Program-made: the position numbers and the translations under genes
Assembly (NCBI GenBank): GCA_033344815.1
Contig: JAWPMR010000001.1
Coordinates: 2,094,136 to 2,158,135 of the forward strand
Source of the DNA: Paracoccaceae bacterium
Lineage (GTDB): Bacteria; Pseudomonadota; Alphaproteobacteria; Rhodobacterales; Rhodobacteraceae
Direction of reading: 5' to 3'
DNA: 64,000 bases
In this document: positions 1 through 64,000 of the stretch, piece after piece
Layout of the letters: every line of letters begins with the position of its first letter
Numbering within the stretch: the first letter of the stretch is position 1
The notes under the pieces: generated by a model
The model's input: only the letters and a program-made list of their open reading frames with translations
Told to the model about the DNA's origin: nothing
Database searches by the model: none

Positions 1-1045
1 GCCACTTGGCAAGGGTTTCCTGCTCCGCTCGCTGCGCGATCCCACGATCGGGAATGCTAGTGTGTAAATCCGCCAAAGCCGCCGACAGATCCGGTGCGGC
101 CGGTGCCAAGTCTTCAAGGTTTTGGTTCAGCAGCCAATCATAAAACATCAAAGCCGTGACACAGCCTACGGCGACCGCTGCCCCATGGGACACCTTACGC
201 CCATCATGTTCGTGCCCCTCCATTTCCCACATATGGGCGATTTGGTGGTCCGCCCCCGATGCAGGTCGCGACGAGCCATGAAATTCCATGGCAAAGCCGA
301 CAGCTGTTAATCCAATAAACAGTGGCGCGCAGCCGTCACCTCCGTCTGAAACGCTTTCCGGGGCGGCGAGCCAACCGCGCAAATGATCCTGCACCAGCGG
401 CCAGGCGAGGTCATCACGTGCTTCCACACCTACCAGCTCAGCGAGCAGCCAGTCCCCCCCAGCCGGGGATTTTCCAGCCAGATCGGCATAGCCCCAGCCT
501 GTCATTTCTGGTGGTGCAGCCGCAATGACGTCCAGATCGGCAATCAGCGCGATGGGCGCCCGTACCGGGATCGTAACCTTGAATCCGTTCTTGGCGAGCG
601 GAGCGCCTGCACTGGTGTAGCCATCCATTGACGCCGCAGTGGCGACCGATAGATAACGACGGTCACTCTCAAAGGCGGCGTATTTCACAAGATCATTGAT
701 GACCCCCGAACCAACCGATACGGGCATCAGCGCACTATCCGCACTCAGGCGGTCGAGAAACACCTGCGCGGCCTCAACACTGGCCTTGGGCAGCGGATCC
801 GCCGGGATTACCAGAGTATCGACGGTAAACCCCGCAGCACGCAACGCCGCGCAGGCTGCTGCACCCGCTGCCGCAAATCCAGCCGTATCCGCGCAGACCA
901 ATGCCTTGCGTGATGCAAAAACCTGTGTGGCGACTGTCCCGGTCTGGGCCAGGGCACCCGGCGCTATCAAAAGGGCCTGCGTCGCGGCTGATCTTGCCAG
1001 CGCCGGCAAGATCAGGTTGTCGTACTGGCCTTGCCAGTTGCTCAC
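1..1045 (-). CDS. AraM/EgsA-like iron-containing dehydrogenase (polyol-phosphate or glycerol-1-phosphate dehydrogenase type), 3' end cut by window
   Basis: The frame is open from a GTG at 1045 to the window edge, about 348 residues, so the C-terminus is missing. It carries the NAD-binding signature of the glycerol-1-phosphate dehydrogenase/AraM branch: GSGVINDLVKYAA followed by VATAASMDGYTSAGAPL. A later metal-ligand region contains SGADHQIAHMWE. Members reduce or oxidise a keto-/hydroxyl-phosphate with NAD(P)H and a divalent metal in the cytosol. The GTG start overlaps the stop of the upstream ATPase gene (GTGA), implying translational coupling. With a SorC regulator and an FGGY kinase nearby, I infer that it oxidises a phosphorylated polyol made by the kinase. 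The exact substrate cannot be read from sequence. Confidence 0.8.
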   Translation of the reverse strand, partial: MSNWQGQYDNLILPALARSAATQALLIAPGALAQTGTVATQVFASRKALVCADTAGFAAAGAAACAALRAAGFTVDTLVIPADPLPKASVEAAQVFLDRLSADSALMPVSVGSGVINDLVKYAAFESDRRYLSVATAASMDGYTSAGAPLAKNGFKVTIPVRAPIALIADLDVIAAAPPEMTGWGYADLAGKSPAGGDWLLAELVGVEARDDLAWPLVQDHLRGWLAAPESVSDGGDGCAPLFIGLTAVGFAMEFHGSSRPASGADHQIAHMWEMEGHEHDGRKVSHGAAVAVGCVTALMFYDWLLNQNLEDLAPAAPDLSAALADLHTSIPDRGIAQRAEQETLAKW

Positions 1046-2076
1046 GCGACCACCTCCGCGTCGCTATTGGGCAATGTGACGCCCTGCTTGTCAAATTGAT
1101 GCAACCGGTGGACGGGCAACGAAATTCCGACCCTATCACCGGCCTTGGTCTGGTCTTCACCATCCGTCTTGACAACCAACCGAGCACCATCTGCGGCCTC
1201 AAGGTAAAGATAGCTTTCACCGCCCAGCTGTTCCTTGACCGCAACACTCAAATCGCCACCCTTTGTCAACACCACGTGCTCTGGTCGGATACCGATGCGA
1301 ACGGCACTGTCTTGCGTCGAAACCCCGGTCGCGAAGGCTGTGTCCACGTCAAAGATATTCATGCCCGGCGAACCGATGAACCCAGCCACGAACTCGGACG
1401 CAGGCCGGTGATACAAATCCATCGGCGCGCCCACCTGTTCAATCCGTCCCGCATTCAAGACCACGATCTGATCAGCCATTGTCATCGCCTCAACCTGATC
1501 ATGCGTCACATAAATCATTGTGGCGTCCAACTGTTTGTGCAGCGCTTCCAACTCCACCCGCATCTGCACCCGCAACTTGGCGTCCAGATTTGAAAGGGGT
1601 TCATCAAACAAGAACACCTTGGGTTCCTTGACAATTGAACGTCCGATAGCGACGCGCTGACGTTGCCCCCCCGAGAGTTGTCCGGGCTTTCGATCCAGGT
1701 AATCGGTCAATTGCAGGATTTTGGCCGCCGCTGCGACACGCCGGGTCCGCTCATCAGCAGATACACCGCCCACTTTCATCCCAAATTCCATATTTGCGCG
1801 CACACTCATGTGGGGATAAAGCGCGTAGGATTGGAAGACCATTGACACATCACGATCTACGGGTTCGAGGGTCGTTACATCCTTTTCGCCGATGTGAATG
1901 GCCCCATCGCTGATTGATTCGAGACCCGCAATTGTCCGCAGCAGAGTCGATTTTCCACAACCTGAGGGGCCTACGAAGACTACAAATGCGCCGTCCTCGA
2001 CCGCCAGTGAAATATCAAAAAGCGCCTGTACAGGCCCATAGAACTTGCTGATATTCGATAGCTTTACCGTGGCCAA
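1042..2076 (-). CDS. ABC transporter ATP-binding protein, MalK/UgpC type
   Basis: 344 residues. Walker A is GPSGCGKST (about residues 36-44), the signature is LSGGQRQRVAIGRS, Walker B lies at VFLFDEPLSNLD, and a C-terminal TOBE-like region contains IGIRPEHV. This is the architecture of CUT1 importer ATPases (MalK, UgpC, SmoK), which energise uptake of sugars, polyols or glycerol phosphates at the inner membrane. The partner binding protein and two permeases are encoded divergently at 2214-5328, so the transporter is split over two transcription units. The start ATG at 2076 gives the usual N-terminus just ahead of the KFYG motif. The downstream AraM-like gene overlaps it by 4 bases. Confidence 0.92.
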   Translation of the reverse strand: MATVKLSNISKFYGPVQALFDISLAVEDGAFVVFVGPSGCGKSTLLRTIAGLESISDGAIHIGEKDVTTLEPVDRDVSMVFQSYALYPHMSVRANMEFGMKVGGVSADERTRRVAAAAKILQLTDYLDRKPGQLSGGQRQRVAIGRSIVKEPKVFLFDEPLSNLDAKLRVQMRVELEALHKQLDATMIYVTHDQVEAMTMADQIVVLNAGRIEQVGAPMDLYHRPASEFVAGFIGSPGMNIFDVDTAFATGVSTQDSAVRIGIRPEHVVLTKGGDLSVAVKEQLGGESYLYLEAADGARLVVKTDGEDQTKAGDRVGISLPVHRLHQFDKQGVTLPNSDAEVVA

Positions 2077-2136
2077 ACCGTCTTCTCCTGATGCGCATCC
2101 CGCACTCTACAAAAGCCGGTTGCGTAAAAATTCGTG

Positions 2137-2177
2137 TTGACATCGTCGTCAAGTGTTACATCTGTATGTGCGACGAT
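2137..2177. promoter_or_regulatory. Divergent promoter region with candidate SorC-type operator
   Basis: The 137-bp gap between the divergent ATPase and binding-protein genes contains a TTGACA -35-like hexamer at 2137-2142. It also holds an inverted repeat with arms ATCGTCG (2142-2148) and CGACGAT (2171-2177). SorC-family regulators bind such spaced repeats, and a SorC gene lies in the operon. Its function as an operator is inferred, not shown. Confidence 0.4.
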
Positions 2178-2213
2178 ACAAAAGATTGTCAACCGTTTCC
2201 AAGGGAGGGAAAA

Positions 2214-3563
2214 ATGATTATCAGGAAATTTCTCGGGACTACTGCTTTAGCCACTGCATTGGCTTTTGGCGCACAGACCGCAGGTGCCGATGGCCATGGC
2301 TGGAGCCTCGAAAAGGCCGCCGAACCCTATGCTGGGACAACTGTCGATGTGGTTTTTCTGTTGCGTCCTGGCTATGAGGCCATCGAAGCCATGCTGCCTG
2401 AATTTGAGGAAAAAACCGGAATTAAGGTTAACATCATCAAGCACCCTTACGAAAACGCATTGGGTGAGCAGGTCCGCGATTTTGTCGCCGGTGGTGATTT
2501 GGATGTGGCATTGATCGACCTGGTCTGGATCGGCAATTTTGCCGAAAACGAATGGATCGAGCCGCTGTCCAAGTTTACATCCAATCCAGAACTGGCCGAT
2601 CCTGAGCTGGATATTGATGACTTCTTCCCGCTGGTTCTGAATGCCTTTGGGGGATGGAACGGTGAAATTTACGGCCTGCCGGTCGATAACTATTCGGGGC
2701 TGCTGTTTTACAATCGCTGCATGCTGGAAGAGGCCGGCTTTGATGGTCCACCCGAAACCTGGGACGCACTGAAGAACGAATATGGACCGGCCCTGACCAA
2801 GGATGGCAAATACGCTTATGCGTTGCAGTCCAAGCGAAATGAAACGCAATCCGCGGATAGCTTTGCGCGCATGCTCTGGCCCTTTGGCGGATCCTTCCTG
2901 AACGATGAATTCCGCTCCAACCTCGCGTCAGATGAAAGCATTGCCGGTCTGCAATTTCGCCAGGATCTGATGCAATACATGCCTGATGGTATCGTTGCCT
3001 ATGATCACGCGGAAACCGTAAACGCGTTCAGTCAGGGTGATGTAGCGATGATCACCGAATGGTCGGCCTTCTATTCCAGCGTCGTCAGCGCGGACACCTC
3101 AAAGGTCGCTGATTGCGTTGAAATCGCGCCTGAGCCCATGGGTCCGGCAGGGCGCAAACCAGCCCTTGGCGGTTTCTCCATGGCTGTCGCTTCACAGGCC
3201 GATGAAGCGGAACAGGCGGCGGGCTATCTGTTCATCCAATGGGCCACATCAAAGGCTAATGCGGTCGAATATCTGGAGCGCGGTGGTGTACCCGCGCGTC
3301 AATCCGCTTATGCAGACCCGGCATTGGCAGAAACCTATAAGTTCATCCCGGCTTTGGTTGAATCCTGGCAGGACGGTGTGCCGGAATTCCGTCCACGCTT
3401 TGCGGAATGGCCTGAGATCACCGAGATTGTTCAGGAATGGGGCACCAAGATCATGCTGGAGGAAGTCACCATCGAAGAAGGTGTCACCGAGCTTGGCAGC
3501 CGCATGGAGGCCGTCCTGGAACAGGCCGGTTATTATGATGGCAGCAAGCCTCTTGCGCAGTAA
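2214..3563 (+). CDS. ABC transporter extracellular solute-binding protein (family 1, sugar/polyol)
   Basis: 449 residues from the ATG at 2214, chosen because it follows AAGGGAGGG and begins a Sec signal peptide (MIIRKFLG, hydrophobic stretch, cleavage near AQTAGADG). A longer frame runs upstream to 2091 but has no such features. The body has family-1 binding-protein features, including EKTGIKVNIIKHPYE and a C-terminal helical region. The protein is expected in the periplasm, delivering a sugar or polyol to the two downstream permeases and the divergent MalK-type ATPase. A strong hairpin follows the stop codon. Confidence 0.92.
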   Translation: MIIRKFLGTTALATALAFGAQTAGADGHGWSLEKAAEPYAGTTVDVVFLLRPGYEAIEAMLPEFEEKTGIKVNIIKHPYENALGEQVRDFVAGGDLDVALIDLVWIGNFAENEWIEPLSKFTSNPELADPELDIDDFFPLVLNAFGGWNGEIYGLPVDNYSGLLFYNRCMLEEAGFDGPPETWDALKNEYGPALTKDGKYAYALQSKRNETQSADSFARMLWPFGGSFLNDEFRSNLASDESIAGLQFRQDLMQYMPDGIVAYDHAETVNAFSQGDVAMITEWSAFYSSVVSADTSKVADCVEIAPEPMGPAGRKPALGGFSMAVASQADEAEQAAGYLFIQWATSKANAVEYLERGGVPARQSAYADPALAETYKFIPALVESWQDGVPEFRPRFAEWPEITEIVQEWGTKIMLEEVTIEEGVTELGSRMEAVLEQAGYYDGSKPLAQ

Positions 3564-3584
3564 TACGCAGGTCTGACCAAATGG

Positions 3585-3608
3585 GCGGGGGCGCAGGTGT
3601 GCCCCCGT
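3585..3608 (+). terminator. Intra-operon hairpin after the binding-protein gene
   Basis: CGGGGGC (3586-3592) pairs perfectly with GCCCCCG (3601-3607) around an 8-base loop. There is no U-run, so it is more likely an mRNA 3'-end stabiliser or partial attenuator than a full terminator. Such hairpins commonly keep binding-protein transcript above permease transcript. Confidence 0.55.
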
Positions 3609-3627
3609 CCGCTCACAGAAAGACACC

Positions 3628-4506
3628 ATGATGCCCGGTCCCGTCTCACGAAAAACCCTCTTTGGCTTCATCGGCCCGTCGGTCATTGCATTGGCTGCTA
3701 TCGGGATTGTGCCATTGCTTTATGCGGCATGGACAAGCCTGCACTTCTATAACCTGACCAAACTGCGGCAAGTCGAATTCATCGGAATAGACAATTACAT
3801 CCGGGTGCTGACAGACCCTTCGTTCTGGGAGGCGATGGGACGCACGTTCACGTTGCTGGGAATTGCGTTACCCTTGCAACTGGCCTTGGGTCTCGGGATC
3901 GCACTCGTGCTGCACAAACCCGGCCTAACGATCCTGAAAACCCTTGCGCGGCTCGGTCTGGTGCTGCCAATGGCCACGACTTATGCGGTTGTTGGCCTGT
4001 TGGGACAGGTGATGTTCAATCAGAAATTCGGCGTGGTGAACCAACTGCTGACCCCGTTCGGCGGCGACAACATCAATTGGATCGGTGATCCGACCAATGC
4101 CTTTGTCATGATCGTGTTTTGGGATGTGTGGCAATGGACGCCCTTTGTGGCGCTGATCATGCTGGCGGGGCTGACAATGGTGCCCGGGGAGATCGAAGAG
4201 GCGGCCCGCCTCGAGACGAAAAGATGGACTGTGGTGCTGCGGTATGTGCAACTGCCGTACCTGATACCGGGTCTGGTGGCCGTGCTGATCCTGCGCACCG
4301 CCGACACGCTGAAACTCTTTGACATGGTCTTCACGCTGACGCGGGGCGGACCGGGGGCGTCGACAGAATTCATCTCACTGATGATCCAGCGCGTGGGCTT
4401 TCGCGCCTTTGATCAGGGGCTGGCCTCGGCTCAGGCGATCATCTTGCTGATGATCACCATCGTTCTGAGCCGCCTGTACATCCGCGCGTTTTACAAGGAG
4501 GTCTGA
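3628..4506 (+). CDS. ABC sugar/polyol transporter permease (MalF/UgpA type)
   Basis: 292 residues with six predicted hydrophobic segments. The inner-membrane permease EAA loop is EEAARLETKRWTVVLRYVQLP in the second half, the site that docks the ATPase. Length and order (binding protein, MalF-like, MalG-like) fit a CUT1 importer. The start is ATGATG at 3628; either Met is possible. It lies 64 bp after the binding-protein gene, with the hairpin between, and 3 bp before the next permease. Confidence 0.92.
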   Translation: MMPGPVSRKTLFGFIGPSVIALAAIGIVPLLYAAWTSLHFYNLTKLRQVEFIGIDNYIRVLTDPSFWEAMGRTFTLLGIALPLQLALGLGIALVLHKPGLTILKTLARLGLVLPMATTYAVVGLLGQVMFNQKFGVVNQLLTPFGGDNINWIGDPTNAFVMIVFWDVWQWTPFVALIMLAGLTMVPGEIEEAARLETKRWTVVLRYVQLPYLIPGLVAVLILRTADTLKLFDMVFTLTRGGPGASTEFISLMIQRVGFRAFDQGLASAQAIILLMITIVLSRLYIRAFYKEV

Positions 4507-4509
4507 GCC

Positions 4510-5328
4510 ATGACGACCCAACGTTCCCTCTGGATCCAAGGTTTGTTGTTGCTGGTCATCCTCGCCGTCTGTGTGTTCCCGTTTTACTGGATGGTGACAA
4601 CGTCGCTCAAAACCCAAATCGTGGCACTGGAAAGCCCGCCGGTCTGGGCTTTTGAACCCACCCTCGCCAACTATCGCGAAGCATTGTTCGAAGACGGTGT
4701 GCTAGGCACATTGATCAATTCTCTGATCATTGCGGTCTCCACCACGGCTCTGGCGATCGTGCTCGGGGTGCCTGCAGCCTTCGCCCTTGCCCGGTTCGAA
4801 TTTCGCGCCAAGAAAGAGCTTTGGTTCTGGTTCATCACCAACCGGATGGTCAGCCCGATTGTCCTCGCCCTGCCCTTCTTTTTGATCGTGCGTCACCTTG
4901 GTATGCTCGATCAGCATATCACCCTGATCCTGATCTATCTTACCTTCAACCTGCCCATTGTGATCTGGATTTGCACCGATCAGTTTCGCGGCATTCCCTA
5001 TGATCTGGACGAGGCCGCGCGGCTTGAAGGCGCGTCACAATGGATGATCCTGCGCAAGATATGCCTGCCACTGGCCATGCCGGGGGTGGCCGTGTCGGGC
5101 ATCTTCAGTTTCATTTTCTCGTGGAACGAGTTGATGTTCGGCCTCGTATTGACACGCACTCAGGCCAAGACCGCACCTGCAATGGCTGTGTCATTCATGG
5201 AAGGTTACAACCTTCCCTACGGTAAGATCATGGCCACTTCCACGCTGATTGTGATCCCGGTCTTGATCTTCGCGCTTCTGGCCTCCAAGCAACTGGTGCG
5301 TGGCCTGACAATGGGCGCGGTGAAATAG
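4510..5328 (+). CDS. ABC sugar/polyol transporter permease (MalG/UgpE type)
   Basis: 272 residues, six hydrophobic segments, and the cytoplasmic EAA loop DEAARLEGASQWMILRKICL followed by PLAMPG. It has the MalG-type N-terminus with a first membrane segment at about residues 10-30. The ATG sits after AAGGAGGTCTGAGCC, a strong ribosome site overlapping the end of the preceding permease. Together with 3628-4506 it should form the membrane channel of the importer. Confidence 0.92.
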   Translation: MTTQRSLWIQGLLLLVILAVCVFPFYWMVTTSLKTQIVALESPPVWAFEPTLANYREALFEDGVLGTLINSLIIAVSTTALAIVLGVPAAFALARFEFRAKKELWFWFITNRMVSPIVLALPFFLIVRHLGMLDQHITLILIYLTFNLPIVIWICTDQFRGIPYDLDEAARLEGASQWMILRKICLPLAMPGVAVSGIFSFIFSWNELMFGLVLTRTQAKTAPAMAVSFMEGYNLPYGKIMATSTLIVIPVLIFALLASKQLVRGLTMGAVK

Positions 5329-5340
5329 GCTAGGATCAGC

Positions 5341-6309
5341 ATGGCGCGCACGTCAAAAACCGGATGGATCGACGCGGACGAACAGCTCTTGGTCCGTCTG
5401 GCCTGGGCCTGCGAGATAGAAGGCATGACGCAAGCGGCGGCGGCCGACAAATTCGGGATCACGCGCCTCAAAGTAAATAAAGCGCTGAGCGAAGCGCGCG
5501 AGCGCGGTATTGTTCGCATATCCATCAATTCCGCATTTGCGCCCTGCGCCGCGTTAGAAGCACAACTATGCGCGCGCTTTGATCTGCAATCCGCGTCGGT
5601 CGCGCCGATTGCCAGCGTGAAGTATGACTTGCACACGCTGCTGGGCTCTGCGCTCGGCCAATACCTTGCCGGGTATCTACAAAAGTCTGACGTGTCGCTT
5701 TTCGGGATGTCATGGGGCAACACCTTGAACATGGCGACCCGTTTCATGGAACCGCTGAACCGGCCCGAGCTGGAGATAATTTCCGTCATGGGCGGGCTGG
5801 CCAAAGGTTCAGACCTCAACAGCTACGAAATTACAACACGTCTGGCGGATCTTTGCAATGCCCAGCACAGCTATTTTACTGCGCCGATTTATGCTGGATC
5901 GCGCGAGAGCCGCGATATTCTGACCGCACAGGAGGTGTTTCAGACCACCATCGAAAAGATCCGCGCAGCTGATGGCATCGCGTTGGCGGCAGGCGAGATG
6001 GCCAGTTCTTTGCTGATCAAGGATGGGCTGCCTGCGGATGTTGACTTGACGGACCTGGTTGCGCGGGGGGCCGTGGGCGACATCATGGGATACTTCCTCA
6101 AAGCGGACGGGTCGTTGGTCGATCACCCCATCAACGAGCGCGTTTTGGGACTGGCGCTGGATGACCTGCAGGCGATCAACAATGTGATCCTCGCGGCTGG
6201 CGGGCTGCACAAAGTTCCGATAATTGCGGCGTTTCTGGCGCGCGGGGCTGTTGCCACGTTGGTTACGGATCAGGCAACCGCAAACGCCCTGCTTGAGAAC
6301 ACCACATGA
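5341..6309 (+). CDS. SorC/DeoR-family sugar-binding transcriptional regulator
   Basis: 322 residues. An N-terminal helix-turn-helix lies at about residues 28-50 (MTQAAAADKFGITRLKVNKA). It is followed by a phosphosugar-isomerase-like effector domain with FGMSWGNTL, ISVMGGLAKGS and the late GGLHKVPII segment typical of SorC proteins (EryD, SmoC, DeoR-like). These regulators sense a phosphorylated sugar or polyol. Placement between the permeases and kinase suggests local control of the polyol operons. It overlaps the kinase start by 4 bases (ATGA). Confidence 0.92.
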   Translation: MARTSKTGWIDADEQLLVRLAWACEIEGMTQAAAADKFGITRLKVNKALSEARERGIVRISINSAFAPCAALEAQLCARFDLQSASVAPIASVKYDLHTLLGSALGQYLAGYLQKSDVSLFGMSWGNTLNMATRFMEPLNRPELEIISVMGGLAKGSDLNSYEITTRLADLCNAQHSYFTAPIYAGSRESRDILTAQEVFQTTIEKIRAADGIALAAGEMASSLLIKDGLPADVDLTDLVARGAVGDIMGYFLKADGSLVDHPINERVLGLALDDLQAINNVILAAGGLHKVPIIAAFLARGAVATLVTDQATANALLENTT

Positions 6310-7763
6310 GTATTTATGCAGGCATTGATCTGGGGACATCAGGTATCAAGATCGCCCTGGTTGATGACGCCGGCCAGTGTGTGGCCCAGGTGTCGCGCCA
6401 TTGCGCTGTTGATCGACCCCATCCCGGCTGGTCACAGCAGGACCCCGATCTTTGGTGGCAGATAACCCAAGCCTTGTTCGATCAGTTGCATGCAGAGCAA
6501 CCCAAACTGCTGGCACGCCTTCGCGCGATTTCTTTGTCGGGTCAGATGCTGGGTCCGGTCTTTCTGGATGCATCCGATCGCCCGACCACGCCGTGCATTT
6601 TGTGGAATGATCAGCGTTCGATTGCCGAATGCAAGCTGCTCAGCGACCGTGTCCCCGACATCGGCTGGCGCGCCAATGGGCAGCCCGATCCAGGGTTTGG
6701 CGCACCCAAAATACTCTGGCTGGCGGGGCATGATCCAACAGCGCTGGCGCGCGCGGATGTCTTGATGCTGCCAAAAGACTACGTAAGGTTGTGCCTAACA
6801 GGTGACCGCGCGACCGAGGTAAGCGATGCCTCGGGCACCATGTTGATGGATTGCGCCACGCGCACGTGGGATGATGAACTGCTGAACGCTGCGGGATGGT
6901 CGCGTGACAAATTGCCCGACCTCTTGCCGTCCCATGCGGCGGCGGGCGTGCTGCGGGAACCGTTGCGTCAACGATGGACGATCCCGCAGAATGTGGTTGT
7001 TGCCACGGGATGCGGCGACAATTACGCTGGCGCTTTGGGCGTGGGCGCAAGCCGCGCGGGTCAGGCCGCACTCAGCATTGGGACATCAGGCGTTTTATCC
7101 GCCGTGGACGAGCGCTTTCGCCCAGCCCCAGATCGCGCGGTTTTGACCACACCTCACGCCGTCCCGGATACATTCCTGTCAATGGGCGTGGTGATGAGCG
7201 CCACACAATCACTCGATTGGATCGCGAATCTGTCGCAAAGCCTGGTATCCGATTTGATGAACGGCGTGGCGGCGCGCCTGAGCGAAAAAGGGCCCGCAGG
7301 TTTTCCTATTGCGCGCCCCAGTCTGACCGGTGTGCGTACGCCTGACAATCGCCCTGAGGCGGGTGCAGCCTTCGCGGGCATCACGGCCGTCAGCGACAAA
7401 TACGACCTGACCTATGCCGTGATCGAAGGCGTCGCTTTTCAGTTTTTCGATTGTTTTCAAGCGCAAAGCGACAGCGGCGTTCCGATCACAGATATCAAGG
7501 CCATAGGCGGCGGCACGAAATCGCACCCGTGGACCCAGCTAATTGCCACGCTCTGCAACACGACACTTGAGGTGCCAGAAAACGGCGATATTGCCGCATG
7601 TCTTGGTGCAGCTAAGCTGGCGAAGGCATCATTGAACCCATCAGACGTCATGGAAATCCTTGGGCGGTCGCCGACTATTCTATCCCATGCAGCCCCTCAA
7701 AGAGAATGGTCTGACGTCTTGATGGCGCGGCATCAACACTATCGCGCCCTGCCATTTCAATGA
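6306..7763 (+). CDS. FGGY-family carbohydrate kinase (xylulokinase-like)
   Basis: 485 residues, the usual length for xylulokinase/EryA-type enzymes. The N-terminal ATPase-fold phosphate-1 loop is AGIDLGTSGIKIALVD; later come SLSGQMLGPV, the central CGDNYAGALGVGA and the C-terminal AIGGGTKSHPWTQLIATL adenosine motif. It phosphorylates a ketose or polyol with ATP in the cytosol. Coupled to a SorC regulator and near an AraM-like dehydrogenase, it could act before that dehydrogenase, as in kinase-first erythritol degradation, or be a true xylulokinase. The substrate is unresolved. Confidence 0.9.
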   Translation: MSIYAGIDLGTSGIKIALVDDAGQCVAQVSRHCAVDRPHPGWSQQDPDLWWQITQALFDQLHAEQPKLLARLRAISLSGQMLGPVFLDASDRPTTPCILWNDQRSIAECKLLSDRVPDIGWRANGQPDPGFGAPKILWLAGHDPTALARADVLMLPKDYVRLCLTGDRATEVSDASGTMLMDCATRTWDDELLNAAGWSRDKLPDLLPSHAAAGVLREPLRQRWTIPQNVVVATGCGDNYAGALGVGASRAGQAALSIGTSGVLSAVDERFRPAPDRAVLTTPHAVPDTFLSMGVVMSATQSLDWIANLSQSLVSDLMNGVAARLSEKGPAGFPIARPSLTGVRTPDNRPEAGAAFAGITAVSDKYDLTYAVIEGVAFQFFDCFQAQSDSGVPITDIKAIGGGTKSHPWTQLIATLCNTTLEVPENGDIAACLGAAKLAKASLNPSDVMEILGRSPTILSHAAPQREWSDVLMARHQHYRALPFQ

Positions 7764-7780
7764 ACGCGGGGGCGGCGGGA

Positions 7781-8113
7781 TCATTCCAGTATTTTGACCG
7801 GCCGTTCCCATTGGATCAAAACCACGCAGCCCGGTTCAGACCACACAGAATGCGACGTCCCTTCCGGATTCAGCACGCAGCAACCTTTTGTATAAGTCCC
7901 ACGTTCATCCGATTGCGCCCCCTCCAGAACGAGGATTGTTTCCAAGCCTGTATGTAAATGGTTTGGTACTCTTGCGCCGGGTTCATAACGCAAAAGGGCC
8001 ACAGCAGGCGCGCCTTTTTGGATGTGGTAAATCTCGACTCCCTCACGAAACGGCTCAAAGGGCAGTTCGTTATATCCATCCATCAGATCTGCAATAAAAA
8101 TCGGTTCAACCAT
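7781..8113 (-). CDS. Small single-domain cupin protein
   Basis: 110 residues from the ATG at 8113; an 8-residue longer start at 8137 would run further into the preceding gene. The cupin metal-binding motif is [16 protein letters not shown] and the second motif includes GTSHSVW. Single-domain cupins of this type (ChrR-like) bind a metal and may be small enzymes or ligand sensors. It is the last gene of the nitrogen-compound operon and overlaps the upstream hydrolase by 8 bases, so it is probably co-translated. No precise role can be assigned. It ends 17 bp from the convergent kinase gene. Confidence 0.8.
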
Positions 8114-8777
8114 GCCACGCGGCCTCCAATTCGGCAAAGCACGCAGTCCAGCCCACGATCGCCCCTTGCGCGCGGATCATCTGCAGCGTTGCCGCTTTAA
8201 AAGCGGGAAAATAGCTTTCTGTCGCGTCCTCCACGAGCAAACTGTCAAAACCACGATCATTGGCTTCCCGCATCGTTGTCTGCACGCAGACTTCCGTCGT
8301 CACCCCTCCAAATATTAGCGTTTTTATCCCCAATGTCGTCAGGTGTTGCGCGAGGGGTGTCGCGTAAAAAGCACCCTTGCCAGGTTTGTCGATCACCATT
8401 TCCCCGTTAGCCGGATACACTTGGGGAATGATATCCGCGCCCTCTTCGCCTGCAATCAATATGCGCCCCATGGGACCGGGGTCGCCGATGCGCAAGCTTG
8501 GGTCCCCCCGATCTCGTTTTGCGCGCGACAGGTCCGACAAATCGGGTCTGTGACATTCGCGAGTATGAATCACTGGTACGTCGCGGGCACGACACAGCTC
8601 AATCAGTGCCGCAGTCGTGGGCACAATGGCCTGCAACAATGACACATCATTTCCAAGACTTTCACCAAACCCCCCGGGTTCAATGAAGTCGCGTTGCATA
8701 TCGATCACGATCAGCGCCGTGCTGGCAGGATCAAAAACAAAGGTGAAAGGCTGAGCCCCTGGGATCTGCTGCATCAT
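8106..8777 (-). CDS. Isochorismatase-fold cysteine hydrolase (triuret/biuret hydrolase-like)
   Basis: 223 residues. The catalytic triad of the family is visible: Asp26 in IVIDMQRDF, Lys131 in [10 protein letters not shown], and Cys164 in [15 protein letters not shown]. The protein is clearly paralogous to the BiuH-like enzyme two genes upstream (shared GDPG, IDKPGKG and MREANDRGF blocks). Known relatives hydrolyse C-N bonds of biuret, triuret or ureidoacrylate and release ammonia. I infer that this one handles a compound one step above biuret, for example triuret, but it could equally be a second biuret or N-carbamoyl amidase. It starts ATGATG overlapping the stop of the ABC ATPase gene. Confidence 0.85.
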
Positions 8778-10294
8778 GCGTGCCCCCCCATGTGACTACC
8801 GATCTCTGCAACATCAGCTTTTCCAGTATCCACATCATAGGTAATGCGCCCTTCAGACATGACCAAAACGCGGTCAGTAAGCTCCATGAGCTCGTCGAGA
8901 TCTTCAGACATCAGCAATACGGCTGCGCCGGCATTGCGGGCCTCCATGATCCGCGCCCGAACTTCGCTCACAGCAGAAAAATCGAGTCCAAAGCAGGGGT
9001 TGGAAATGATCAGAAGGTCCACATCCCCGGACAATTCACGCGCCAGCACGGCGCGCTGAACATTCCCCCCAGAGAGCGCATTGATCGGACTGTCAAGTGA
9101 GGTCGTCTTGACCTTGAACCCCGCGACCAGTGCGGCGGCACGCCGGTTCATGTCACGTTTGGACAGCCAGAAACGTTTTCCCGCCCCTTGCACGTCAAAA
9201 CTGCGAAACCCAATATTTTCTGCAACAGACATACGCGGAGCACAGGCGTTGCGCAGCGGTTCCTCAGGCAGAAACCGCACGTTCAATCGCCGGGTTTCAT
9301 CGCGCCCTGCGCCATAAGGCGCCCCTTTGACATGGATCGTGCCTGCCTGACGCGCGCGCTGTCCGGTCAGGATTTCCATCAATTCCATCTGACCATTGCC
9401 CGATATGCCCGCAATGCCAACAATCTGTCCCGCGCACACTTTCAGATCGTCGATTTCGATCTGTTTCAAACCCGATCTGTCGCGCGCTTTGATCCCGCTC
9501 AATTCCAGAACCGGCGCGCCGGTTGTACCTGTTCTGGGCGCGGGTACCGCCAGATTGGCCTGCCCCATCATCAGACTGGCCATGTCTGCATGGCTGAGAT
9601 CCGTGACTTTGCCGCCGCCCACCAACTTGCCGCGCCGCAGGACGGATACTTCATCCGCAAAAGCCGTAACTTCCCGAAATTTATGGGTAATCATAAGCAC
9701 CGAAATCCGCCCCTGTGCGCAGAGCGCCCGCATGTGGCCGAGCACCTCATCTGCCTCATCCGGGGTCAAAACAGAGGTCGGTTCGTCCAGGATCAAAAAC
9801 TTCCGCCCCAGATAAAGCTGTTTGAGAATCTCCAGCTTTTGCTTTTCCCCCGCTGCCAGGGCGCGCACAGGTTGATCCAGCGGCACCTGAAACGGCATCG
9901 TTTTCATGAACGCTGCAAGGGCTGCATGTTCGGCGCGCCAGTCAATGATGCGCGGGGCATCTTCGCGGCTGATCACCAGGTTTTCCGCCGCGCTCAACGA
10001 CGGCACCAGCGTAAAGTGCTGATAGACCATACCAAGCCCGACCGCATGAGCCGCCTTTGGATCACTGATCCGGGCTTCACGCTGATCCACAAGCATCTCG
10101 CCAGAGGTCGCGTGATAAAACCCCATCATGCATTTCACCAGCGTGGATTTACCCGCGCCGTTCTCGCCCAGCAGGGCATGGAAACTACCCGGTTTGATCT
10201 TGATCGAACAGTCATCCAAGGCTGTAAACCCGCCGAATTGCATCGTCATGCCGATCGTTTCGACGCCGATGGCCCCTCGCGTGGTGAGTGTCAT
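8774..10294 (-). CDS. ABC transporter ATP-binding protein with two nucleotide-binding domains (BMP-type importer)
   Basis: 506 residues with tandem ATPase domains. The first has GENGAGKST and [12 protein letters not shown]. The second has a degenerate Walker A (GISGNGQME) and signature [15 protein letters not shown], as in RbsA/MglA/YufO. The C-terminal half keeps [10 protein letters not shown]. This is the expected ATPase for the BMP-type binding protein and two permeases of the same operon. It overlaps the neighbouring hydrolase genes by 4 bases on both sides (ATGA), indicating a tightly coupled operon. Confidence 0.92.
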
Positions 10295-10965
10295 GGCAAT
10301 TGGTTCAACACGGTTTCGCTGTCACTGACCGCCCCAAAAACGCCACCCTGCATGGTGACCATCTTGAGTGCGGCGTCATGATTGCCCTGGTCGGTTGCGC
10401 CACAGCAATCCGACAGGACCAGACATTCAAACCCACGGTCATTGGCTTCGCGCATTGTGGTCGATACACACACATCCGTGGTGATACCGGTGAGAATGAT
10501 GTTTTCGATCCCCCGCGTGCGCAGGATCATTTCAAGATCGGTGGCGTAAAAACTGCCCTTGCCCGGTTTATCAATGATCGGTTCGCCCGGTTTCGGCGCG
10601 AGATCCGGGATAATACCCCACCCCGCCTCACCGCGCACAAGGATTTTGCCACAGGGTCCCGGATCCCCGATACCTGCTCCAATCTGTTGACTGCGCCAAC
10701 GCTTGTTTGCGGGCAGATCAGCCAGATCAGCGCGATGCCCTTCTCGCGTGTGAATGATATGGTATCCTTTGCCGCGCATTACGCCCAACAGGCGTTTGAT
10801 CGGCGCAATCGGAGCTTGCGTCATCGACAAGTCATACCCCATTTTGTCCACGTACCCACCGGTTCCACAAAAATCCGTCTGCATGTCGATGATCATCAGA
10901 ACGGTATTTTCAGGGCGCAAGTCACCGTTGTAAGGCCATGCATAGGGCTCGGATTTGATCGTCAT
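10291..10965 (-). CDS. biuH: Biuret amidohydrolase-like cysteine hydrolase
   Basis: 224 residues from the ATG at 10965, which overlaps the formamidase stop (ATGA); a longer frame to 11109 only runs through that gene. Family residues are Asp27 (MIIDMQTDF), Lys133 (IDKPGKGSF) and Cys166 ([15 protein letters not shown]). The N-terminal [28 protein letters not shown] and [15 protein letters not shown] segments match what I recall of rhizobial biuret hydrolase. The reaction is biuret + H2O to allophanate + NH3. Allophanate hydrolase is encoded in the neighbouring operon (21557-23362), which supports the call. RutB-type ureidoacrylate hydrolase is the main alternative. Confidence 0.82.
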
Positions 10966-11978
10966 TCTGCGGCCTCCGCTTTGGGCGTGCCATAGATCCG
11001 CGTGGGTTCGGGAAAGCCAAAATCGGTTCCATCGGTGGTCTTGACCGCGTCCTCCCAGGGCAATTGGTACTGCCCTGCCGCCAGATCCGTCATGTACGTG
11101 TAAGGACAATCCTGCGCGCCACCTTTAACAGCCACATAGCCGCGATGCCCGAATTGGTAGATGTTGTTCTCTACTCCCCAGTTGATCCGCGCCTCGCGCA
11201 CCAGATCGGGGCGGACCTCGGCGGTGATGATCTCGTCCGCGCGACCCGATGTGCCATGGGCAATGATGCTACCATCAAAGTTGCAAAACATCCCTTCGCC
11301 CATGCTGTCAAAGGTCCCATCAGAGCCGCACATGCACACATTGGCCGTCACCATCAGATTGCAGAAGGCGTTGGATTGGTTGGTGAATTTCCAACTGTCG
11401 CGAATAGGAGCAGTATACCCGGCTGTGCGCAACATGATTTCTGCGCCTTTGTAGGCGGCCTCGCGTGCCATTTCTGGGAACATCCCGTCATGACAAATGA
11501 TCAACGACAATTTACACCCGTTGGGCCCGTCAATGACCGGAATACCGCCATCTCCCGGCTCCCAGGGTTCAACCGGCACCCAAGGATGCATTTTGCGGTA
11601 GTAGAGTTTCACATCACCCGTGTTGTCGATGATCAGACCGGTGTTCCAGGGCATGCCACCGGGGTTCGCCTCCATGATCGAAAAACAGCCCCAGATGTCA
11701 TTATCGATACAGGCCTGCTTGAAGGCCGCAACCTCGGGGCCGTCCATGGTGCACATGATCGCCGGGTTGATGTCCATCGACAGCCCGTGCAGCGCATATT
11801 CGGGGAAGACCACCAGATCCATGGTGCCCATGTTGCGCCGGGCCTTGGCTGTCATCTCCACGATCCGGGCGGTTTGGGCAGCCAAATCGTCCGGGGTTTG
11901 CACCACAGGCAGCTTTAACTGAACCAATCCAATTACCACGCCGTTTGGCGATTTGTTCAAGCCTCCAAGTCCATTCAT
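10962..11978 (-). CDS. amiF: Formamidase (nitrilase superfamily)
   Basis: 338 residues, the length of AmiF. The nitrilase-superfamily triad is Glu60 ([10 protein letters not shown]), Lys129 (YYRKMHPW) and Cys162 ([10 protein letters not shown]). The flanking [19 protein letters not shown] and [14 protein letters not shown] blocks are those of formamidase/aliphatic amidase. AmiF converts formamide to formate and ammonia in the cytosol. Its place between transporter permeases and a biuret-type hydrolase suggests recovery of ammonia from small amides, though the true substrate could be a related short amide. It precedes the BiuH-like gene with an ATGA overlap. Confidence 0.9.
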
Positions 11979-11990
11979 GTCTGCGTCTCC

Positions 11991-12914
11991 TTATTTGGTT
12001 ATGCTCAACTCACCCGGCGCGCCGGTCATGGCGCGGGTTGGCGAGGAGGTTGCGATCAAAACACCCAGCGTGAGCACGTAGGGTGCTGCGAAAAACAAGT
12101 AGTAGCCCTCGGAAATACCTACCGACTGCAGCGTTGGGCCAAGCGCACCGGCACCGCCAAAGAGCAGCGCTGCGCCAAAGCAGGCAATCGGGTTCCAGCG
12201 GGCAAAGATGACCAAGGCAACTGCCATCAGGCCCTGCCCGGAGGAAATCCCCTCATTCCAGCTCCCTGGGTAATAGAGCGACAGATACGCGCCTCCAACT
12301 CCGGCAAAAGCCCCGCCGACAGCCGTGGCCAGCGCACGGATCAGGTTCGGTCGCAACCCCATCGCGCGGGCGGCATCCGTGCTGTCTCCCACCACACGCA
12401 GGACCAGCCCGATTTTTGTTGCACGCAGCATCCACCAGATCACAAAAGCCAGCACAGCACCGATCAGAAACAGGACATTGACCTGCAGTGCAGCTCTGAT
12501 TTGCGTCACATCCGACCACCAGCCAAAACTGATGGCAGGCAAATCCGGGGCCACGGGTTGCACAAAAGGTTTGCCGAAATAAAAAGCCAACCCCATGCCG
12601 AGGATCATCATTGCAATGCCGACAGCGATATCGTTCACCTTTGGCAACGAACAGATCACCCCATGCAGCAGGCCAAAGATCGCACCGCATAATGCCGCCG
12701 CCGCGACACCAATCCACGGCGATCCGGTAAGATAGGCTAGCGCATAACCGGACATGGCCCCAAACACGAGCGTACCTTCAAGTCCCAGATTGATACGTCC
12801 TGAGCGCTCCGTCAGCACCTCGCCGAGGCTGACAAACAGGAAAGGAGTTGAAACACGGATCGCCCCGCCGATGATCGCCAGCGGGATCACCCAAAGACCC
12901 AGATCACCGTCCAT
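11991..12914 (-). CDS. ABC transporter permease (BMP/nucleoside-type, second permease)
   Basis: 307 residues from the ATG at 12914, preceded by GGAGGG seven bases upstream. A TTG at 12929 would add five residues and lose that ribosome site. It is highly hydrophobic with about eight membrane segments and the family motif GRINLGLEGTLVFGAM. This is the YufQ/RbsC-like branch that works with BMP lipoproteins. It shares one base with the end of the preceding permease gene (TGATG), so the two are coupled. Confidence 0.9.
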   Translation of the reverse strand: MDGDLGLWVIPLAIIGGAIRVSTPFLFVSLGEVLTERSGRINLGLEGTLVFGAMSGYALAYLTGSPWIGVAAAALCGAIFGLLHGVICSLPKVNDIAVGIAMMILGMGLAFYFGKPFVQPVAPDLPAISFGWWSDVTQIRAALQVNVLFLIGAVLAFVIWWMLRATKIGLVLRVVGDSTDAARAMGLRPNLIRALATAVGGAFAGVGGAYLSLYYPGSWNEGISSGQGLMAVALVIFARWNPIACFGAALLFGGAGALGPTLQSVGISEGYYLFFAAPYVLTLGVLIATSSPTRAMTGAPGELSITK

Positions 12915-14023
12915 CAAGCCGCCCTCCAACGTTCCGGCGCAAAGATTTTGAAACGTCCATAGAGAGTTTCGGAAATCAAAATCGACATGAACACAAAGCC
13001 TTGCAACACAAGTATTGTGGCATCCGGCAAGTCCATCCGGCGTTGAACAAGACCCGAAGACGCCTCAAAACCAGCCAGCAGGATGGCGACAGGAATGATC
13101 GCCAGCGGATTGTGTCGCGCCAGGAAAGCAATCAGAATGCCCGTATAGCCATAGCCGCCGGCCAAACTTGCGTTTGCAGATCCATGCACGGCGGCAACCT
13201 CAAAGAAACCGGCCAGCCCTGCGATTGCTCCGCCGAGCGCCGTGAACCCTACCACCAGCCATCCGACGGGCAGGCCCTGGACCTGAGCTGCACGGATATT
13301 TCCACCGGCAATGCGTGCGGCAAAACCCCAAGTGGTTTTTTCCATCAAAACCCACGCGAGCACACAACAGATCACACCAAAAACCAGCCCCCAATGCACA
13401 TCCCACCCGGAGATATTACCAACCCGCAGCGCTTCCTGCAGCGGGGCGGTGGAGGGTTTGTTCAGGCTTGCAGGATCGCGCAACGGGCCTTCGACAAGAT
13501 GGTTCATCAGAGCGATTGCGATATAGGCCATCAGGAGGCTTGAAATCGTTTCGTTTACGCCACGAAAGTGGCGTAGAGCTCCGACCGCGCCAATCCAAAT
13601 TGCACCGACCATCATTGCAATGAACATTATTATCGGCATCGCCAATCCCGCTGGCATGCCACTAAGCGCAACCCCGGTCGCACCTGCCGCTACCCCTCCC
13701 AGAACGATCGCGCCTTCACCGCCAATCACCACCAGCCCTAGGCGCGCGGGCAATGCGACACATAGTGCCGCTAGCAACAGTGGCGCTGCGCGTGAGAGGG
13801 TGTTTTGCCAAGAAAACGCGGTGCCAAAACCACCGCGATACACCAGCGAAAAGAACTCAGACGGGGCCTTGCCCTGAAACAGCAGGAAAATGCTGAAGAC
13901 CGCAAACCCGACCAACAGGGCACCGAACGGAAGGACAATTGCCTCAGCACGCCGCACCCAGGTCGCCAACCCGAGAGGGGTCTGTGACACCGTGTGCGCG
14001 GCGCGTATCGCATTCTGGTCCAT
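12914..14023 (-). CDS. ABC transporter permease (BMP/nucleoside-type, first permease)
   Basis: 369 residues from the ATG at 14023; a TTG at 14059 would overlap the preceding gene and is less likely. The N-terminal cytosolic arm is followed by eight or more membrane segments, with the motif RLGLVVIGGEGAIVLGG typical of YufP-type permeases. It pairs with the next permease and the 506-residue ATPase to form an importer. Known BMP systems take up nucleosides or related N-rich molecules. Co-location with amide and biuret hydrolases suggests an open-chain urea oligomer or similar ligand here. Confidence 0.88.
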   Translation of the reverse strand: MDQNAIRAAHTVSQTPLGLATWVRRAEAIVLPFGALLVGFAVFSIFLLFQGKAPSEFFSLVYRGGFGTAFSWQNTLSRAAPLLLAALCVALPARLGLVVIGGEGAIVLGGVAAGATGVALSGMPAGLAMPIIMFIAMMVGAIWIGAVGALRHFRGVNETISSLLMAYIAIALMNHLVEGPLRDPASLNKPSTAPLQEALRVGNISGWDVHWGLVFGVICCVLAWVLMEKTTWGFAARIAGGNIRAAQVQGLPVGWLVVGFTALGGAIAGLAGFFEVAAVHGSANASLAGGYGYTGILIAFLARHNPLAIIPVAILLAGFEASSGLVQRRMDLPDATILVLQGFVFMSILISETLYGRFKIFAPERWRAA

Positions 14024-14042
14024 TGACCCACCAAACGCCAGA

Positions 14043-15158
14043 TCAGGAAGTTGAGCCAATCACACCTTCGACCAGGTAATCCATGCTTTCCAAAGCGATA
14101 TCATCTTCGGCAAAAGCTGCACCTTCCGCTGCAATGACCTTGCCCGTGTTGTCCAGCAAAGGACCACGGATTGCAGCAAAACCACCTGCCATGATATCGG
14201 CTTTCGTGGACTCAAATTGCGCGCGCGATGCATCAGACACAGAAGGCCCAAGCGGTGACATCTTGATAAAGCCATCCGCCAATCCCCCGCGTACAAAATT
14301 GTCAATTGAGCCGCCTTCCTGCACGGTTTTGACCATGCTCGTGTAGACCCCGGCCCAGTTCCATTCCGCACCGGTGAGATATTTCTCCGGTGCCAGCGGA
14401 GATTGATCGGCATGATAGCCGCACACAAAGCAATCGCGTCCTGCGGCCGTTTCCATCACCACCTTGGGCCCATCCACATGACAGGTGATCACATCACAGC
14501 CCGCATCGGCCAACGCATTCGTGGCTTCAGCCTCTTTGACTGCCAGTGACCATTCGCCGGTGAAAATGACCTGACAGGTGATTTCAGGATCAACCTGCCG
14601 CGCGCCCAACAGGAAGGAATTGATGTTCAACAGCACCTGCGGGATCGGTTTGGCCGCCACAAAACCGATCTTCTTTGTCTTTGTCGCATGACCCGCCGTG
14701 ATCCCGTTCAGATACTGCCCCATGCCGATGTATCCGAAATAAGATCCAACGTTCGTGGGCATCCCTTCACTCCAGAGGCCAGCGGCATGTTGAAAGCGTA
14801 TATCTGGGTATTTCGGCGCAGTTTCAAGCACATGCGGATTGAAATACCCAAACGACGTTGGAAAAAGCAGCTTCGCTTCATCGAAGTTGATCATTGATTC
14901 CATTGATTTTTGGACGTCTATTGTTTCGGCAACGTTTTCCTCTTCGACCACTGTTACGCCCTCCATGGCCTTTACCGCGGCCGCACCTTCGGCATGGGCT
15001 TGGTTGTACCCAAAGTCATCTTTCGGACCGACATAGATAAAACCGACGGTCAGTGGTGCGTGGGATGCGGCATATGTGAGTTTTGGCAGGGCTGCAGTCC
15101 CTACGGCCGCAGCGGTTGCTTTAAGAAAGGTCCGGCGAGGCAAAAATGAAATTGGCAT
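14043..15158 (-). CDS. BMP-family ABC transporter substrate-binding protein, Tat-type signal
   Basis: 371 residues from the ATG at 15158, which follows AAGGAG at ideal spacing; an upstream Met at 15221 lacks this. The N-terminus has a twin-arginine export signal, PRRTFLKATAAAVG, with cleavage near TYAASHA. The mature protein begins LTVGFIYVGPKDDFGYNQAH, the BMP/Med (PnrA-like) signature. It should bind the ligand in the periplasm and pass it to the two following permeases. It is the first gene of the eight-gene nitrogen operon (15158 down to 7781). Confidence 0.9.
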   Translation of the reverse strand: MPISFLPRRTFLKATAAAVGTAALPKLTYAASHAPLTVGFIYVGPKDDFGYNQAHAEGAAAVKAMEGVTVVEEENVAETIDVQKSMESMINFDEAKLLFPTSFGYFNPHVLETAPKYPDIRFQHAAGLWSEGMPTNVGSYFGYIGMGQYLNGITAGHATKTKKIGFVAAKPIPQVLLNINSFLLGARQVDPEITCQVIFTGEWSLAVKEAEATNALADAGCDVITCHVDGPKVVMETAAGRDCFVCGYHADQSPLAPEKYLTGAEWNWAGVYTSMVKTVQEGGSIDNFVRGGLADGFIKMSPLGPSVSDASRAQFESTKADIMAGGFAAIRGPLLDNTGKVIAAEGAAFAEDDIALESMDYLVEGVIGSTS

Positions 15159-15259
15159 AGAAAAGCTCCTTAAACTCCAGAACAGAGCCGGTAGGGCTCG
15201 ATCAGCTATTGCGTTGTCCAAAGAATGTCTGGTTTTAAGCGTTGCTGTCTTCTGCTAAT

Positions 15260-15289
15260 ATCGCAACGTTGTGATGCAAAAAATGCATC
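15260..15289. promoter_or_regulatory. Palindromes in the BMP-operon promoter (candidate LysR sites)
   Basis: Two adjacent palindromes lie 100-130 bp upstream of the BMP binding-protein ATG. One is ATCGCAACGTTGTGAT at 15260-15275 (one mismatched pair). The other is GATGCAAAAAATGCATC at 15273-15289, containing the 13-mer TGCAAAAAATGCA (15275-15287). The 13-mer differs by one base from TGCAAAAATTGCA at 16266-16278, in the other promoter beside the same lysR gene. Confidence 0.5.
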
Positions 15290-15338
15290 GTCTAAGAGTG
15301 CAAGACTGAGAGATCTCTTTGCATATTGGATTGCCTGC

Positions 15339-16241
15339 TTACCTGATCGCCAGCTTTTCAAGCGCAGCAACAAGCTGCTGGCCAAATTTGGCCGAGGCAA
15401 CGGGCAAAGCACGTCCTTTCATCTGACCAAGCAACAATTGACCTGATGGCACGTCACGCTCAGCCAGTGGACGATGCGCGATGGCACCTTGTTTCTGCGG
15501 ATTCAAGCCAATTGGGATCTGAAATCCTACGGCATCTTCTTGCGTGACATGATGACGTATGAGTTCGAAGGATTCCGTTTCCACCGTTGGGGTCAGAGTG
15601 CGTCCGATCCGGGTAGCCCCCAGCTCCAGCAAATGCCGCACCCCATAGGCGCGTGTGGGCAAGACCAGCCTGTGTGTAAGGCAATCCCGCAACCTCAGCA
15701 TTGGTTTTTGCGCAAGCGGCCCATCATGCCGGAAAACGGCGTGAACCGTTTGCGGCAGAGCATGAAGCACATCGAATTCCACGAGGTGCACCGGCTCAAA
15801 GACCAGCGCCAGATCACTGCTGTAGGACGCCAGATCTCGCTCTGCTTGCGCACGATCCCGCACATTCACCGAAAAAGTCACCCCAGGATGTGCTGCGCGG
15901 TAAATCGCAATCTGTTCAGGCAGAAAATAGGGCAGCAGAGCCTGCGAGCAGGCAATCGAGATGTGCCCGCGCCGCTCGCCCGACAAATCAGCAACCTGTG
16001 ACTGGACGCGGGCCAGATCGGTGCGTTGCAAGCGAATATGCTGCATAAGTACTTCACCCGCCGGATTAAGGCGCATGCCACGCGGCAGACGCTCAAAGAT
16101 GGGCCACCCGAATTCTTGCTCGAAATTCTGGATACGGCGATTGAGAGCAGATGCGGTCAGATTTGTGTCCTCCGCGGCCTTGCGAATAGAACCCGCACGC
16201 ACCACGGCCTCAATCAAATCAAACGTCATTAAGTATCTCAT
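15339..16241 (-). CDS. LysR-family transcriptional regulator of the nitrogen island
   Basis: 300 residues. The N-terminal winged helix-turn-helix (residues 8-65) includes GSIRKAAEDTNLTASALNRR, followed by the co-inducer domain starting RGHISIACSQALLPYF. The gene lies between the BMP operon (same strand, downstream) and the peptide-type importer/allophanate operon (divergent), the classic position of a local regulator. The start at 16241 has GAGA eight bases upstream; Met5 at 16229 is an alternative. The effector is unknown, and a urea oligomer or pathway intermediate is the natural guess. Confidence 0.9.
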   Translation of the reverse strand: MRYLMTFDLIEAVVRAGSIRKAAEDTNLTASALNRRIQNFEQEFGWPIFERLPRGMRLNPAGEVLMQHIRLQRTDLARVQSQVADLSGERRGHISIACSQALLPYFLPEQIAIYRAAHPGVTFSVNVRDRAQAERDLASYSSDLALVFEPVHLVEFDVLHALPQTVHAVFRHDGPLAQKPMLRLRDCLTHRLVLPTRAYGVRHLLELGATRIGRTLTPTVETESFELIRHHVTQEDAVGFQIPIGLNPQKQGAIAHRPLAERDVPSGQLLLGQMKGRALPVASAKFGQQLVAALEKLAIR

Positions 16242-16260
16242 AAAATGTCTCTTTTCGCCT

Positions 16261-16283
16261 ATCGCTGCAAAAATTGCAGCGAT
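16261..16283. promoter_or_regulatory. Perfect 10-bp palindrome in the lysR/ABC divergent promoter
   Basis: Arms ATCGCTGCAA (16261-16270) and TTGCAGCGAT (16274-16283) are perfectly complementary around AAA. The site lies 20 bp upstream of the lysR ATG and 95 bp upstream of the divergent binding-protein gene. This is the position expected for an autoregulatory LysR operator. It resembles the palindromes at 15260-15289. Confidence 0.6.
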
Positions 16284-16377
16284 TATGTGCTTTTATAGCA
16301 TTAGAATCGAACACTATTCCATCGCAACCTAAATCCAAACGCGAATCCAATGCGGCGTATCCAACAGCGAGAAAATC

Positions 16378-17985
16378 ATGATGAACACCACTTCCCGAAG
16401 AAACTTCCTTAAAATGAGTGCTGCAGGGGCCTCCATTCTGCCGTTCCTGCGGGCAATGCCTGCTGCTGCGCAGGGCTCTGACACGCTTGTCGTGGTAACT
16501 GGGGCAACCATCAACAGCCTCGATTTGCACCGAACCGGCACCAGTCGGGCATCCTATCAGGTAGGCATAAACTGTTATGATCGGCTTTTGACTTTCGGCA
16601 CAAAAGAAGCGCCGGGCGGTGGGTTGTCCTATGATTACACCGATGTACAGCCGGAGCTCGCCGAAAGCTGGACAGAATCCGAAGATGGGCTGACCCTGAC
16701 GTTCAAACTGAAATCCAATGCAACCTTCTGGGACGGGCGCAAGGTGACAGCGGCCGATGTGAAATGGTCGTTTGATCGTGCAGTCTCGGTTGGCGGCTTC
16801 CCGACTGTACAGATGAAAGCGGGCGGTCTGGAACGCCCTGAGCAATTCATCGCAGAGGATGATGAGACTTTTATCATAAAGCTGGACCGTGCATCCAAGC
16901 TGACCATTCCGGATCTGGCCGTGCCTGTGCCCTATGTCATCAATTCAGTTGAAGCTTTGGCGAACGCCACCGAAGAAGATCCTTGGGCTTTGGACTATCT
17001 GCACCTGACACCAGCTGGATCGGGCGCGTATAAAGTGGCCCGCTGGACGGCAGGAGAGCAGCTTGTCTACGAGCGCAACGACGACTGGGTCGGTGGGCCT
17101 TTGCCAGCCACTAAACGGGTGATCATTCGCGAAGTGCCCAGCCCCGCAACGCGACGCGCGCTGATTGAACGCGGCGATGTGCAAGTGGCATTCGACATTC
17201 CGGACAAAGATGCTGCGGAACTTGCCGAAACACTGGATGTTTTCTCCACGCCGGTCGAGAACTGCATTCACTGTTTGTGCCCGAACTTTGCATTTGAACC
17301 GTTTCAGGATGCCGATGTGCGCAAAGCCATTGCCTATGCAATCCCCTATGAGGACATCTTCAAGGCGGCTGCGTTTGAGCGCGGATTACCCATGTGGGGT
17401 GGCGAGGAAGAGATCAACGACATCGCCTGGCCGCGCAAGACACAGTATTACACCGATCTGGACAAGGCTCGCGAGCACATGGCCAAATCAGGATACGCAA
17501 ATGGGTTTGAAGTGCCGCTATCGATCAGCCTCGATCTGGCGTCATGGATGGAACCCACAGCACTTCTGGTTCAAGAAGCCTTGGGAAAAATCGGAATCAC
17601 AGTGGAGATTGAAAAGATCCCCGGGGCCAACTGGCGCACCGCTGTTCTGGTCGAAAAACGCCTGCCGTTGCACCTTGAGAATTTCGGCGGCTGGCTGAAC
17701 ACGCCAGATTATTATTTCTTCTGGGCTTATCAGGACGGGCATCTGTTCAATTCCTCCAACTACCGTAACGAGGAGATCGAGGAACTTGTAAACGCCACGC
17801 TGCACATGCCAATGGACGATCCGGAATACGCGCCAAAGATCAAACGCATGTTCGAGATCGCGCTGGATGAATTGCCGCGCATTCCGCTTTATCAGCCCGC
17901 CCTCAATGTGGCGACGAATGGAGCAGAAGGATATGAGTTCTGGTTCCATAGACAGTTGGATGTGCGCGTTCTGAAGTCCGTATAA
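16378..17985 (+). CDS. ABC transporter substrate-binding protein, family 5 (peptide/nickel/opine type), Tat signal
   Basis: 535 residues. The N-terminal twin-arginine signal is SRRNFLKMSAAGAS, with cleavage near MPAAAQ. The mature domain has family-5 features: AESWTESEDGLTLTFKLK, FWDGRKVTAADVKWSFDR, and a C-terminal ALDELPRIPLYQP. Such proteins bind peptides, opines or other polar solutes in the periplasm. It heads a six-gene operon ending in allophanate hydrolase and RidA. I therefore infer that its ligand is a nitrogen compound that feeds allophanate rather than a peptide. The start is ATGATG at 16378. Confidence 0.9.
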   Translation: MMNTTSRRNFLKMSAAGASILPFLRAMPAAAQGSDTLVVVTGATINSLDLHRTGTSRASYQVGINCYDRLLTFGTKEAPGGGLSYDYTDVQPELAESWTESEDGLTLTFKLKSNATFWDGRKVTAADVKWSFDRAVSVGGFPTVQMKAGGLERPEQFIAEDDETFIIKLDRASKLTIPDLAVPVPYVINSVEALANATEEDPWALDYLHLTPAGSGAYKVARWTAGEQLVYERNDDWVGGPLPATKRVIIREVPSPATRRALIERGDVQVAFDIPDKDAAELAETLDVFSTPVENCIHCLCPNFAFEPFQDADVRKAIAYAIPYEDIFKAAAFERGLPMWGGEEEINDIAWPRKTQYYTDLDKAREHMAKSGYANGFEVPLSISLDLASWMEPTALLVQEALGKIGITVEIEKIPGANWRTAVLVEKRLPLHLENFGGWLNTPDYYFFWAYQDGHLFNSSNYRNEEIEELVNATLHMPMDDPEYAPKIKRMFEIALDELPRIPLYQPALNVATNGAEGYEFWFHRQLDVRVLKSV

Positions 17986-17987
17986 AG

Positions 17988-19022
17988 GTGCTCACCGACT
18001 ACCCCCGGCTGCGCGCGATCCTGTTGCGCGTGGCTCAAGCAATCCCCGTGGTGATCGGCGTCGTTGTCATAAGCTTTTTGCTGACACGCGCCCTACCGGG
18101 TGATCCAGCGGTGTACTTTGCCGGGGTGGCCGCCGATGAAGCATCTATTGAACAGGTTCGTATCACATTGGGCCTGGACAAATCGATGGCTCAGCAATTC
18201 GTCATTTACGTCGGAAACCTGCTACAAGGCGACTTGGGTCAATCGTTGTCCAGCGGCAGACCGGTGGCGACCGATCTGGCAAACCGATTGCCCGCCTCTT
18301 TGGAATTGACCCTGACCGCCTTGCTTTTGGCCGTTGTCATTGCTGTTCCGCTGGGCGTACTCGCCGCCACACGCCCCGGCACTTGGGTGGATCATGTATG
18401 CCGGGTTCTGGTGACTGCGGGGGTATCGCTGCCAACGTTTTTTACCGGGATCCTTTTGATTTATATATTTTATTACCTTCTGGGCATAGCCCCGTCACCC
18501 TTGGGTCGGTTGGATTTTATCTATCTGGATCCGGATCATGTGACCGGCTTTTACCTGATAGACGCAGCCCTTATGGGCGATTGGGAAACCTGGCGCGGCG
18601 CGGCGAAACAGCTGATACTGCCCGCCTCTACCTTGGCCCTGTTCACGCTGGCGCCCATTGCACGGATGACGCGGGCTGCGATGCTCACGGCGCTGTCCTC
18701 TGATTTCATCCGGACTGCCCGCGCCGCCGGATTGTCCAGCAGTTTGGTTCTTTACCGCTATGCATTTCGCAACGCACTGCTGCCGGTTGTGACCACCTTG
18801 GGAATGGTCTTTTCCTTTGCCCTTGGCGCGAATGTTCTGGTGGAAAAGGTTTTCGCCTGGCCCGGTATCGGATCTTATGCGGTCGAGGCACTTGTGGTCT
18901 CTGATTATGCTGCTGTTCAAGGGTTTGTGTTGGCCATGGCTCTACTATTTGTGGCACTTAACTTATTGATTGATCTGCTTTATACGGCGATTGACCCTCG
19001 CATCGGGTTTTCGTCCAAATGA
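17988..19022 (+). CDS. ABC transporter permease (DppB type)
   Basis: 344 residues from a GTG start two bases after the binding-protein stop. The DppB N-terminal motif LLRVAQAIPVVIGVVVISF is present, followed by RALPGDPA and a permease loop with RAAGLSSSLVLYRYAFRNAL (the EAA site). Five to six membrane segments. It forms the channel with the DppC-type partner, with which it overlaps by 4 bases (ATGA). Confidence 0.92.
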   Translation: MLTDYPRLRAILLRVAQAIPVVIGVVVISFLLTRALPGDPAVYFAGVAADEASIEQVRITLGLDKSMAQQFVIYVGNLLQGDLGQSLSSGRPVATDLANRLPASLELTLTALLLAVVIAVPLGVLAATRPGTWVDHVCRVLVTAGVSLPTFFTGILLIYIFYYLLGIAPSPLGRLDFIYLDPDHVTGFYLIDAALMGDWETWRGAAKQLILPASTLALFTLAPIARMTRAAMLTALSSDFIRTARAAGLSSSLVLYRYAFRNALLPVVTTLGMVFSFALGANVLVEKVFAWPGIGSYAVEALVVSDYAAVQGFVLAMALLFVALNLLIDLLYTAIDPRIGFSSK

Positions 19023-19897
19023 CAGATATGCTCCAAAAGCCGTCTACTACTGCGGAAGGCAATTTTGCTCATATCCTATATGTTTTGAGGGCCAATCCTG
19101 TCACTTTGGTGGCATTCGGCATGTTTGCATTTCTGATCCTGTCGGCGATCTTTGGCCCGGCACTGGTGCCTTATGATCCTTTGGCAACAAACGCGGCAAC
19201 GGCCCTGCAGCCACCCTCATCAGCGCATTGGTTCGGCACCGATCAAGTTGGGCGCGATGTCTTCAGCCGCGTAATCGTGGCAACCCGGCTGGATTTGTCG
19301 ATTTCGGTTGCAGCAGTGGCTTTGTCCTTTGTCGTCGGCTCCATTCTGGGATGTGTCGCAGGGTATTGGGGCGGCTGGCCCGACATCATTCTGAACCGGT
19401 TTCTCGATACGATCATGGCCTTTCCGCTCTTCGTCCTGGCCATGGGTATCGTGGCCGCTTTGGGCAATACGATTGAGAACATCATTTATGCCACCGCGAT
19501 CATCAATATGCCATTTTATGCCCGTCTGGTGCGCGCCGAGGTCAACATCCGGCGCGATGCGGGGTTCGTGCGCGCCGCCAAACTGGCCGGAAATTCGGAT
19601 CTGCGCGTGTTGGCGACGCAAATTTTTCCAAACGCTTTGCCGCCGATGATGGTCCAGGTCTCGCTCAATCTTGGTTGGGCGATCCTCAATGCCGCAGGGC
19701 TGTCGTTTATCGGGCTGGGCGTCAGCCCACCCACTGCCGAATGGGGTATCATGGTTGCCGAAGGCGCCAACTTCATAGTCTCCGGAGAATGGTGGCTGGC
19801 CGTATTTCCCGGGCTGTGGCTTATGTTTGCGGTGTTCACATTTAACCTTTTGGGCGACGGGCTGCGCGACATTGTCGACCCGCGCAAAAGGACGTAG
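19019..19897 (+). CDS. ABC transporter permease (DppC type)
   Basis: 292 residues. It has the DppC N-terminal arm and first membrane segment, then HWFGTDQVGRDVFSRVI, the hallmark of this permease class. The permease loop is FVRAAKLAGNSDLRVLATQIFPNALPP, here read in two overlapping parts. It ends GDGLRDIVDPRKRT, another DppC signature. The start overlaps the DppB-like stop; the fused ATPase gene begins 5 bp after its own stop. Confidence 0.92.
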   Translation: MTDMLQKPSTTAEGNFAHILYVLRANPVTLVAFGMFAFLILSAIFGPALVPYDPLATNAATALQPPSSAHWFGTDQVGRDVFSRVIVATRLDLSISVAAVALSFVVGSILGCVAGYWGGWPDIILNRFLDTIMAFPLFVLAMGIVAALGNTIENIIYATAIINMPFYARLVRAEVNIRRDAGFVRAAKLAGNSDLRVLATQIFPNALPPMMVQVSLNLGWAILNAAGLSFIGLGVSPPTAEWGIMVAEGANFIVSGEWWLAVFPGLWLMFAVFTFNLLGDGLRDIVDPRKRT

Positions 19898-19902
19898 CCG
19901 CA

Positions 19903-21534
19903 ATGCTTAGCGTCAAAGATCTCTGCGTAAAATTCCAAACCCGGCGTGGCGCAGTAGACGCGGTGCGTGGCATAAGTTTCGAAGTATCCAAAGGCGAGAT
20001 TCTCGGGATTGTCGGAGAAAGCGGGTCAGGCAAATCGGTCACATCTTATGCCTTGATGCGTATTCTTGATGCGGGCGGCACAATTACAGCAGGCGAAGCC
20101 GTCTATTCCGGTGTTGATTTGCGCCGCGCCGCAGAGCGTGACATGCGCAACATTCGCGGGCGCGAAATTTCGATGATTTTTCAGAACCCGCGCGCGGCGC
20201 TTAACCCGATCCGCAAGGTGGGGCATCAAATCGAGGACGTGTTGCGCCAGCATGCCCGCGCGACACGCTACGACGCCCGCATCAAGGCTGTTGAAGCGTT
20301 GAAGGCCGTTCGGATCAATGATCCCGAATCGCGCTATGATGCCTATCCTTTTGAGCTTTCAGGGGGCATGTGTCAGCGGATCGTCTGCGCGCTGGCACTG
20401 GCTTGTGATCCACGCCTTTTGATTGCAGATGAACCGACCACGGGGCTCGATATCACGACTCAAAAGGCAGTCATGGATCTTGTGCGCGACCTGATCCGGG
20501 CGCGTGACATGAGCAGTATACTGATCACCCATGACCTTGGGCTTGCTGCGCAGTATTGTGATCGCATTCTGGTAATGAAGGATGGGGTGATCGTGGAACA
20601 AGGCGATCCCGTGCAGATTTTCAGTGAACCTCAGCATCCATATAGTCGCAAGTTGGTGGATGCCACGCCGCGGATAGGCGCGAGCGTGCGCAGCCTGCTG
20701 CCCCCCGAGGATCGCGCCAGCGAACTGGTGGTAGAAGTAAGCGATCAGCCACTGTTGCAGGTGCGCAATCTGGTGAAGACCTATGCTGGAAAGTCGGGGC
20801 CGGTACAGGCGGTCAAAGGCATTTCTTTCACCATCAATCGGGGCCAATGTGTGGGGTTGGTCGGCGAAAGCGGATGTGGTAAATCCACCACTTCCGAAAT
20901 TCTGGTGCGGTTGCTGGACGCAACAGATGGAGAGATCCTGTTCGAAGGCCAGGACATTGGTGCAACCGCGGCGCGTCGCTTTGCCAGCGATGCGATGCGC
21001 GCGAACATCCAGATGGTATTTCAGGACGCCACAGACAGTTTGAACCCGCGCCATACTGCGCGCCAAACCATTGCGGAGCCTCTGCGACGGCTGGGACATA
21101 TGAGCGGCGCGGCGTTGGCCGCGCGCATAGAGGATCTGGCGCAATTGGTCGGGCTGCCCTTGCCACTGCTGGAGCGGTTTCCACATCAATTGTCGGGCGG
21201 TCAGAAAGCGCGGGTTGGCATTGCCCGTGCTGTTGCGCTCAATCCAAAGTTCCTGATTCTGGATGAGCCCACGGCGGCGCTGGATGTCTCCATTCAGGCT
21301 GTTGTATTGAATCTATTGGTAGATTTACGCGCGAAACTGAACCTAAGTTATCTTTTTGTCAGTCATGATCTGCATGTTGTCCGCTTGTTATGTGACCATG
21401 TGATCGTCATGAAAGACGGTCAGATCGTCGAACAGGGCAGCGCAGAGAACGTCATGTCCAACCCGCAAAGCGCTTACACAAAATCCCTGATCGCAGCGGC
21501 ACCCAAACCGCCACAACGCCGTCAGGCCAGCTGA
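19903..21534 (+). CDS. Fused dipeptide-type ABC ATPase (DppD-DppF in one chain)
   Basis: 543 residues carrying two complete ATPase domains. Domain 1 (about 1-255) has GESGSGKSV, LSGGMCQRIVCALALA and ADEPTTGLD. Domain 2 (about 285-540) has GESGCGKST, LSGGQKARVGIARAVA and LDEPTAALDVSIQ. Peptide importers usually use two separate proteins, but fused versions (YejF/GsiA-like) are known. It completes the importer with the upstream binding protein and permeases and lies 22 bp before allophanate hydrolase. Confidence 0.93.
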   Translation: MLSVKDLCVKFQTRRGAVDAVRGISFEVSKGEILGIVGESGSGKSVTSYALMRILDAGGTITAGEAVYSGVDLRRAAERDMRNIRGREISMIFQNPRAALNPIRKVGHQIEDVLRQHARATRYDARIKAVEALKAVRINDPESRYDAYPFELSGGMCQRIVCALALACDPRLLIADEPTTGLDITTQKAVMDLVRDLIRARDMSSILITHDLGLAAQYCDRILVMKDGVIVEQGDPVQIFSEPQHPYSRKLVDATPRIGASVRSLLPPEDRASELVVEVSDQPLLQVRNLVKTYAGKSGPVQAVKGISFTINRGQCVGLVGESGCGKSTTSEILVRLLDATDGEILFEGQDIGATAARRFASDAMRANIQMVFQDATDSLNPRHTARQTIAEPLRRLGHMSGAALAARIEDLAQLVGLPLPLLERFPHQLSGGQKARVGIARAVALNPKFLILDEPTAALDVSIQAVVLNLLVDLRAKLNLSYLFVSHDLHVVRLLCDHVIVMKDGQIVEQGSAENVMSNPQSAYTKSLIAAAPKPPQRRQAS

Positions 21535-21556
21535 TCCACAATTCGGAGACTCCAAA

Positions 21557-23362
21557 ATGCTCAGCAAACTGCCCTTTACCATGAGCGCCCTGCGGGCCGC
21601 CTATGCTGCCGGAACACGCCCGGCAGACGTCATTGACGAGCTCTTTGCACGACTTGACGCAGTCGGCGATCCGGGCATTTTCATTCATCTGCGCGACAGG
21701 GATGGGTTGCGGGCTGAGGCGGAAGCGTTGGGCGATTTTGATGGGGACAAACCGCTCTGGGGCATCCCCTTTGCTGCCAAGGACAATATCGACGTGGCGG
21801 GGATTGAAACCACAGCCGGCTGCCCCGCCTATGCCTATACCCCTGAGAAAGACGCCTTTGTGATTGCTAAACTGCGCGACGCGGGAGCGATTATGATCGG
21901 GAAGACAAACCTTGATCAATTCGCGACCGGTCTGGTGGGTGTGCGGACGCCCTACGGTGCGCCACTCAACGCTGTCGATCCCGAGATCGTGCCGGGGGGA
22001 TCATCCGGTGGGTCGGGTGTCATCGTCGGGCATGGAATCGTGTCGTTTTCGTTGGGCACGGATACTGCCGGATCAGGCCGGGTACCCGCCGCGCTGAACA
22101 ATATCGTGGGGCTCAAGCCAACGCTGGGCGCCCTTTCAGCCAGCGGTGTTGTGCCAGCCTGTCGCACGCTGGATACGGTGTCGATCTTTGCCCTGACCGT
22201 GGATGACGCCTATGCCGCCTTCGCGGTGGCTCGCGGATTTGATCCAGCCGATGCCTACAGTAAACCCTTGCAACATGCGGCGCTGTCAGAGCCGGAAATG
22301 CCCCTGCGGATCGGGGTGCCGGATGCCGCCTCCATCGAATTTTTCGGGGATGAAGTGCAAAGGGCAGCCTTTGAACGGGATATCGCGATTCTGTGCGCAA
22401 ACGGGGCGGTTATTGAACCCATCGACTTTGAGCCACTCCACGCCATAGCGCGCATGCTCTATGAGGGCGCATGGGTGGCCGAGCGTTACACGGTCATTGA
22501 CGATCTGCTCCGCCGCGATCCGCAAGCCATTCATCCCGTGACACGCAAAATCATCACACACGCAGAAACCATGTCTGCCGCAGATGCATTCCGGGGTATC
22601 TATCGATTGGCAGATTTGAAACGTGCCGCAGAACCAATGTTGGAAGGCCTCGATATGCTCTGTGTGCCCACGATCCCAACGTTTTATTCGGTGGCTGATC
22701 TGGAGGCCGATCCCGTTGCACCCAATTCCAACAATGGCACCTACACAAATTTCGTGAACCTGCTCGACATGTGCGGTATCGCCGTTCCGACAGCGCCGCG
22801 CAGCGATGGCCGACCAGGCAGTGTCACCCTTTTGGCCGGCGCGGGAGGTGACGCGTTGGTGGCTTCCGTTGCACGCGAATTCGAAGTTGACTGCACGCGC
22901 AATTTGGGGGCCACGACGCATCCAGTGACAACACCCGCTCCGTTGCCTGCAGCAGCATCCGACCACATTGATCTCGCTGTTTGCGGTGCGCATATGCGCG
23001 AACTGCCGCTCAATTGGCAGTTGACCGATCTGGGCGCACGGTTTGAGCGCGCCACGCGCTCTTCGCCGGATTATAAATTCTACGCGCTGGCCGGTGGGCC
23101 GCCTGCCAGACCCGGCCTGATATACGCCGAAGGGCCCGGTTCCGGATCCATCGCACTGGAAATCTGGTCGGTGCCCAAAACTGAACTTGGCACGTTTCTG
23201 GCGGGGATCCCGGCCCCGCTCGGCATTGGAACCATTGTGCTTGAAGATGGATCAACTGTGAAAGGCTTCCTATGTGAAACGCGAGGCATAAAAGGTGCCA
23301 AAGACATTACAGCCCTTGGCGACTGGCGCAGCTTCCTTGCCCGTGAAAGCACGCTGGCATGA
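21557..23362 (+). CDS. atzF: Allophanate hydrolase
   Basis: 601 residues, full length for AtzF. The N-terminal amidase-signature domain has the Ser-cisSer-Lys triad at Lys75 (PFAAKDNID), Ser149 (VPGGSSGGSG) and Ser173 (GTDTAGSGRVPA). The C-terminal allophanate-hydrolase domain (about residues 465-600) includes LAVCGAHMRELPLNWQLTDL and KGFLCETRG. It converts allophanate to CO2 and two NH3 in the cytosol. No urea carboxylase is adjacent, so the allophanate probably comes from biuret through the BiuH-like enzyme of the neighbouring operon. Ribosome site CGGAG lies ten bases upstream. Confidence 0.95.
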   Translation: MLSKLPFTMSALRAAYAAGTRPADVIDELFARLDAVGDPGIFIHLRDRDGLRAEAEALGDFDGDKPLWGIPFAAKDNIDVAGIETTAGCPAYAYTPEKDAFVIAKLRDAGAIMIGKTNLDQFATGLVGVRTPYGAPLNAVDPEIVPGGSSGGSGVIVGHGIVSFSLGTDTAGSGRVPAALNNIVGLKPTLGALSASGVVPACRTLDTVSIFALTVDDAYAAFAVARGFDPADAYSKPLQHAALSEPEMPLRIGVPDAASIEFFGDEVQRAAFERDIAILCANGAVIEPIDFEPLHAIARMLYEGAWVAERYTVIDDLLRRDPQAIHPVTRKIITHAETMSAADAFRGIYRLADLKRAAEPMLEGLDMLCVPTIPTFYSVADLEADPVAPNSNNGTYTNFVNLLDMCGIAVPTAPRSDGRPGSVTLLAGAGGDALVASVAREFEVDCTRNLGATTHPVTTPAPLPAAASDHIDLAVCGAHMRELPLNWQLTDLGARFERATRSSPDYKFYALAGGPPARPGLIYAEGPGSGSIALEIWSVPKTELGTFLAGIPAPLGIGTIVLEDGSTVKGFLCETRGIKGAKDITALGDWRSFLARESTLA

Positions 23363-23832
23363 CATCACACGCCGAAGAACGTCTGTTTGAGTTGGGTTTC
23401 GAGTTACCTTCCGACTGGACACCGCGCGGGCAGTTTTTACCGTTTCGAAAGGATGGACTTATTGTCTATCTCTCCGGCCAGATCTGCGAATGGGCGGGAG
23501 AGGTCACACATATCGGCCCTGTCACCGATACCCCGGAAGCCCTTGAAACTGCTCGAACAGCGGCGCAGATTTGCGCGCTGAACCTGCTTTATCGGCTCCG
23601 CGAGGCCTGCGAGGGAGATCTGGATCGAGTAGATGTTGTCCTGCGACTTGGCGGGTTCGTGAATTGTGGCTCCGGGTTTCCGCACAGTCCTGCGGTAATC
23701 AACGGTGCCACTGAAGTTTTCATCGCGGCTTTTGGCGATCAGGGATGGCACGCTCGCACGGCAGTTGGTGTGTCCGGACTGCCGGGCAACGCCTCAGTCG
23801 AGGTAGATGCAATCGTCCGCCTCAAAAGCTGA
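23359..23832 (+). CDS. RidA/YjgF-family protein (Rid subfamily)
   Basis: 157 residues with the RidA fold. Recognisable segments are FRKDGLIVYLSGQICEWAGE, QICALNLLYRLREACEGDLDRV and RTAVGVSGLPGNASVEVDAI. Rid proteins hydrolyse reactive imines/enamines or amidic by-products, and some sit in pyrimidine or s-triazine pathways. The start overlaps the allophanate hydrolase stop (ATGA), so it is part of the same pathway unit. It ends immediately against the convergent amidase gene (stop codons abut at 23832/23833). Confidence 0.9.
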   Translation: MTSHAEERLFELGFELPSDWTPRGQFLPFRKDGLIVYLSGQICEWAGEVTHIGPVTDTPEALETARTAAQICALNLLYRLREACEGDLDRVDVVLRLGGFVNCGSGFPHSPAVINGATEVFIAAFGDQGWHARTAVGVSGLPGNASVEVDAIVRLKS

Positions 23833-25083
23833 CTACCCGGTTGGCAGTTTTGGTGCGGGCAAATCTGGGGCACAAGCCTCAAGCATTCCAGCGAACGCTA
23901 AGAGCCATGCATCCTGTCCCGGATGCGCCGCCAGCATTACCGATCTGGGCCGCCCCAATCCATCCAATCCCCAAGGCAGACACACAAGCGGGCCGCCAAA
24001 AACCGTCCAGGGCGTTAACCAGTCCTGATAGCCAGTCGTGCCATCCATAAGGGGCGGACCCTCGGGTACCGGCAAGGTGATCACAACATCAATCTCCGAC
24101 ATACCTGTCCAGAAGGCGGTCTTTTCCTGCGCCAAAAGCTGTTTGGCCGCCACCAAAGCATCACGCGAAACCGACATCCCCGCCCGAAGCCCTGCCGCAA
24201 ATTTTTGTTTCAGCATTTTCGCCCGCACCCCCCGTAACATACCAGCATGGGCGGTGGCGGCTTCCGAAGTCATGACCACCCGGTGCGCATCTACAATCGC
24301 GTCAACATCTGCTTCAAGCGGATGCGCGGTGAGATGAACCCCGGATCCAGTTGCCGCCAGTTCAGCGTCGCGCAACGCCGCTATGGCATCCTGCTGTGGT
24401 GCGACATCGGTTTTCCACAACCCGCTTGTCGCGGTCACTCGCGCCTTTTCGAGGTTACCAGAATTGGCGCACTCAGGTGACATCGCCTCAAATGCGATCT
24501 GCGCCTTTTCCACAGACCCGGCAATAATGCCGACCGCGTCAAAACTGTGCGCCAAGGGTGTCACACCTTCCATCGATAAAACACCTGCTGAAGGTTTGAA
24601 CCCGACTGCGCCGCAATAGGCGGCCGGACGGCAAAGCGACCCGGCCGTTTGCGTTCCAAGCGCGATATCAACCAGACCGGCGGCCACGGCGGCACCTGAG
24701 CCACTGCTGGAACCTCCGGGTGAACGGCGCAGATCATGGGGATTGCGGCAAGGTGTCGGGTCAGTGAAAGCGAATTCAGTCGTGGTCGTCTTGCCAACAA
24801 TACTTGCACCTGCAGCGCGCAAGGCCGCAACCACAGGAGCGTCACAACTCGCGGGTTTTGCATCCAGGCAAGCGTCGCTCCCGTTGCGGGTGGGCAGTCC
24901 CGCAACATCAATGATATCCTTGATCCCGACTGTCAGACCCGCAAGCGGGCCCGAATGCATGTCGGCCCCCTCTTCGTTTACATCCATGACTGTAACAAAC
25001 GCATGGATATGAGGATCCCATTGATTGATCCTTTGCTTGGCCTGCGCAAGCGGACCGGCGTTCATGTCTGATTTTGTCAGCAT
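23833..25083 (-). CDS. Amidase-signature family amidase
   Basis: 416 residues. Triad: Lys55 (VGIKDIIDV), Ser125 (SPGGSSSGSG) and Ser149 (GTQTAGSL). It is shorter than typical AtzE or GatA (about 450-490). It begins inside the last codons of the nitrile-hydratase alpha gene (ATGCTGA overlap), the usual hydratase-amidase pairing in which the amide product is hydrolysed to acid plus ammonia. Because allophanate hydrolase is next door, a role on 1-carboxybiuret or another urea-derived amide is a real alternative. The physiological substrate is not readable. Confidence 0.88.
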   Translation of the reverse strand: MLTKSDMNAGPLAQAKQRINQWDPHIHAFVTVMDVNEEGADMHSGPLAGLTVGIKDIIDVAGLPTRNGSDACLDAKPASCDAPVVAALRAAGASIVGKTTTTEFAFTDPTPCRNPHDLRRSPGGSSSGSGAAVAAGLVDIALGTQTAGSLCRPAAYCGAVGFKPSAGVLSMEGVTPLAHSFDAVGIIAGSVEKAQIAFEAMSPECANSGNLEKARVTATSGLWKTDVAPQQDAIAALRDAELAATGSGVHLTAHPLEADVDAIVDAHRVVMTSEAATAHAGMLRGVRAKMLKQKFAAGLRAGMSVSRDALVAAKQLLAQEKTAFWTGMSEIDVVITLPVPEGPPLMDGTTGYQDWLTPWTVFGGPLVCLPWGLDGLGRPRSVMLAAHPGQDAWLLAFAGMLEACAPDLPAPKLPTG

Positions 25084-25709
25084 TGTGCAGCGATATTTTT
25101 TGTCACGCCGATCAGATGATCCCGCGAAACCAACGCTTCCAGTTCCACCGGCGCATGTTTTGCCGCGTTCGCTGGTGGTTCTGGCAAGACCAGATACCGC
25201 ATATCCGCATTGCCGTCATGAACAATCAGTTGCATGTCCTTTGGTAGCTCAATTCTAAATTCAGAAAGCACACGGTGTGGCTTACGTACGGAGCGTGCGC
25301 GATACGCCTTGGAATTATAGCATGATGGGGGCTGCCCGAGTATCGACCGAGGATAGCAGGAACATAACGTGCAGGTGATTGAATTATGCAGGGTCGGCGC
25401 GTTTTCAACGACGATGATCCGTGCCTCCGTGACCGGGATATCAAGCGCTTGCACTGCCGCACGGCCGTCTTTGTGAAGGCGCTGTTTATAGTTGGGATCG
25501 GTCCAGGCCTTCGCAACCACCCGGGCCCCCAGACGGATGCCCGGGCTTTCCAGCTTTTCAATTGCCGACGTCACCTCTCGCGCGGTCAAGAGACCCTTTT
25601 TTGAAAGGAACTCCTGCAAGCCATCCACAATGATTTGTGCCTCGATGTTCCCGGCTTCATCTTCCACAGTCAGAGCTTCATGCTGCTTGTGGGTGTGATC
25701 ATGGGGCAT
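25077..25709 (-). CDS. Nitrile hydratase alpha / thiocyanate hydrolase gamma-like subunit (cobalt type)
   Basis: 210 residues with the metal-binding claw C-T-L-C-S-C at Cys113, Cys116 and Cys118 (CTLCSCYPRSILGQPP). Thr in the second position is typical of non-corrin cobalt enzymes. The middle cysteines are normally oxidised post-translationally. The His-rich N-terminus (MPHDHTHKQH) may aid metal handling. The domain continues with YRARSVRKPHRVLSEF. The ribosome site GAGGAGG lies six bases before the ATG. The gene overlaps the beta C-half by 11 bases and the amidase by 7. The reaction is hydration of a nitrile (or thiocyanate). Confidence 0.9.
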   Translation of the reverse strand: MPHDHTHKQHEALTVEDEAGNIEAQIIVDGLQEFLSKKGLLTAREVTSAIEKLESPGIRLGARVVAKAWTDPNYKQRLHKDGRAAVQALDIPVTEARIIVVENAPTLHNSITCTLCSCYPRSILGQPPSCYNSKAYRARSVRKPHRVLSEFRIELPKDMQLIVHDGNADMRYLVLPEPPANAAKHAPVELEALVSRDHLIGVTKNIAAQC

Positions 25710-26001
25710 GTGGGACCTCCTCTGCGGGTGGCAACCGCTGATCGTAGATTTCTAGGACAGGCCGATCTCGTCTCGGGTGCACATCGTCTGGCCAAAGTTG
25801 GGTTTGAGCAAATGTAACGCGATAAAGACCAATGGCCTGTCCCGCGGTATTGCCAACGGCAAGCTCTTCCGGGTGCAAATAGGTTCCGCAGCATTCTTCG
25901 ATACGTCCCACCTGTGTGCGGGTGTAATAAGGAATGCGAACATGTCCTGCCTTTTCGAGTTCAAGCCCTCGCACCGGGTCTCCGGGCGAAAAACGTGTCA
26001 T
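25699..26001 (-). CDS. Nitrile hydratase beta C-terminal half as a separate subunit (ScnA-like)
   Basis: 100 residues from the ATG at 26001, which overlaps the upstream stop as ATGA. It consists of the SH3-like C-terminal domain of nitrile hydratase beta: FSPGDPVRG, HVRIPYYTRTQVGRIEECCG, and ending YRVTFAQTQLWPDD. In ordinary nitrile hydratases this domain is fused to the helical N-half. Here it is a free-standing subunit, as in thiocyanate hydrolase. There is no sign of a recent frameshift, since start, overlap and stop are all clean. Confidence 0.85.
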   Translation of the reverse strand: MTRFSPGDPVRGLELEKAGHVRIPYYTRTQVGRIEECCGTYLHPEELAVGNTAGQAIGLYRVTFAQTQLWPDDVHPRRDRPVLEIYDQRLPPAEEVPHAP

Positions 26002-26366
26002 TGACCGTTGTCGGGATCGGACCACCGCGCGTGAGTCGCGCCGTCGAAATCTCGTCCCGAGACGATCCCTTTTTCAGTCAGGGTATACGTCATTGCTTCC
26101 AGCCGACGCCTGTAAAAGGACAAGCTGTTGTATTTTTTAAGGCCAAAGCTTTCAAAACCACGCTGGACTTCATCCGGAGAAACAATTCTGCCCGTGCAAT
26201 CGCCCAATAGAGTCCTGATGGCCTCAACCTGTTTTTCCCGGTGCATCCAGAGCAGTTCGACCATTGGGATGTCGCCCGCCTGATCTCCGCCGACGTCATG
26301 ATACCTTTGGATCCCTTTTCGTTCGACATTCAAACCCTCTCCATACCCAGAGGATGGTAGCGCCAT
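25998..26366 (-). CDS. Nitrile hydratase beta N-terminal half as a separate subunit (ScnB-like)
   Basis: 122 residues from the ATG at 26366; an upstream extension to 26426 looks non-coding, and a TTG near residue 12 after GGAGAGG is another possible start. It contains RYHDVGGDQAGDIPMVELLW, then an alpha-helical region with GLKKYNSLSFYRRRLEAMTY and TLTEKGIVSG. These match the N-half of nitrile hydratase beta and the ScnB subunit of thiocyanate hydrolase (HDVGG followed by DIP-like residues). It is the first gene of the four-gene unit beta-N, beta-C, alpha, amidase. No dedicated metallochaperone gene (P14K/P15K type) is visible. Confidence 0.75.
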   Translation of the reverse strand: MALPSSGYGEGLNVERKGIQRYHDVGGDQAGDIPMVELLWMHREKQVEAIRTLLGDCTGRIVSPDEVQRGFESFGLKKYNSLSFYRRRLEAMTYTLTEKGIVSGRDFDGATHARWSDPDNGQ

Positions 26367-26842
26367 GCTCAAAGTGCCACTGTTATTTTTGCAGCAAACT
26401 GATGCGAATTTTGCCACAACCTTCAAAGGTCACAGGACGTCGGAAGGTTCCCGACCCGGACAGCGTAAGTTGAACACCGAATTGATGTGGAACTTTTTTT
26501 CGGATTTCCTGCAGAGGTTAGGATGTCAACTTTACCAGCGTTGCCCGAAAAAGCCACAATTTCAAGCAGTTGAGGCGCGCATCGATCAGAGCACTAAGAC
26601 CCATGCACCGCGCGTATCAGCGCAACCCAATGTGGCATCAATGTCTTATCTCAAAATACCTGGCTCGCTTGAAAAGAACAGGGGGCGCGCAGACGCAAAA
26701 ACCCGCTGGGTCGAGGCCACGTTCGACGCCCAGACGACACATCAACCGGAACCAAGTCGCGCGGGCGGCATGGATCACCGGGAGGGCTCACTTTTTCAGA
26801 TGTTTTCAATCGCGGCACGCAGATGCAAGGTACCACACTACT
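26367..26842. other. Intergenic region between the hydratase operon and the RTX gene
   Basis: No open frame here looks like a gene. It must contain the promoter of the hydratase operon (minus strand). A TTTTTGCAGC stretch near 26385-26395 resembles a half of the LysR palindrome at 16261-16283, but it is not a full site. Confidence 0.4.
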
Positions 26843-29611
26843 TCACAACAGAAAATCACTGGCAATATAATCCGACGCCGAGATGTTGGGGCCGTCTTTG
26901 ATCGCGATGGCAAAATCGATCTGATCATCGCCGTTTGTCAGTCCAAAAACCATGGTTGTGCCGCTGTCGTTTTCCAACCACAGAGCACCCGCACCCTGTA
27001 AAAGACCTGCAGATGTTGTGAGTTCTCCCAGAAAGTTGAAACTATCCTCTCCAGCCCGCCCAGCATTGGCGTCAATGCCCGATAAATTGATCCGGTCACC
27101 ACCTGCCTGACCGACACCGTCCATCCCGTCAATGAGGTCCATGGCACCGAGGACGGACGCATTCTTGTTTGCAAATACAAAGACATCGCTGCCCGCTTGG
27201 CCGCGCAGCACATCCTGTCCAAGCCCCCCCTCAAGCAAGTCGTCCCCTCCCCCGCCAACAAGCTTGTCGTTGCCAGAGCCGCCCAAGAGGGTGTCAGCCC
27301 CGTCGCCTGCCCGCAGAGTATCATCACCCGCCTCGCCCCGCAGGAGATCATCGTCACCCCCGCCCTCCAGCAGGTCATCACCCGTTCCGCCGTGAATGAG
27401 ATCTTTGCCCCCGGCACCAAAAAGCAGATCCGCACCAGATCCTCCGAAAAGAATATCATCCCCGGCGCCCCCTCGCAGTGTGTCGTTGCCCTCTCCGCCG
27501 CGCAGCATGTCATTATCACTGTCGCCCAAAAGCACGTCATCGCCGCCGTCCCCAAAGAGGCGATCCTGTCCGGTGGAGCCCGTCAGGTTATCCGCTCCGC
27601 TGCCGCCGTAAAGCGTGTCATCTCCGCTGCCGCCGTTCAGCGTGTCAACGCCGTCGGCACCGCGCAGCGTATCATCGTCCGCCTCGCCGCGCAGGATATC
27701 GTTGCCTGCGCCACCTTCAACCACATCGCGACCCGATCCTGCATCGACGATATCATTTCCGCCTTCACCATAGATGGTGTCATTGCCGGCACCGCCCCCC
27801 AGCGTGTCATTGCCACTCTGGCCACGAATGGTATCGTCTCCGTCTCCGCCCCAGATGGCGTCGTTTCCGTCCCCTCCGTAGAGTTCGTCATCTCCTGCTT
27901 CGCCGTCCAGTCGGTCGCCACCCGCACCACCGAGCACAATATCGTTTCCGTCACCCGCATGGATCTCGTCGTTCCCCTCGCCAGCCCGGACGGTATCATC
28001 GCCAGCACCACCATAAATCAAATCACGCCCGGCATCGCCGCTGATTTCATCCGCGCCCGATCCGCCCAGAATCCTGTCATCGCCCCAGCCACCGCCAATC
28101 ACATCATCGCCACCACCGCCTTCCAGCCGGTCGGCTCCTGCCGAACCCCAGATCCTGTCGTGTCCGCCACCACCTTCGATTTTGTCGTTTCCGCCTTCGC
28201 CGTAGGCGATATCATCGCCCTCACCGAGGATGATCGTATCTGCGCCGCCGCCGCCATAAACCAAATCGTCACCGGCATAACCTCTGACCGTATCGTTTCC
28301 TTCTCCCGCCCAAATCTTATCGTCGCCATGAGCTGCAACTACGAAATCATCCCCATACCCCGCATAAATCAGGTCATCGCCCTGTCCAGAATTGATCGTA
28401 TCAGACCCTTGGTACGCCATGATCCTGTCATCTCCAGACAGACTCCACAGACGATCATTGCCTGCAGTACCGTGGAGCAGGTCATGGCCATTTCTACTCC
28501 ATAGGTCCGTCTGATCGCTCGGCGCCACGCGCTTGACTTCGAGCCCCGCCGTCTGATTGTTCGCAAGCAGAACGTTCGAGTTTTCCCAAATCGCCCTGCC
28601 GGAACCGGTGATAACGTTGTCGGTTATAGAAATGTCCTCGGAAAAACCGTCGATGTTCGCAACACGTATGCCGTCAGAACCTGCATCTTCGATCACGTTC
28701 GACCGTATACTGACGCGCTCAATTGCTCCTGCACCGCTGTCATCGACATGCCGATATAGCAGAATACCAAATTCCGTAACGTTTGATATCTGATTGTTGA
28801 TGACATCGATGTCAAAAAGATTGGGATTTTCAGGATCTCGTCTGGACTCCCGCGCGATGACGATCCCACTGTTGGCGTCGCGAATTTCATTGCCCTCGAC
28901 AACAATGTTGTCAATCGTGCGGCTACCGGCATCAATGTATATACCGTGAAGCTCGACATTGTGGATCGTATTGTCGGCAATCCGCCCGTTCTTGGCACCC
29001 GCCTTCACGTCAATACCGTATTGGTCGGTATTGTGGACATGGTTGTTTTCAATCACGAAACCGTCAACGCCGGCGCCAACCGCGATAGCTTCGTTCACGC
29101 CGTTTGGCGTATTGGTATTCGTGACTTCGTTGCCTCGAATAACAACGTCCTGCAAATAGTAGGTGTCCAGCGCCGCGAGGCCCGCCATGTCGACCCCATT
29201 GATGTGAATGCCCGAATTACCCGTCGTATCTACAAGATTGTTTTCAAAAGTGATGTCGCGGCTTATCGCGTCCGAGCCTTCGACGTAAAAGCCGATGTTC
29301 GGTGCATTCTTAAGATGAAACCCCGAAACCGAAACATGGCTTTGACCTGAAATACTGATCAACGCGTTGCCAGTGGCATCTTGTCCATCAATCAAAACGT
29401 CCCGTTTGCCCGACAGAGATTCAATCCGGATCGGATTGTCGGCAGTACCTGATTTGTTGACCTCAAAAGGGCGATATGTACCGGCCTCGATTTGAATGGT
29501 ATCGCCCGCGCCTGCATATGCCAGCGCCGCGGGAATTGTAGTGAAAGTCGCATCGTGATCTGCAGATGCGGTCCCATCTTTGGACACCAATAAAGACCTA
29601 CCTTGCGCCAT
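26843..29611 (-). CDS. Secreted right-handed beta-helix protein with RTX calcium-binding repeats (type I secretion substrate)
   Basis: 922 residues in three parts. Residues 1-365 form a parallel beta-helix with repeated xIxNNxIxxx coils (for example VVIRGNEVTN, FVIENNHVHN, IVVEGNEIRD), as in pectate lyases and mannuronan epimerases. About residues 377-808 hold roughly 48 tandem GGxGxDxLx nonapeptides that fold as calcium-bound beta-rolls. The C-terminal about 110 residues (DVFVFANKN to DFLL) resemble serralysin-type secretion domains. There is no N-terminal signal peptide, as expected for type I export. Secreted polysaccharide-active or adhesive function is likely, but no catalytic set was identified. 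No transporter genes are adjacent. Ribosome site GGAG lies 11 bases upstream. Confidence 0.9.
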   Translation of the reverse strand: MAQGRSLLVSKDGTASADHDATFTTIPAALAYAGAGDTIQIEAGTYRPFEVNKSGTADNPIRIESLSGKRDVLIDGQDATGNALISISGQSHVSVSGFHLKNAPNIGFYVEGSDAISRDITFENNLVDTTGNSGIHINGVDMAGLAALDTYYLQDVVIRGNEVTNTNTPNGVNEAIAVGAGVDGFVIENNHVHNTDQYGIDVKAGAKNGRIADNTIHNVELHGIYIDAGSRTIDNIVVEGNEIRDANSGIVIARESRRDPENPNLFDIDVINNQISNVTEFGILLYRHVDDSGAGAIERVSIRSNVIEDAGSDGIRVANIDGFSEDISITDNVITGSGRAIWENSNVLLANNQTAGLEVKRVAPSDQTDLWSRNGHDLLHGTAGNDRLWSLSGDDRIMAYQGSDTINSGQGDDLIYAGYGDDFVVAAHGDDKIWAGEGNDTVRGYAGDDLVYGGGGADTIILGEGDDIAYGEGGNDKIEGGGGHDRIWGSAGADRLEGGGGDDVIGGGWGDDRILGGSGADEISGDAGRDLIYGGAGDDTVRAGEGNDEIHAGDGNDIVLGGAGGDRLDGEAGDDELYGGDGNDAIWGGDGDDTIRGQSGNDTLGGGAGNDTIYGEGGNDIVDAGSGRDVVEGGAGNDILRGEADDDTLRGADGVDTLNGGSGDDTLYGGSGADNLTGSTGQDRLFGDGGDDVLLGDSDNDMLRGGEGNDTLRGGAGDDILFGGSGADLLFGAGGKDLIHGGTGDDLLEGGGDDDLLRGEAGDDTLRAGDGADTLLGGSGNDKLVGGGGDDLLEGGLGQDVLRGQAGSDVFVFANKNASVLGAMDLIDGMDGVGQAGGDRINLSGIDANAGRAGEDSFNFLGELTTSAGLLQGAGALWLENDSGTTMVFGLTNGDDQIDFAIAIKDGPNISASDYIASDFLL
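27188..28483 (-). repeat. RTX nonapeptide-coding tandem repeat tract
   Basis: About 48 degenerate 27-bp units encode GGxGxDxLx-type nonapeptides. The opposite strand consequently shows long spurious open frames with no gene-like composition. Units differ in sequence, so this is protein-level repetition, not a recent DNA expansion. Confidence 0.9.
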
Positions 29612-30335
29612 TTTTTTCTGCTCCGTCCTGAAAAGAAGAGGAATAACTTTACACTTATTCCCGTATTACGAGTATTCATTTGCGCGTTTAGATGCATTCC
29701 AGACAGGTTTCAAACCAGTCAGGCGTGGGATCCTGAAAAATGCGCGGAACACCGCAGATCAGGGCCGTATCAGCACGTCGAAAATCTTGTAAAGACCGCG
29801 CCAGATTTTGCCAATTTCCATGAATTAGATGAATTTTTCATTTGTGATCAGTTATTTAAACTCACTCATGTGCTCAGCAGATTACTCTGACTTCGCAGAC
29901 ACACCGTTTTGGTTCGGCGGTTGGCAGCGCTCAAAAAAAATGCACTTGGGCGTAGCGAGCCGGTTCCCATATCTCATTTACAGGCCCCGACTGGACCAGA
30001 TCCGTTTGGAATGCCGGGAAGGTTCCGACGATAAGAAAGATCACATTGAAAAGTGCACTCAAGCGACGGCGTTTTAGCAGATTTCTTATGCCGTCGGGAT
30101 CACTAGTGTAAAACCGTTGCCTGCCAAAACTTTAGTCCTTAGCGGACCCACCCTTGGTGTGGACAACTTTTCAAACGAACGGGAATGTGAAACCAAATAC
30201 ACCTAATTGGCGAATGACTTAGGCCCTTTTCCATGTATTGTAGTATCATCTTGTCCTTTGGGCATTTGGAAACAAGTTTTGACAAATGACATTTTTACAA
30301 TCGGGCGCCATCCTCTGGTTTCCACTGCCGACGCG
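29612..30335. other. Non-coding region upstream of the RTX and sulfotransferase genes
   Basis: No convincing gene. It is more AT-rich than its surroundings. A perfect 7-bp inverted repeat (GGAATAA at 29640-29646, TTATTCC at 29655-29661) lies 29-50 bp upstream of the RTX start codon and may be an operator or leader hairpin. Confidence 0.45.
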
Positions 30336-31139
30336 ATGCCAAAACAGGTGATGTTGTTGGTTTGCCCGTGCCGCAGCGGCTCCACGATTATGCTGCGCGC
30401 ATTTGGTCATGCCGGTGTCGCTGCGTTCTTCCAACCGATCAAAAACGCTCTCAGATGGGGGTTGCTAGGCGAGAGGCGCCCTTGGGAAGTCCCGTCTGAA
30501 ATTGATCAGAAAACGGTATTCTTGAAAGAAACCTTCGGCCCCTTCCGCCTGGAAGAGACAACCTATGATCCGCTTGAGTGTTTGCTCGCCGTCGGCTTGC
30601 CCGCAGAGCGTATCAATTTGGTTGTCCTAATGCGCGATCCGGCTGCCGTTTGGTTATCTTGGCAAAAACACTGGTCCGCGCAAACCTCTCCGACGCTATT
30701 CGCGGATGCATGGCACGCGTGTCTCAAATGCGTCAAAACCGCCAGGGCTCACGGAGTGAGCGTGCAGTCTCTGCGCCATGCGCAATTTTCGGCTGAGCCA
30801 TTGCTGGCAATGAGATCGCTTTTTGAAATGCTAAACTTGGATTTCCCTGCCGAAGCCCTGGATGATTGGATCGAAAAACAGGGATTTGGCGAGGCCGGCT
30901 CCGGCGTTTTTATGCCAGATGAACCAGATGTCTTCGTAACTCCGGGGGCCCATGATCCCGTGATTGCGGCACGTAGAATTCATCCGATTGCCTCAAACGG
31001 CTCTCTGGACGCAACAGATCGCATGTTACTGAAGCGTGCCGGTGCAATCGATGCCTATCACGCGCTGTCGCAGGAGCTTGCTGTCTGTGATCATATTCAA
31101 ACTGTTCACGGCAAGGATTGTGTTGATGATGTATGCTGA
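30336..31139 (+). CDS. P-loop sulfotransferase-family protein
   Basis: 267 residues from the ATG at 30336, which places the P-loop at the N-terminus: VMLLVCPCRSGSTIMLRAFG is the 5'-phosphosulfate-binding loop of PAPS sulfotransferases. The 3'-phosphate motif is plausibly LVVLMRDPAAVWLSW. The frame is open 43 codons further upstream, but that part is low-complexity and unsupported. The protein would transfer sulfate from PAPS to an unknown acceptor. The downstream SLC13-type carrier gene begins 45 bp later, so the two may be co-transcribed. The family assignment is good; substrate and genuine catalytic activity are unknown. Confidence 0.78.
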   Translation: MPKQVMLLVCPCRSGSTIMLRAFGHAGVAAFFQPIKNALRWGLLGERRPWEVPSEIDQKTVFLKETFGPFRLEETTYDPLECLLAVGLPAERINLVVLMRDPAAVWLSWQKHWSAQTSPTLFADAWHACLKCVKTARAHGVSVQSLRHAQFSAEPLLAMRSLFEMLNLDFPAEALDDWIEKQGFGEAGSGVFMPDEPDVFVTPGAHDPVIAARRIHPIASNGSLDATDRMLLKRAGAIDAYHALSQELAVCDHIQTVHGKDCVDDVC

Positions 31140-31184
31140 GGCCGTCAAAAAACCGCAGGCGCAACATGGCAACATAAAGGTGGG

Positions 31185-32723
31185 ATGTTTCCCAGGATGA
31201 CAGAACGTATTGAACCTCCGGCGCAGTCCAAACCACATCAGGCAATCGAGATCATTGGTTGGTCCCTATGTCTGTTCGTGCCGTTTGGTGCGTTCTTCAT
31301 GTTGCGCGATGCCGGTATGCCTTCTAACTCTGCTGTTTTTCTGGCGATTATTTCCCTTCCTCTGGTGATGTGGCCGTTCAGCCTGCTGCCAGATTTTGTA
31401 CCCGGATTGCTCGCGGTCGTGATGATCCTACTGGTTGGTGCAGCCCCTCCGGAGATTGTGCTTAGCGGTTTTGCTTCTTATGGCTATCTGCTCATCATAG
31501 CCATTCTTGGCCTTGGTGCCCTTATTCGCACGTCCGGTCTGGTGAACCGGTGCGCCGCTCTGATGATTCAACGTTTGCCGGGAAATGTCATGGCCTATGC
31601 AGGCACGTTGTTTTTTGGCGGGCTTCTGTTAACGCCTTTTCTACCGTCACCCGCTGGCCGATTGGCTGTTGTCGCCCCCTTGGTGGCGCAATTGGAAGAA
31701 CGCGTCGGCGGTCAAATCGGCAAGCGCGGCCGCTCGCTTATTTTCATGAGCGGGTTGGACGGGGTCACTCTGCTGACAGCTGCCTTTCTGACAGCAGCCC
31801 CAGTTAATCTGATTGTCTACTCAATGCTACCGCAACAGGAGCGGGTCGCCTTTCAATTCGTGGATTGGGTGATTGCGTCGTCCGTTGCCATCGGCGTGAT
31901 GGTTGTGGGGTATGTGATGATTGTATTGCTGGTGGCTTTTGACGCCACCAAAATTCGCAAGTCCGAAACCGAAGGGATTGGCGAGACGACAAAACCGCTG
32001 TCGCGTCAGGAATTCCAGTCTTTGGCCAACAATCAGTCGATAGAAAATGACCAAACGTCCTCGTCCAAGGAGCAGGCTGGGCCCTTATCACAGCGGGAAT
32101 GGGGCGCCATCAGTGGTATCGTGCTGCTTGGTATTGGCGTTCTGACAACGCCGATTCACCTGATCCCCGCGCCCGTGCTGGCCTTTCTGATCCTTGGATT
32201 GCTTTTCAGCGTGCAGATCATGCAAAAGTCGGACTTTGTTTCTGAGATTGATTGGTCGTTCATCTTCCTGCTTGGGGCCTTGGTTGGTTTCACCAACACG
32301 GCGGCGTTCTTGGGCCTGACCGACTTGCTGGTTTCCGAAATTTCCTGGCTGGGTGATATACTACGGCAGGATTTCGGAACCTTCGTCCTGATCCTTGCAG
32401 GTGTCATCGTGGCCGCGCGCATTGTTGTCCCGCAGACCGCCGTCACCCTGGTTCTTGTGACCGCTCTCTTGCCTCTTGCCGAGGCATCAGGCGTCTCTGC
32501 CTGGGTCGTTGGTTTTTCGATCTTGATGCTGAATGATGCATTGATATTTGATTTTCAGTCTCCGATGCATGTGGCCTACCGCAACGCTACGACGATTGGC
32601 CGGAATCCTGATCGCACCATTTCCCTCACCAGATTGACCATCCAACGCATCGCGATCTTGGGCCTGCGTATCGGTGCGATATATGTGTCGATCCCTTTTT
32701 GGAAAAGCATGGGGGTGCTCTGA
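31185..32723 (+). CDS. SLC13/DASS-type anion transporter
   Basis: 512 residues with about 12 hydrophobic segments in two halves, separated by a polar cytoplasmic loop (about residues 245-300, rich in Q, E and S). The family organisation of two repeats with hairpin loops is apparent, including SYGYLLIIAILGLGALIRTSG and LLGALVGFTNTAAFLG. Members carry sulfate, C4-dicarboxylates or citrate, usually with sodium. Following a sulfotransferase gene, sulfate or a sulfated organic anion is a reasonable guess. Start: ATG at 31185, with Met5 at 31197 as alternative. The next gene follows after 3 bp. Confidence 0.8.
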   Translation: MFPRMTERIEPPAQSKPHQAIEIIGWSLCLFVPFGAFFMLRDAGMPSNSAVFLAIISLPLVMWPFSLLPDFVPGLLAVVMILLVGAAPPEIVLSGFASYGYLLIIAILGLGALIRTSGLVNRCAALMIQRLPGNVMAYAGTLFFGGLLLTPFLPSPAGRLAVVAPLVAQLEERVGGQIGKRGRSLIFMSGLDGVTLLTAAFLTAAPVNLIVYSMLPQQERVAFQFVDWVIASSVAIGVMVVGYVMIVLLVAFDATKIRKSETEGIGETTKPLSRQEFQSLANNQSIENDQTSSSKEQAGPLSQREWGAISGIVLLGIGVLTTPIHLIPAPVLAFLILGLLFSVQIMQKSDFVSEIDWSFIFLLGALVGFTNTAAFLGLTDLLVSEISWLGDILRQDFGTFVLILAGVIVAARIVVPQTAVTLVLVTALLPLAEASGVSAWVVGFSILMLNDALIFDFQSPMHVAYRNATTIGRNPDRTISLTRLTIQRIAILGLRIGAIYVSIPFWKSMGVL

Positions 32724-32726
32724 GAC

Positions 32727-33761
32727 ATGGCGCGCATGCTGAGCATAGTTGTGATCCTGATACTCTTGGCGGGCGCTCTTTCTTACCATGCGGGCAAACC
32801 GAGAGTGTTGATTTTGCAGAGTTATGAACCCGACTATGCGTGGACTGCCGGCGTTATAGAGGGCCTGGAACGAGTCACACGCAGTTGGAGCGATGTGCAC
32901 ATCAACTCACATTTCATGTATACCAAGAAATTCTCCGACGAGGATTCATTGCGCCGCGCGGGTGTGCAGGCGCAGGGTGCGGTGGAGCGTTGGAAGCCCG
33001 ACGTGGTCATCGCCATTGATAACCTGGCCCACGCGCTGGTGATGCAAGACTACACAGACCACCCAGAGATCAAAATTGTCTATGCTGGTATCAACGGGCC
33101 CGTTTCCTCTTTTGGCTACGACAGCGGCAAGAACGTAACCGGAATCCGGGAAAATCGTGCCATGGGCCCGGTGCGTGATGCGATAACTGCGCTCCAGTAT
33201 CAGGGGGCTCCGCGTGCGCCGTGGGACGGCAGCAGGCCCATTCGGATCCGATACATCATGGATCGTTCCGCATCGGTATTGCTGGACAGGCCCAGTGTGG
33301 ACGGCTTTGCTTGGGCACCGCTTGAATATACGGCCTCCGTCGCTGTCGATAATTTTCCCAACTGGCAGGACGAAGTTGCGCAAACCAAAGACATGGCCGA
33401 CTTGATCATCGTGACCAACTACCGGCAACTTAAACGCTCTGATGAGGATCCTTCTTTCGTTCCTGCAAGCGAGGTAATGGCATGGACAGAAGCAAATGCC
33501 GGCGTCCCAGTTATCGGGATGAATGTTTTCAATACAGAAGACGGCGCAACATTTTCTGTTGGCGCATCTCCCATTGAGCAGGGTCAAATAGCGGCGGAAA
33601 TTGCAGCAGCCATCATCAGTGGGCAGCCTCCGGCCGACATACCACCCCGCGACAACCTGCAATTCTTGGTCTCCATGTCTAAGGAGCGCTTAGCCCGCCA
33701 CAATCTGGTTTTGCCGCAGGTCTATGAAGCGTTTTCCCGTGCCACGGATACGTTCCGGTAG
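32727..33761 (+). CDS. Periplasmic ABC-type substrate-binding (PF04392-like) protein
   Basis: 344 residues. The N-terminal hydrophobic segment (MARMLSIVVILILLAGALSY) serves as signal or membrane anchor. The body has type-1 periplasmic-binding features: PRVLILQSYEPDYAWTAGVI, KPDVVIAIDNLAHALVM, IKIVYAGINGP and ending near IISGQPPADIPPRDN. In other bacteria this fold serves ABC importers or is fused to signalling proteins as a sensor. It is separated from the SLC13 gene by 3 bp and no ABC permease or ATPase is nearby, so it may serve as ligand receptor for the carrier or for an unlinked signalling protein. Confidence 0.75.
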   Translation: MARMLSIVVILILLAGALSYHAGKPRVLILQSYEPDYAWTAGVIEGLERVTRSWSDVHINSHFMYTKKFSDEDSLRRAGVQAQGAVERWKPDVVIAIDNLAHALVMQDYTDHPEIKIVYAGINGPVSSFGYDSGKNVTGIRENRAMGPVRDAITALQYQGAPRAPWDGSRPIRIRYIMDRSASVLLDRPSVDGFAWAPLEYTASVAVDNFPNWQDEVAQTKDMADLIIVTNYRQLKRSDEDPSFVPASEVMAWTEANAGVPVIGMNVFNTEDGATFSVGASPIEQGQIAAEIAAAIISGQPPADIPPRDNLQFLVSMSKERLARHNLVLPQVYEAFSRATDTFR

Positions 33762-34471
33762 CAGCCCAGCCGGTTCCATTTCGGTAAGGGCATCCAAGGT
33801 GGTGTCCGTCGTGTTTCGGTACAATGCCCGGGTTGGGAAGGCGGGCGTTGTGGTGATGCATGCAGCACAACAGCCCCAAAACGGGTTGACCTTTCGGAAG
33901 TGACAAGTCCAGATATCATAGAGGAGCGCATGCGCGCCAAATGCGACGTAAGGCTGATTTGAAGAATGGCAAAGCCGTTCCAGACGATCCCGCGCACCAG
34001 ACGCCTGCATAGATATTGGAAGTGGATGTGCATCAGGCCGAGAATACCGTCTGAGGCTAATCCCATCCCGTGGTGCTTAGCGCAAGATCGCGACATCAAA
34101 ATCGCGGAATCAGTAGTTTACTGCTACCCGGGTGTTGCCCATAACCGCCCACAATTAACGTCTATGGCTTTTATGACCCGTAGTGAAAGTCAATTTGAAA
34201 TTTGACCAAGCCGTCAGTCTGCGCGCAGGGCGCCACGTCTTCACAAAAGCGCCGAGACGTCGATGACCGATCTGATTCTTAGTGTGCAAACAACAATCTG
34301 GAGATGTGGCCACGAAAACATGCATAGAACCCGGTGTCAGTCGACGCCACCTTGCGATATGCGTTTGGGACTCACCACGGCATATCGCAAATGGTTTTGT
34401 TTCAGAAAGAGCATTACACGCCGTGACCAGAGACCGCCTCTGATGTCAGGCAGGCGACAAGACGGATGCGG
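33762..34471. other. 710-bp region without a recognisable gene
   Basis: Several overlapping medium-length open frames occur on both strands, including minus-strand frames around 33690-34099. None has a ribosome site plus recognisable protein features. It could be decayed gene remnants between the transport cluster and the zinc locus. Confidence 0.4.
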
Positions 34472-35497
34472 TCACATGCAGTCGGCGAGGGCGGTCGACA
34501 GATTGCGGATAAGCTGGGGATAATGTGCCATGCCCGGTTCGAGATCAGATCCAAGTGGATCAAGAATGCCCGTCCGAGCCTCTGTGCCAGCCAGCACAGC
34601 CTCAACGAGACCCGGATTGAATTGAGGCTCTGCCAACACGCAATCGATACCCTCTTCCGCAATACGAGCCTGAATTTCGGCAATGCGCGCCGGGCTTGGA
34701 TCAGACGCATCGGCAATAGAGATTGCACCAGCTGCCGGGAAATCAAAGTCGGCTTCAAAGTACTGATAAGCGTCGTGAAAAACGATGAACTGCCCCCCAC
34801 GAACCGTTTCCAGGGTCGCATGGACTTCGCTTATCAAGGCGTCGATCTCAGTACGGCCCGCCGCCGCATTGGCAAAGTATGCCCCTGCATTGTCGGGGTC
34901 GGCGGCAGAAAGTTGCCCTGCAATTACATTCAGCCATGTCATTGCATTTTTCGGTGCCAACCAAGCATGAGGATCATGAGCGCCGTGGTCATGTCCTTCA
35001 TGCCCGGCGGTCGCCCCATCATGGTCGTCATGATCGTCATGCGCCTCGTCAGCGTGATCATCATGATGCTTGTGGCCGTCTTCATCCGCGTGTTTTGCGT
35101 GGTCTTCGTCGCTGTGATCATCATGATTATGCGCTTCAAAAAGCGCGTTCTCACGGAATTCTAGTTCGATCGTACCATCTGCCTCGAGCAAGGCAGTGAC
35201 GATTGCATCTGACGCCAGAGTTTCCAGTGTATCGGTGAGCCAAGGCGTCAGATCGGGACCGATCCAAAACACAAGGTCTGCGTCTTGCAGCGCTGCCGCC
35301 TCGGAGGGACGCAGGCTGTATTCATGCGGGCTGGCACCCGACTGAACAATTAGATCGGGCATACCGACACCTTCCATTACCCTTGCAACCAATGAATGAA
35401 CCGGGGCGATGTCAACGGCGACCCGTGGCGTTTCGGCGAAAGCGGTTCCCCCCATCAAAGCAGTCGTCAGCGAGAGGGCGAGAAGCGTTCTGGACAT
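34472..35497 (-). CDS. znuA: Zinc ABC transporter substrate-binding protein
   Basis: 341 residues from the ATG at 35497, chosen because GGAGA lies seven bases upstream; the Met at 35509 lacks a ribosome site. A signal peptide (MSRTLLALSLTTALMGGTAFA) is followed by the cluster-9 binding protein domain with VAPVHS-like DIAPVHSLVARV and SPHEYSLRPS zinc ligands. A long His/Asp-rich charged loop at about residues 125-175 (repeated HDDH, HGAHDPH) is typical of ZnuA. It captures zinc in the periplasm for ZnuB/ZnuC, encoded divergently behind zur. Confidence 0.95.
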   Translation of the reverse strand: MSRTLLALSLTTALMGGTAFAETPRVAVDIAPVHSLVARVMEGVGMPDLIVQSGASPHEYSLRPSEAAALQDADLVFWIGPDLTPWLTDTLETLASDAIVTALLEADGTIELEFRENALFEAHNHDDHSDEDHAKHADEDGHKHHDDHADEAHDDHDDHDGATAGHEGHDHGAHDPHAWLAPKNAMTWLNVIAGQLSAADPDNAGAYFANAAAGRTEIDALISEVHATLETVRGGQFIVFHDAYQYFEADFDFPAAGAISIADASDPSPARIAEIQARIAEEGIDCVLAEPQFNPGLVEAVLAGTEARTGILDPLGSDLEPGMAHYPQLIRNLSTALADCM

Positions 35498-35515
35498 CGG
35501 GGTCTCCATGTGATT

Positions 35516-35555
35516 TTATAACATTACGAGCTCAATAAACAAAATGTAATAACAT
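35516..35555. promoter_or_regulatory. Candidate Zur operator(s) in the znuA/zur divergent promoter
   Basis: The 56-bp gap between znuA and zur holds two AT-rich related elements in inverted orientation: TTATAACATT (35516-35525, complement AATGTTATAA) and AATGTAATAACAT (35543-35555). Alphaproteobacterial Zur boxes are AATGTTATA-type palindromes. The second element overlaps the zur start codon, consistent with autoregulation. Confidence 0.6.
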
Positions 35556-36069
35556 GACAAGTGAGTCCAAAAAGAGAGAAGCTGGAGATGGTCCCCTCGG
35601 GTTCGCGCACCATGATCATGGTGCGTGTGTCAGCGACACGCTTGCTGCAGCAGAGGCCCGTTGCGCGTCAGACGGGCTTCGTTTCACGCCTGTTCGTCGA
35701 AAGGTACTCGAGATCTTGCTGCAAGGGCACCGCGCCCTTGGTGCGTACACGATTCTTGATCGGCTAAGAGAAGATGGATTTGGATCCCAGCCACCTGTTG
35801 CCTATCGCGCTTTGGATTTTCTTGTTGCAAACGGATTGGCCCATAAGATTGAACGGCTAAATGCCTTCATTGCCTGCGTTCATCCCAGCCACGCCCATAC
35901 GCCCGCATTCATGATATGCCGTCTGTGCGATGCCGTTGCTGAAACACACTCGTCGCCCGCGCGCGGCGCTTTGGGCGACGCCGCCCGCGCCACTGGTTTT
36001 CGCATCGAACGAACCGTGGTCGAGGCCGAGGGCGTTTGCCCCGCTTGTGTTGACAAGGCAAACACATGA
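35554..36069 (+). CDS. zur: Zinc uptake regulator, Fur family
   Basis: 171 residues. The N-terminal HHDHGACVSD segment is followed by the Fur-type winged helix (FTPVRRKVLEILLQGHRALG, then VAYRALDFLVANGLAHKIE) and a dimerisation domain with CRLCDAV and VCPACVDK, the two CxxC motifs of the structural zinc site. It represses zinc uptake genes when zinc is sufficient. It faces znuA across the candidate Zur boxes and overlaps znuC by 4 bases (ATGA), so it is part of the zinc operon. Confidence 0.93.
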   Translation: MTSESKKREAGDGPLGFAHHDHGACVSDTLAAAEARCASDGLRFTPVRRKVLEILLQGHRALGAYTILDRLREDGFGSQPPVAYRALDFLVANGLAHKIERLNAFIACVHPSHAHTPAFMICRLCDAVAETHSSPARGALGDAARATGFRIERTVVEAEGVCPACVDKANT

Positions 36070-36809
36070 ACCTTGTTCAGGTCGAGGACCTCAGCCTCCG
36101 CTACGGCGCAAGGACTGTATTGTCGCGTGTATCATTGAGCATCGCACCGGGCGAGATTGTCACAATTGTCGGGCCAAACGGATCGGGCAAGACCAGCTTG
36201 CTGCGCGCGATAATCGGGGCAGTGAAACCTTTTCAGGGTCGTGTTGAACGGGGAAGCGGCGTGAAGATTGGCTACGTTCCCCAAAAGCTCCACATCGACG
36301 AAACCTTACCCATCACCGTTGCAAGATTCCTGAAATTGCCAGGAGGTGTGACACCTGCAGACATAGATCACGCGCTCAGCCAAGCGGGCGTACCCGATCT
36401 TTCCAATGCGCAACTATCGCGTCTGTCCGGCGGGCAGTTCCAACGGGTCTTGCTGGCGCGCGCTTTGATCGGAAGACCTGATTTGTTGCTTTTGGATGAA
36501 GCCACGCAGGGGTTGGACCAGCGTGGCTCATCCGCATTCTACCAACAAATCGAAAACGTGCGTCAAGAAACAGGCTGCGCTGTCCTGATGATCAGCCACG
36601 AATTGCACGTGGTGATGAGTGCCTCTGACCGGGTGATTTGCCTCAATGGTCATGTCTGCTGTGAAGGTACGCCAGCCGTCGTAGCGTCAGCACCTGAGTA
36701 CAGAGCATTATTTGGGACCGGCACCGGTGGCGCGCTCGCGCTTTACCGGCATGAACATGATCACGGTCATGATCATGACGACCACAACCACACTGAGGCC
36801 GCAGAATAA
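36066..36809 (+). CDS. znuC: Zinc ABC transporter ATP-binding protein
   Basis: 247 residues. Walker A is GPNGSGKTS, the signature is LSGGQFQRVLLARALIG, Walker B is LLLLDEATQGLD, and the switch His is in MISHELHVVM. The C-terminus is a short histidine-rich tail (HEHDHGHDHDDHNH), seen in several ZnuC proteins, perhaps sensing cytosolic zinc. It energises ZnuB. The stop shares one base with the znuB start (TAATG). Confidence 0.94.
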   Translation: MNLVQVEDLSLRYGARTVLSRVSLSIAPGEIVTIVGPNGSGKTSLLRAIIGAVKPFQGRVERGSGVKIGYVPQKLHIDETLPITVARFLKLPGGVTPADIDHALSQAGVPDLSNAQLSRLSGGQFQRVLLARALIGRPDLLLLDEATQGLDQRGSSAFYQQIENVRQETGCAVLMISHELHVVMSASDRVICLNGHVCCEGTPAVVASAPEYRALFGTGTGGALALYRHEHDHGHDHDDHNHTEAAE

Positions 36810-37603
36810 TGCTCGACGATTTCATGGTGCGTGCCACATTGGCTGGGATCGGCGTCGCCATTGCAGCTGCACCCTTGGGATGTTTTGTCGTCTGGCGGCG
36901 GATGGCCTATTTCGGGGATGCCACAGCACATGCCGCGATCCTTGGCGTTGCCTTGTCTTTGGCGTTCTCAATGTCGATCTTCATAGGGACCATGGCAGTG
37001 GCAATGCTGATGGCGCTAACGGTCAGTGTATTATCAGGTCGGGGATATGCGATGGACACATTGCTTGGTGTTCTGGCCCATTCCGCGCTGGCCTTTGGGC
37101 TTGTGGCCGTGTCGTTTCTGTCCGGCATAAGGATCGACCTAATGGCCTATCTCTTTGGCGATATCCTCGCCGTCTCACATAGTGATCTTGCCGTGATATG
37201 GGGTGGGGCTGTACTGGTCGTGCTGCTCATTGGTTGGCGCTGGTCGGCTCTTCTGACCTCAACACTGAACGAAGATTTGGCTTATGCGAGCGGAATTGAT
37301 CCCAAACGGGAACAGTTGGTTTTGACATTCGCCCTGGCTGTCACAGTCGCGGTCGCCATCAAAGTCGTCGGGGTTCTGCTTATCGCTGCCATGCTGATCA
37401 TACCCGCCGCTGCTGCAAGACCCTTGTCGCGGACGCCCGAGGGTATGGCCATCGTCGCGGGTTTGATCGGAATACTGTCTGCCGCTGTCGGCCTGCGCAC
37501 AGCCTATGTGTTTGATACACCTGCGGGACCATCGATTGTCTGCATTGCAGCGGTCACTTTCATATTGTCCAGCATGATCATGAGATTTGGAGCCGCGCGG
37601 TAG
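36809..37603 (+). CDS. znuB: Zinc ABC transporter permease
   Basis: 264 residues with about eight hydrophobic segments of the ABC-3 permease family. Recognisable parts are PLGCFVVWRRMAYFGDATAH near the N-terminus and LLIAAMLIIPAAAARPLS. It forms the zinc channel in the inner membrane with ZnuC and receives zinc from ZnuA. It is the last gene of zur-znuC-znuB; no clear terminator was seen within the next 100 bp. Confidence 0.94.
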   Translation: MLDDFMVRATLAGIGVAIAAAPLGCFVVWRRMAYFGDATAHAAILGVALSLAFSMSIFIGTMAVAMLMALTVSVLSGRGYAMDTLLGVLAHSALAFGLVAVSFLSGIRIDLMAYLFGDILAVSHSDLAVIWGGAVLVVLLIGWRWSALLTSTLNEDLAYASGIDPKREQLVLTFALAVTVAVAIKVVGVLLIAAMLIIPAAAARPLSRTPEGMAIVAGLIGILSAAVGLRTAYVFDTPAGPSIVCIAAVTFILSSMIMRFGAAR

Positions 37604-37934
37604 AGCTGTGGATTACTTTTCGAAGCGTTCGTTAACGAGCCAAATCCAATAGGTCTCTTTCGGTCAATCCACTTCCGGCACTGATTGAGTTTTTTGGATT
37701 TCAGCAATCGCATCGCAACGAACTGCACGGCAGCAATCCGTTCTGGCCCAGTAAAATGGCGCGCTCAATAGCTATGCCAACTCATTCCGGCCTGTTCACT
37801 TGCCATAGTCAGCATGACAACCCGGCATCGGCGTCAATCGAACACCACAAGCAACATGATCTAACTGCCGAATTTCAGGCACTGACGTAGGCTACGCTTT
37901 GTTGTCTGCTGATTTTTGATGAAAGGCAGATCAG
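37604..37934. other. Non-coding stretch after znuB
   Basis: 331 bp with no gene-like frame. It probably contains the end of the zinc operon and the left flank of the decayed insertion element that follows. Confidence 0.4.
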
Positions 37935-38860
37935 AGTTGTCGAAACGAAAGAACCATAGTCCTGAAAAGGTGAGCGCATGGTAAAAGAGTTGCCCAGCCG
38001 GTTTGGCGTGCATTCGAGAATAATCCAGCTGGAATCGAGAGCTGCGTGAGGGCGCGTTTGGCGTCTTTGAACGAGGCGACAAGAAAGCCCCGGAAACTGA
38101 CGAAGAACAGGTCAAAGACTTGCCTGCGAAGATCGATGAATTGGCGATGGCCAGCAATTTTAAGTCATGAAAGCTCAAAATCTGCAGCCTGATGTGAGGC
38201 GGAGCATGGTTGAAAAGGATAATCAGAGCCTCTAGGTCGGTAGGCAATGCAAGTTGCTGCCGATGTCGCGGTCATCGTTTTCCTATCAAACAAGGGCGAG
38301 ACGGCGGTGAGCCTCGCGCTAAAGCGTCAGGTGATGCTCGAGATATCATTCTTCGGTGCCTGGCAGACAACCTGATACCTGCGAAACGAGGGCCATCTAG
38401 TGAAATGAGAAGTGCATGCGCTGGCTCACGAAAATGACGGGCTTTTTGGCGGTCTACCAGAAGCCCTACACCAGTGGGCCGGCGGAAGGGAACAAGACGT
38501 ATCTCTACCTACTGCGCGGTTACGGATGGATAGGCCCAATCAGGCTTGGATCGCAGACATCACCTTTCTGCAGATGGGCGCGGTTTTCTGTACTTGGTCG
38601 CCACCCTGTATGAAACATCCATTGAGACTTGTGGGGCGCTAAGCATACAAGCTGAATTGGTTGGGGATATCTGCACGCTTTGGAAGCCTGATCCGAGGCA
38701 CGCGCCGGGATTGCCAAGTGGATCGATTTTCAAAACCAGAAATGCCTACATTCTACTCTTGGCGGCAAAACACCAGCCATGGTTTTTTGGTTGTGAAACG
38801 ATGAAAACCAAACCGATCAGCAGGAGCAATGAATAGCTTAACTTATGCGGAAAATGTCCA
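37935..38860 (+). pseudogene. Decayed IS3-family element (orfA and orfB remnants)
   Basis: Pieces of a typical IS3 transposase pair can be read on the plus strand in changing frames. LSKRKNHSPE is at about 37935 and ELPSRFGVHSRIIQLE at about 37990. LREGAFGVFERGDKKAPE and EEQVKDLPAKIDELA follow at about 38045-38155 (all orfA). Then come LTKMTGFLAVYQKPYTSGPAEG, read here in pieces from about 38420, RPNQAWIADITFLQM and STLGGKTPAMVFW (orfB). Internal deletions, frameshifts and stops are frequent, so it is inactive. A TGTGACCCCTAAGTTGAC sequence at 38888-38905 may be the right terminus. Confidence 0.8.
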
Positions 38861-38910
38861 AGGATGGGGGATTAGATCAAATAGGAAGTGTGACCCCTAA
38901 GTTGACTAGC

Positions 38911-39295
38911 TGCGCTCTTCCCGTTCATGGCAGTACGATTTTACCGGATAAGAGACGGATCCAAATTTCATTGTGTCACAAACGACCACCAAATCGCGCC
39001 TAATGCGTCCTTAGTATTTTTGATCCGGCGTAAGAGCGTTGTCAGGTTGTTGCCCTTCTGGCAGGAATCGCGAGTAAGCTGGACCAAAACGAAATCGACT
39101 GATCTGAAACCAGAACGCACGGTTTCAACACGCAAAACGCGGACAGCGGCGAAGTACAAAAAAGAACGCTTCTGATAAAATACCAAGTGCTGGCCCAGTC
39201 TCGCAAAGGCGGTTCCATATTCAGTTGCCTGCCTCTTGATCGCAGAACGACAATGACCTCAAAACAATTAACATTTGGGCGACCTCATGAGTCTT
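38911..39295. other. Non-coding stretch between IS remnant and GGDEF-EAL gene
   Basis: 385 bp with only short open frames on both strands and no recognisable protein or RNA feature. Confidence 0.4.
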
Positions 39296-41248
39296 TCATC
39301 TCTGCTTTGAGGAACCACCTATCCCTGAAGCAGGCGATGAGTTGCTCGATGGCGAGGGCAAATCGACGAACGGTACAGCCTTGCCAAAGAGAAAGCCCTG
39401 AAGTACGTCGCAGCCTAACGCGGTGAGCAACTCAGATTGATCGGCATTCTCCACCCCTTCTGCCGTGATTTTCATATCAAGACGATCGCCAAGCATCACT
39501 ACAGTTTCAATTATTTCACGGGACCGCTCTGGATTTTCCTCCAACGCCGCGACAAAGGACTGATCAATTTTGAGCCGGTCAAACCCGTATTTCCAAAGGT
39601 AACTCAAACTGGAGAAGCCGGTTCCAAAGTCATCCATGGCAATTGCGACTCCCATTTCCTTGAGCGTATCAATCTGCATTTCGATAAATGGGCTGTCTTC
39701 CAGAAGTAAGGACTCCGTGATTTCAAGTTCCAGGCGGCTGGCCGGAAAATCGGACGCATTCAAAGCATCGCGCACTGTATTTACGAGTTCGCCGCTTGTG
39801 AACTGGTCCGTCGACAGGTTGATTGCTAATACTTTGTTATCATCCAAAGCCGCCATTTCACGCGTTGCCGTTTTTATGGTCCAAGCACCAATCTGTTCGA
39901 TCAAACCCAACTCTTCGGCAAGAGGAATAAATGTGGTAGGAGGAATCGAAGTTCCGTCAGTATCTGCGAGCCTCAATAACGCCTCATAGCCAACCAGATT
40001 TTGATTACTACCATCAACAAGAGGTTGGTAATGGATAGAAAAATCGAAGTTTCGGGTAGCATCCCTTAGTCTTTTCTCCAAGGCATGCCGTCTGCGCAGC
40101 TCCTGCCCCATTTCCTCTCCATAAACCGCGAAATCGTTTCTGCCGGACGATTTCGCATGATAGAGCGCGAGGTCCGCGTTGCTAAGTGCTTTTTCAAGGG
40201 TCTCGCCAGCCTCGACTTTTGCCAAGCCCACACTTATTGAACCGGAAACTTTAGCGTTCCTTACTTCAACCTCAACGCTACATTCAGTCAGGATCTTGCG
40301 CATGCGATGAACGGCTGACTCCATGTCGATACCTTGGAACGCAACAACGAATTCGTCGCCGCCAAACCTTGCCAATACATCTTCACCACGGCTGTTTTTA
40401 CGTATGATCTGAGACACATGAGCCAAAAATGCGTCACCCGCAGAATGGCCGTACGTATCATTGATCGACTTGAAACGATCCAAATCAAGATAGCATACAA
40501 CCGACAAATTGCCTTGCCTTATCGCGCGCTCGGCCTGAATGACGAACTCACGTCGATTGAGCAGACCGGTAAGAGGATCAAAGTTCGCAAGAAACTCGGC
40601 GGTCTTGCGGGAGCGCTCAGCGAAGACACGCTGCAAACAAAAAGCCAGTCCCGGCACAGCAAAAACCAGTGCAAACAAGGCCATGAAAAAAAGACTGAGA
40701 TCTCTGAAACTTTCTTCAAAATATGTACGCGTCGTCGTCTGATCGACATATACCTCAACTATTGCTCTGACGCTCCCATCAGAACCCATCAAGGGAATGT
40801 AGGCTTCCGCATAAAAGTCCGGGCGGTTTGGATTATTTGTACCGTCAAAAACGTCCACGACCGGAGCACCAGTTGAGGCCACCTGAAACGCTTCGAAATC
40901 TGCTAAGCTGGCGACCCCTGGAGGACTGGCCAGGTCGGCATCATCGGAGACCATAGAAAGTCGTCCGTCAGACGTGAAGAGTTTGAATCTGAAAATATCG
41001 CCAACTTCTCGGACTTCTTGGATCACCTGCTTTTGTTCGCGCGTCGGAATTCCGGTGACCGCAAGTTGCTCCAAATCTGGAATGCGGTTCGCCAGATACA
41101 TACCCCAATTTTCAGCTTTGTTTGCCGCCTCTCTGACGACCCCGCGCTCTACCGCGTTGTTTATGCTATTCTCCGTAACCGCCCAAATTGCGGCCATTGC
41201 GAAAATAACTGGCACGCCAAATTTTATTGCCCGAAAAAATTGTCTCAT
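39296..41248 (-). CDS. Membrane-bound GGDEF-EAL cyclic-di-GMP turnover protein
   Basis: 650 residues from the ATG at 41248, preceded by GAGGA; the longer TTG start at 41269 is not needed. Order: a membrane segment (about 10-27), a periplasmic sensor region (about 28-183), a second membrane segment (184-205) and a GGDEF domain with intact GGDEF at 296-300. An RxxD inhibition-site motif (RGED, 287-290) lies five residues before it. The EAL domain has EAL at 422-424, LEITES, DDFGTG, LKIDQSFV and QGFLFGKA. Both active sites look intact, so it could make or degrade cyclic-di-GMP in response to a periplasmic signal. It stands alone. Confidence 0.93.
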   Translation of the reverse strand: MRQFFRAIKFGVPVIFAMAAIWAVTENSINNAVERGVVREAANKAENWGMYLANRIPDLEQLAVTGIPTREQKQVIQEVREVGDIFRFKLFTSDGRLSMVSDDADLASPPGVASLADFEAFQVASTGAPVVDVFDGTNNPNRPDFYAEAYIPLMGSDGSVRAIVEVYVDQTTTRTYFEESFRDLSLFFMALFALVFAVPGLAFCLQRVFAERSRKTAEFLANFDPLTGLLNRREFVIQAERAIRQGNLSVVCYLDLDRFKSINDTYGHSAGDAFLAHVSQIIRKNSRGEDVLARFGGDEFVVAFQGIDMESAVHRMRKILTECSVEVEVRNAKVSGSISVGLAKVEAGETLEKALSNADLALYHAKSSGRNDFAVYGEEMGQELRRRHALEKRLRDATRNFDFSIHYQPLVDGSNQNLVGYEALLRLADTDGTSIPPTTFIPLAEELGLIEQIGAWTIKTATREMAALDDNKVLAINLSTDQFTSGELVNTVRDALNASDFPASRLELEITESLLLEDSPFIEMQIDTLKEMGVAIAMDDFGTGFSSLSYLWKYGFDRLKIDQSFVAALEENPERSREIIETVVMLGDRLDMKITAEGVENADQSELLTALGCDVLQGFLFGKAVPFVDLPSPSSNSSPASGIGGSSKQR

Positions 41249-41852
41249 CACCCATTCCTCACGCTCCAATTACTTGTTTGTCACGAGAGCTTTAAGAATT
41301 GATCAATTCTGGTGGTGGCGGTTATCGTTCTGCAAGACGATGCTGCATGTGCACATGAACTAATATCCAGGGCTGGACCTCCGCAGAAAGCCTAGTTCTG
41401 CTTTCTATTCAAACTCAAAACAACGGAGAACAGATAGGGCTACGCTCAAACACTGCCCGCGCGAGTCTTGCGGCTGTTCCTCAATCGTTTTCGTTTAAAC
41501 GCAGACGTCACGTGGCCGTGGTCCCTCCCCCAAATACAAGCCACGACACATACTACCGTCATAGTGTAGGGCGTGAACATACAACACAGTCATTTGGCAG
41601 GCGTATTCTTGCGCCTTGTCGCACCCTTTTGTGTGGCAAACTACAAATTTGGCTATTTTCTCTGCACATTACTTGGCTCTGCACGCACAGAGGAATGGCC
41701 GTAAAGCCCTAAATCTCTCTGATTGGGTATATGGTTCCTTTTCTTGGGAACTTCCTTCAACGGTCTGCGGGACGCCGGGTATCAACCACATTTCAGGTTC
41801 ACTGGAAAGGCATCTGCCTTGCAAACAGGCTCACCCAATCGGTCCTACTTCT
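41249..41852. other. 604-bp region without a recognisable gene
   Basis: Only short, unsupported open frames on both strands. It should hold the GGDEF-EAL promoter (minus strand) and the 3' end of the Lrp-type gene transcript. No RNA gene was recognised. Confidence 0.4.
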
Positions 41853-42311
41853 CTAAACCGGCAACGCTGTTGTCTTGAAAACTGTGCGCAACGCAAAACT
41901 TGATTGCATCTGGCCCACCCCCGGCAAACGCGCCAGATATTGGCGGTGAATGCGCGCAAAGTCTTCTGTATTTTCCGCAACAACTTTTAAGAGGTAATCC
42001 GCACTGCCCGCCATGAGATGACATTCCAAAACATCCGGTATGCGACGCACTGCTTTTTCGAAGGCGTCAAGAACTTCATCCGCCTGCCCTTGCAGGGTAA
42101 TCTCTACAAATACTGTCGTTGGGACAGACATTTTTCGCGCATCGAGGAGTGCAACATAATCGCTGATGTAACCGTCCTTTTCCAATCGCTGCACCCGTCG
42201 GTGACACGCGGAAGGGGATAAGTTCACGACTTCGCTCAGTTCGGCGTTTGGCATGCGTCCTTTGCGCTGAAGCGCCTTGAGAATCCGTTTATCAGTTGTA
42301 TCCAAGCTCAT
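41853..42311 (-). CDS. Lrp/AsnC-family transcriptional regulator (AldR-like)
   Basis: 152 residues. The N-terminal helix-turn-helix (about 8-60) includes ELSEVVNLSPSACHRRVQRL, followed by the RAM ligand-binding domain (VFVEITLQGQADE, VLECHLMAGSADYLLKVVA). Divergent to alanine dehydrogenase with a 140-bp gap, the normal arrangement for a regulator that activates ald when alanine is present. Length and motifs are standard. Confidence 0.92.
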   Translation of the reverse strand: MSLDTTDKRILKALQRKGRMPNAELSEVVNLSPSACHRRVQRLEKDGYISDYVALLDARKMSVPTTVFVEITLQGQADEVLDAFEKAVRRIPDVLECHLMAGSADYLLKVVAENTEDFARIHRQYLARLPGVGQMQSSFALRTVFKTTALPV

Positions 42312-42395
42312 ATGCGCAATAATTTCCTGACTTTTCTCCGTATCACGACAGTATATTCCACATCTAGCCTATAAGGCGAGCTATCTTTGATACTT

Positions 42396-42407
42396 AATTG
42401 CACAATT
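42396..42407. promoter_or_regulatory. Candidate Lrp-type operator upstream of ald
   Basis: A 12-bp palindrome, AATTG-CA-CAATT, sits 45 bp upstream of the ald start in an AT-rich stretch between the divergent lrp-like and ald genes. Lrp-family proteins bind such sequences; function here is inferred from position. Confidence 0.4.
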
Positions 42408-42451
42408 AGTGCAGTATTCCTCGCCCGAACTTTTTGGTGGAGGAGACCCCC

Positions 42452-43570
42452 ATGATTATCGGCTGCCCTACAGAGATCAAACCTCAGGAATTTCGCGTGG
42501 GCATCACACCCAATGCCGCACAGGAGGCGGTCAATCATGGTCATGACGTGGTTGTACAGTCAGGCGCTGGTGCTGGTGCAGGGTTCGAAGATGCAGATTA
42601 CGTCGCCGCCGGTGCCCGTATGATCCAGACGGCCAAAGAGATTTTTGAGACCGCAGACATGATCATCAAAGTCAAAGAACCTCAGGCCGGCGAGCGTCAG
42701 ATGCTGCGCGAAGGGCAGCTGCTGTTTACATACCTGCATCTTGCGCCCGACCCCGAACAGACGCGTGACCTTTTGGCATCAGGCGCAACCTGCATTGCAT
42801 ATGAAACCGTAACGGATGATCGCGGCGGATTGCCCTTGCTCGCGCCAATGTCTGAGGTCGCGGGTCGCCTTGCGCCTCAAGTCGGCGCCTGGACGCTACA
42901 AAAAGCCAACGGCGGGCGCGGTGTCCTGATGGGTGGCGTTCCGGGTGTTGGACCCGCCCGCGTCGTGGTGATTGGGGGCGGCGTGGTCGGCACGCATGCC
43001 GCCAAAATCGCCGCCGGGATGGGCGCAGACGTTACGGTTCTGGATCGCGCTCTGCCGCGCTTGCGCTATCTCGACGACGTTTTCGGGAAAACCTTCAAAA
43101 CGTCCTATGCTTCGGCGGGCAATACCATCGAATTGGCTCAAGCGGCGGATATGATCATCGGTGCAGTCTTGATTCCGGGTGCGGCGGCACCAAAATTGAT
43201 CAGTCGCGCGCAACTCAGCATGCTCAAACCCGGAGCCGCGCTGGTCGATGTTGCGATTGATCAAGGTGGATGTTTTGAAACCTCGAAAGCCACAACGCAT
43301 CAGGACCCCATTTATGACGTGGACGGGATCATGCACTATTGTGTAGCCAACATGCCGGGTGCCGTTGCCCGCACGTCGACCATCGCCCTTGGCAATGCGA
43401 CCATGCCTTTCATGTTGGCGCTGGCCGACAAGGGCTGGCGCCAGGCATGTTCCGACGATCCTCATCTCATGAACGGTCTGAACGTACATGCAGGTCAACT
43501 GACCTACTATGCCGTCGGCAAGGCTCTCGGGATCGACGTGATCTCACCAACTGTCGCAATCAAGGCTTAG
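42452..43570 (+). CDS. ald: Alanine dehydrogenase
   Basis: 372 residues from the ATG at 42452, just after GGTGGAGGAGACCCCC; a frame opening at 42434 would include the ribosome site. N-terminal [20 protein letters not shown] is the family start, with VKVKEPQ-like [10 protein letters not shown], the Rossmann motif [17 protein letters not shown] and [16 protein letters not shown]. It catalyses reversible NAD-dependent deamination of L-alanine to pyruvate and ammonia. Regulated by the divergent Lrp-type gene. Its stop overlaps the convergent LysR stop by 4 bases. Confidence 0.96.
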
Positions 43571-44457
43571 ACGGCACCATCCAACCCGCGCCCCTCAAAA
43601 AGGGGGCGCATCGTTTGAATTCTGGTGGCGGCGAACTCTGTAAACGCCGTCACCTTTCGCGTATTCCGCAAATCAGCATGGGTCAGGATCCAAATCGGCC
43701 GATACGGCAGCAACGCCACCCCGGCCAATCGCTCCATTTCAGGCTCAACATCGCCCAGAAAACAGGGCATCCGGGTTGCTCCGATGTTAGCTCTGACACC
43801 CGCCAAGGCCGCGTACATATCATCCACAGTCAGGGTCACGCGGCGATTAGGCCACGCTTCTTTCAATGCCTCCGGTGGGCCTGGCCAGTGCGCAAACCGT
43901 ATCCAATCCAATGGAACGAGCGGATCCGCCCGAAGGCGAGCGGCCTGTTCCTTACCCACATATACAGCGGCCGATTGTTCCGTCACACGACGTCCTACCA
44001 GCGTATCACCGGGCGTCTCTGAAATACGAAACGCGACGTCAGCCTCACGCGCTGCAAGATTGAGTTGGCGATTTGCTGCGATGACTTTCAGGTCAATTTC
44101 GGGGTATTTTCCTTTGAAGTCCTTCAGCATCGGCGCCAGAACCCGCTCGACCATCAGTTGAGGTGCCGTGATCGTCAAAGCCCCACTTAATTGCTGATCC
44201 CTTGCGCCAAGGCTGCGGCTCAGTTCATGGCTCGCGACCTCCATTCGTTCAGCTATGCGCGCAGCTTCGCGCCCCGCATCCGTCGCGCGGTAACCGCCCG
44301 GGGCACGATCGAACAGCCTTGCGCCCATCGCCTGTTCTGCAGCCGCGATCCGGCGCGAAACAGTAGCATGGTTTACTTTCAATGCGCGCGCCGCACCACT
44401 CAACCCTCCGTGGCGCACGGTTTCCAAAACATATTTGAGATCGTTCCAATCCATCAT
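43567..44457 (-). CDS. LysR-family transcriptional regulator
   Basis: 296 residues from the ATGATG at 44457; ten extra upstream codons at 44487 lack support. The N-terminal winged helix includes GGLSGAARALKVNHATVSRRI, followed by LysR substrate-binding domain segments SGALTITAPQLMVERVLAP and VDDMYAALAGVRANIG. It is divergent to the DUF1330-type gene (gap about 100 bp), the most likely target. Effector unknown. Confidence 0.9.
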   Translation of the reverse strand: MMDWNDLKYVLETVRHGGLSGAARALKVNHATVSRRIAAAEQAMGARLFDRAPGGYRATDAGREAARIAERMEVASHELSRSLGARDQQLSGALTITAPQLMVERVLAPMLKDFKGKYPEIDLKVIAANRQLNLAAREADVAFRISETPGDTLVGRRVTEQSAAVYVGKEQAARLRADPLVPLDWIRFAHWPGPPEALKEAWPNRRVTLTVDDMYAALAGVRANIGATRMPCFLGDVEPEMERLAGVALLPYRPIWILTHADLRNTRKVTAFTEFAATRIQTMRPLFEGRGLDGAV

Positions 44458-44559
44458 GCTGAGCGTTATTGCACATGCATGTTGCAAGCATGAAGTGTTT
44501 TCGCACAGGTCCAGTGATCATATTTCCGTGTGACATCAATAGTTCAGGAGTACAGAAAA

Positions 44560-44841
44560 ATGACCACCCATGCCGTCGCCACGTTGACTTTAAAAGACCC
44601 CGAAGCCCTTGCCGCCTATCGCGAAAAAGCCGGAGCAGCGCTCGCCCGTCACGGCGGCGCAATTCTCCAGGCCTCCACCGAGCTGACGCGTTTGGAAGGA
44701 GATCAGCCGCTGGCAGACGGCGTTGCAATTCTGACATTCCCGGATCGCGGTGCGGCGCAGTCTTGGATTGACGATCCTGATCTCGCTGAAACACATGCGC
44801 TTCGCACCAAAGGGGCCCGGACGTTGATCACACTTCTTTAA
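44560..44841 (+). CDS. DUF1330 family small protein
   Basis: 93 residues from the ATG at 44560 (AGGAG lies about 12 bases upstream); an opening at 44530 is unlikely. The ferredoxin-like dimeric alpha-beta barrel fold of DUF1330 is suggested by AVATLTLKDPEALAAYREKAG, a GGAILQASTELTRLEG segment and AILTFPDRGAAQSWIDDPD. Function of the family is not established. It is divergent to the LysR gene and followed by a hairpin. Confidence 0.8.
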   Translation: MTTHAVATLTLKDPEALAAYREKAGAALARHGGAILQASTELTRLEGDQPLADGVAILTFPDRGAAQSWIDDPDLAETHALRTKGARTLITLL

Positions 44842-44848
44842 TCACATG

Positions 44849-44875
44849 GGCCCGCAGCCCAAGGGGCGGCGGGCC
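44849..44875. terminator. GC-rich hairpin between DUF1330 gene and mscL
   Basis: GGCCCGC (44849-44855) pairs with GCGGGCC (44869-44875), with a further partial stem in the loop. It lies just after the DUF1330 stop and before the convergent mscL stop. There is no strong U-run, so it is probably a weak or bidirectional terminator. Confidence 0.5.
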
Positions 44876-44896
44876 TTCTGAAAACCTTTGGGCAGG

Positions 44897-45325
44897 TCAA
44901 TCTGTGCGCTTCAGCGAATCCCGGATTTCCAAAAGGACGTCCAACTCAGACGGACCTTTAGGTTCCTCAGGCGCAGCTTCTGCCTCTTTTTCCGCGCCTT
45001 CTTTGATGCGGTTCACCATCTTGACCAACAGAAACACGACAAAAGCGACGATGGTGAAATTCATCACAGCCATGACGAACTTGCCTACCGCAAAAACAGG
45101 CACACCCGCTTCGGTGGCGGCCTCGATAGAAGGAAAGCTTTCTTCACCCAGTACGTAAAACCAGCCCGAGAAATCGATGCCACCGGTAAAAAGCGCGATG
45201 ATCGGGTTTATCAGATCACCCACAAGAGAGGTGACAATGGCCGTGAACGCCGCCCCGATGATAATGCCGACGGCCATGTCCATCACATTGCCTTTGGCGA
45301 TAAAATCCTTGAATTCTTTAATCAT
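44897..45325 (-). CDS. mscL: Large-conductance mechanosensitive channel
   Basis: 142 residues. The N-terminal [27 protein letters not shown] spans the pore helix, here given in two parts ([16 protein letters not shown] and [11 protein letters not shown]). A second membrane segment ([20 protein letters not shown]) and a charged cytoplasmic helix complete MscL. It relieves osmotic down-shock in the inner membrane. It stands alone; 148 bp separate it from the divergent glutathione transferase gene. Confidence 0.96.
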
Positions 45326-45473
45326 TATTGTCCCTCACTCTGTTTGTCGCGGGCATTTTCAATCCGTTCCTGCCCAATGTGCGTTTGTTAACACATTGCT
45401 GCGCGCAGACGAGGCTGTTTTTGCGGGGAAATCCGCCTATGTGTTACCCGTAATCTGAAAAAGGAGAAGCCTG

Positions 45474-46178
45474 ATGGGCGACTTGTCAAACTTCAAAATA
45501 AACGACAAATGGCCAGCAAAAGACCCACAACTTCTGCAGCTTTACTCCTTTCCGACGCCAAATGGCGTGAAAGTGTCCATTGCGCTGGAAGAAATGGGCA
45601 TTCGATATGAGGCTCATACTGTGACGCTGTCGGATGCGGATGTAAAAAGTCCAGAATTTCTGTCCCTGAACCCAAACAACAAAATTCCGGCGATTATTGA
45701 TCCAAACGGTCCGGACGGGTCGCCCCTGAGCTTGTTTGAGAGTGGTGCAATCCTGCTGTATCTTGCGGAGAAATCCGGCAAGCTGATAGGGTCCAACGCG
45801 ACCGAAAAAGCGCATATCACGCAATGGGTCATGTTCCAGATGGGCGGTCTGGGCCCGATGTTCGGCCAACTCGGCTTCTTTTACAAATTCGCCGGATCGC
45901 AGTGGGAAGACAAACGCCCGCAACAGCGCTATATCGATGAGGCCAAGCGCATGCTGAGCATGTTGGATGGTGTCTTGGATGGCAAAACATGGATTGCAGG
46001 CGAGTATTCCATCGCCGATATCGCGATCGCGCCCTGGCTTCGTGCCCTTGATTTTTACGGTGCAAAAGAGGCGGTCGGATTTGCAGATTATAAAAACGTT
46101 GCGGCCTATCTGGAGCGTTTCCTAACACGGCCAGCAGTTGAAAAAGGCCTGCAGATACCGCCCCGCGAGCCCGCCTGA
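45474..46178 (+). CDS. Glutathione S-transferase, YfcG/YghU (nu-class) type
   Basis: 234 residues. The thioredoxin-like N-domain is LYSFPTPNGVKVSIALEEMG, with NNKIPAIID and the Glu-Ser motif SLFESGAILLYLAEKSG that binds glutathione. The alpha-helical C-domain ends with TWIAGEYSIADIAIAPWL. This is the disulfide-reductase branch of bacterial glutathione transferases. Ribosome site AAGGAGAAG lies upstream. A strong terminator hairpin follows. Confidence 0.92.
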   Translation: MGDLSNFKINDKWPAKDPQLLQLYSFPTPNGVKVSIALEEMGIRYEAHTVTLSDADVKSPEFLSLNPNNKIPAIIDPNGPDGSPLSLFESGAILLYLAEKSGKLIGSNATEKAHITQWVMFQMGGLGPMFGQLGFFYKFAGSQWEDKRPQQRYIDEAKRMLSMLDGVLDGKTWIAGEYSIADIAIAPWLRALDFYGAKEAVGFADYKNVAAYLERFLTRPAVEKGLQIPPREPA

Positions 46179-46184
46179 AGCACT

Positions 46185-46213
46185 GGCACAGGGCGGCCAA
46201 ATCGCCCTGTGCC
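46185..46213 (+). terminator. Strong hairpin terminator after the glutathione transferase gene
   Basis: A perfect 11-bp stem GGCACAGGGCG (46185-46195) / CGCCCTGTGCC (46203-46213) with a 7-base loop lies 6 bp after the stop codon and is followed by TCTTCC. It may also serve the convergent ytoQ-like gene. Confidence 0.75.
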
Positions 46214-46260
46214 TCTTCCAATTGCCAGTATAATTCAGGCGGCCAGAGATCGTCAGTGTT

Positions 46261-46710
46261 CTATCCGGGCAAACTGCCTGTCAAAACGTATTTAAGAATT
46301 TCGACAACCTGTGCTGGCTCCTGTGCGACAGCCAGAGCGGCGGCATCGACCTCTTTCAACGCGTGTGCGTGATCAGGGCCGTGCAAAATAATCAGTGATT
46401 TTCCCAAAGCTGACGCGTACCCCGCATCAAAAGCGGCGTTCCACTGCTTGTATTGATCGCCAAACCGCACGACCACAACATCGGCATCTGCAATCCCCTT
46501 GCGGGTGCGGATCGCATTGACCATGGCGCTTTTGTGATCATGCCAATATTTATTGTCTTCCGACCCTAAAATGGCAACGCCGCAATCATCGCTTGCGGCG
46601 TGATCTGTCACCGGGCTATCAAATGTCACATCCAGCGACGCTGCACCTGTCATTATCTGGTCGCGCCAATCGGTGTGAATCTCACCCGACAAGTATACTT
46701 TCAACGCCAT
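46261..46710 (-). CDS. YtoQ family protein
   Basis: 149 residues from the ATG at 46710, preceded by GGAGAG; upstream codons overlap the pheT end. It begins MALKVYLSGEIHTDWRDQI and contains ADVVVVRFGDQYKQWNAAFDAG, the YtoQ/nucleoside-2-deoxyribosyltransferase-like fold. Biochemical function is not established. It is 25 bp downstream of pheT on the same strand and probably co-transcribed. Confidence 0.85.
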   Translation of the reverse strand: MALKVYLSGEIHTDWRDQIMTGAASLDVTFDSPVTDHAASDDCGVAILGSEDNKYWHDHKSAMVNAIRTRKGIADADVVVVRFGDQYKQWNAAFDAGYASALGKSLIILHGPDHAHALKEVDAAALAVAQEPAQVVEILKYVLTGSLPG

Positions 46711-46735
46711 TTTTCTCTCCTTCAGTCTGATCTGC

Positions 46736-49135
46736 TCAAACGCGCAATTCGCCGCCTGTGGCCTTGGCAATCTTGTCGATCACCTTTGCACTCACGGCTT
46801 CGATATCTTCGTCTTTCAGCGTTTGCGTGGTCGGTTGCATTCGCACGGTCAATGCGAGAGATTTCTTGCCCTGACCCAAATTACCACCGATGAATTCGTC
46901 AAAAATGCGCACCTCCGAGATCAGTGCCTTATCTGCGCCCATGGCAGCATTCACAAGCGTAAGTGCCTCAACGTGGACGTCCACAACAAAGGCAAAGTCC
47001 CGCTCAACCGCCTGCAAATCGCTGATCTCCAACGCGCCGCGGCTGGCACCGGTTTTGCGGGAGACCGGCACCTCGGCTGGCCAAAGCGTGAAGGCCATGA
47101 CGGGTCCTTTGACATCCATTCCCTGCAACACACGCGGGTGTATTTCTCCAAACACGCCAAGAACTTTCTTGGGGCCCAAGCAAATCATACCATGGCGTCC
47201 CGGATGCCACCAATCAGCCGCACCCCGCAGGATCTGCACCTTTGCCGGTGCGCCCATTGCTGACAAGACGGCTTCTGCGTCCGCCTTGACGTCAAAAACA
47301 TCCACGTCGCGCGATGTGCCATGCACATCTTTCGGGGCCGTGCGACCTACACGCACGCCACTGATCAAAAGATGTTCTTCGCCCGGCTCCCCCCCCTGAA
47401 AGGCGGCACCAACTTCAAACAACGCAAGATCTGCAAAACCCCGTGCCTGATTGCGTGCGGCAGCCTGCAACAACCCTGGCAAAAGCGCGGGACGCATATG
47501 ACTCATGTCGCTGCTGATGGGGTTCTCAAGGCGCGTCGCATCATCGCCACCGCCAAAAAGGCTGGCCGATCGCTGGTCAATGAAGCTGTAGGAAACACAT
47601 TCATTGTATCCAAGTGCGGCGCAGGTTCTTCGGGCATTGCCTTCGCGGCGCTGCATCGGTGACAGCACCGGCTTGGGCACACCCTCGGTTACAGGCGGCA
47701 AGGGTTTCCCCTCAAGTTTGGTCAGCGAGGCAATACGCGCCACTTCTTCGACCAGATCCGCCTCACCTTGAACGTCCGGACGCCAGCTTGGCACATGCGC
47801 CAGATTGCCTTCGAGAATGAAGCCCAGCGACGTCAGGGTCTGACGCTGCTCGCTTTCGGGGATGTCCATACCAACCAGAGACTGCACTTTTGCTGCATCC
47901 AATTTGTAGGCCCGGTCGGGATCAGGGACCTTACCCGCAACGATAACCTCAGATGCTTCACCGCCCGCATGATCCAGGATCATTTGGGTCGCGTGTTCGA
48001 TGCCATACGGTGTCCATGCGGGGTCAATACCGCGTTCAAACCTGTAACGCGCGTCGGAGTTTATCTTGAGCGCACGTCCGGTATAGGCTGTCCGAACCGG
48101 ATCGAAATATGCCGCTTCCAGGAACACAGATGTTGTTTCCTCAGTGCAGCCTGATCCCAACCCGCCCATGACGCCACCAATGCTCTCGACGCCGTCGGCA
48201 TCTGAAATCAAGGTCATACCTTCGGCAAAAGTGTATTCTTTTTCGTCCAGCCCCATGAGGGTTTCACCGCCTTTGGCCCGGTGTACGCGCAAAGCGTGAC
48301 CTGCGATCTTATCGACATCAAAGACATGCAATGGCCGGTTGCGGTCATAGGTGAAGAAATTGGTCACATCGACCAAAAATGAAATCGGACGCAATCCGAT
48401 GGCCCGCAGGTAGTCCTGAAGCCACGCGGGTGAAGGCCCGTTTGTAACCCCGCGGATGACGCGACCATAAAAAACTGGGCATTGATCAAGCGTATCGCCC
48501 TCGATGGTAACGCTCACCGGGCAGGGAAATTCACCCGGAACTGCCGGAACATCGCGTTTTTTCAACGTTCCAAGCCCCCGCGCCGCCAGATCACGTGCAA
48601 TGCCACGTACGCCGAGAGCGTCAGGTCGATTTGGTGTGATCGCGATCTCGATGACAGGATCAACTTTGGCAGGGTCATTTTTTGCCAGCCAGTCGACAAA
48701 GGATTGTCCAACTTCTCCAGAGGGCAATTCGATGATGCCGTCATGTTCATCGCTGAGTTCCATCTCACGCTCTGAGGCCATCATCCCAAAGCTTTCGATC
48801 CCGCGAATTTTTCCAACGCCGATTGTGGTGTCAATCCCGGGTACGTAGACGCCCGGTTTGGCGATAACCACTGTTATGCCGGTGCGTGCGTTTGGCGCGC
48901 CGCAAATGATCTGTTTTTCTCCCTCATCCGTGTCGACCTGACACACGCGCAGACGGTCGGCATCCGGGTGCTTTTCGGCAGATTTGACATATCCGATGGT
49001 AAAATCACGTAGTTTTGCGCCACGATCTTCGACAGCTTCGACTTCCAACCCGAGATCAGTCAGCGCATAGACAATTTCATCGAGTGTGGCGGTTGTGTCC
49101 AAATGGTCTTTCAACCAGGAGAGCGTGAATTTCAT
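46736..49135 (-). CDS. pheT: Phenylalanyl-tRNA synthetase beta subunit
   Basis: 799 residues, normal length. N-terminal MKFTLSWLKDHLDTTATLDE, then a tRNA-binding/EMAP-like domain (KSAEKHPDADRLRVCQVDT), B3/B4 editing domain, B5 (EASEVIVAGKVPD onwards), the catalytic-like core and a C-terminal FDX-ACB domain (ISDLQAVERDFAFVVDVHV, ending IDKIAKATGGELRV). It forms the alpha2-beta2 enzyme with PheS, which attaches Phe to tRNA-Phe. In most bacteria pheT directly follows pheS. Here 1.6 kb with a small gene and an IS lies between, so pheT may need its own promoter. Confidence 0.97.
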   Translation of the reverse strand: MKFTLSWLKDHLDTTATLDEIVYALTDLGLEVEAVEDRGAKLRDFTIGYVKSAEKHPDADRLRVCQVDTDEGEKQIICGAPNARTGITVVIAKPGVYVPGIDTTIGVGKIRGIESFGMMASEREMELSDEHDGIIELPSGEVGQSFVDWLAKNDPAKVDPVIEIAITPNRPDALGVRGIARDLAARGLGTLKKRDVPAVPGEFPCPVSVTIEGDTLDQCPVFYGRVIRGVTNGPSPAWLQDYLRAIGLRPISFLVDVTNFFTYDRNRPLHVFDVDKIAGHALRVHRAKGGETLMGLDEKEYTFAEGMTLISDADGVESIGGVMGGLGSGCTEETTSVFLEAAYFDPVRTAYTGRALKINSDARYRFERGIDPAWTPYGIEHATQMILDHAGGEASEVIVAGKVPDPDRAYKLDAAKVQSLVGMDIPESEQRQTLTSLGFILEGNLAHVPSWRPDVQGEADLVEEVARIASLTKLEGKPLPPVTEGVPKPVLSPMQRREGNARRTCAALGYNECVSYSFIDQRSASLFGGGDDATRLENPISSDMSHMRPALLPGLLQAAARNQARGFADLALFEVGAAFQGGEPGEEHLLISGVRVGRTAPKDVHGTSRDVDVFDVKADAEAVLSAMGAPAKVQILRGAADWWHPGRHGMICLGPKKVLGVFGEIHPRVLQGMDVKGPVMAFTLWPAEVPVSRKTGASRGALEISDLQAVERDFAFVVDVHVEALTLVNAAMGADKALISEVRIFDEFIGGNLGQGKKSLALTVRMQPTTQTLKDEDIEAVSAKVIDKIAKATGGELRV

Positions 49136-49610
49136 GAGGTATCACCGGCGTCAGTTCTGTTTCGCGCCCTGATAGCCCAAAGAGCGCAGGGGGGAAAGCC
49201 ATAGGTGGCCCGAAGGCCCACCCTACGGATACGAATCTGCCTGCCCTAGCAATTCATCTATGCGCCGCGCAATCCAGCCATGCGGAATGAAGCAGCAGCC
49301 CCGGTAGATGTCCAGACTCACCCTCCCAGACGTGCAGTCCTCCCAGACGGACCACTTCAAAGACGGGAAGGGAACCTGCTGCAATTTTACGGACAATTGA
49401 CCCGCGCCGCTACAACACCGGGCTGTCCAAATCCTTACTTGCAGCGGTTCCGTCAATTGGGTGCTGTTCGTACGTAATTTTTGGGCCTGTTTTCGGAAGT
49501 CGCTTCTAGGTATCCGAGGTGTTTGACGCCCCTGCGACGACAACGATGCGCCAAGCTGGTGGTGTGATCACCACGTTGTGGGAGGAGACGTCCATGGAAG
49601 ATATTGGCGG
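49136..49610. other. Leader region of pheT between the IS and the gene
   Basis: 475 bp. A minus-strand frame (49223-49543) ends in a natural-looking C-terminus (HGWIARRIDELLGQADSYP), but I do not recognise it and it has no clear start. It could be a remnant of a gene cut by the IS. A pheT promoter should lie here if read-through from pheS fails. Confidence 0.4.
49199..49228. repeat. REP-like GC-rich hairpin upstream of pheT
   Basis: On the minus strand CCGTAGGGTGGGCC, TTCG, GGCCACCTATGG forms a long imperfect stem capped by a stable TTCG tetraloop, 63 bp before the pheT start. It resembles interspersed hairpin repeats and may be a bidirectional terminator or an attenuating leader. Confidence 0.5.
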
Positions 49611-50421
49611 GTGTTGTCAGATTAACCGGCCAGATTTGCCGACCATCGCATTTGCTCTTAGGCATATCGGATGAGCACACAATCAATCAGTTACAAGCGC
49701 CACCGGTTTCCACCAGCAATCATCACTTATGCGTTCTGGTTACATTGCCGTTTCAATCTCAGCTTCCACGAGATCGAGGGGATGTTTCTGGAACGAGGGA
49801 TCAATGTTTCGTACGAATCCATTCAACGACGGATCGTGAAGCTTGGTCCATTTATCGTGCGTGGCTTGCGCCGCCGGCAACCTCGATCCTGCGATATTTG
49901 GCATCTGGACGAGGTTGTAGCGAAGATCAAAGACAGAAAGTACTGGCTGTCGCGCGACGTCGATCAGAACGGCGTTGTGTTGGATGAAATTCTCCAACGT
50001 AGGCGCGACGAGAAGGCGGCGAGGCGTCTGCTGTACCGATTGATGAAGAGGCAAAGGAGACACCAAAGCGCTTCATCACCGACAAGCTGTGATCCTACTG
50101 CGTGGCCAAGCGTGAAATTGTTCCAGGCGTCGAACATCGATCCGACAAAGATCTCAACAATCGAGCGGAGAACAGCCACTTGCCATTCCGAAAGCGGGAA
50201 AGGGCAATACAGGAATATCGCTCACCGGGAGGTTTGCAGCGGTTTGTATTGATCCCCTCAACCATCCGAAATTGCTTCTCAGTTCCAGCCCGCCGTCGTT
50301 CCGCCCTAACAATCAGTTATCACCGCCTCGAAGCATTTGACGCCTGGAAGGCCGTTACACGAGCAGCTTGATATACCAGCATCAGGCGTTCTCTTTGGGA
50401 ACGCAGTTAATGTGACAACAC
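49611..50421 (+). mobile_element. IS6-family insertion sequence (defective) inserted between pheS and pheT
   Basis: The 811-bp element is bounded by near-perfect 15-bp inverted repeats: GTGTTGTCAGATTAA (49611-49625) and, in reverse complement, GTGTTGTCACATTAA (50407-50421). Its single transposase frame (49671-50371) is IS6-like but broken. No matching 8-bp target duplication is visible in the flanks, so the insertion may be old or rearranged. Confidence 0.8.
49671..50371 (+). pseudogene. IS6-family transposase, frameshifted and with an internal stop
   Basis: The N-part reads SISYKRHRFPPAIITYAFWL, HEIEGMFLERGINVSYESIQ and CDIWHLDEVV, IS6-family hallmarks including the first catalytic Asp. The frame is lost near 50050. 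The third frame continues KETPKRFITDKL, a TGA stop at 50090-50092, then CVAKREIVPGVEHRSDKDLN and NRAENSHLPFRKRERAIQEY to the C-terminus at 50371. A one-base loss plus a nonsense change makes the enzyme inactive. Confidence 0.88.
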
Positions 50422-50435
50422 GATTTCACGAACCC

Positions 50436-50666
50436 TCAGGTGTCAGAATTGCGATCACGGATCGCGTCGAGCCATTTATCTACAAGCAAGATCGGGACCA
50501 GCACGATCGTCCAGCCCGCTGCATTCAGAATTGTGAAAACAATCTTCATGTTGCGCGGCATGTCCGACAACCACATGAAAACATGAGCTACCAAGATAAA
50601 ACACACCATCACGGCAACCAAAATCACCCGCGGCGCGATTCCTGTAGTTTTTTTCTGTCTGTTCAT
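50436..50666 (-). CDS. Small two-helix membrane protein in the pheS operon
   Basis: 76 residues from the ATG at 50666; a longer start at 50690 is weaker. Polar N-terminus (MNRQKKTTGIAPR), then two hydrophobic segments (about 14-33 and 45-63) separated by SDMPRNMK, ending with a charged tail DKWLDAIRDRNSDT. It lies 39 bp downstream of pheS on the same strand and ends 14 bp from the IS right end. I do not recognise a function. The clear membrane topology and operon position suggest a real gene. Confidence 0.65.
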   Translation of the reverse strand: MNRQKKTTGIAPRVILVAVMVCFILVAHVFMWLSDMPRNMKIVFTILNAAGWTIVLVPILLVDKWLDAIRDRNSDT

Positions 50667-50705
50667 CGCCGACACGGTAGCACGTCGCACTATGCCCGTC
50701 GACGT

Positions 50706-51779
50706 CTAGCGGCTCAACCCGCCGTGCAGATTGGGTTGATCAAGGCTGGAAAATCCATAGTGACGCAACCAGCGCAGATCAGAGTCAAAGAAGGCCCGCA
50801 AATCCGGTACCCCGTATTTCAGCATAGCGATCCGATCGATTCCCATACCAAATGCAAACCCCTGCCAAAGGTCGGGATCAATACCCCCCGCCGTTAACAC
50901 TTTGGGATGCACCATCCCCGAGCCCAGAATTTCCAGCCAATCATCGCCTTCACCGACTTTCAGCGTCCCGCCTTCCCATGAACAGCGGATATCGACCTCA
51001 GCAGAAGGTTCCGTGAAGGGAAAATGCGACGCGCGGAACCGCAAATCGACGCCGTCCACTTCGAAGTAGGATTTTACGAACTCCTCCAGTACCCATTTCA
51101 GGTGCGCCATAGAAATATCTTTGTCGATCGCCAGACCCTCTACCTGATGGAACATCGGCGTGTGGGTTTGATCGTAATCGGCACGGTAAACGCCGCCCGG
51201 GCAAATGATCCGCAGGGGCGCGCCCATCTTTTCCATCGATCGGATCTGGACCGGGCTGGTATGCGTACGCAACACATGAGGCGGGCGATTATCGCCTTCT
51301 GCGCGGTGCATGTAGAACGTGTCCATTTCGGCGCGCGCCGGATGATGACCCGGAATGTTCAGCGCATCAAAATTATACCAATCGGTGTCGATGCGCGGCC
51401 CTTCGGCGACCGAAAACCCCATCTGGGCAAAAATCGCCGTGACCTCTTCGCTGACCTGCGAAATCGGGTGGATCGTTCCTTGCGGGCGGTTCCGTCCGGG
51501 CAAAGTTACGTCCAGCCACTCGTCGCGCAACCGTGCATCCAATGCCGCATCCGCCAGGCCGGACTTCTTGGCACTGAGTGCTGAATTGATTTCCTCCTTG
51601 AGGGCGTTAAGCACCGGGCCAGCGACTTGCCGTTCTTCGGGGGTCATCTTGCCAAGCTCGCGCATCTTTAGCGCCACCTCACCTTTCTTGCCCACCGCCG
51701 CCAAGCGGATGGCCTCCAGTGTCGACTCATCCGCGGCATCCGCAATCTGGCCCAGGTATTTTTGCTTGAGATCGTCCAT
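50706..51779 (-). CDS. pheS: Phenylalanyl-tRNA synthetase alpha subunit
   Basis: 357 residues. N-terminal coiled coil ([20 protein letters not shown]), then the class II catalytic core with motif 1 at about 110-135 ([18 protein letters not shown]), motif 2 ([14 protein letters not shown], then [20 protein letters not shown]) and motif 3 ([12 protein letters not shown]). It activates Phe and charges tRNA-Phe with PheT. No phenylalanine leader peptide was recognised upstream. The usual next gene, pheT, is displaced by 1.6 kb. Confidence 0.97.
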
Positions 51780-51930
51780 CTCTGCCTCACAGGTTCATGT
51801 TGAAGCGGTGCTAGCAGAATGGCAGATGAATGCAAGGCAGGCGCGCCCGTCTGGAGATCAAAAAGGATCCAAAAGGCGCGCTGGTGCGCGGGTGGTGACC
51901 TGATTTAACACCCCGTACCGACCCCAGTCA

Positions 51931-52338
51931 TCAGCGAAAAATGTGGACCGAGCATTTTGCGTGGCGCACCACCCGAGAGGCTGTGGAGCCAAGAAAGAAA
52001 TCCTCAATCCCCGGTCGATGAGATGCCAAAACGATGCAATCTATGTTATGTTCACTGGCATAATCGACGATGGTTTTCCCGGCATGCCCAGAGATCATCG
52101 CGATCGTTGCACCTGGCAATGCCTTGGCAGACTTTTCCAATGCCTGCGCTGCAGTCCTATGGGTTTTCTCCAGTATATCATGCGGAATTTCTGATGACGC
52201 ATAGGCAGGTATTTCTTCGAGCACATGCATCACGATAAATTCGGCCCCTTCGCTGGCCAAGGCACGCGCGGCGGCATAAGAGGCCCCTGTATCATGTCCT
52301 TCATCAAAAAGCACCGGGACGAGAATTTTCTTATACAT
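51931..52338 (-). CDS. Universal stress protein (UspA family)
   Basis: 135 residues. It begins KKILVPVLFDEGHDTGASYA and ends with the ATP-binding loop region IVLASHRPGIEDFFLGSTAS followed by RVVRHAKCSVHIFR, typical of ATP-binding Usp proteins (G2xG9xG(S/T) pattern). Role in stress response is inferred from family. It is a lone gene with a 150-bp gap to pheS and 156 bp to the ABC cluster. Confidence 0.9.
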   Translation of the reverse strand: MYKKILVPVLFDEGHDTGASYAAARALASEGAEFIVMHVLEEIPAYASSEIPHDILEKTHRTAAQALEKSAKALPGATIAMISGHAGKTIVDYASEHNIDCIVLASHRPGIEDFFLGSTASRVVRHAKCSVHIFR

Positions 52339-52494
52339 GGTCCTACCTCCAATATGTTTGCTTGGGCGACGTGCTGGACATCTTAGGATGATCGGGAAAC
52401 CCCGGCTTTGCGCTATGTCAAGGCGAAGGCAACTTTGTTGGCACTGCCCTTATGGTGCTGCCATCCTGTGAAGTGGCCGCATGGAAACAATGGA

Positions 52495-53232
52495 TCAACG
52501 CAGAACGGATCGCAAGAATTCCTGCGTGCGCGCCACCTTTGGTGCGCTGAAAATCTGATCTGGGTGGCCTTCCTCGACTATCACGCCACCGTCCATGAAA
52601 CACACGCGATCCGCCAATTCGCGCGCAAAACCCATTTCATGCGTGGCCAGGACCATGGTCATGCCTGCGTGGCGCAATTGGCGTAGCACATTCAGAACCT
52701 CCCCGACCAGTTCGGGATCCAGCGCTGCGGTGATTTCGTCAAACAGCATGATCTCAGGACGCATGGCCAACGCGCGGATCACGGCGACCCGCTGTTGTTG
52801 CCCCCCAGAAAGTTGATCGGGGTATTTGTCCATATGGTCCGCCAGCCCAAATCGAGCAAACAGACCCTCAACGCGCGCACGCAAGGCGACGGCATCCTCC
52901 TGGAGCACACGACGCGGTGCAAGCAAGACGTTTTCCAGCGCGCTCATATGGGGAAACAGGTTGTAAGACTGAAACACGATCCCGATCCGCCGCCGCACCG
53001 GTCCCAGATCCAACCCCGGTTCGGAGATGTCTTGACCATCCAGTAATACGGCGCCGTCATCTATTGGTTCCAGCTGGTTGATACAGCGCAAAAGCGTCGA
53101 TTTACCTGATCCAGAGGCTCCAATCAGACAAATCATTTCCCCCGCCTGAATTGTCATATCAACGCCGCGCAACACTTCGTTTTCGCCGAATGACTTACGC
53201 ACGCCGCGCAGGACAAGCTTAGCTTCTGGCAT
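52495..53232 (-). CDS. Polar amino-acid ABC transporter ATP-binding protein
   Basis: 245 residues. Walker A is [10 protein letters not shown]-loop region [20 protein letters not shown], signature [17 protein letters not shown], Walker [15 protein letters not shown]. Family GlnQ/HisP/GltL. The ATG overlaps the permease gene by 14 bases. It supplies energy to the permease at 53219-54028 for amino-acid uptake. Confidence 0.93.
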
Positions 53233-54028
53233 TGCGATCCCGGTTCAAAAGGTAATCGGCATAACGGGTAGCGGGGACCGTCACCATCAGAAAAATAATG
53301 GCCGCAACAACATACGGGGTAAAATTCGCGAGCAAGCTCTTGTAAATGCCTGCCTGACGCAAGATCTCCACCGGGCCGATGAAACTCAACAGAGCCACGT
53401 CCTTTTGCAACGCCACTAACATGTTCATATTTGCAGGCACCACACGGCGGATCGCCTGAGGCAGGATCACATAGCGCATGGTGTCGCCGGCATTCAGGCC
53501 CAGACAGACTGCTGCATTGCGCTGGCTGCTGTGAATACTCTCGATGCCTGAACGCAGGACTTCGGCAACATAGGCCGAATAGGTCAGAACCAGTGCCACA
53601 GTGCCCCAGATATACGGACTGTTCCAGGGGCGCGGCAGGCCCAGACCCGGTACGCCAAACCCGATCAGATAGATGGTCAGAACAACCGGAATGCCGCGGA
53701 AAACATCCACGTAGACCGCGCCAAAAATCCGCAACGGGAACAAGGCGGGCGTTTGCGCACCACGCGCCAGCGCAATGGCAAGACCCAAGACCAGAATGAT
53801 CGGTACCGACCACGCAAAGATCATCACGTCGACCAGAAATGCGCGCAGCAAGGTTGGGAAGGTTTGCGCAAAAACCGCACCGTCAAAGAAACTGGTCTTT
53901 ACCTGCGGCCAACCGGGGGCCAGCGGCACCAACAGAACAATTGCCAAAATCACCGCCAAGGTGCTGATGCCAGCAACAATCAGCGAACGGCGTCGCTCCG
54001 CCGCCTCATATGCCTGTCTGCGGTTCAT
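53219..54028 (-). CDS. Polar amino-acid ABC transporter permease
   Basis: 269 residues with five to six membrane segments (first at about 17-37). The permease motif [20 protein letters not shown] is followed by the EAA-like loop [20 protein letters not shown] and [21 protein letters not shown] GlnP/HisM-type channel subunit, probably acting as a homodimer since only one permease is present. It follows the binding-protein gene by 7 bp. Confidence 0.92.
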
Positions 54029-54035
54029 GTACGCC

Positions 54036-54845
54036 TTACTTTATCAGTGGTACGCCTGTCGCCTCTTGCAACCATTCCGCTTCAATACCAGCGAGCGAGC
54101 CTTCCTCCTTCAACGTGGCAAGGGCTGCATCGACACATTCTTTCAAAGGGTTACCTTCGCTCATCAACATGCCGAAATGATCCGGATTGTCGGTTTCATC
54201 GGCTGGAAACTGACCCAGCACTTGGCCTCCCTCGAGCACAACAGCGGAGAGATAAAGAGCCGTGGGCAGATCAAAAAGTGCCGCATCAACCTGCCCGGCC
54301 TTCATGGCTTCGACAACGTTTGCGGTATCATCATAGACCAGCGGGCTCGAGGTCGGCGCGATCTTTTCCATCACCACGGGCAAGGCTGTCGTAGTGGCAA
54401 CAACACCCCATTTCAATTCTTTCAACGCCGCGAGGCTTGCCTCGAGCCCGTCGCCCCCACGCACCAGCACCGCCATTGGTGCCGTGTAGTAGGGTTCAGA
54501 AAAATCGACGACCTTTTCGCGGTCAGTTGTAATGGAAAACTGCTGCATGTTGAGATCAAAATCCTTGGCACCCGGCTGAATTGCCTGATCGAACGAGGTG
54601 CGCGTCCAGACCACATCGGCCGCGTCAAACCCCATTTCCATCGCCAGCGCATAGGCTACCGCTGGTTCAAATCCCTGTCCGGTTTCAGGCATGTCATCAA
54701 TGGCCCAAGGGTAATACGCCGGATTGCCTGTCGCGATGGTCAGCTTGCCATCCGTCAGTGTTTTACCTGCGGCGCAGCTTTGTGCCGCCGCCCCACCTGC
54801 TATCAGGACAGTTCCTAAAGCGGCCGCTGCCAATTTCTTCCACAT
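54036..54845 (-). CDS. Polar amino-acid ABC transporter substrate-binding protein
   Basis: 269 residues from the ATG at 54845, which sits eight bases after GGGGAGAG; the ATG at 54851 is too close to it. Signal peptide MWKKLAAAALGTVLIAGGAAA with cleavage before QSC. Family-3 binding protein with GQGFEPAVAYALAMEMGF, FDLNMQQFSITTDREKVVDF and DYLEG-like PTALYLSAV. It delivers an amino acid in the periplasm to the permease of the same operon. Confidence 0.92.
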   Translation of the reverse strand: MWKKLAAAALGTVLIAGGAAAQSCAAGKTLTDGKLTIATGNPAYYPWAIDDMPETGQGFEPAVAYALAMEMGFDAADVVWTRTSFDQAIQPGAKDFDLNMQQFSITTDREKVVDFSEPYYTAPMAVLVRGGDGLEASLAALKELKWGVVATTTALPVVMEKIAPTSSPLVYDDTANVVEAMKAGQVDAALFDLPTALYLSAVVLEGGQVLGQFPADETDNPDHFGMLMSEGNPLKECVDAALATLKEEGSLAGIEAEWLQEATGVPLIK

Positions 54846-54940
54846 GGTCATCTCTCCCCGAGGTCGTTTGTTTTATGAGGTGAACTATCCCCGTTGAGCG
54901 GGCGGTAGGCAAGCCTGTATCGCGACGCCAGACCTTGGCG

Positions 54941-55840
54941 TTACTGCGCTTTCCAGCGGCGGTGCACCCAAAGCCATTGCGACATGTTCGCCCGCACCTG
55001 CGCTTCGAGGCTGTCGTTCAGAGCCTGCGTCATTTCCTCAGGCGTTGTGTGCGGAATTGGCGGTTCAACGATCATTTCAAAACTCAATCCATCCGGTTGA
55101 CGAATGCCGTAGCAGGGCACGAGAAGCGCGTCATACCGCAGCGCCAGTTCTGCCGCCGAAAGCGCTGTATAGGCCGTATGGCCAAAAAACGTGAGCGGCG
55201 CACCAGACGTCATATGCTGGTCAATCAGCATGGCGATGGCATTCCCCGCTTTGAGAAACTTGAGCATTTCCCCCATACCGCGACGTCCGCGCAGAAACAG
55301 CGGCGTGCCTACCTGAGATATGCTTGATACGTAAAAATCGTTGAAGCCTTTATAATTCATGCTGCGATAGAGCCCGCCGACCTTGTGACCACGTTGAATC
55401 AGTTTTGAGCGGGCAATATCATAATTGCCAATATGACCGGACACGATGATGATTGGGCGACCCGTCTCGCGCGCAGTATCAACCGCGTCGATCCCGTCGC
55501 CTCTGATGGGCGTTTGCTCTGCGGTTGCCACCAGATTTTTAGGCGAAAATAACTCGCACAGCGTCCGCCCAATCTGATCCGGCACATCCCGCGTCATCTG
55601 CTCGACGTCTTTTTCGGACATGTCGGGAAAGATGAAATGCAAGTTATCGCGGATCCGATCACGATATCCGATCAGCGGCGCCACAAGGCGCGAAATTACC
55701 CACCCCCCGACCGGCACGCGCCTGCGATACGGCAAAAGCGTCAAAGACCGGATAATCCCGATGATAACGGCGCTCACAATCCGATCCTTCAGATCGACGT
55801 CTTCATCGCTATTTTGGATATTGGAACTGCTCGTGGCCAT
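54941..55840 (-). CDS. Lipid A biosynthesis acyltransferase (LpxL/HtrB type)
   Basis: 299 residues. The acyltransferase motif HX4D is present as GHIGNYD at about residues 134-140. YRSMNYKGFNDFYVSS, FLRGRRGMGEMLKFLKAGN, DQHMTSGAPLTFFGH and VHRRWK near the C-terminus are standard landmarks. It transfers an acyl chain to lipid A precursors or a related lipid at the inner membrane. An N-terminal membrane segment is expected near residue 30. The gene stands alone between the ABC operon and rplT. Confidence 0.9.
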   Translation of the reverse strand: MATSSSNIQNSDEDVDLKDRIVSAVIIGIIRSLTLLPYRRRVPVGGWVISRLVAPLIGYRDRIRDNLHFIFPDMSEKDVEQMTRDVPDQIGRTLCELFSPKNLVATAEQTPIRGDGIDAVDTARETGRPIIIVSGHIGNYDIARSKLIQRGHKVGGLYRSMNYKGFNDFYVSSISQVGTPLFLRGRRGMGEMLKFLKAGNAIAMLIDQHMTSGAPLTFFGHTAYTALSAAELALRYDALLVPCYGIRQPDGLSFEMIVEPPIPHTTPEEMTQALNDSLEAQVRANMSQWLWVHRRWKAQ

Positions 55841-55936
55841 CAGGACTTCGCGTTTGTTCGATTGTGGCTTTGTAGCATTTAAATGCGCTTGCTCAATAGG
55901 TCAGGCACACCATCTTTGGGCAGCACGAGTCATTAG

Positions 55937-55967
55937 AAAACGAAAAACCGCCCCACACCCGGAGCGG
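55937..55967 (-). terminator. Rho-independent terminator of rpmI-rplT
   Basis: On the minus strand CCGCTCC pairs with GGGGCGG around GGGTGT (one G-T pair) and is immediately followed by TTTTTCGTTTTC. It lies 30 bp after the rplT stop, a textbook intrinsic terminator. Confidence 0.9.
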
Positions 55968-55996
55968 CCTTCCTAATCTTGTTGCGCAAAGGAGTT

Positions 55997-56362
55997 TCAG
56001 GCTGCCAATGCGTCTTGAGCTTGCTTCACGATCGCGCCAAAAGCATCGGGCTCATGCACGGCCAGATCAGCCAATACTTTGCGGTCGACTTCGATACCGG
56101 CCAGGGTCAACCCATTGATAAAACGACTGTATGTCAGCGCGTCATCATGGCTGCGCACGGCAGCGTTGATCCGCTGGATCCAAAGGGCGCGGAAATTGCG
56201 CTTGCGATTCTTGCGGTCACGGGTCGCGTATTGATTGGCCTTGTCCACGGCCTGACGGGCAACCTTGAAGGTGCTCTTGCGGCGGCCGTAATAACCTTTG
56301 GCGGCCTTTATGACCTTCTTGTGACGGGCGTGGGTGACTGTACCACCTTTAACTCGGGACAT
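55997..56362 (-). CDS. rplT: Ribosomal protein L20
   Basis: 121 residues, highly basic: [37 protein letters not shown] and [19 protein letters not shown] are family blocks. It binds 23S rRNA in the large subunit. Downstream of rpmI by 11 bp, with its own terminator after it. L20 often represses rpmI-rplT translation through the leader; no specific pseudoknot was checked here. Confidence 0.97.
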
Positions 56363-56373
56363 ATCAGCTCTCC

Positions 56374-56574
56374 TTAGCGGTCGTAGGGCATGAAGCCCTT
56401 GATGATCTTGGCATCGGGTGCAGACAACTCAGTTGTACCCCTTGCGTTACGGATAAATTTGCGGGTCCGCTTGATCATGCCGTGGCGTTTGCCAGCCTGT
56501 CCGCCGATGACCTTGCCAGTGGCCGTCACCTTGAAGCGCTTTTTGGCGCTCGATTTCGTCTTCATCTTGGGCAT
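56374..56574 (-). CDS. rpmI: Ribosomal protein L35
   Basis: 66 residues, complete: [20 protein letters not shown], then [20 protein letters not shown] and [11 protein letters not shown] structural component of the 50S subunit. It is the first gene of rpmI-rplT. The insertion sequence at 56707-58244 lies 132 bp upstream, leaving little room for the native promoter and leader. infC, which usually precedes rpmI, is not in the window. Confidence 0.97.
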
Positions 56575-56706
56575 TTCCGTCTCCTATCGTTCAAGTCGGT
56601 TTCCAGCGCGACTCGGCATGCCACATGGGCCGGTCCCGCAATGAGAAGCCGCTAGTTAGGGGAAAGCATCTCATTTGACAAGAGGCGAATACCGGACCTA
56701 ACACGG

Positions 56707-58244
56707 TGTTGCAACCAAGTAGAAATGTCACCGGTTCTGCAAAGCAGGAATGTCACCAAATGCGCTGAGGGAAGCAAAGCCTGACAGGGCGGAGACCTCA
56801 GCTATCGCAGTCCTGGCTGGCTTTGCGGTCTGCGATGCGCTTTTGGTCTGCAAGGCTGTTCCAGCCTGTATTCCGGCGCCCGTTCTTTTTGTAATTGTTC
56901 TTTGCGCTGACGGGTTTGACCTTTGGCGGAGACGCGGCTTTCTCCTGCTCTTTCTTGATGTGGGCCAGCACAGCGCTGAGATTCTTGTTCTCGGTGATTG
57001 CTGCGTGGGTGACACGCTGTTGGTTCGGATCGAAGATGCTGCAGGGCAGGGCAACGCCTTTGGCACGCACCTGGATGCGTGCATCCGGCATCTCGTAGAC
57101 ATCAACGTATGTGCCAACGAGGCCGCGTGTCAGATCGTTAACCTCCAGCCGGATACGTTTGCGGTCATACTTCAGCGTCAAATCCTTAGTGACATAGCGT
57201 TTGTCGCGGAGACAAAAGACTTCCACGAGGCGATCCGGCGCGATGTTCAAAGCACGATGCAGGTTGTCCGGCTTGGCGGGTGCCTTTGCAAACTTCGCGT
57301 TATAGCGTTCAACGAAGCCCACCAAGAATGCATTGCCATCTTCCATGTTGGAGATACCCGCAAGGCGCAGCTCCTTGACCAACCTGTCCTGCAACGTTCG
57401 GTTCGCGCGTTCGACACGCCCTTTGGCTTGGGATGAATTGGCGCAGATGATCTCGATGTTCAGCTCGGCCAAGGCACGCCCAAACTGAGTCATGCCCGTC
57501 ATGTGTTCATTGGGTTTAGGAACCCTGAACACCGTGTGTTTGTCGCTGTAAAATGCAACCGGGCGACCGTGCTTCAGCAGGTAGCTTTCTAGGGCTTCAA
57601 AGTAGCTGAACGTGCTCTCCGACGTCACAAATAGCAGTTCCATCAACGTGCTGGTCGCATCATCGATGAAGACGAGCAGGGTGCAGGGGTCACCCCGATC
57701 CTCGAACCATCGGTGATCTGAGCCGTCGATCTGAATCAATTCTCCAAAGCACTCCCGGCGCAGTCTGGGCTGATGGAATGTGCGTCGTTGTTTGCGGGAT
57801 AGCCAAATCCCGTCCTCGACCATCCATTTGCGCAATGTCTCGCGCGACATCTTGAGCCCATGATGTTCGGCCAGCATCTCAGCAGCCAATGTCGGCCCGA
57901 AATCCGCGTAGTCCTCTTTGATGAGGCTCAGAGCATAGTCCCGCTTGGCATGATGGATGCGATTATTCGGAGGTTTGCCACGCGCCTTATGCCGGATCGC
58001 CGATGCGCCATCCTGACGGTATCGCTTCAACAGCCGGAAAATCTGCCGACGCGTCAGGTCCAACATGTTCGCAGCGTTGTCGACGCTCAGACGACCATCA
58101 TCGACCTGCGCCAGAACCTCTACACGGTTCAGTTCGCGCTCGCTCATAACCACCCATCCCATGTCTGCTCACCCTCAGTAAGTTTTGAGGGTAGAGTGAC
58201 ATTCCTGAATTGCTCATGGGTGACATTTTAGCTTTGCCGCTACA
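56707..58244 (-). mobile_element. Intact IS (ISNCY/IS1202-like family) with 5-bp target duplication
   Basis: The 1538-bp element starts TGTTGCAACC (56707) and ends with the complement of TGTAGCGGCA (58244). The terminal 26 bp match at 19 positions. Each end carries two copies of an AATGTCACC-type motif: 56723-56732 and 56748-56757 at the left, 58218-58229 and 58196-58207 (complement) at the right. These are probable transposase-binding repeats. The flanks carry an identical CACGG (56702-56706 and 58245-58249), a 5-bp target-site duplication. It has one full transposase gene, so it may be active. Confidence 0.88.
56798..58147 (-). CDS. IS transposase, DDE type (ISNCY/IS1202-like)
   Basis: 449 residues from the ATG at 58147. 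N-terminal helix-turn-helix (LSVDNAANMLDLTRRQIFRL, LLKRYRQDGASAIRHK), then a DDE integrase core: Asp in ELIQIDGSDHRWFEDRG, Asp in AFYSDKHTVFRVPKPNEHM, Glu in SQAKGRVERANRTLQDRLVK. A basic C-terminal tail follows (NNYKKNGRRNTGWN). The gene is intact with no internal stops, and both IS termini are present, so the enzyme is probably functional. The exact IS family label is from memory of the motifs. Confidence 0.9.
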   Translation of the reverse strand: MSERELNRVEVLAQVDDGRLSVDNAANMLDLTRRQIFRLLKRYRQDGASAIRHKARGKPPNNRIHHAKRDYALSLIKEDYADFGPTLAAEMLAEHHGLKMSRETLRKWMVEDGIWLSRKQRRTFHQPRLRRECFGELIQIDGSDHRWFEDRGDPCTLLVFIDDATSTLMELLFVTSESTFSYFEALESYLLKHGRPVAFYSDKHTVFRVPKPNEHMTGMTQFGRALAELNIEIICANSSQAKGRVERANRTLQDRLVKELRLAGISNMEDGNAFLVGFVERYNAKFAKAPAKPDNLHRALNIAPDRLVEVFCLRDKRYVTKDLTLKYDRKRIRLEVNDLTRGLVGTYVDVYEMPDARIQVRAKGVALPCSIFDPNQQRVTHAAITENKNLSAVLAHIKKEQEKAASPPKVKPVSAKNNYKKNGRRNTGWNSLADQKRIADRKASQDCDS

Positions 58245-58372
58245 CACGGGCGACCCGACAATCGGAGTTATGTATAGCTACCGAAATTCGAGAAACGTCG
58301 ACTTTGAGCCCATCTTGCAGAATTTCTATAATCCAGAGAATGTCAGGATTCGACGCTGATAAGGAGTCCCCG

Positions 58373-59173
58373 ATGGAAATTATGTGCTTAAACGGTTGGG
58401 GTGGAAAGCTACACGAAGACTTGCTGCCTTACATCCAAAGCGCCGCTCCCGAAATTCTATGCTTGCAAGAGGTCGTCCATAGTCCATCGTCAGAAAAAGA
58501 TTGGCTGACATACCGTGATGGGGATCACATCCTGCCGCAGCGCGCAAATTTCTTCCGCGATGTGTCCAGAGCATTGCCCGATCATGTAGCTATTTTCTGT
58601 CCAGCCGCGCAGGGTGTTTTATGGGATAAAGACCAGTCGATCCCTTCACAATGGGGTTTAGCAACCTTTGTGCATAAGTCAGTTCCTATCATTGGTCAGG
58701 TTCAAGGCTTCGTCCACAAAACGTTCTCACCGGTTGGCTACGGAGATCACCCTCGATCTCGCAGCGCACATGGCGTGCGGGTGTACGATTACAATTCCAA
58801 TCGTTCCATCAGTGTTACACATATGCATGGGCTGCGCGACTTAAGTGGAAAGATGGATACACCTGAACGTGCAGAGCAGGCACAACGATTACTTAATCTC
58901 TCGCAACGGGTATCAGAGCCAGAAGACTTGACGGTGATCTGTGGAGATTTCAATGTCGAGCCAGATAGTGAGACGCTTCGTATTCTAACAAATGCCGGTC
59001 TATCTGAACTGGTGATTGGACGCGGATTTACGAGCACACGAAATTCTCAATACAAAAAGGCGGGAAGGTTCGCCGATTATATGCTGATCAGTGATGCCGA
59101 CGCGGTGCAGAGATTTGATGTGGTTTACGATCCGGAAGTTTCAGATCATTGTCCGCTCATTTTGAACATTTAG
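58373..59173 (+). CDS. Endonuclease/exonuclease/phosphatase (EEP) superfamily hydrolase
   Basis: 266 residues from the ATG at 58373, chosen because AAGGAG lies seven bases before it; upstream Met codons at 58304 and 58340 lack this. EEP landmarks: MEIMCLNGWGGKLHEDLLPY, catalytic Glu in LCLQEVVHS, Asp-Asn in VICGDFNVEPDSE, and the terminal SDHCPLI. These Mg-dependent enzymes cleave phosphodiesters of nucleic acids, lipids or inositol phosphates; the substrate here is unknown. It abuts the IS (129 bp), so its original promoter may have been displaced. Confidence 0.88.
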   Translation: MEIMCLNGWGGKLHEDLLPYIQSAAPEILCLQEVVHSPSSEKDWLTYRDGDHILPQRANFFRDVSRALPDHVAIFCPAAQGVLWDKDQSIPSQWGLATFVHKSVPIIGQVQGFVHKTFSPVGYGDHPRSRSAHGVRVYDYNSNRSISVTHMHGLRDLSGKMDTPERAEQAQRLLNLSQRVSEPEDLTVICGDFNVEPDSETLRILTNAGLSELVIGRGFTSTRNSQYKKAGRFADYMLISDADAVQRFDVVYDPEVSDHCPLILNI

Positions 59174-59416
59174 CTTAGGCAAACGATGAATTACCTGATC
59201 CCTCCGCAAGCACAGTCCGCGTCCCACCGGTTTTGACACCGTACAGCGAAAGTGAAGTTTGTATTTTACGGAATGGAACCAGATTGAATGACCGAATTGG
59301 CGACTTGAACTGTAGCGCAGCGACAGACATACTGCGAGCGCGAGGCCATGCCGAGTCAGCGAAATCAGAAAGGCGAATGGCGGGAAAGTCCGCACAACCG
59401 CCAGACAGGCTGTGCT

Positions 59417-60865
59417 CTATTCCGGATCAGAGTTGAAAATCAAACGCTCGTCACAAGGAGCGACACGCAAGATGTTGGTACTGCCTGGCACGTTGAAGGG
59501 CACGCCCGCAGTAACCACAATCATGTCATCTTTATCGGCATAGCCCTGCCGTGTCGCTGCGCGCGCTGATTGGACAACGGCCATCTTGAACCGATCCAGC
59601 GGGTCGACGATCACGCAATTGGTGCCCCAATAGAGCGTCAATTGCCGCGCCGTACGAGCCACCGACGTCATCGCAATAATCGGCACACGAGGCCGCTCGC
59701 GTGCGACCAGAGCCGCCGTCGTTCCGCTCTGGGAAAAACAGCAAATGGCCTTGATGTTGGTGGTTTCCGCTATTTCGCGGGCCGCGGAAACAATCCCATC
59801 CGCGATCGTGGCACCTTTGCTTTCGCGAGAGGCTTCGATGATCTGGGTGTAGGTCGGGTCCTGTTCCACTTCGGTCGCGACGTTGTTCATCGTCGTAACC
59901 GCCTCGATGGGATAGGATCCGGCGGCGGATTCCGCCGACAACATCACCGCATCCGCACCCTCATAGATCGCTGTGGCAACATCGGAAACCTCGGCGCGCG
60001 TCGGCATTGGGCTGTCGATCATGCTTTCCATCATCTGTGTGGCGACGATGACAGGTTTGGCCGCCGAGCGGCATTTACGCACGAGACGTTTCTGGATGGG
60101 TGGCACGTTCTGCACCGGCAATTCAACACCCAGATCGCCACGCGCCACCATGATGCCATCACTGACCTTCAGGATGTCGTCAAAATTTTTCACCGCTGCA
60201 GGTTTTTCAATCTTGGACAGAATCGCCGCTCGGCCATTGGCAAGGTCGGAAGCTTCCAACACATCCTCGGGGCGCTGCACAAAACTGAGCGCCAGCCAGT
60301 CCACGCCAAGATCGCACACAAAAGCAAGATCCTTGCGATCCTTGTCCGACAAGGCAGCCAGCGGCAAAACCACATCAGGAACATTCACGCCCTTGCGGTT
60401 TGAAATCACACCGCCAGCGATCACCGTGCAATCGGCAAAATCAGGACCGCAGGCATCCACTTTCAGCCGGATCTTCCCATCATTCACCAACAGGCTCGAC
60501 CCGGGCTCAAGCGCTGCAAAAATCTCCGGATGCGGCAAGCAGACACGTGTGGCGTCCCCTTCGGCCTCATCAAGATCCATGCGAAACGCCGCGCCGTCTT
60601 CCAACATTTCCCCGTCTTCATTGGCGAATACGCCGACGCGAAGTTTCGGTCCCTGCAAGTCGGCCAGAATACAAATGCTGCCACCGCTCTCTTTTTCAAT
60701 CTCACGTATGATGGCGTGCTTTTCACGGATTTCTTCGTGGCTGCCGTGGCTCATGTTGAGCCGGAACACATCTGCTCCAGCCGCATGCAGCGCCTGGATC
60801 ATCTCACGGGTGTCCGAGGCCGGCCCTAGGGTGGCCACGATTTTGACGTTGCGGGTGCGTCTCAT
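59417..60865 (-). CDS. pyk: Pyruvate kinase
   Basis: 482 residues. RTRNVKIVATLGPASDTREM and LNMSHGSHEEIREK at the N-terminus; LADLQGPKLRVGVF; the catalytic Lys/Glu region AAILSKIEKPAAVKNFDDIL, then VARGDLGVELP, ATQMMESMI and AVMLSAESAAGSYP. The last is the pyruvate-kinase signature with the essential Lys/Glu/Asp set intact. Converts PEP and ADP to pyruvate and ATP. Single copy on the minus strand; the C-terminal allosteric domain is complete. Confidence 0.97.
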   Translation of the reverse strand: MRRTRNVKIVATLGPASDTREMIQALHAAGADVFRLNMSHGSHEEIREKHAIIREIEKESGGSICILADLQGPKLRVGVFANEDGEMLEDGAAFRMDLDEAEGDATRVCLPHPEIFAALEPGSSLLVNDGKIRLKVDACGPDFADCTVIAGGVISNRKGVNVPDVVLPLAALSDKDRKDLAFVCDLGVDWLALSFVQRPEDVLEASDLANGRAAILSKIEKPAAVKNFDDILKVSDGIMVARGDLGVELPVQNVPPIQKRLVRKCRSAAKPVIVATQMMESMIDSPMPTRAEVSDVATAIYEGADAVMLSAESAAGSYPIEAVTTMNNVATEVEQDPTYTQIIEASRESKGATIADGIVSAAREIAETTNIKAICCFSQSGTTAALVARERPRVPIIAMTSVARTARQLTLYWGTNCVIVDPLDRFKMAVVQSARAATRQGYADKDDMIVVTAGVPFNVPGSTNILRVAPCDERLIFNSDPE

Positions 60866-61071
60866 CTCAAATGTCGTCCTTATTGGCTTGTTACCGCTAA
60901 CGGATTGCGCATCTTATGTCGCATGATGACTGCCAGAGCAACCACCGTCACCATGGTTAAATTCCATTACTCTTTGATGACACGGCATATGCACCCGGTG
61001 CAAGTAATGCCCGCGCGGTTGACATGCGCGCGCGGCACACCAATCTGGAAGTCATGTAAAAGGAGGCACCC

Positions 61072-61383
61072 ATGCCCACACAGGAAGAGATCGAATTGCA
61101 AGCCGCCGCATTTCGCCGGTTGCAAAAACATCTGATGGAAGACCGCACGGACGTTCAAAACATAGATATGATGAACCTCGCCGGGTTTTGCCGCAATTGC
61201 CTGAGCCGTTGGTATGCCGAGGCTGCCGCTGAAAAAGGCATTCAGATTGGCAAGGACGAGGCGCGTGAACTTTTTTATGGGATGACAATGGAAACATGGA
61301 AAACCCAGTTTCAAACGGACGCCAGCGGGGATCAACAAAAGGCTTTCAAAAAAGCGTTCGCTGAAAATGTAGGCAAAGACTGA
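61072..61383 (+). CDS. DUF1244 family protein
   Basis: 103 residues: MPTQEEIELQAAAFRRLQKH, then QNIDMMNLAGFCRNCLSRWY, GKDEARELFYGMTMETWKTQ, which is the conserved DUF1244 pattern including the FCRNCLSRWY core with two cysteines. Small helical cytosolic proteins of this family are common in proteobacteria and lack a known role. Ribosome site AAGGAGG is upstream. The nearby pyk gene is divergent. Confidence 0.88.
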   Translation: MPTQEEIELQAAAFRRLQKHLMEDRTDVQNIDMMNLAGFCRNCLSRWYAEAAAEKGIQIGKDEARELFYGMTMETWKTQFQTDASGDQQKAFKKAFAENVGKD

Positions 61384-61548
61384 AGCTGGAAACCCGTTCT
61401 CTTTGGGTCCTTGCCCCAGCCTTGTGCACACAAAGGGAAAAATCAGGACGCTCCGGGGCCGGTCGGCATGTGGCCGCCCGGATCAAGGCGGAAGCCTGCC
61501 GTTTTCCCGCATGACGTGTTGACACATATGATCACTGTCTTAAGCCTG

Positions 61549-61567
61549 ACCTCCGAAAAGTGGAGGT
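61549..61567 (+). promoter_or_regulatory. Hairpin covering the ribosome-binding site of the protease gene
   Basis: ACCTCC (61549-61554) pairs with GGAGGT (61562-61567) around GAAAAGT. The second arm is the Shine-Dalgarno GGAGG located seven bases before the ATG at 61574. Folding would block translation, so it may be a thermosensor- or protein-controlled switch. A TTGACA hexamer lies about 30 bp upstream (61519-61524). Confidence 0.5.
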
Positions 61568-61573
61568 TTCTCA

Positions 61574-62350
61574 ATGCGTTTCACAGTGTCTGCACTCCTT
61601 TTCCTGCTTCTGCTACTGCCGCATGCGGCGCTTTCGTCTACCTTGAATTTGTCTTTTGCGACCCCGGCTGGAACGTCAAAGACCCAGTTGCAGTTGCTGG
61701 CTGAGGCTGAGCGTTTTTGGGAAACATTGCTCCCGGGGTATCAGCCAGGGATCACGATCAATGATGTTGTCATCAACGTCTATGCCTTCGACATTGACGG
61801 TGAAGACGGTTTTGTCGCGTTTGGCAGGCCCAACGGCCTCGTAAAGCAGAGCGGTTACACTCTGCCCACGCGCGGGTCAGTTGATTTTGACACCGCCGAC
61901 CTCAATCGCCTTGAAGCGTCCGGGACCCTCTTTGAGGTGCTTTTGCACGAGGTGGCCCATGTTTTGGGGTTCGGCACATTGTGGGAAGCCAACGGTGTCT
62001 ATGAAATTGGCAGCGGCCAATACACCGGGACCAATGCCGTTAATGCGTATCGCGCGGAGTTTGATCCGGTCGCTGAATTCGTACCGGCCGAGTTGGATGG
62101 CGCGCCGGGAACACGCGATGCGCATTGGGACGAAACATGGGCCGGCGGGCCGAACGAGCTGATGACCGGATATGTTGAGCCACCTCTATTTCTGAGCGAG
62201 ACAACAATCGCGTCCTTCCGAGACCTGGGTTATGAAACTCGTGCGGTGGTCACAGCCATCCCGCTCCCGTCCGGGATATGGTTGACCATTGGCGGATTCG
62301 GGTTGCTGATGGTGCCGCGGCTGACAAAACGCCGGCTTCGCACCGGTTGA
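61574..62350 (+). CDS. Leishmanolysin-like zinc metalloprotease with IPLPS-type C-terminal sorting signal
   Basis: 258 residues. Signal peptide (MRFTVSALLFLLLLLPHAAL, cleavage about 21). Catalytic site HEVAHVLGFGTLW (His125, Glu126, His129), third zinc ligand probably His184 in DAHWDE, and a Met-turn-like ELMTGY at about 195-200; this is the M8/leishmanolysin pattern. The C-terminus IPLPSGIWLTIGGFGLLMVP followed by TKRRLRTG is the VPLPA-type PEP-CTERM sorting tail (motif, one membrane helix, basic end). The protein should be exported and anchored or released by an exosortase-like enzyme not in this window. Substrate unknown. Confidence 0.86.
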   Translation: MRFTVSALLFLLLLLPHAALSSTLNLSFATPAGTSKTQLQLLAEAERFWETLLPGYQPGITINDVVINVYAFDIDGEDGFVAFGRPNGLVKQSGYTLPTRGSVDFDTADLNRLEASGTLFEVLLHEVAHVLGFGTLWEANGVYEIGSGQYTGTNAVNAYRAEFDPVAEFVPAELDGAPGTRDAHWDETWAGGPNELMTGYVEPPLFLSETTIASFRDLGYETRAVVTAIPLPSGIWLTIGGFGLLMVPRLTKRRLRTG

Positions 62351-62363
62351 GCATTCGCTCAAC
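62346..62363 (+). terminator. Hairpin after the protease gene
   Basis: GTTGAGC (62346-62352) pairs with GCTCAAC (62357-62363) around ATTC, covering the stop codon, and is followed by GCTCTTTGAGG. A weak intrinsic terminator at best. Confidence 0.5.
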
Positions 62364-62378
62364 GCTCTTTGAGGCGAT

Positions 62379-62580
62379 GGGGGAGACAAGACACCGCGCA
62401 TAAGCATGGATCACACCTTTGTGGCAATGCCAGATATGATTGCCACTTCAAGTGGCACTTTGCGAAACACGTCTCCATCCTGCATCGAGCTGAGCACTCC
62501 CGATCCTCGGTCTGACCGTTCCTGCCATCATTCTGCGCGATACTTGGCGAAAAGGGCTGCGTCAGGGTCTTGTCTCCCCC
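62379..62580. repeat. Inverted-repeat segment, possible miniature transposable element
   Basis: A perfect 14-bp inverted repeat GGGGGAGACAAGAC (62379-62392) and GTCTTGTCTCCCCC (62567-62580) bounds about 174 bp with no gene. Outward extension gives similarity to about 25 bp with mismatches (TTGAGG/CGA versus TTGAGCCG). Inside, a second perfect repeat, GTGGCAAT (62421-62428) and ATTGCCAC (62439-62446), forms a hairpin. A MITE or structured RNA is possible; no transposase is encoded. Confidence 0.5.
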
Positions 62581-62633
62581 CCGGCTCAACTCCAGAGCAC
62601 GCAGCACTCTTTTGGCGCTGAAAACCTGTCGAG

Positions 62634-63101
62634 TCAGGCAAACGTGTAGAGAATGCGCCAATCCGCCATCAGCACGGCCCGCGCCGCACCTTCAACACGA
62701 ACAGTCACACCAGTGAGCACCATCAGGGAACCATCTGGTCTGGACTCCAAAGACCGCAGAGTAAACGTTGCCAGCATCCGGGCACCCGCCGGCACCGGTC
62801 CGGTAAACCTGACCCGGTCAAAACCATAGTTGAGCGATGCAACCTGTCCCTCAATCTGGGGCACACCGCTGTAGGCCATGGCCGACAACATCGACAGCGT
62901 CAAAAACCCATGCGCCACCGTGCCATCAAATCCCGCAGCACTACCAACGGACGGATCCAGGTGGATGGCCTGCCAATCCTCGGTTACATCGGCAAAGGCA
63001 TCAATGCGCGCCTGTGAGATTTCCACCCAATCGGAACGGCCAATTTCCTGCCCTTCCATCGCTTTCAGAGCAGACAGTGAAAGAGACGCAGGTACGGACA
63101 C
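62634..63101 (-). CDS. MaoC-like dehydratase (enoyl-CoA hydratase 2 fold)
   Basis: 155 residues. Hot-dog fold with the hydratase-2 motif DWQAIHLDPSVGSAAGFDGT and VAHGFLTLSMLSAM, containing the catalytic Asp/His pair region (VTEDWQAIHLDP). Such proteins hydrate trans-enoyl-CoA to R-3-hydroxyacyl-CoA or act on related thioesters. It follows the transaminase gene by 4 bp on the minus strand, so they are likely co-transcribed. Confidence 0.9.
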   Translation of the reverse strand: MSVPASLSLSALKAMEGQEIGRSDWVEISQARIDAFADVTEDWQAIHLDPSVGSAAGFDGTVAHGFLTLSMLSAMAYSGVPQIEGQVASLNYGFDRVRFTGPVPAGARMLATFTLRSLESRPDGSLMVLTGVTVRVEGAARAVLMADWRILYTFA

Positions 63102-63105
63102 CGCG

Positions 63106-63966
63106 TCAGATCGCAGCTTTCAGGCTTTCCTCAAGGTATATCTCACGTAAACGCGGTGCCACGCGGCCGGGCACACCTTCTCCCAATGCCACCCCATCGA
63201 TTTCAACGACCGGCATTACAAATGTGCTGGCGGAGGTGATAAACGCCTCATCCGCGTCCTTAGCCTCATCAATGGTGAAATTGCGCTCCTCAACTTCCAT
63301 CTGCGCCTCTTGCGCAAACCGCAACACCGCGGCCCGGGTGATCCCATGCAGAATATCATTGCTCAGTGCCCGCGTGATGATCTTGTTGCCCTTGACGATA
63401 TAGGCGTTGTTGCTGGTGCCCTCGGTCACGAACCCATCCTCGATCATCCAGGCATCATCGGCGCCGGCTTTCTTGGCCATCATCTTGCCCATTGACGGAT
63501 AAAGCAGTTGCACCGTCTTGATGTCACGCCGTCCCCACCGAATGTCCTCAATACTGATGACTTTCATGCCTTTTTGCGCCGCCGGGCTGTTGGCAAGGCC
63601 GGGCTTGGACTGGGTAAACAACACGATCGTTGGATCGGTTGTCTCAGGGTCGGGGAAGACAAAATCACGATCTCCGGGTGCGCCACGCGTGATCTGAAGG
63701 TAAATCATGCCCTCATCAATCTCGTTCACCCGTACCAGCTCCCGGTGAACTTCAAGAAGGTCTTCCAGGCTGATCGGATTGCGCATGTCCAGCGCCTCCA
63801 GAGAGCGCTGCAATCGCACTGCGTGGCCGTCAAAATCAATCAGTTTCCCGCCCAGAACAGAGGTGACCTCATAGACGCCATCCGCCATCAGAAAGCCCCG
63901 GTCAAAGATTGAAACAGATGCCTCGTTTTCGGGCAGGTAGTCGCCATTCAGATAAACCGTGCGCAT
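63106..63966 (-). CDS. dat: D-amino-acid transaminase (class IV PLP)
   Basis: 286 residues from the ATG at 63966, just after AGAAGGAG; upstream codons to the window end are not needed. N-terminal VYLNGDYLPENEASVSIFDR, GFLMADGVYEV, catalytic Lys150 in IRWGRRDIKTVQLLYPSMGK, then TEGTSNNAYIVKG and ITSASTFVMPV, the branched-chain/D-amino-acid transaminase fold with PLP bound at Lys150. Converts D-amino acid plus 2-oxoglutarate; supplies D-Glu or D-Ala or degrades D-amino acids. 4-amino-4-deoxychorismate lyase is a less likely alternative. It is immediately upstream of the MaoC-like gene. Confidence 0.9.
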   Translation of the reverse strand: MRTVYLNGDYLPENEASVSIFDRGFLMADGVYEVTSVLGGKLIDFDGHAVRLQRSLEALDMRNPISLEDLLEVHRELVRVNEIDEGMIYLQITRGAPGDRDFVFPDPETTDPTIVLFTQSKPGLANSPAAQKGMKVISIEDIRWGRRDIKTVQLLYPSMGKMMAKKAGADDAWMIEDGFVTEGTSNNAYIVKGNKIITRALSNDILHGITRAAVLRFAQEAQMEVEERNFTIDEAKDADEAFITSASTFVMPVVEIDGVALGEGVPGRVAPRLREIYLEESLKAAI

Positions 63967-64000
63967 GTCATTCTCCTTCTGCGGGGTCCTTCCCCACACG

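Follow-up and report, generated by a model that had tools for sequence, protein, structure and literature searches.

The breakdown of triuret and biuret through the enzyme chain TrtA-(TrtB)-BiuH-AtzF is already described for Herbaspirillum and R. leguminosarum 3841, and the available part of that report also gives the residues which discriminate TrtA from BiuH (PMC7948467). Nitrifiers possess clusters of the order trtA-biuH-trtB-bmpA-nupABC, the trtA-biuH-bmpA synteny being in print in the accessible portion of the respective paper (PMC12625717). Two further systems are comparable, as far as the available sections of the publications describe them: AtzT is a BMP-family binding protein encoded beside cyanuric-acid genes (PMC6834077), while in betaproteobacteria AtzF occurs with atzG-atzE-atzH and ABC transporter genes, which were read as serving the uptake of a nitrogen compound (PMC6219798). 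The core pathway, i.e., the triuret/biuret enzyme chain and the co-location of a BMP-type importer, is thus already published, and the novelty that the preliminary description of the locus saw in a BMP-type transporter for this purpose is lost, considering the nitrifier clusters (PMC12625717, in its available part), the operon of R. johnstonii 3841 and the position of AtzT beside cyanuric-acid genes (PMC6834077, likewise).

Two neighbouring operons at positions 7781-23832 of the window (the whole stretch of 64,000 nucleotides of Paracoccaceae DNA that was analyzed) very probably constitute, as judged from their sequences, a LysR-controlled nitrogen-scavenging regulon for triuret and biuret with two importers and an apparently common DNA switch. 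All genes listed in the preliminary description were found open at their positions, and two more genes within the range, those of a formamidase (10962-11978) and a small cupin (7781-8137), were absent from that list. As described there, a single lysR gene is flanked by the left (BMP/biuH/trtA) and the right (peptide-type importer/atzF) operons. An amidase gene at 23833-25083 was rejected as a cluster member, because it is followed by the gene of a nitrile hydratase alpha subunit and by a match to the C-terminus of the beta subunit; nitrile hydratase genes with an amidase gene form a usual operon.

In R. johnstonii 3841 the BMP-importer/BiuH/TrtA operon has the same gene order, but there atzD lies between biuH and the ATPase gene and gntR beside the BMP gene, whereas here atzD is missing from that position and lysR is the neighbour. 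The three hydrolases and the discriminating residues are the same as in the pathway of PMC7948467, in its available part; unlike there, atzF belongs here to a second, divergent operon, where it lies between the peptide-type importer and a RidA-like gene. The nitrifier clusters share the co-location of the BMP-type importer with trtA, biuH and atzF, but a formamidase is named nowhere in the main text of that paper, and neither a peptide-type importer nor a LysR box was found described in its available sections (PMC12625717); the present locus has the first two and a putative box. The atzRSTUVW system of Pseudomonas sp. ADP is alike in the BMP fold with its aromatic sandwich, in LysR-type (AtzR) control and in the enzymes ending in AtzF, but its other enzymes, AtzD, AtzEG and AtzH, are different (PMC6834077, available part). 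The betaproteobacterial clusters likewise have allophanate hydrolase adjoining ABC transporter genes, the transporter family being left unnamed in the accessible text, but contain atzG-atzE-atzH, of which none is present among the annotated genes here (PMC6219798).

Within a family sample of 248 genomes, trtA/biuH (match threshold E 1e-40) occurred in 29, AtzF in 36 and both in 27 (p = 4e-26); the genomes, as well as the loci compared below, are related by common descent, so that their counts and Fisher values exaggerate independence. Urea carboxylase, which would indicate the urea amidolyase route, was found in none of 12 genomes, the present one included, above the TIGR02712 cut-off, which extends to the entire genome the earlier remark that its genes are not adjacent.

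The LysR-type regulator (15339-16241, minus strand; Pfam) stands between two copies of a palindrome, TGCA-W5-TGCA, one ahead of each operon. The putative LysR-type box TGCATTTTTTGCA (15275-15287) precedes the BMP gene start by 117 bases, and the second one, TGCAAAAATTGCA (16266-16278), lies 25 bases before lysR and 100 bases before the gene of the peptide-type binding protein. Both fit the palindromic T-N11-A pattern, which is the norm for LysR-type regulators. In 94 related loci (L192 being left out as a copy of L106), all 47 copies of the box were situated directly upstream of a BMP gene, a gene of the peptide-type binding protein, atzF or lysR. The box preceded the BMP gene in 25 of the 45 loci with the present lysR (a count that retains L192) versus 1 of the 37 loci without it; it was missing there in 20 of these 45 loci, as well as before the peptide-type binding protein in 12/27 loci and in 7/14 divergent atzF/lysR pairs. 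Of the best 80 among 522 related loci, 39 contain a regulator at least 48% identical to the present LysR. The organism's own genome (5.08 Mb) contains seven box sites, two in this cluster and five elsewhere: one between divergent importer genes, one within a predicted gene and three near genes without an evident link. With the box ahead of both operons, and 47 out of 47 copies upstream of pathway genes, both operons look like one LysR regulon, in which the regulator would bind the box.

The formamidase gene (10962-11978, minus strand) lies directly before biuH, and the two reading frames overlap. Its product resembles the AmiF formamidases (5G3O, 2DYU) in family, in a score above the NCBIfam cut-off (PRK13287, 568 bits; cut-off 406) and in E60, K129, E137 and C162, which we take to be the expected catalytic residues, and differs in that its gene sits in a biuret operon. 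A formamidase at least 78% identical to it was found in 17 of the 248 family genomes (three matches at 34-35% identity being dropped), and all 17 possess trtA/biuH, with biuH adjoining each time (p = 6e-19). These facts, together with the overlapping frames, speak against an ordinary formamide-scavenging enzyme which is merely carried along and has no role in ureide breakdown. Nevertheless, we give that explanation an even chance: the score and the catalytic residues are those of a formamidase proper, 12 of the 29 trtA/biuH genomes have no match, and enzymes 82-83% identical occur in L166, L167 and L180 with no biuH match within the covered sequence. The 80 related loci, having been chosen with the formamidase itself, are useless for estimating its frequency.

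The right operon, entirely on the plus strand, begins with a peptide-type (SBP_bac_5; Pfam) periplasmic binding protein (16378-17985), the translation of which starts with a twin-arginine motif, followed by Opp/Dpp-type permeases B (17988-19022) and C (19019-19897; both Pfam) and a fused Opp/Dpp-type ATPase of 543 aa with two ABC_tran stretches (19903-21534), so that the importer with fused ATPase of the preliminary description is fully recovered. Next comes AtzF (21557-23362; TIGR02713, 757 bits, cut-off 511; PRK08186, 806 bits, cut-off 487), which comprises the amidase domain and the C-terminal AH_C domain PF21986 and is indeed a full-length allophanate hydrolase. The operon ends with the RidA-like (YjgF) protein noted earlier (23359-23832; PF14588, 41.6 bits, cut-off 35), the gene of which is also placed after atzF in L187 and L192; the majority of the closest loci end short of that position. 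AtzF was detected in 40 of the best 80 of 522 related loci, among which the closest stretches stop within the peptide-type importer, short of the atzF position.

A dedicated role of both importers in the uptake of triuret and biuret would agree with the box common to both operons and with the single lysR that they flank. It would agree as well with the higher occurrence of the peptide-type importer in genomes with trtA/biuH (11/29) than in the others (5/219; p = 2e-8) and with its location within 15 kb of trtA in 9 of the 11 genomes having both. We nevertheless consider it unlikely, since of the 16 genomes with the peptide-type binding protein (at least 61% identity; G030, G085 and G138, as well as the second matches of G092 and G138, were dropped, their identity being 37-42%) five gave no trtA/biuH match at E 1e-40 although AtzF and lysR are present, and within the set of 36 genomes possessing AtzF no association of the importer with trtA/biuH is seen (Fisher p = 0.47). 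The importer thus tracks AtzF (16/16) more closely than TrtA/BiuH (11/16), and it is improbable that it is dedicated to triuret and biuret. Inspection of nine flank genes in the five genomes revealed no enzyme common to them. The predicted structure of the binding protein was set aside (mean pLDDT 51). Of the earlier proposal that the importers carry urea oligomers, only the part concerning the BMP-type importer is retained, with triuret or biuret as its most likely cargo.

The BMP-type importer was confirmed in all its components on the minus strand: a duplicated ATPase with two ABC_tran stretches (8774-10294), present in 75 of the 80 related loci (the best 80 of 522, chosen with the formamidase), BPD_transp_2 permeases 2 (11991-12914) and 1 (12914-14023), and an AtzT-like BMP-family periplasmic binding protein (14043-15158; Pfam Bmp, 119.5 bits) with a Tat-like signal (TAT_signal, 21.7 bits, slightly below the cut-off of 22.7). 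AtzT is both the best PDB match (6PI5) and the top Foldseek match of the latter protein, which has the AtzT-type fold and the aromatic sandwich Y45/W194 with S97-F98. The identity to AtzT is 36%, and Q174 (numbered from the start codon at 15158, an ATG) occupies the place of the guanine-bonding E165 of AtzT (PMC6834077, available part). In 78 linked BMP proteins this position is Q in 59, T in 14 and S in 5, and glutamate in none; by alignment, the protein is an AtzT-type binder of planar ligands without the guanine-reading glutamate. The His/Asp pair at AtzT positions 218/220 was considered as an indicator of a non-purine pocket and then dropped: all 78 linked proteins have it, but so do 6 of 37 others (second BMP genes in Methylobacterium loci; 31 lack it) and, by eye in the alignment, adenine-bound 3S99, which leaves the absence of E165 as the sole discriminator. 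The control is narrow, as 30 of the 31 pair-less proteins are best-scoring Pfam matches, nearly all of one signature.

The kinship with AtzT also raises the question of whether cyanuric acid, other s-triazines or oxidised-purine compounds are the main substrates of the left operon, with triuret secondary. The operon of R. johnstonii includes atzD, which also occurs in 12 of the 80 related loci, and in one genome the AtzF importer stands beside AllG and xanthine-dehydrogenase-like genes. We find this reading quite improbable, since the annotated genes of the present operon do not include atzD, 68 of the 80 loci have no atzD match and 62 have TrtA, and the guanine-binding glutamate is missing from all 78 linked BMP proteins.

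A TrtA hydrolyzes triuret, its activity with biuret being about four orders of magnitude lower. The two paralogous isochorismatase-fold hydrolases, both on the minus strand, have the intact Asp/Lys/Cys triads attributed to them earlier, D-K-C being present in 151 of 152 homologues, while the remaining one is partial. The protein at 8106-8777 shares 132 of 212 residues (62%) with the assayed Herbaspirillum TrtA (6XIX) and possesses all seven discriminating residues, F35, N41, A134, E160, Y187, Q202 and I205 in the numbering of PMC7948467 (plus 2 in this protein). The one at 10291-10965 has Y, Y, S, D, T, Q and V at these positions, scores 409 bits with NF050097 (NCBIfam; cut-off 370) and is identical in 172 of 222 residues (77%) to BiuH of R. 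johnstonii, the crystallised Rhizobium enzyme; its mechanically listed frame, 10291-11109, was judged too long, because the homologues begin at the ATG at 10965, which gives a 4-base overlap with the formamidase stop. Of the 152 homologues (L192, a copy of L106, included), 70 are TrtA-like, 81 BiuH-like, one is partial and was dropped, and none is mixed. In a FastTree analysis of 158 sequences the 83 BiuH-type proteins formed one group with no foreign member (support 0.89), but the 72 TrtA-type ones formed no group (0.49) with the distant outgroup, so that the assignment leans on residues and identity, not on rooting. It is hardly credible that the pair belong to a different kind of cysteine hydrolase, be it for ureidoacrylate, for guanylurea or an unrelated amidase, because, common fold and a comparison set without the guanylurea hydrolase GuuH notwithstanding, they remain far below the cut-off of the RutB model TIGR03614 (85 and 118 versus 378 bits), are 62% and 77% identical to assayed TrtA and BiuH and match the published set in every discriminating residue. 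By sequence, 8106-8777 is the triuret hydrolase TrtA and 10291-10965 the biuret hydrolase BiuH, which makes the conversion of triuret via biuret and allophanate into ammonia the likely chain and supports the earlier suggestion that one paralogue feeds the other.

The small cupin (Cupin_7, Pfam; 7781-8137, likely start 8113, minus strand) directly follows trtA, as also in R. johnstonii, SC52 and Sulfitobacter, and its H60, H62, E66 and H96, a metal-site-like motif, are invariant in 4/4 aligned sequences; from position and motif it is a probable carboxybiuret decarboxylase TrtB. The BMP-type importer would take up a planar urea-type compound, most likely triuret or biuret; TrtA would convert triuret into carboxybiuret and one ammonia, carboxybiuret would give biuret by its own decay or through the cupin, BiuH would yield allophanate, and AtzF of the adjoining operon would release ammonia and CO2, each hydrolase performing the step assigned to its family. 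The boxes and the intervening LysR would couple the two operons. The peptide-type importer would form part of the AtzF half, probably importing a different nitrogen compound whose breakdown leads to allophanate, and the formamidase would be an optional extra of the BiuH half, possibly acting on an N-formyl substrate. Tentatively, and with considerable doubt, all this may be extended to one LysR regulon defined by TGCA-W5-TGCA, where the BMP importer serves triuret/biuret, the peptide-type importer a second compound reaching AtzF without BiuH/TrtA (allophanate or a larger ureide, e.g., an oxidised-purine product), and the formamidase deformylates N-formyl ureides for BiuH.

Urea fertiliser is a source of both triuret and biuret, and uric acid oxidation yields triuret as well (PMC7948467, available part); our search of the available parts of open-licence full texts found no assayed importer for either. 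The present analysis adds the palindromic box with the one-regulon reading, the peptide-type importer tracking AtzF, the biuH-linked formamidase and the AtzT-type BMP protein without the guanine glutamate. The cluster supplies two candidate binding proteins for ligand work, its regulatory box offers a handle for finding more members of the apparent regulon, and it points to genomes which possess allophanate hydrolase and the importer without trtA/biuH or urea carboxylase.

A single lysR gene (15339-16241, minus strand) is flanked on either side by an operon in the window. The left operon runs on the minus strand from 15158 down to 7781 and encodes a BMP-family binding protein bearing a Tat-like signal, two permeases, a formamidase (10962-11978), a BiuH-type enzyme (10291-10965), a duplicated ATPase, a TrtA-type enzyme (8106-8777) and a small cupin (7781-8137); the right operon (16378-23832, plus strand) encodes a peptide-type binding protein, two permeases, a fused ATPase, allophanate hydrolase (AtzF) and a RidA-like protein. 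The formamidase and the cupin had been overlooked in the preliminary description; all the genes that it lists were confirmed. The source genome is a single contig of 5.08 Mb. Abutting the RidA-like gene, the minus-strand region 23833-26025 carries an amidase, a nitrile hydratase alpha subunit (25077-25709) and a match to the C-terminal part of the beta subunit (25699-26025), and a similar amidase (56-61%) adjoins RidA in two related loci, L187 and L192. Further on, 26843-29611 (minus strand) encodes a protein of 922 residues that has a beta-helix region as well as 14 stretches of RTX calcium-binding repeats.

The 8106-8777 protein shares 132 of 212 aligned residues with the assayed triuret hydrolase (TrtA) of Herbaspirillum, the 10291-10965 protein shares 172 of 222 with the crystallised biuret hydrolase (BiuH) of R. 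johnstonii 3841, and identity between the two window proteins is 46%. At the positions separating TrtA from BiuH that are named in the relevant passages of the TrtA-describing paper (PMC7948467), the former protein possesses the complete TrtA set (F-N-A-E-Y-Q-I) and the latter the complete BiuH set (Y-Y-S-D-T-Q-V). Among 152 homologues from related loci, 70 carried TrtA-type residues (67 exactly, three with a single change) and 81 BiuH-type residues (78 exactly, three with a single change) at these published positions; one sequence was partial and none was mixed. BiuH scored above its NCBIfam cut-off, and both hydrolases fell far below that of the ureidoacrylate amidohydrolase RutB. AtzF exceeded its model cut-offs, with the C-terminal domain present. 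Since no urea carboxylase above the cut-off was found in the source genome or in the 11 relatives searched, allophanate probably does not originate here from urea carboxylation. Judged from these sequence comparisons, the predicted triuret/biuret pathway is real and nearly complete, including a step that we infer for the cupin as the probable carboxybiuret decarboxylase TrtB. In CP049031 (locus L002, 16653-16994), the public record labels a 113-residue cupin following trtA 'allophanate hydrolase', apparently in error.

The core of this pathway is already known. R. johnstonii 3841 has the gene order BMP protein, permeases, formamidase, BiuH, AtzD, ATPase, TrtA and cupin; in other organisms, published work describes clusters of trtA, biuH, trtB and atzF with a BMP-type importer in nitrifiers (PMC12625717), the BMP-family protein AtzT adjoining cyanuric acid genes in Pseudomonas sp. 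ADP (PMC6834077), and ABC transporter genes, of a family unnamed in the relevant passage, beside AtzF in betaproteobacteria (PMC6219798).

Two copies of the palindrome TGCA-W5-TGCA are present in the window: one precedes the BMP start by 117 bases, and the other lies 100 bases ahead of the peptide-type binding protein and 25 ahead of lysR. The chance expectation for the window is 0.08 for the narrower and 0.12 for the wider pattern, and two matches to the latter were reached in 2 of 100 shuffles. The whole source genome contains seven sites: of the five outside the window, one lies inside a predicted gene, three adjoin genes without evident link, and one (L238, source genome 4232800-4236800, box at 2028) sits between divergent nitrate/taurine-type ABC importer genes. 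This last site is the only other genomic copy of the exact BMP-side 13-mer, and its importer might be a further member of the same regulon. Each of the 47 sites found in 94 related loci (omitting L192 as a copy of L106) lies 12-149 bases ahead of the estimated start of atzF, of lysR, of the BMP protein or of the peptide-type binding protein. Of the 45 loci with this lysR (L192 included), 25 have the box before the BMP gene, vs 1 of the 37 without this lysR; shared descent of the loci inflates these counts, yet their LysR regulators span 51-88% identity to that of the window. The box was missing before BMP in 20 of the 45 lysR-bearing loci, before the peptide-type binding protein in 12 of 27 and between atzF and lysR in 7 of 14, so it may be degenerate there. 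We read the window LysR as a putative regulator governing both operons via these candidate boxes.

The predicted structure of the BMP protein (mean pLDDT 86.8) gave AtzT as the best Foldseek match (TM-score 0.80 by query; 36% identity). Nine residues taken from the relevant passages of the AtzT paper (PMC6834077) were located on the AtzT sequence and then mapped to the BMP proteins. All 78 linked BMP proteins conserve S97-F98 and the aromatic sandwich (Y or W at 45, W194), and at the place of guanine-binding E165 they have Q in 59 cases, T in 14 and S in 5. The pattern is compatible with a flat ligand that is not guanine, and does not name it. Six Methylobacterium loci (L141, L156, L158, L160, L171, L182) carry, close to the biuret cluster, a second protein of the BMP family with glutamate at the E165 place, together with G169, H218 and D220 as in adenine-bound 3S99, so these loci may encode two BMP importers differing in specificity.

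In the family sample of 248 genomes, trtA/biuH matches at E 1e-40 were found in 29. The formamidase (at least 78% identity) was detected in 17 genomes, all within these 29 and all with biuH no more than 300 bases away (Fisher p 6e-19; as the genomes are related by descent, this and the p values below overstate independence). Among the best 80 of 522 formamidase-found loci, biuH was present in 75, directly after the formamidase in 70 of them; of the five without it, L160 and L165 end less than 600 bases from the formamidase, and L166, L167 and L180 have other neighbours among the genes inspected. Litoreibacter roseus, a member of the Roseobacteraceae, is among the nearest named loci by formamidase (92-94%), as are records of Tateyamaria and Yoonia. 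The main texts of PMC7948467, PMC5806882, PMC12625717 and PMC6219798 never use the word formamidase, which does not establish the enzyme as unreported; the sole match to a joint search with biuret, covering open-licence full texts, is listed as a paper on biosensors.

Of the 248 genomes, 36 have AtzF, including 27 of the 29 with trtA/biuH. The peptide-type binding protein (at least 61% identity) was found in 16 genomes, AtzF being present in all 16 and no more than 10 kb away in 15 (in G207 it is on a separate contig). The tie of this importer to trtA/biuH was apparent over the whole sample, where it is commoner with these genes (p 2e-8) and disappeared inside the 36 AtzF genomes (p 0.47). Eleven of the 16 importer genomes carry trtA/biuH; in the other five (G001, G092, G113, G154, G226) lysR, importer and AtzF stay together despite the lack of a trtA/biuH match. 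Given the presence of AtzF in every importer genome and the lost association within AtzF genomes, AtzF is the constant partner of the peptide-type importer. In G226 (locus L190), genes for AllG (oxamate carbamoyltransferase), an amidohydrolase and xanthine-dehydrogenase-like proteins adjoin the importer and AtzF, which hints, and no more, at oxidised-purine products. What the two operons add to the known core is a putative two-operon regulon with its box, a peptide-type importer tied to AtzF and a formamidase tied to biuH.
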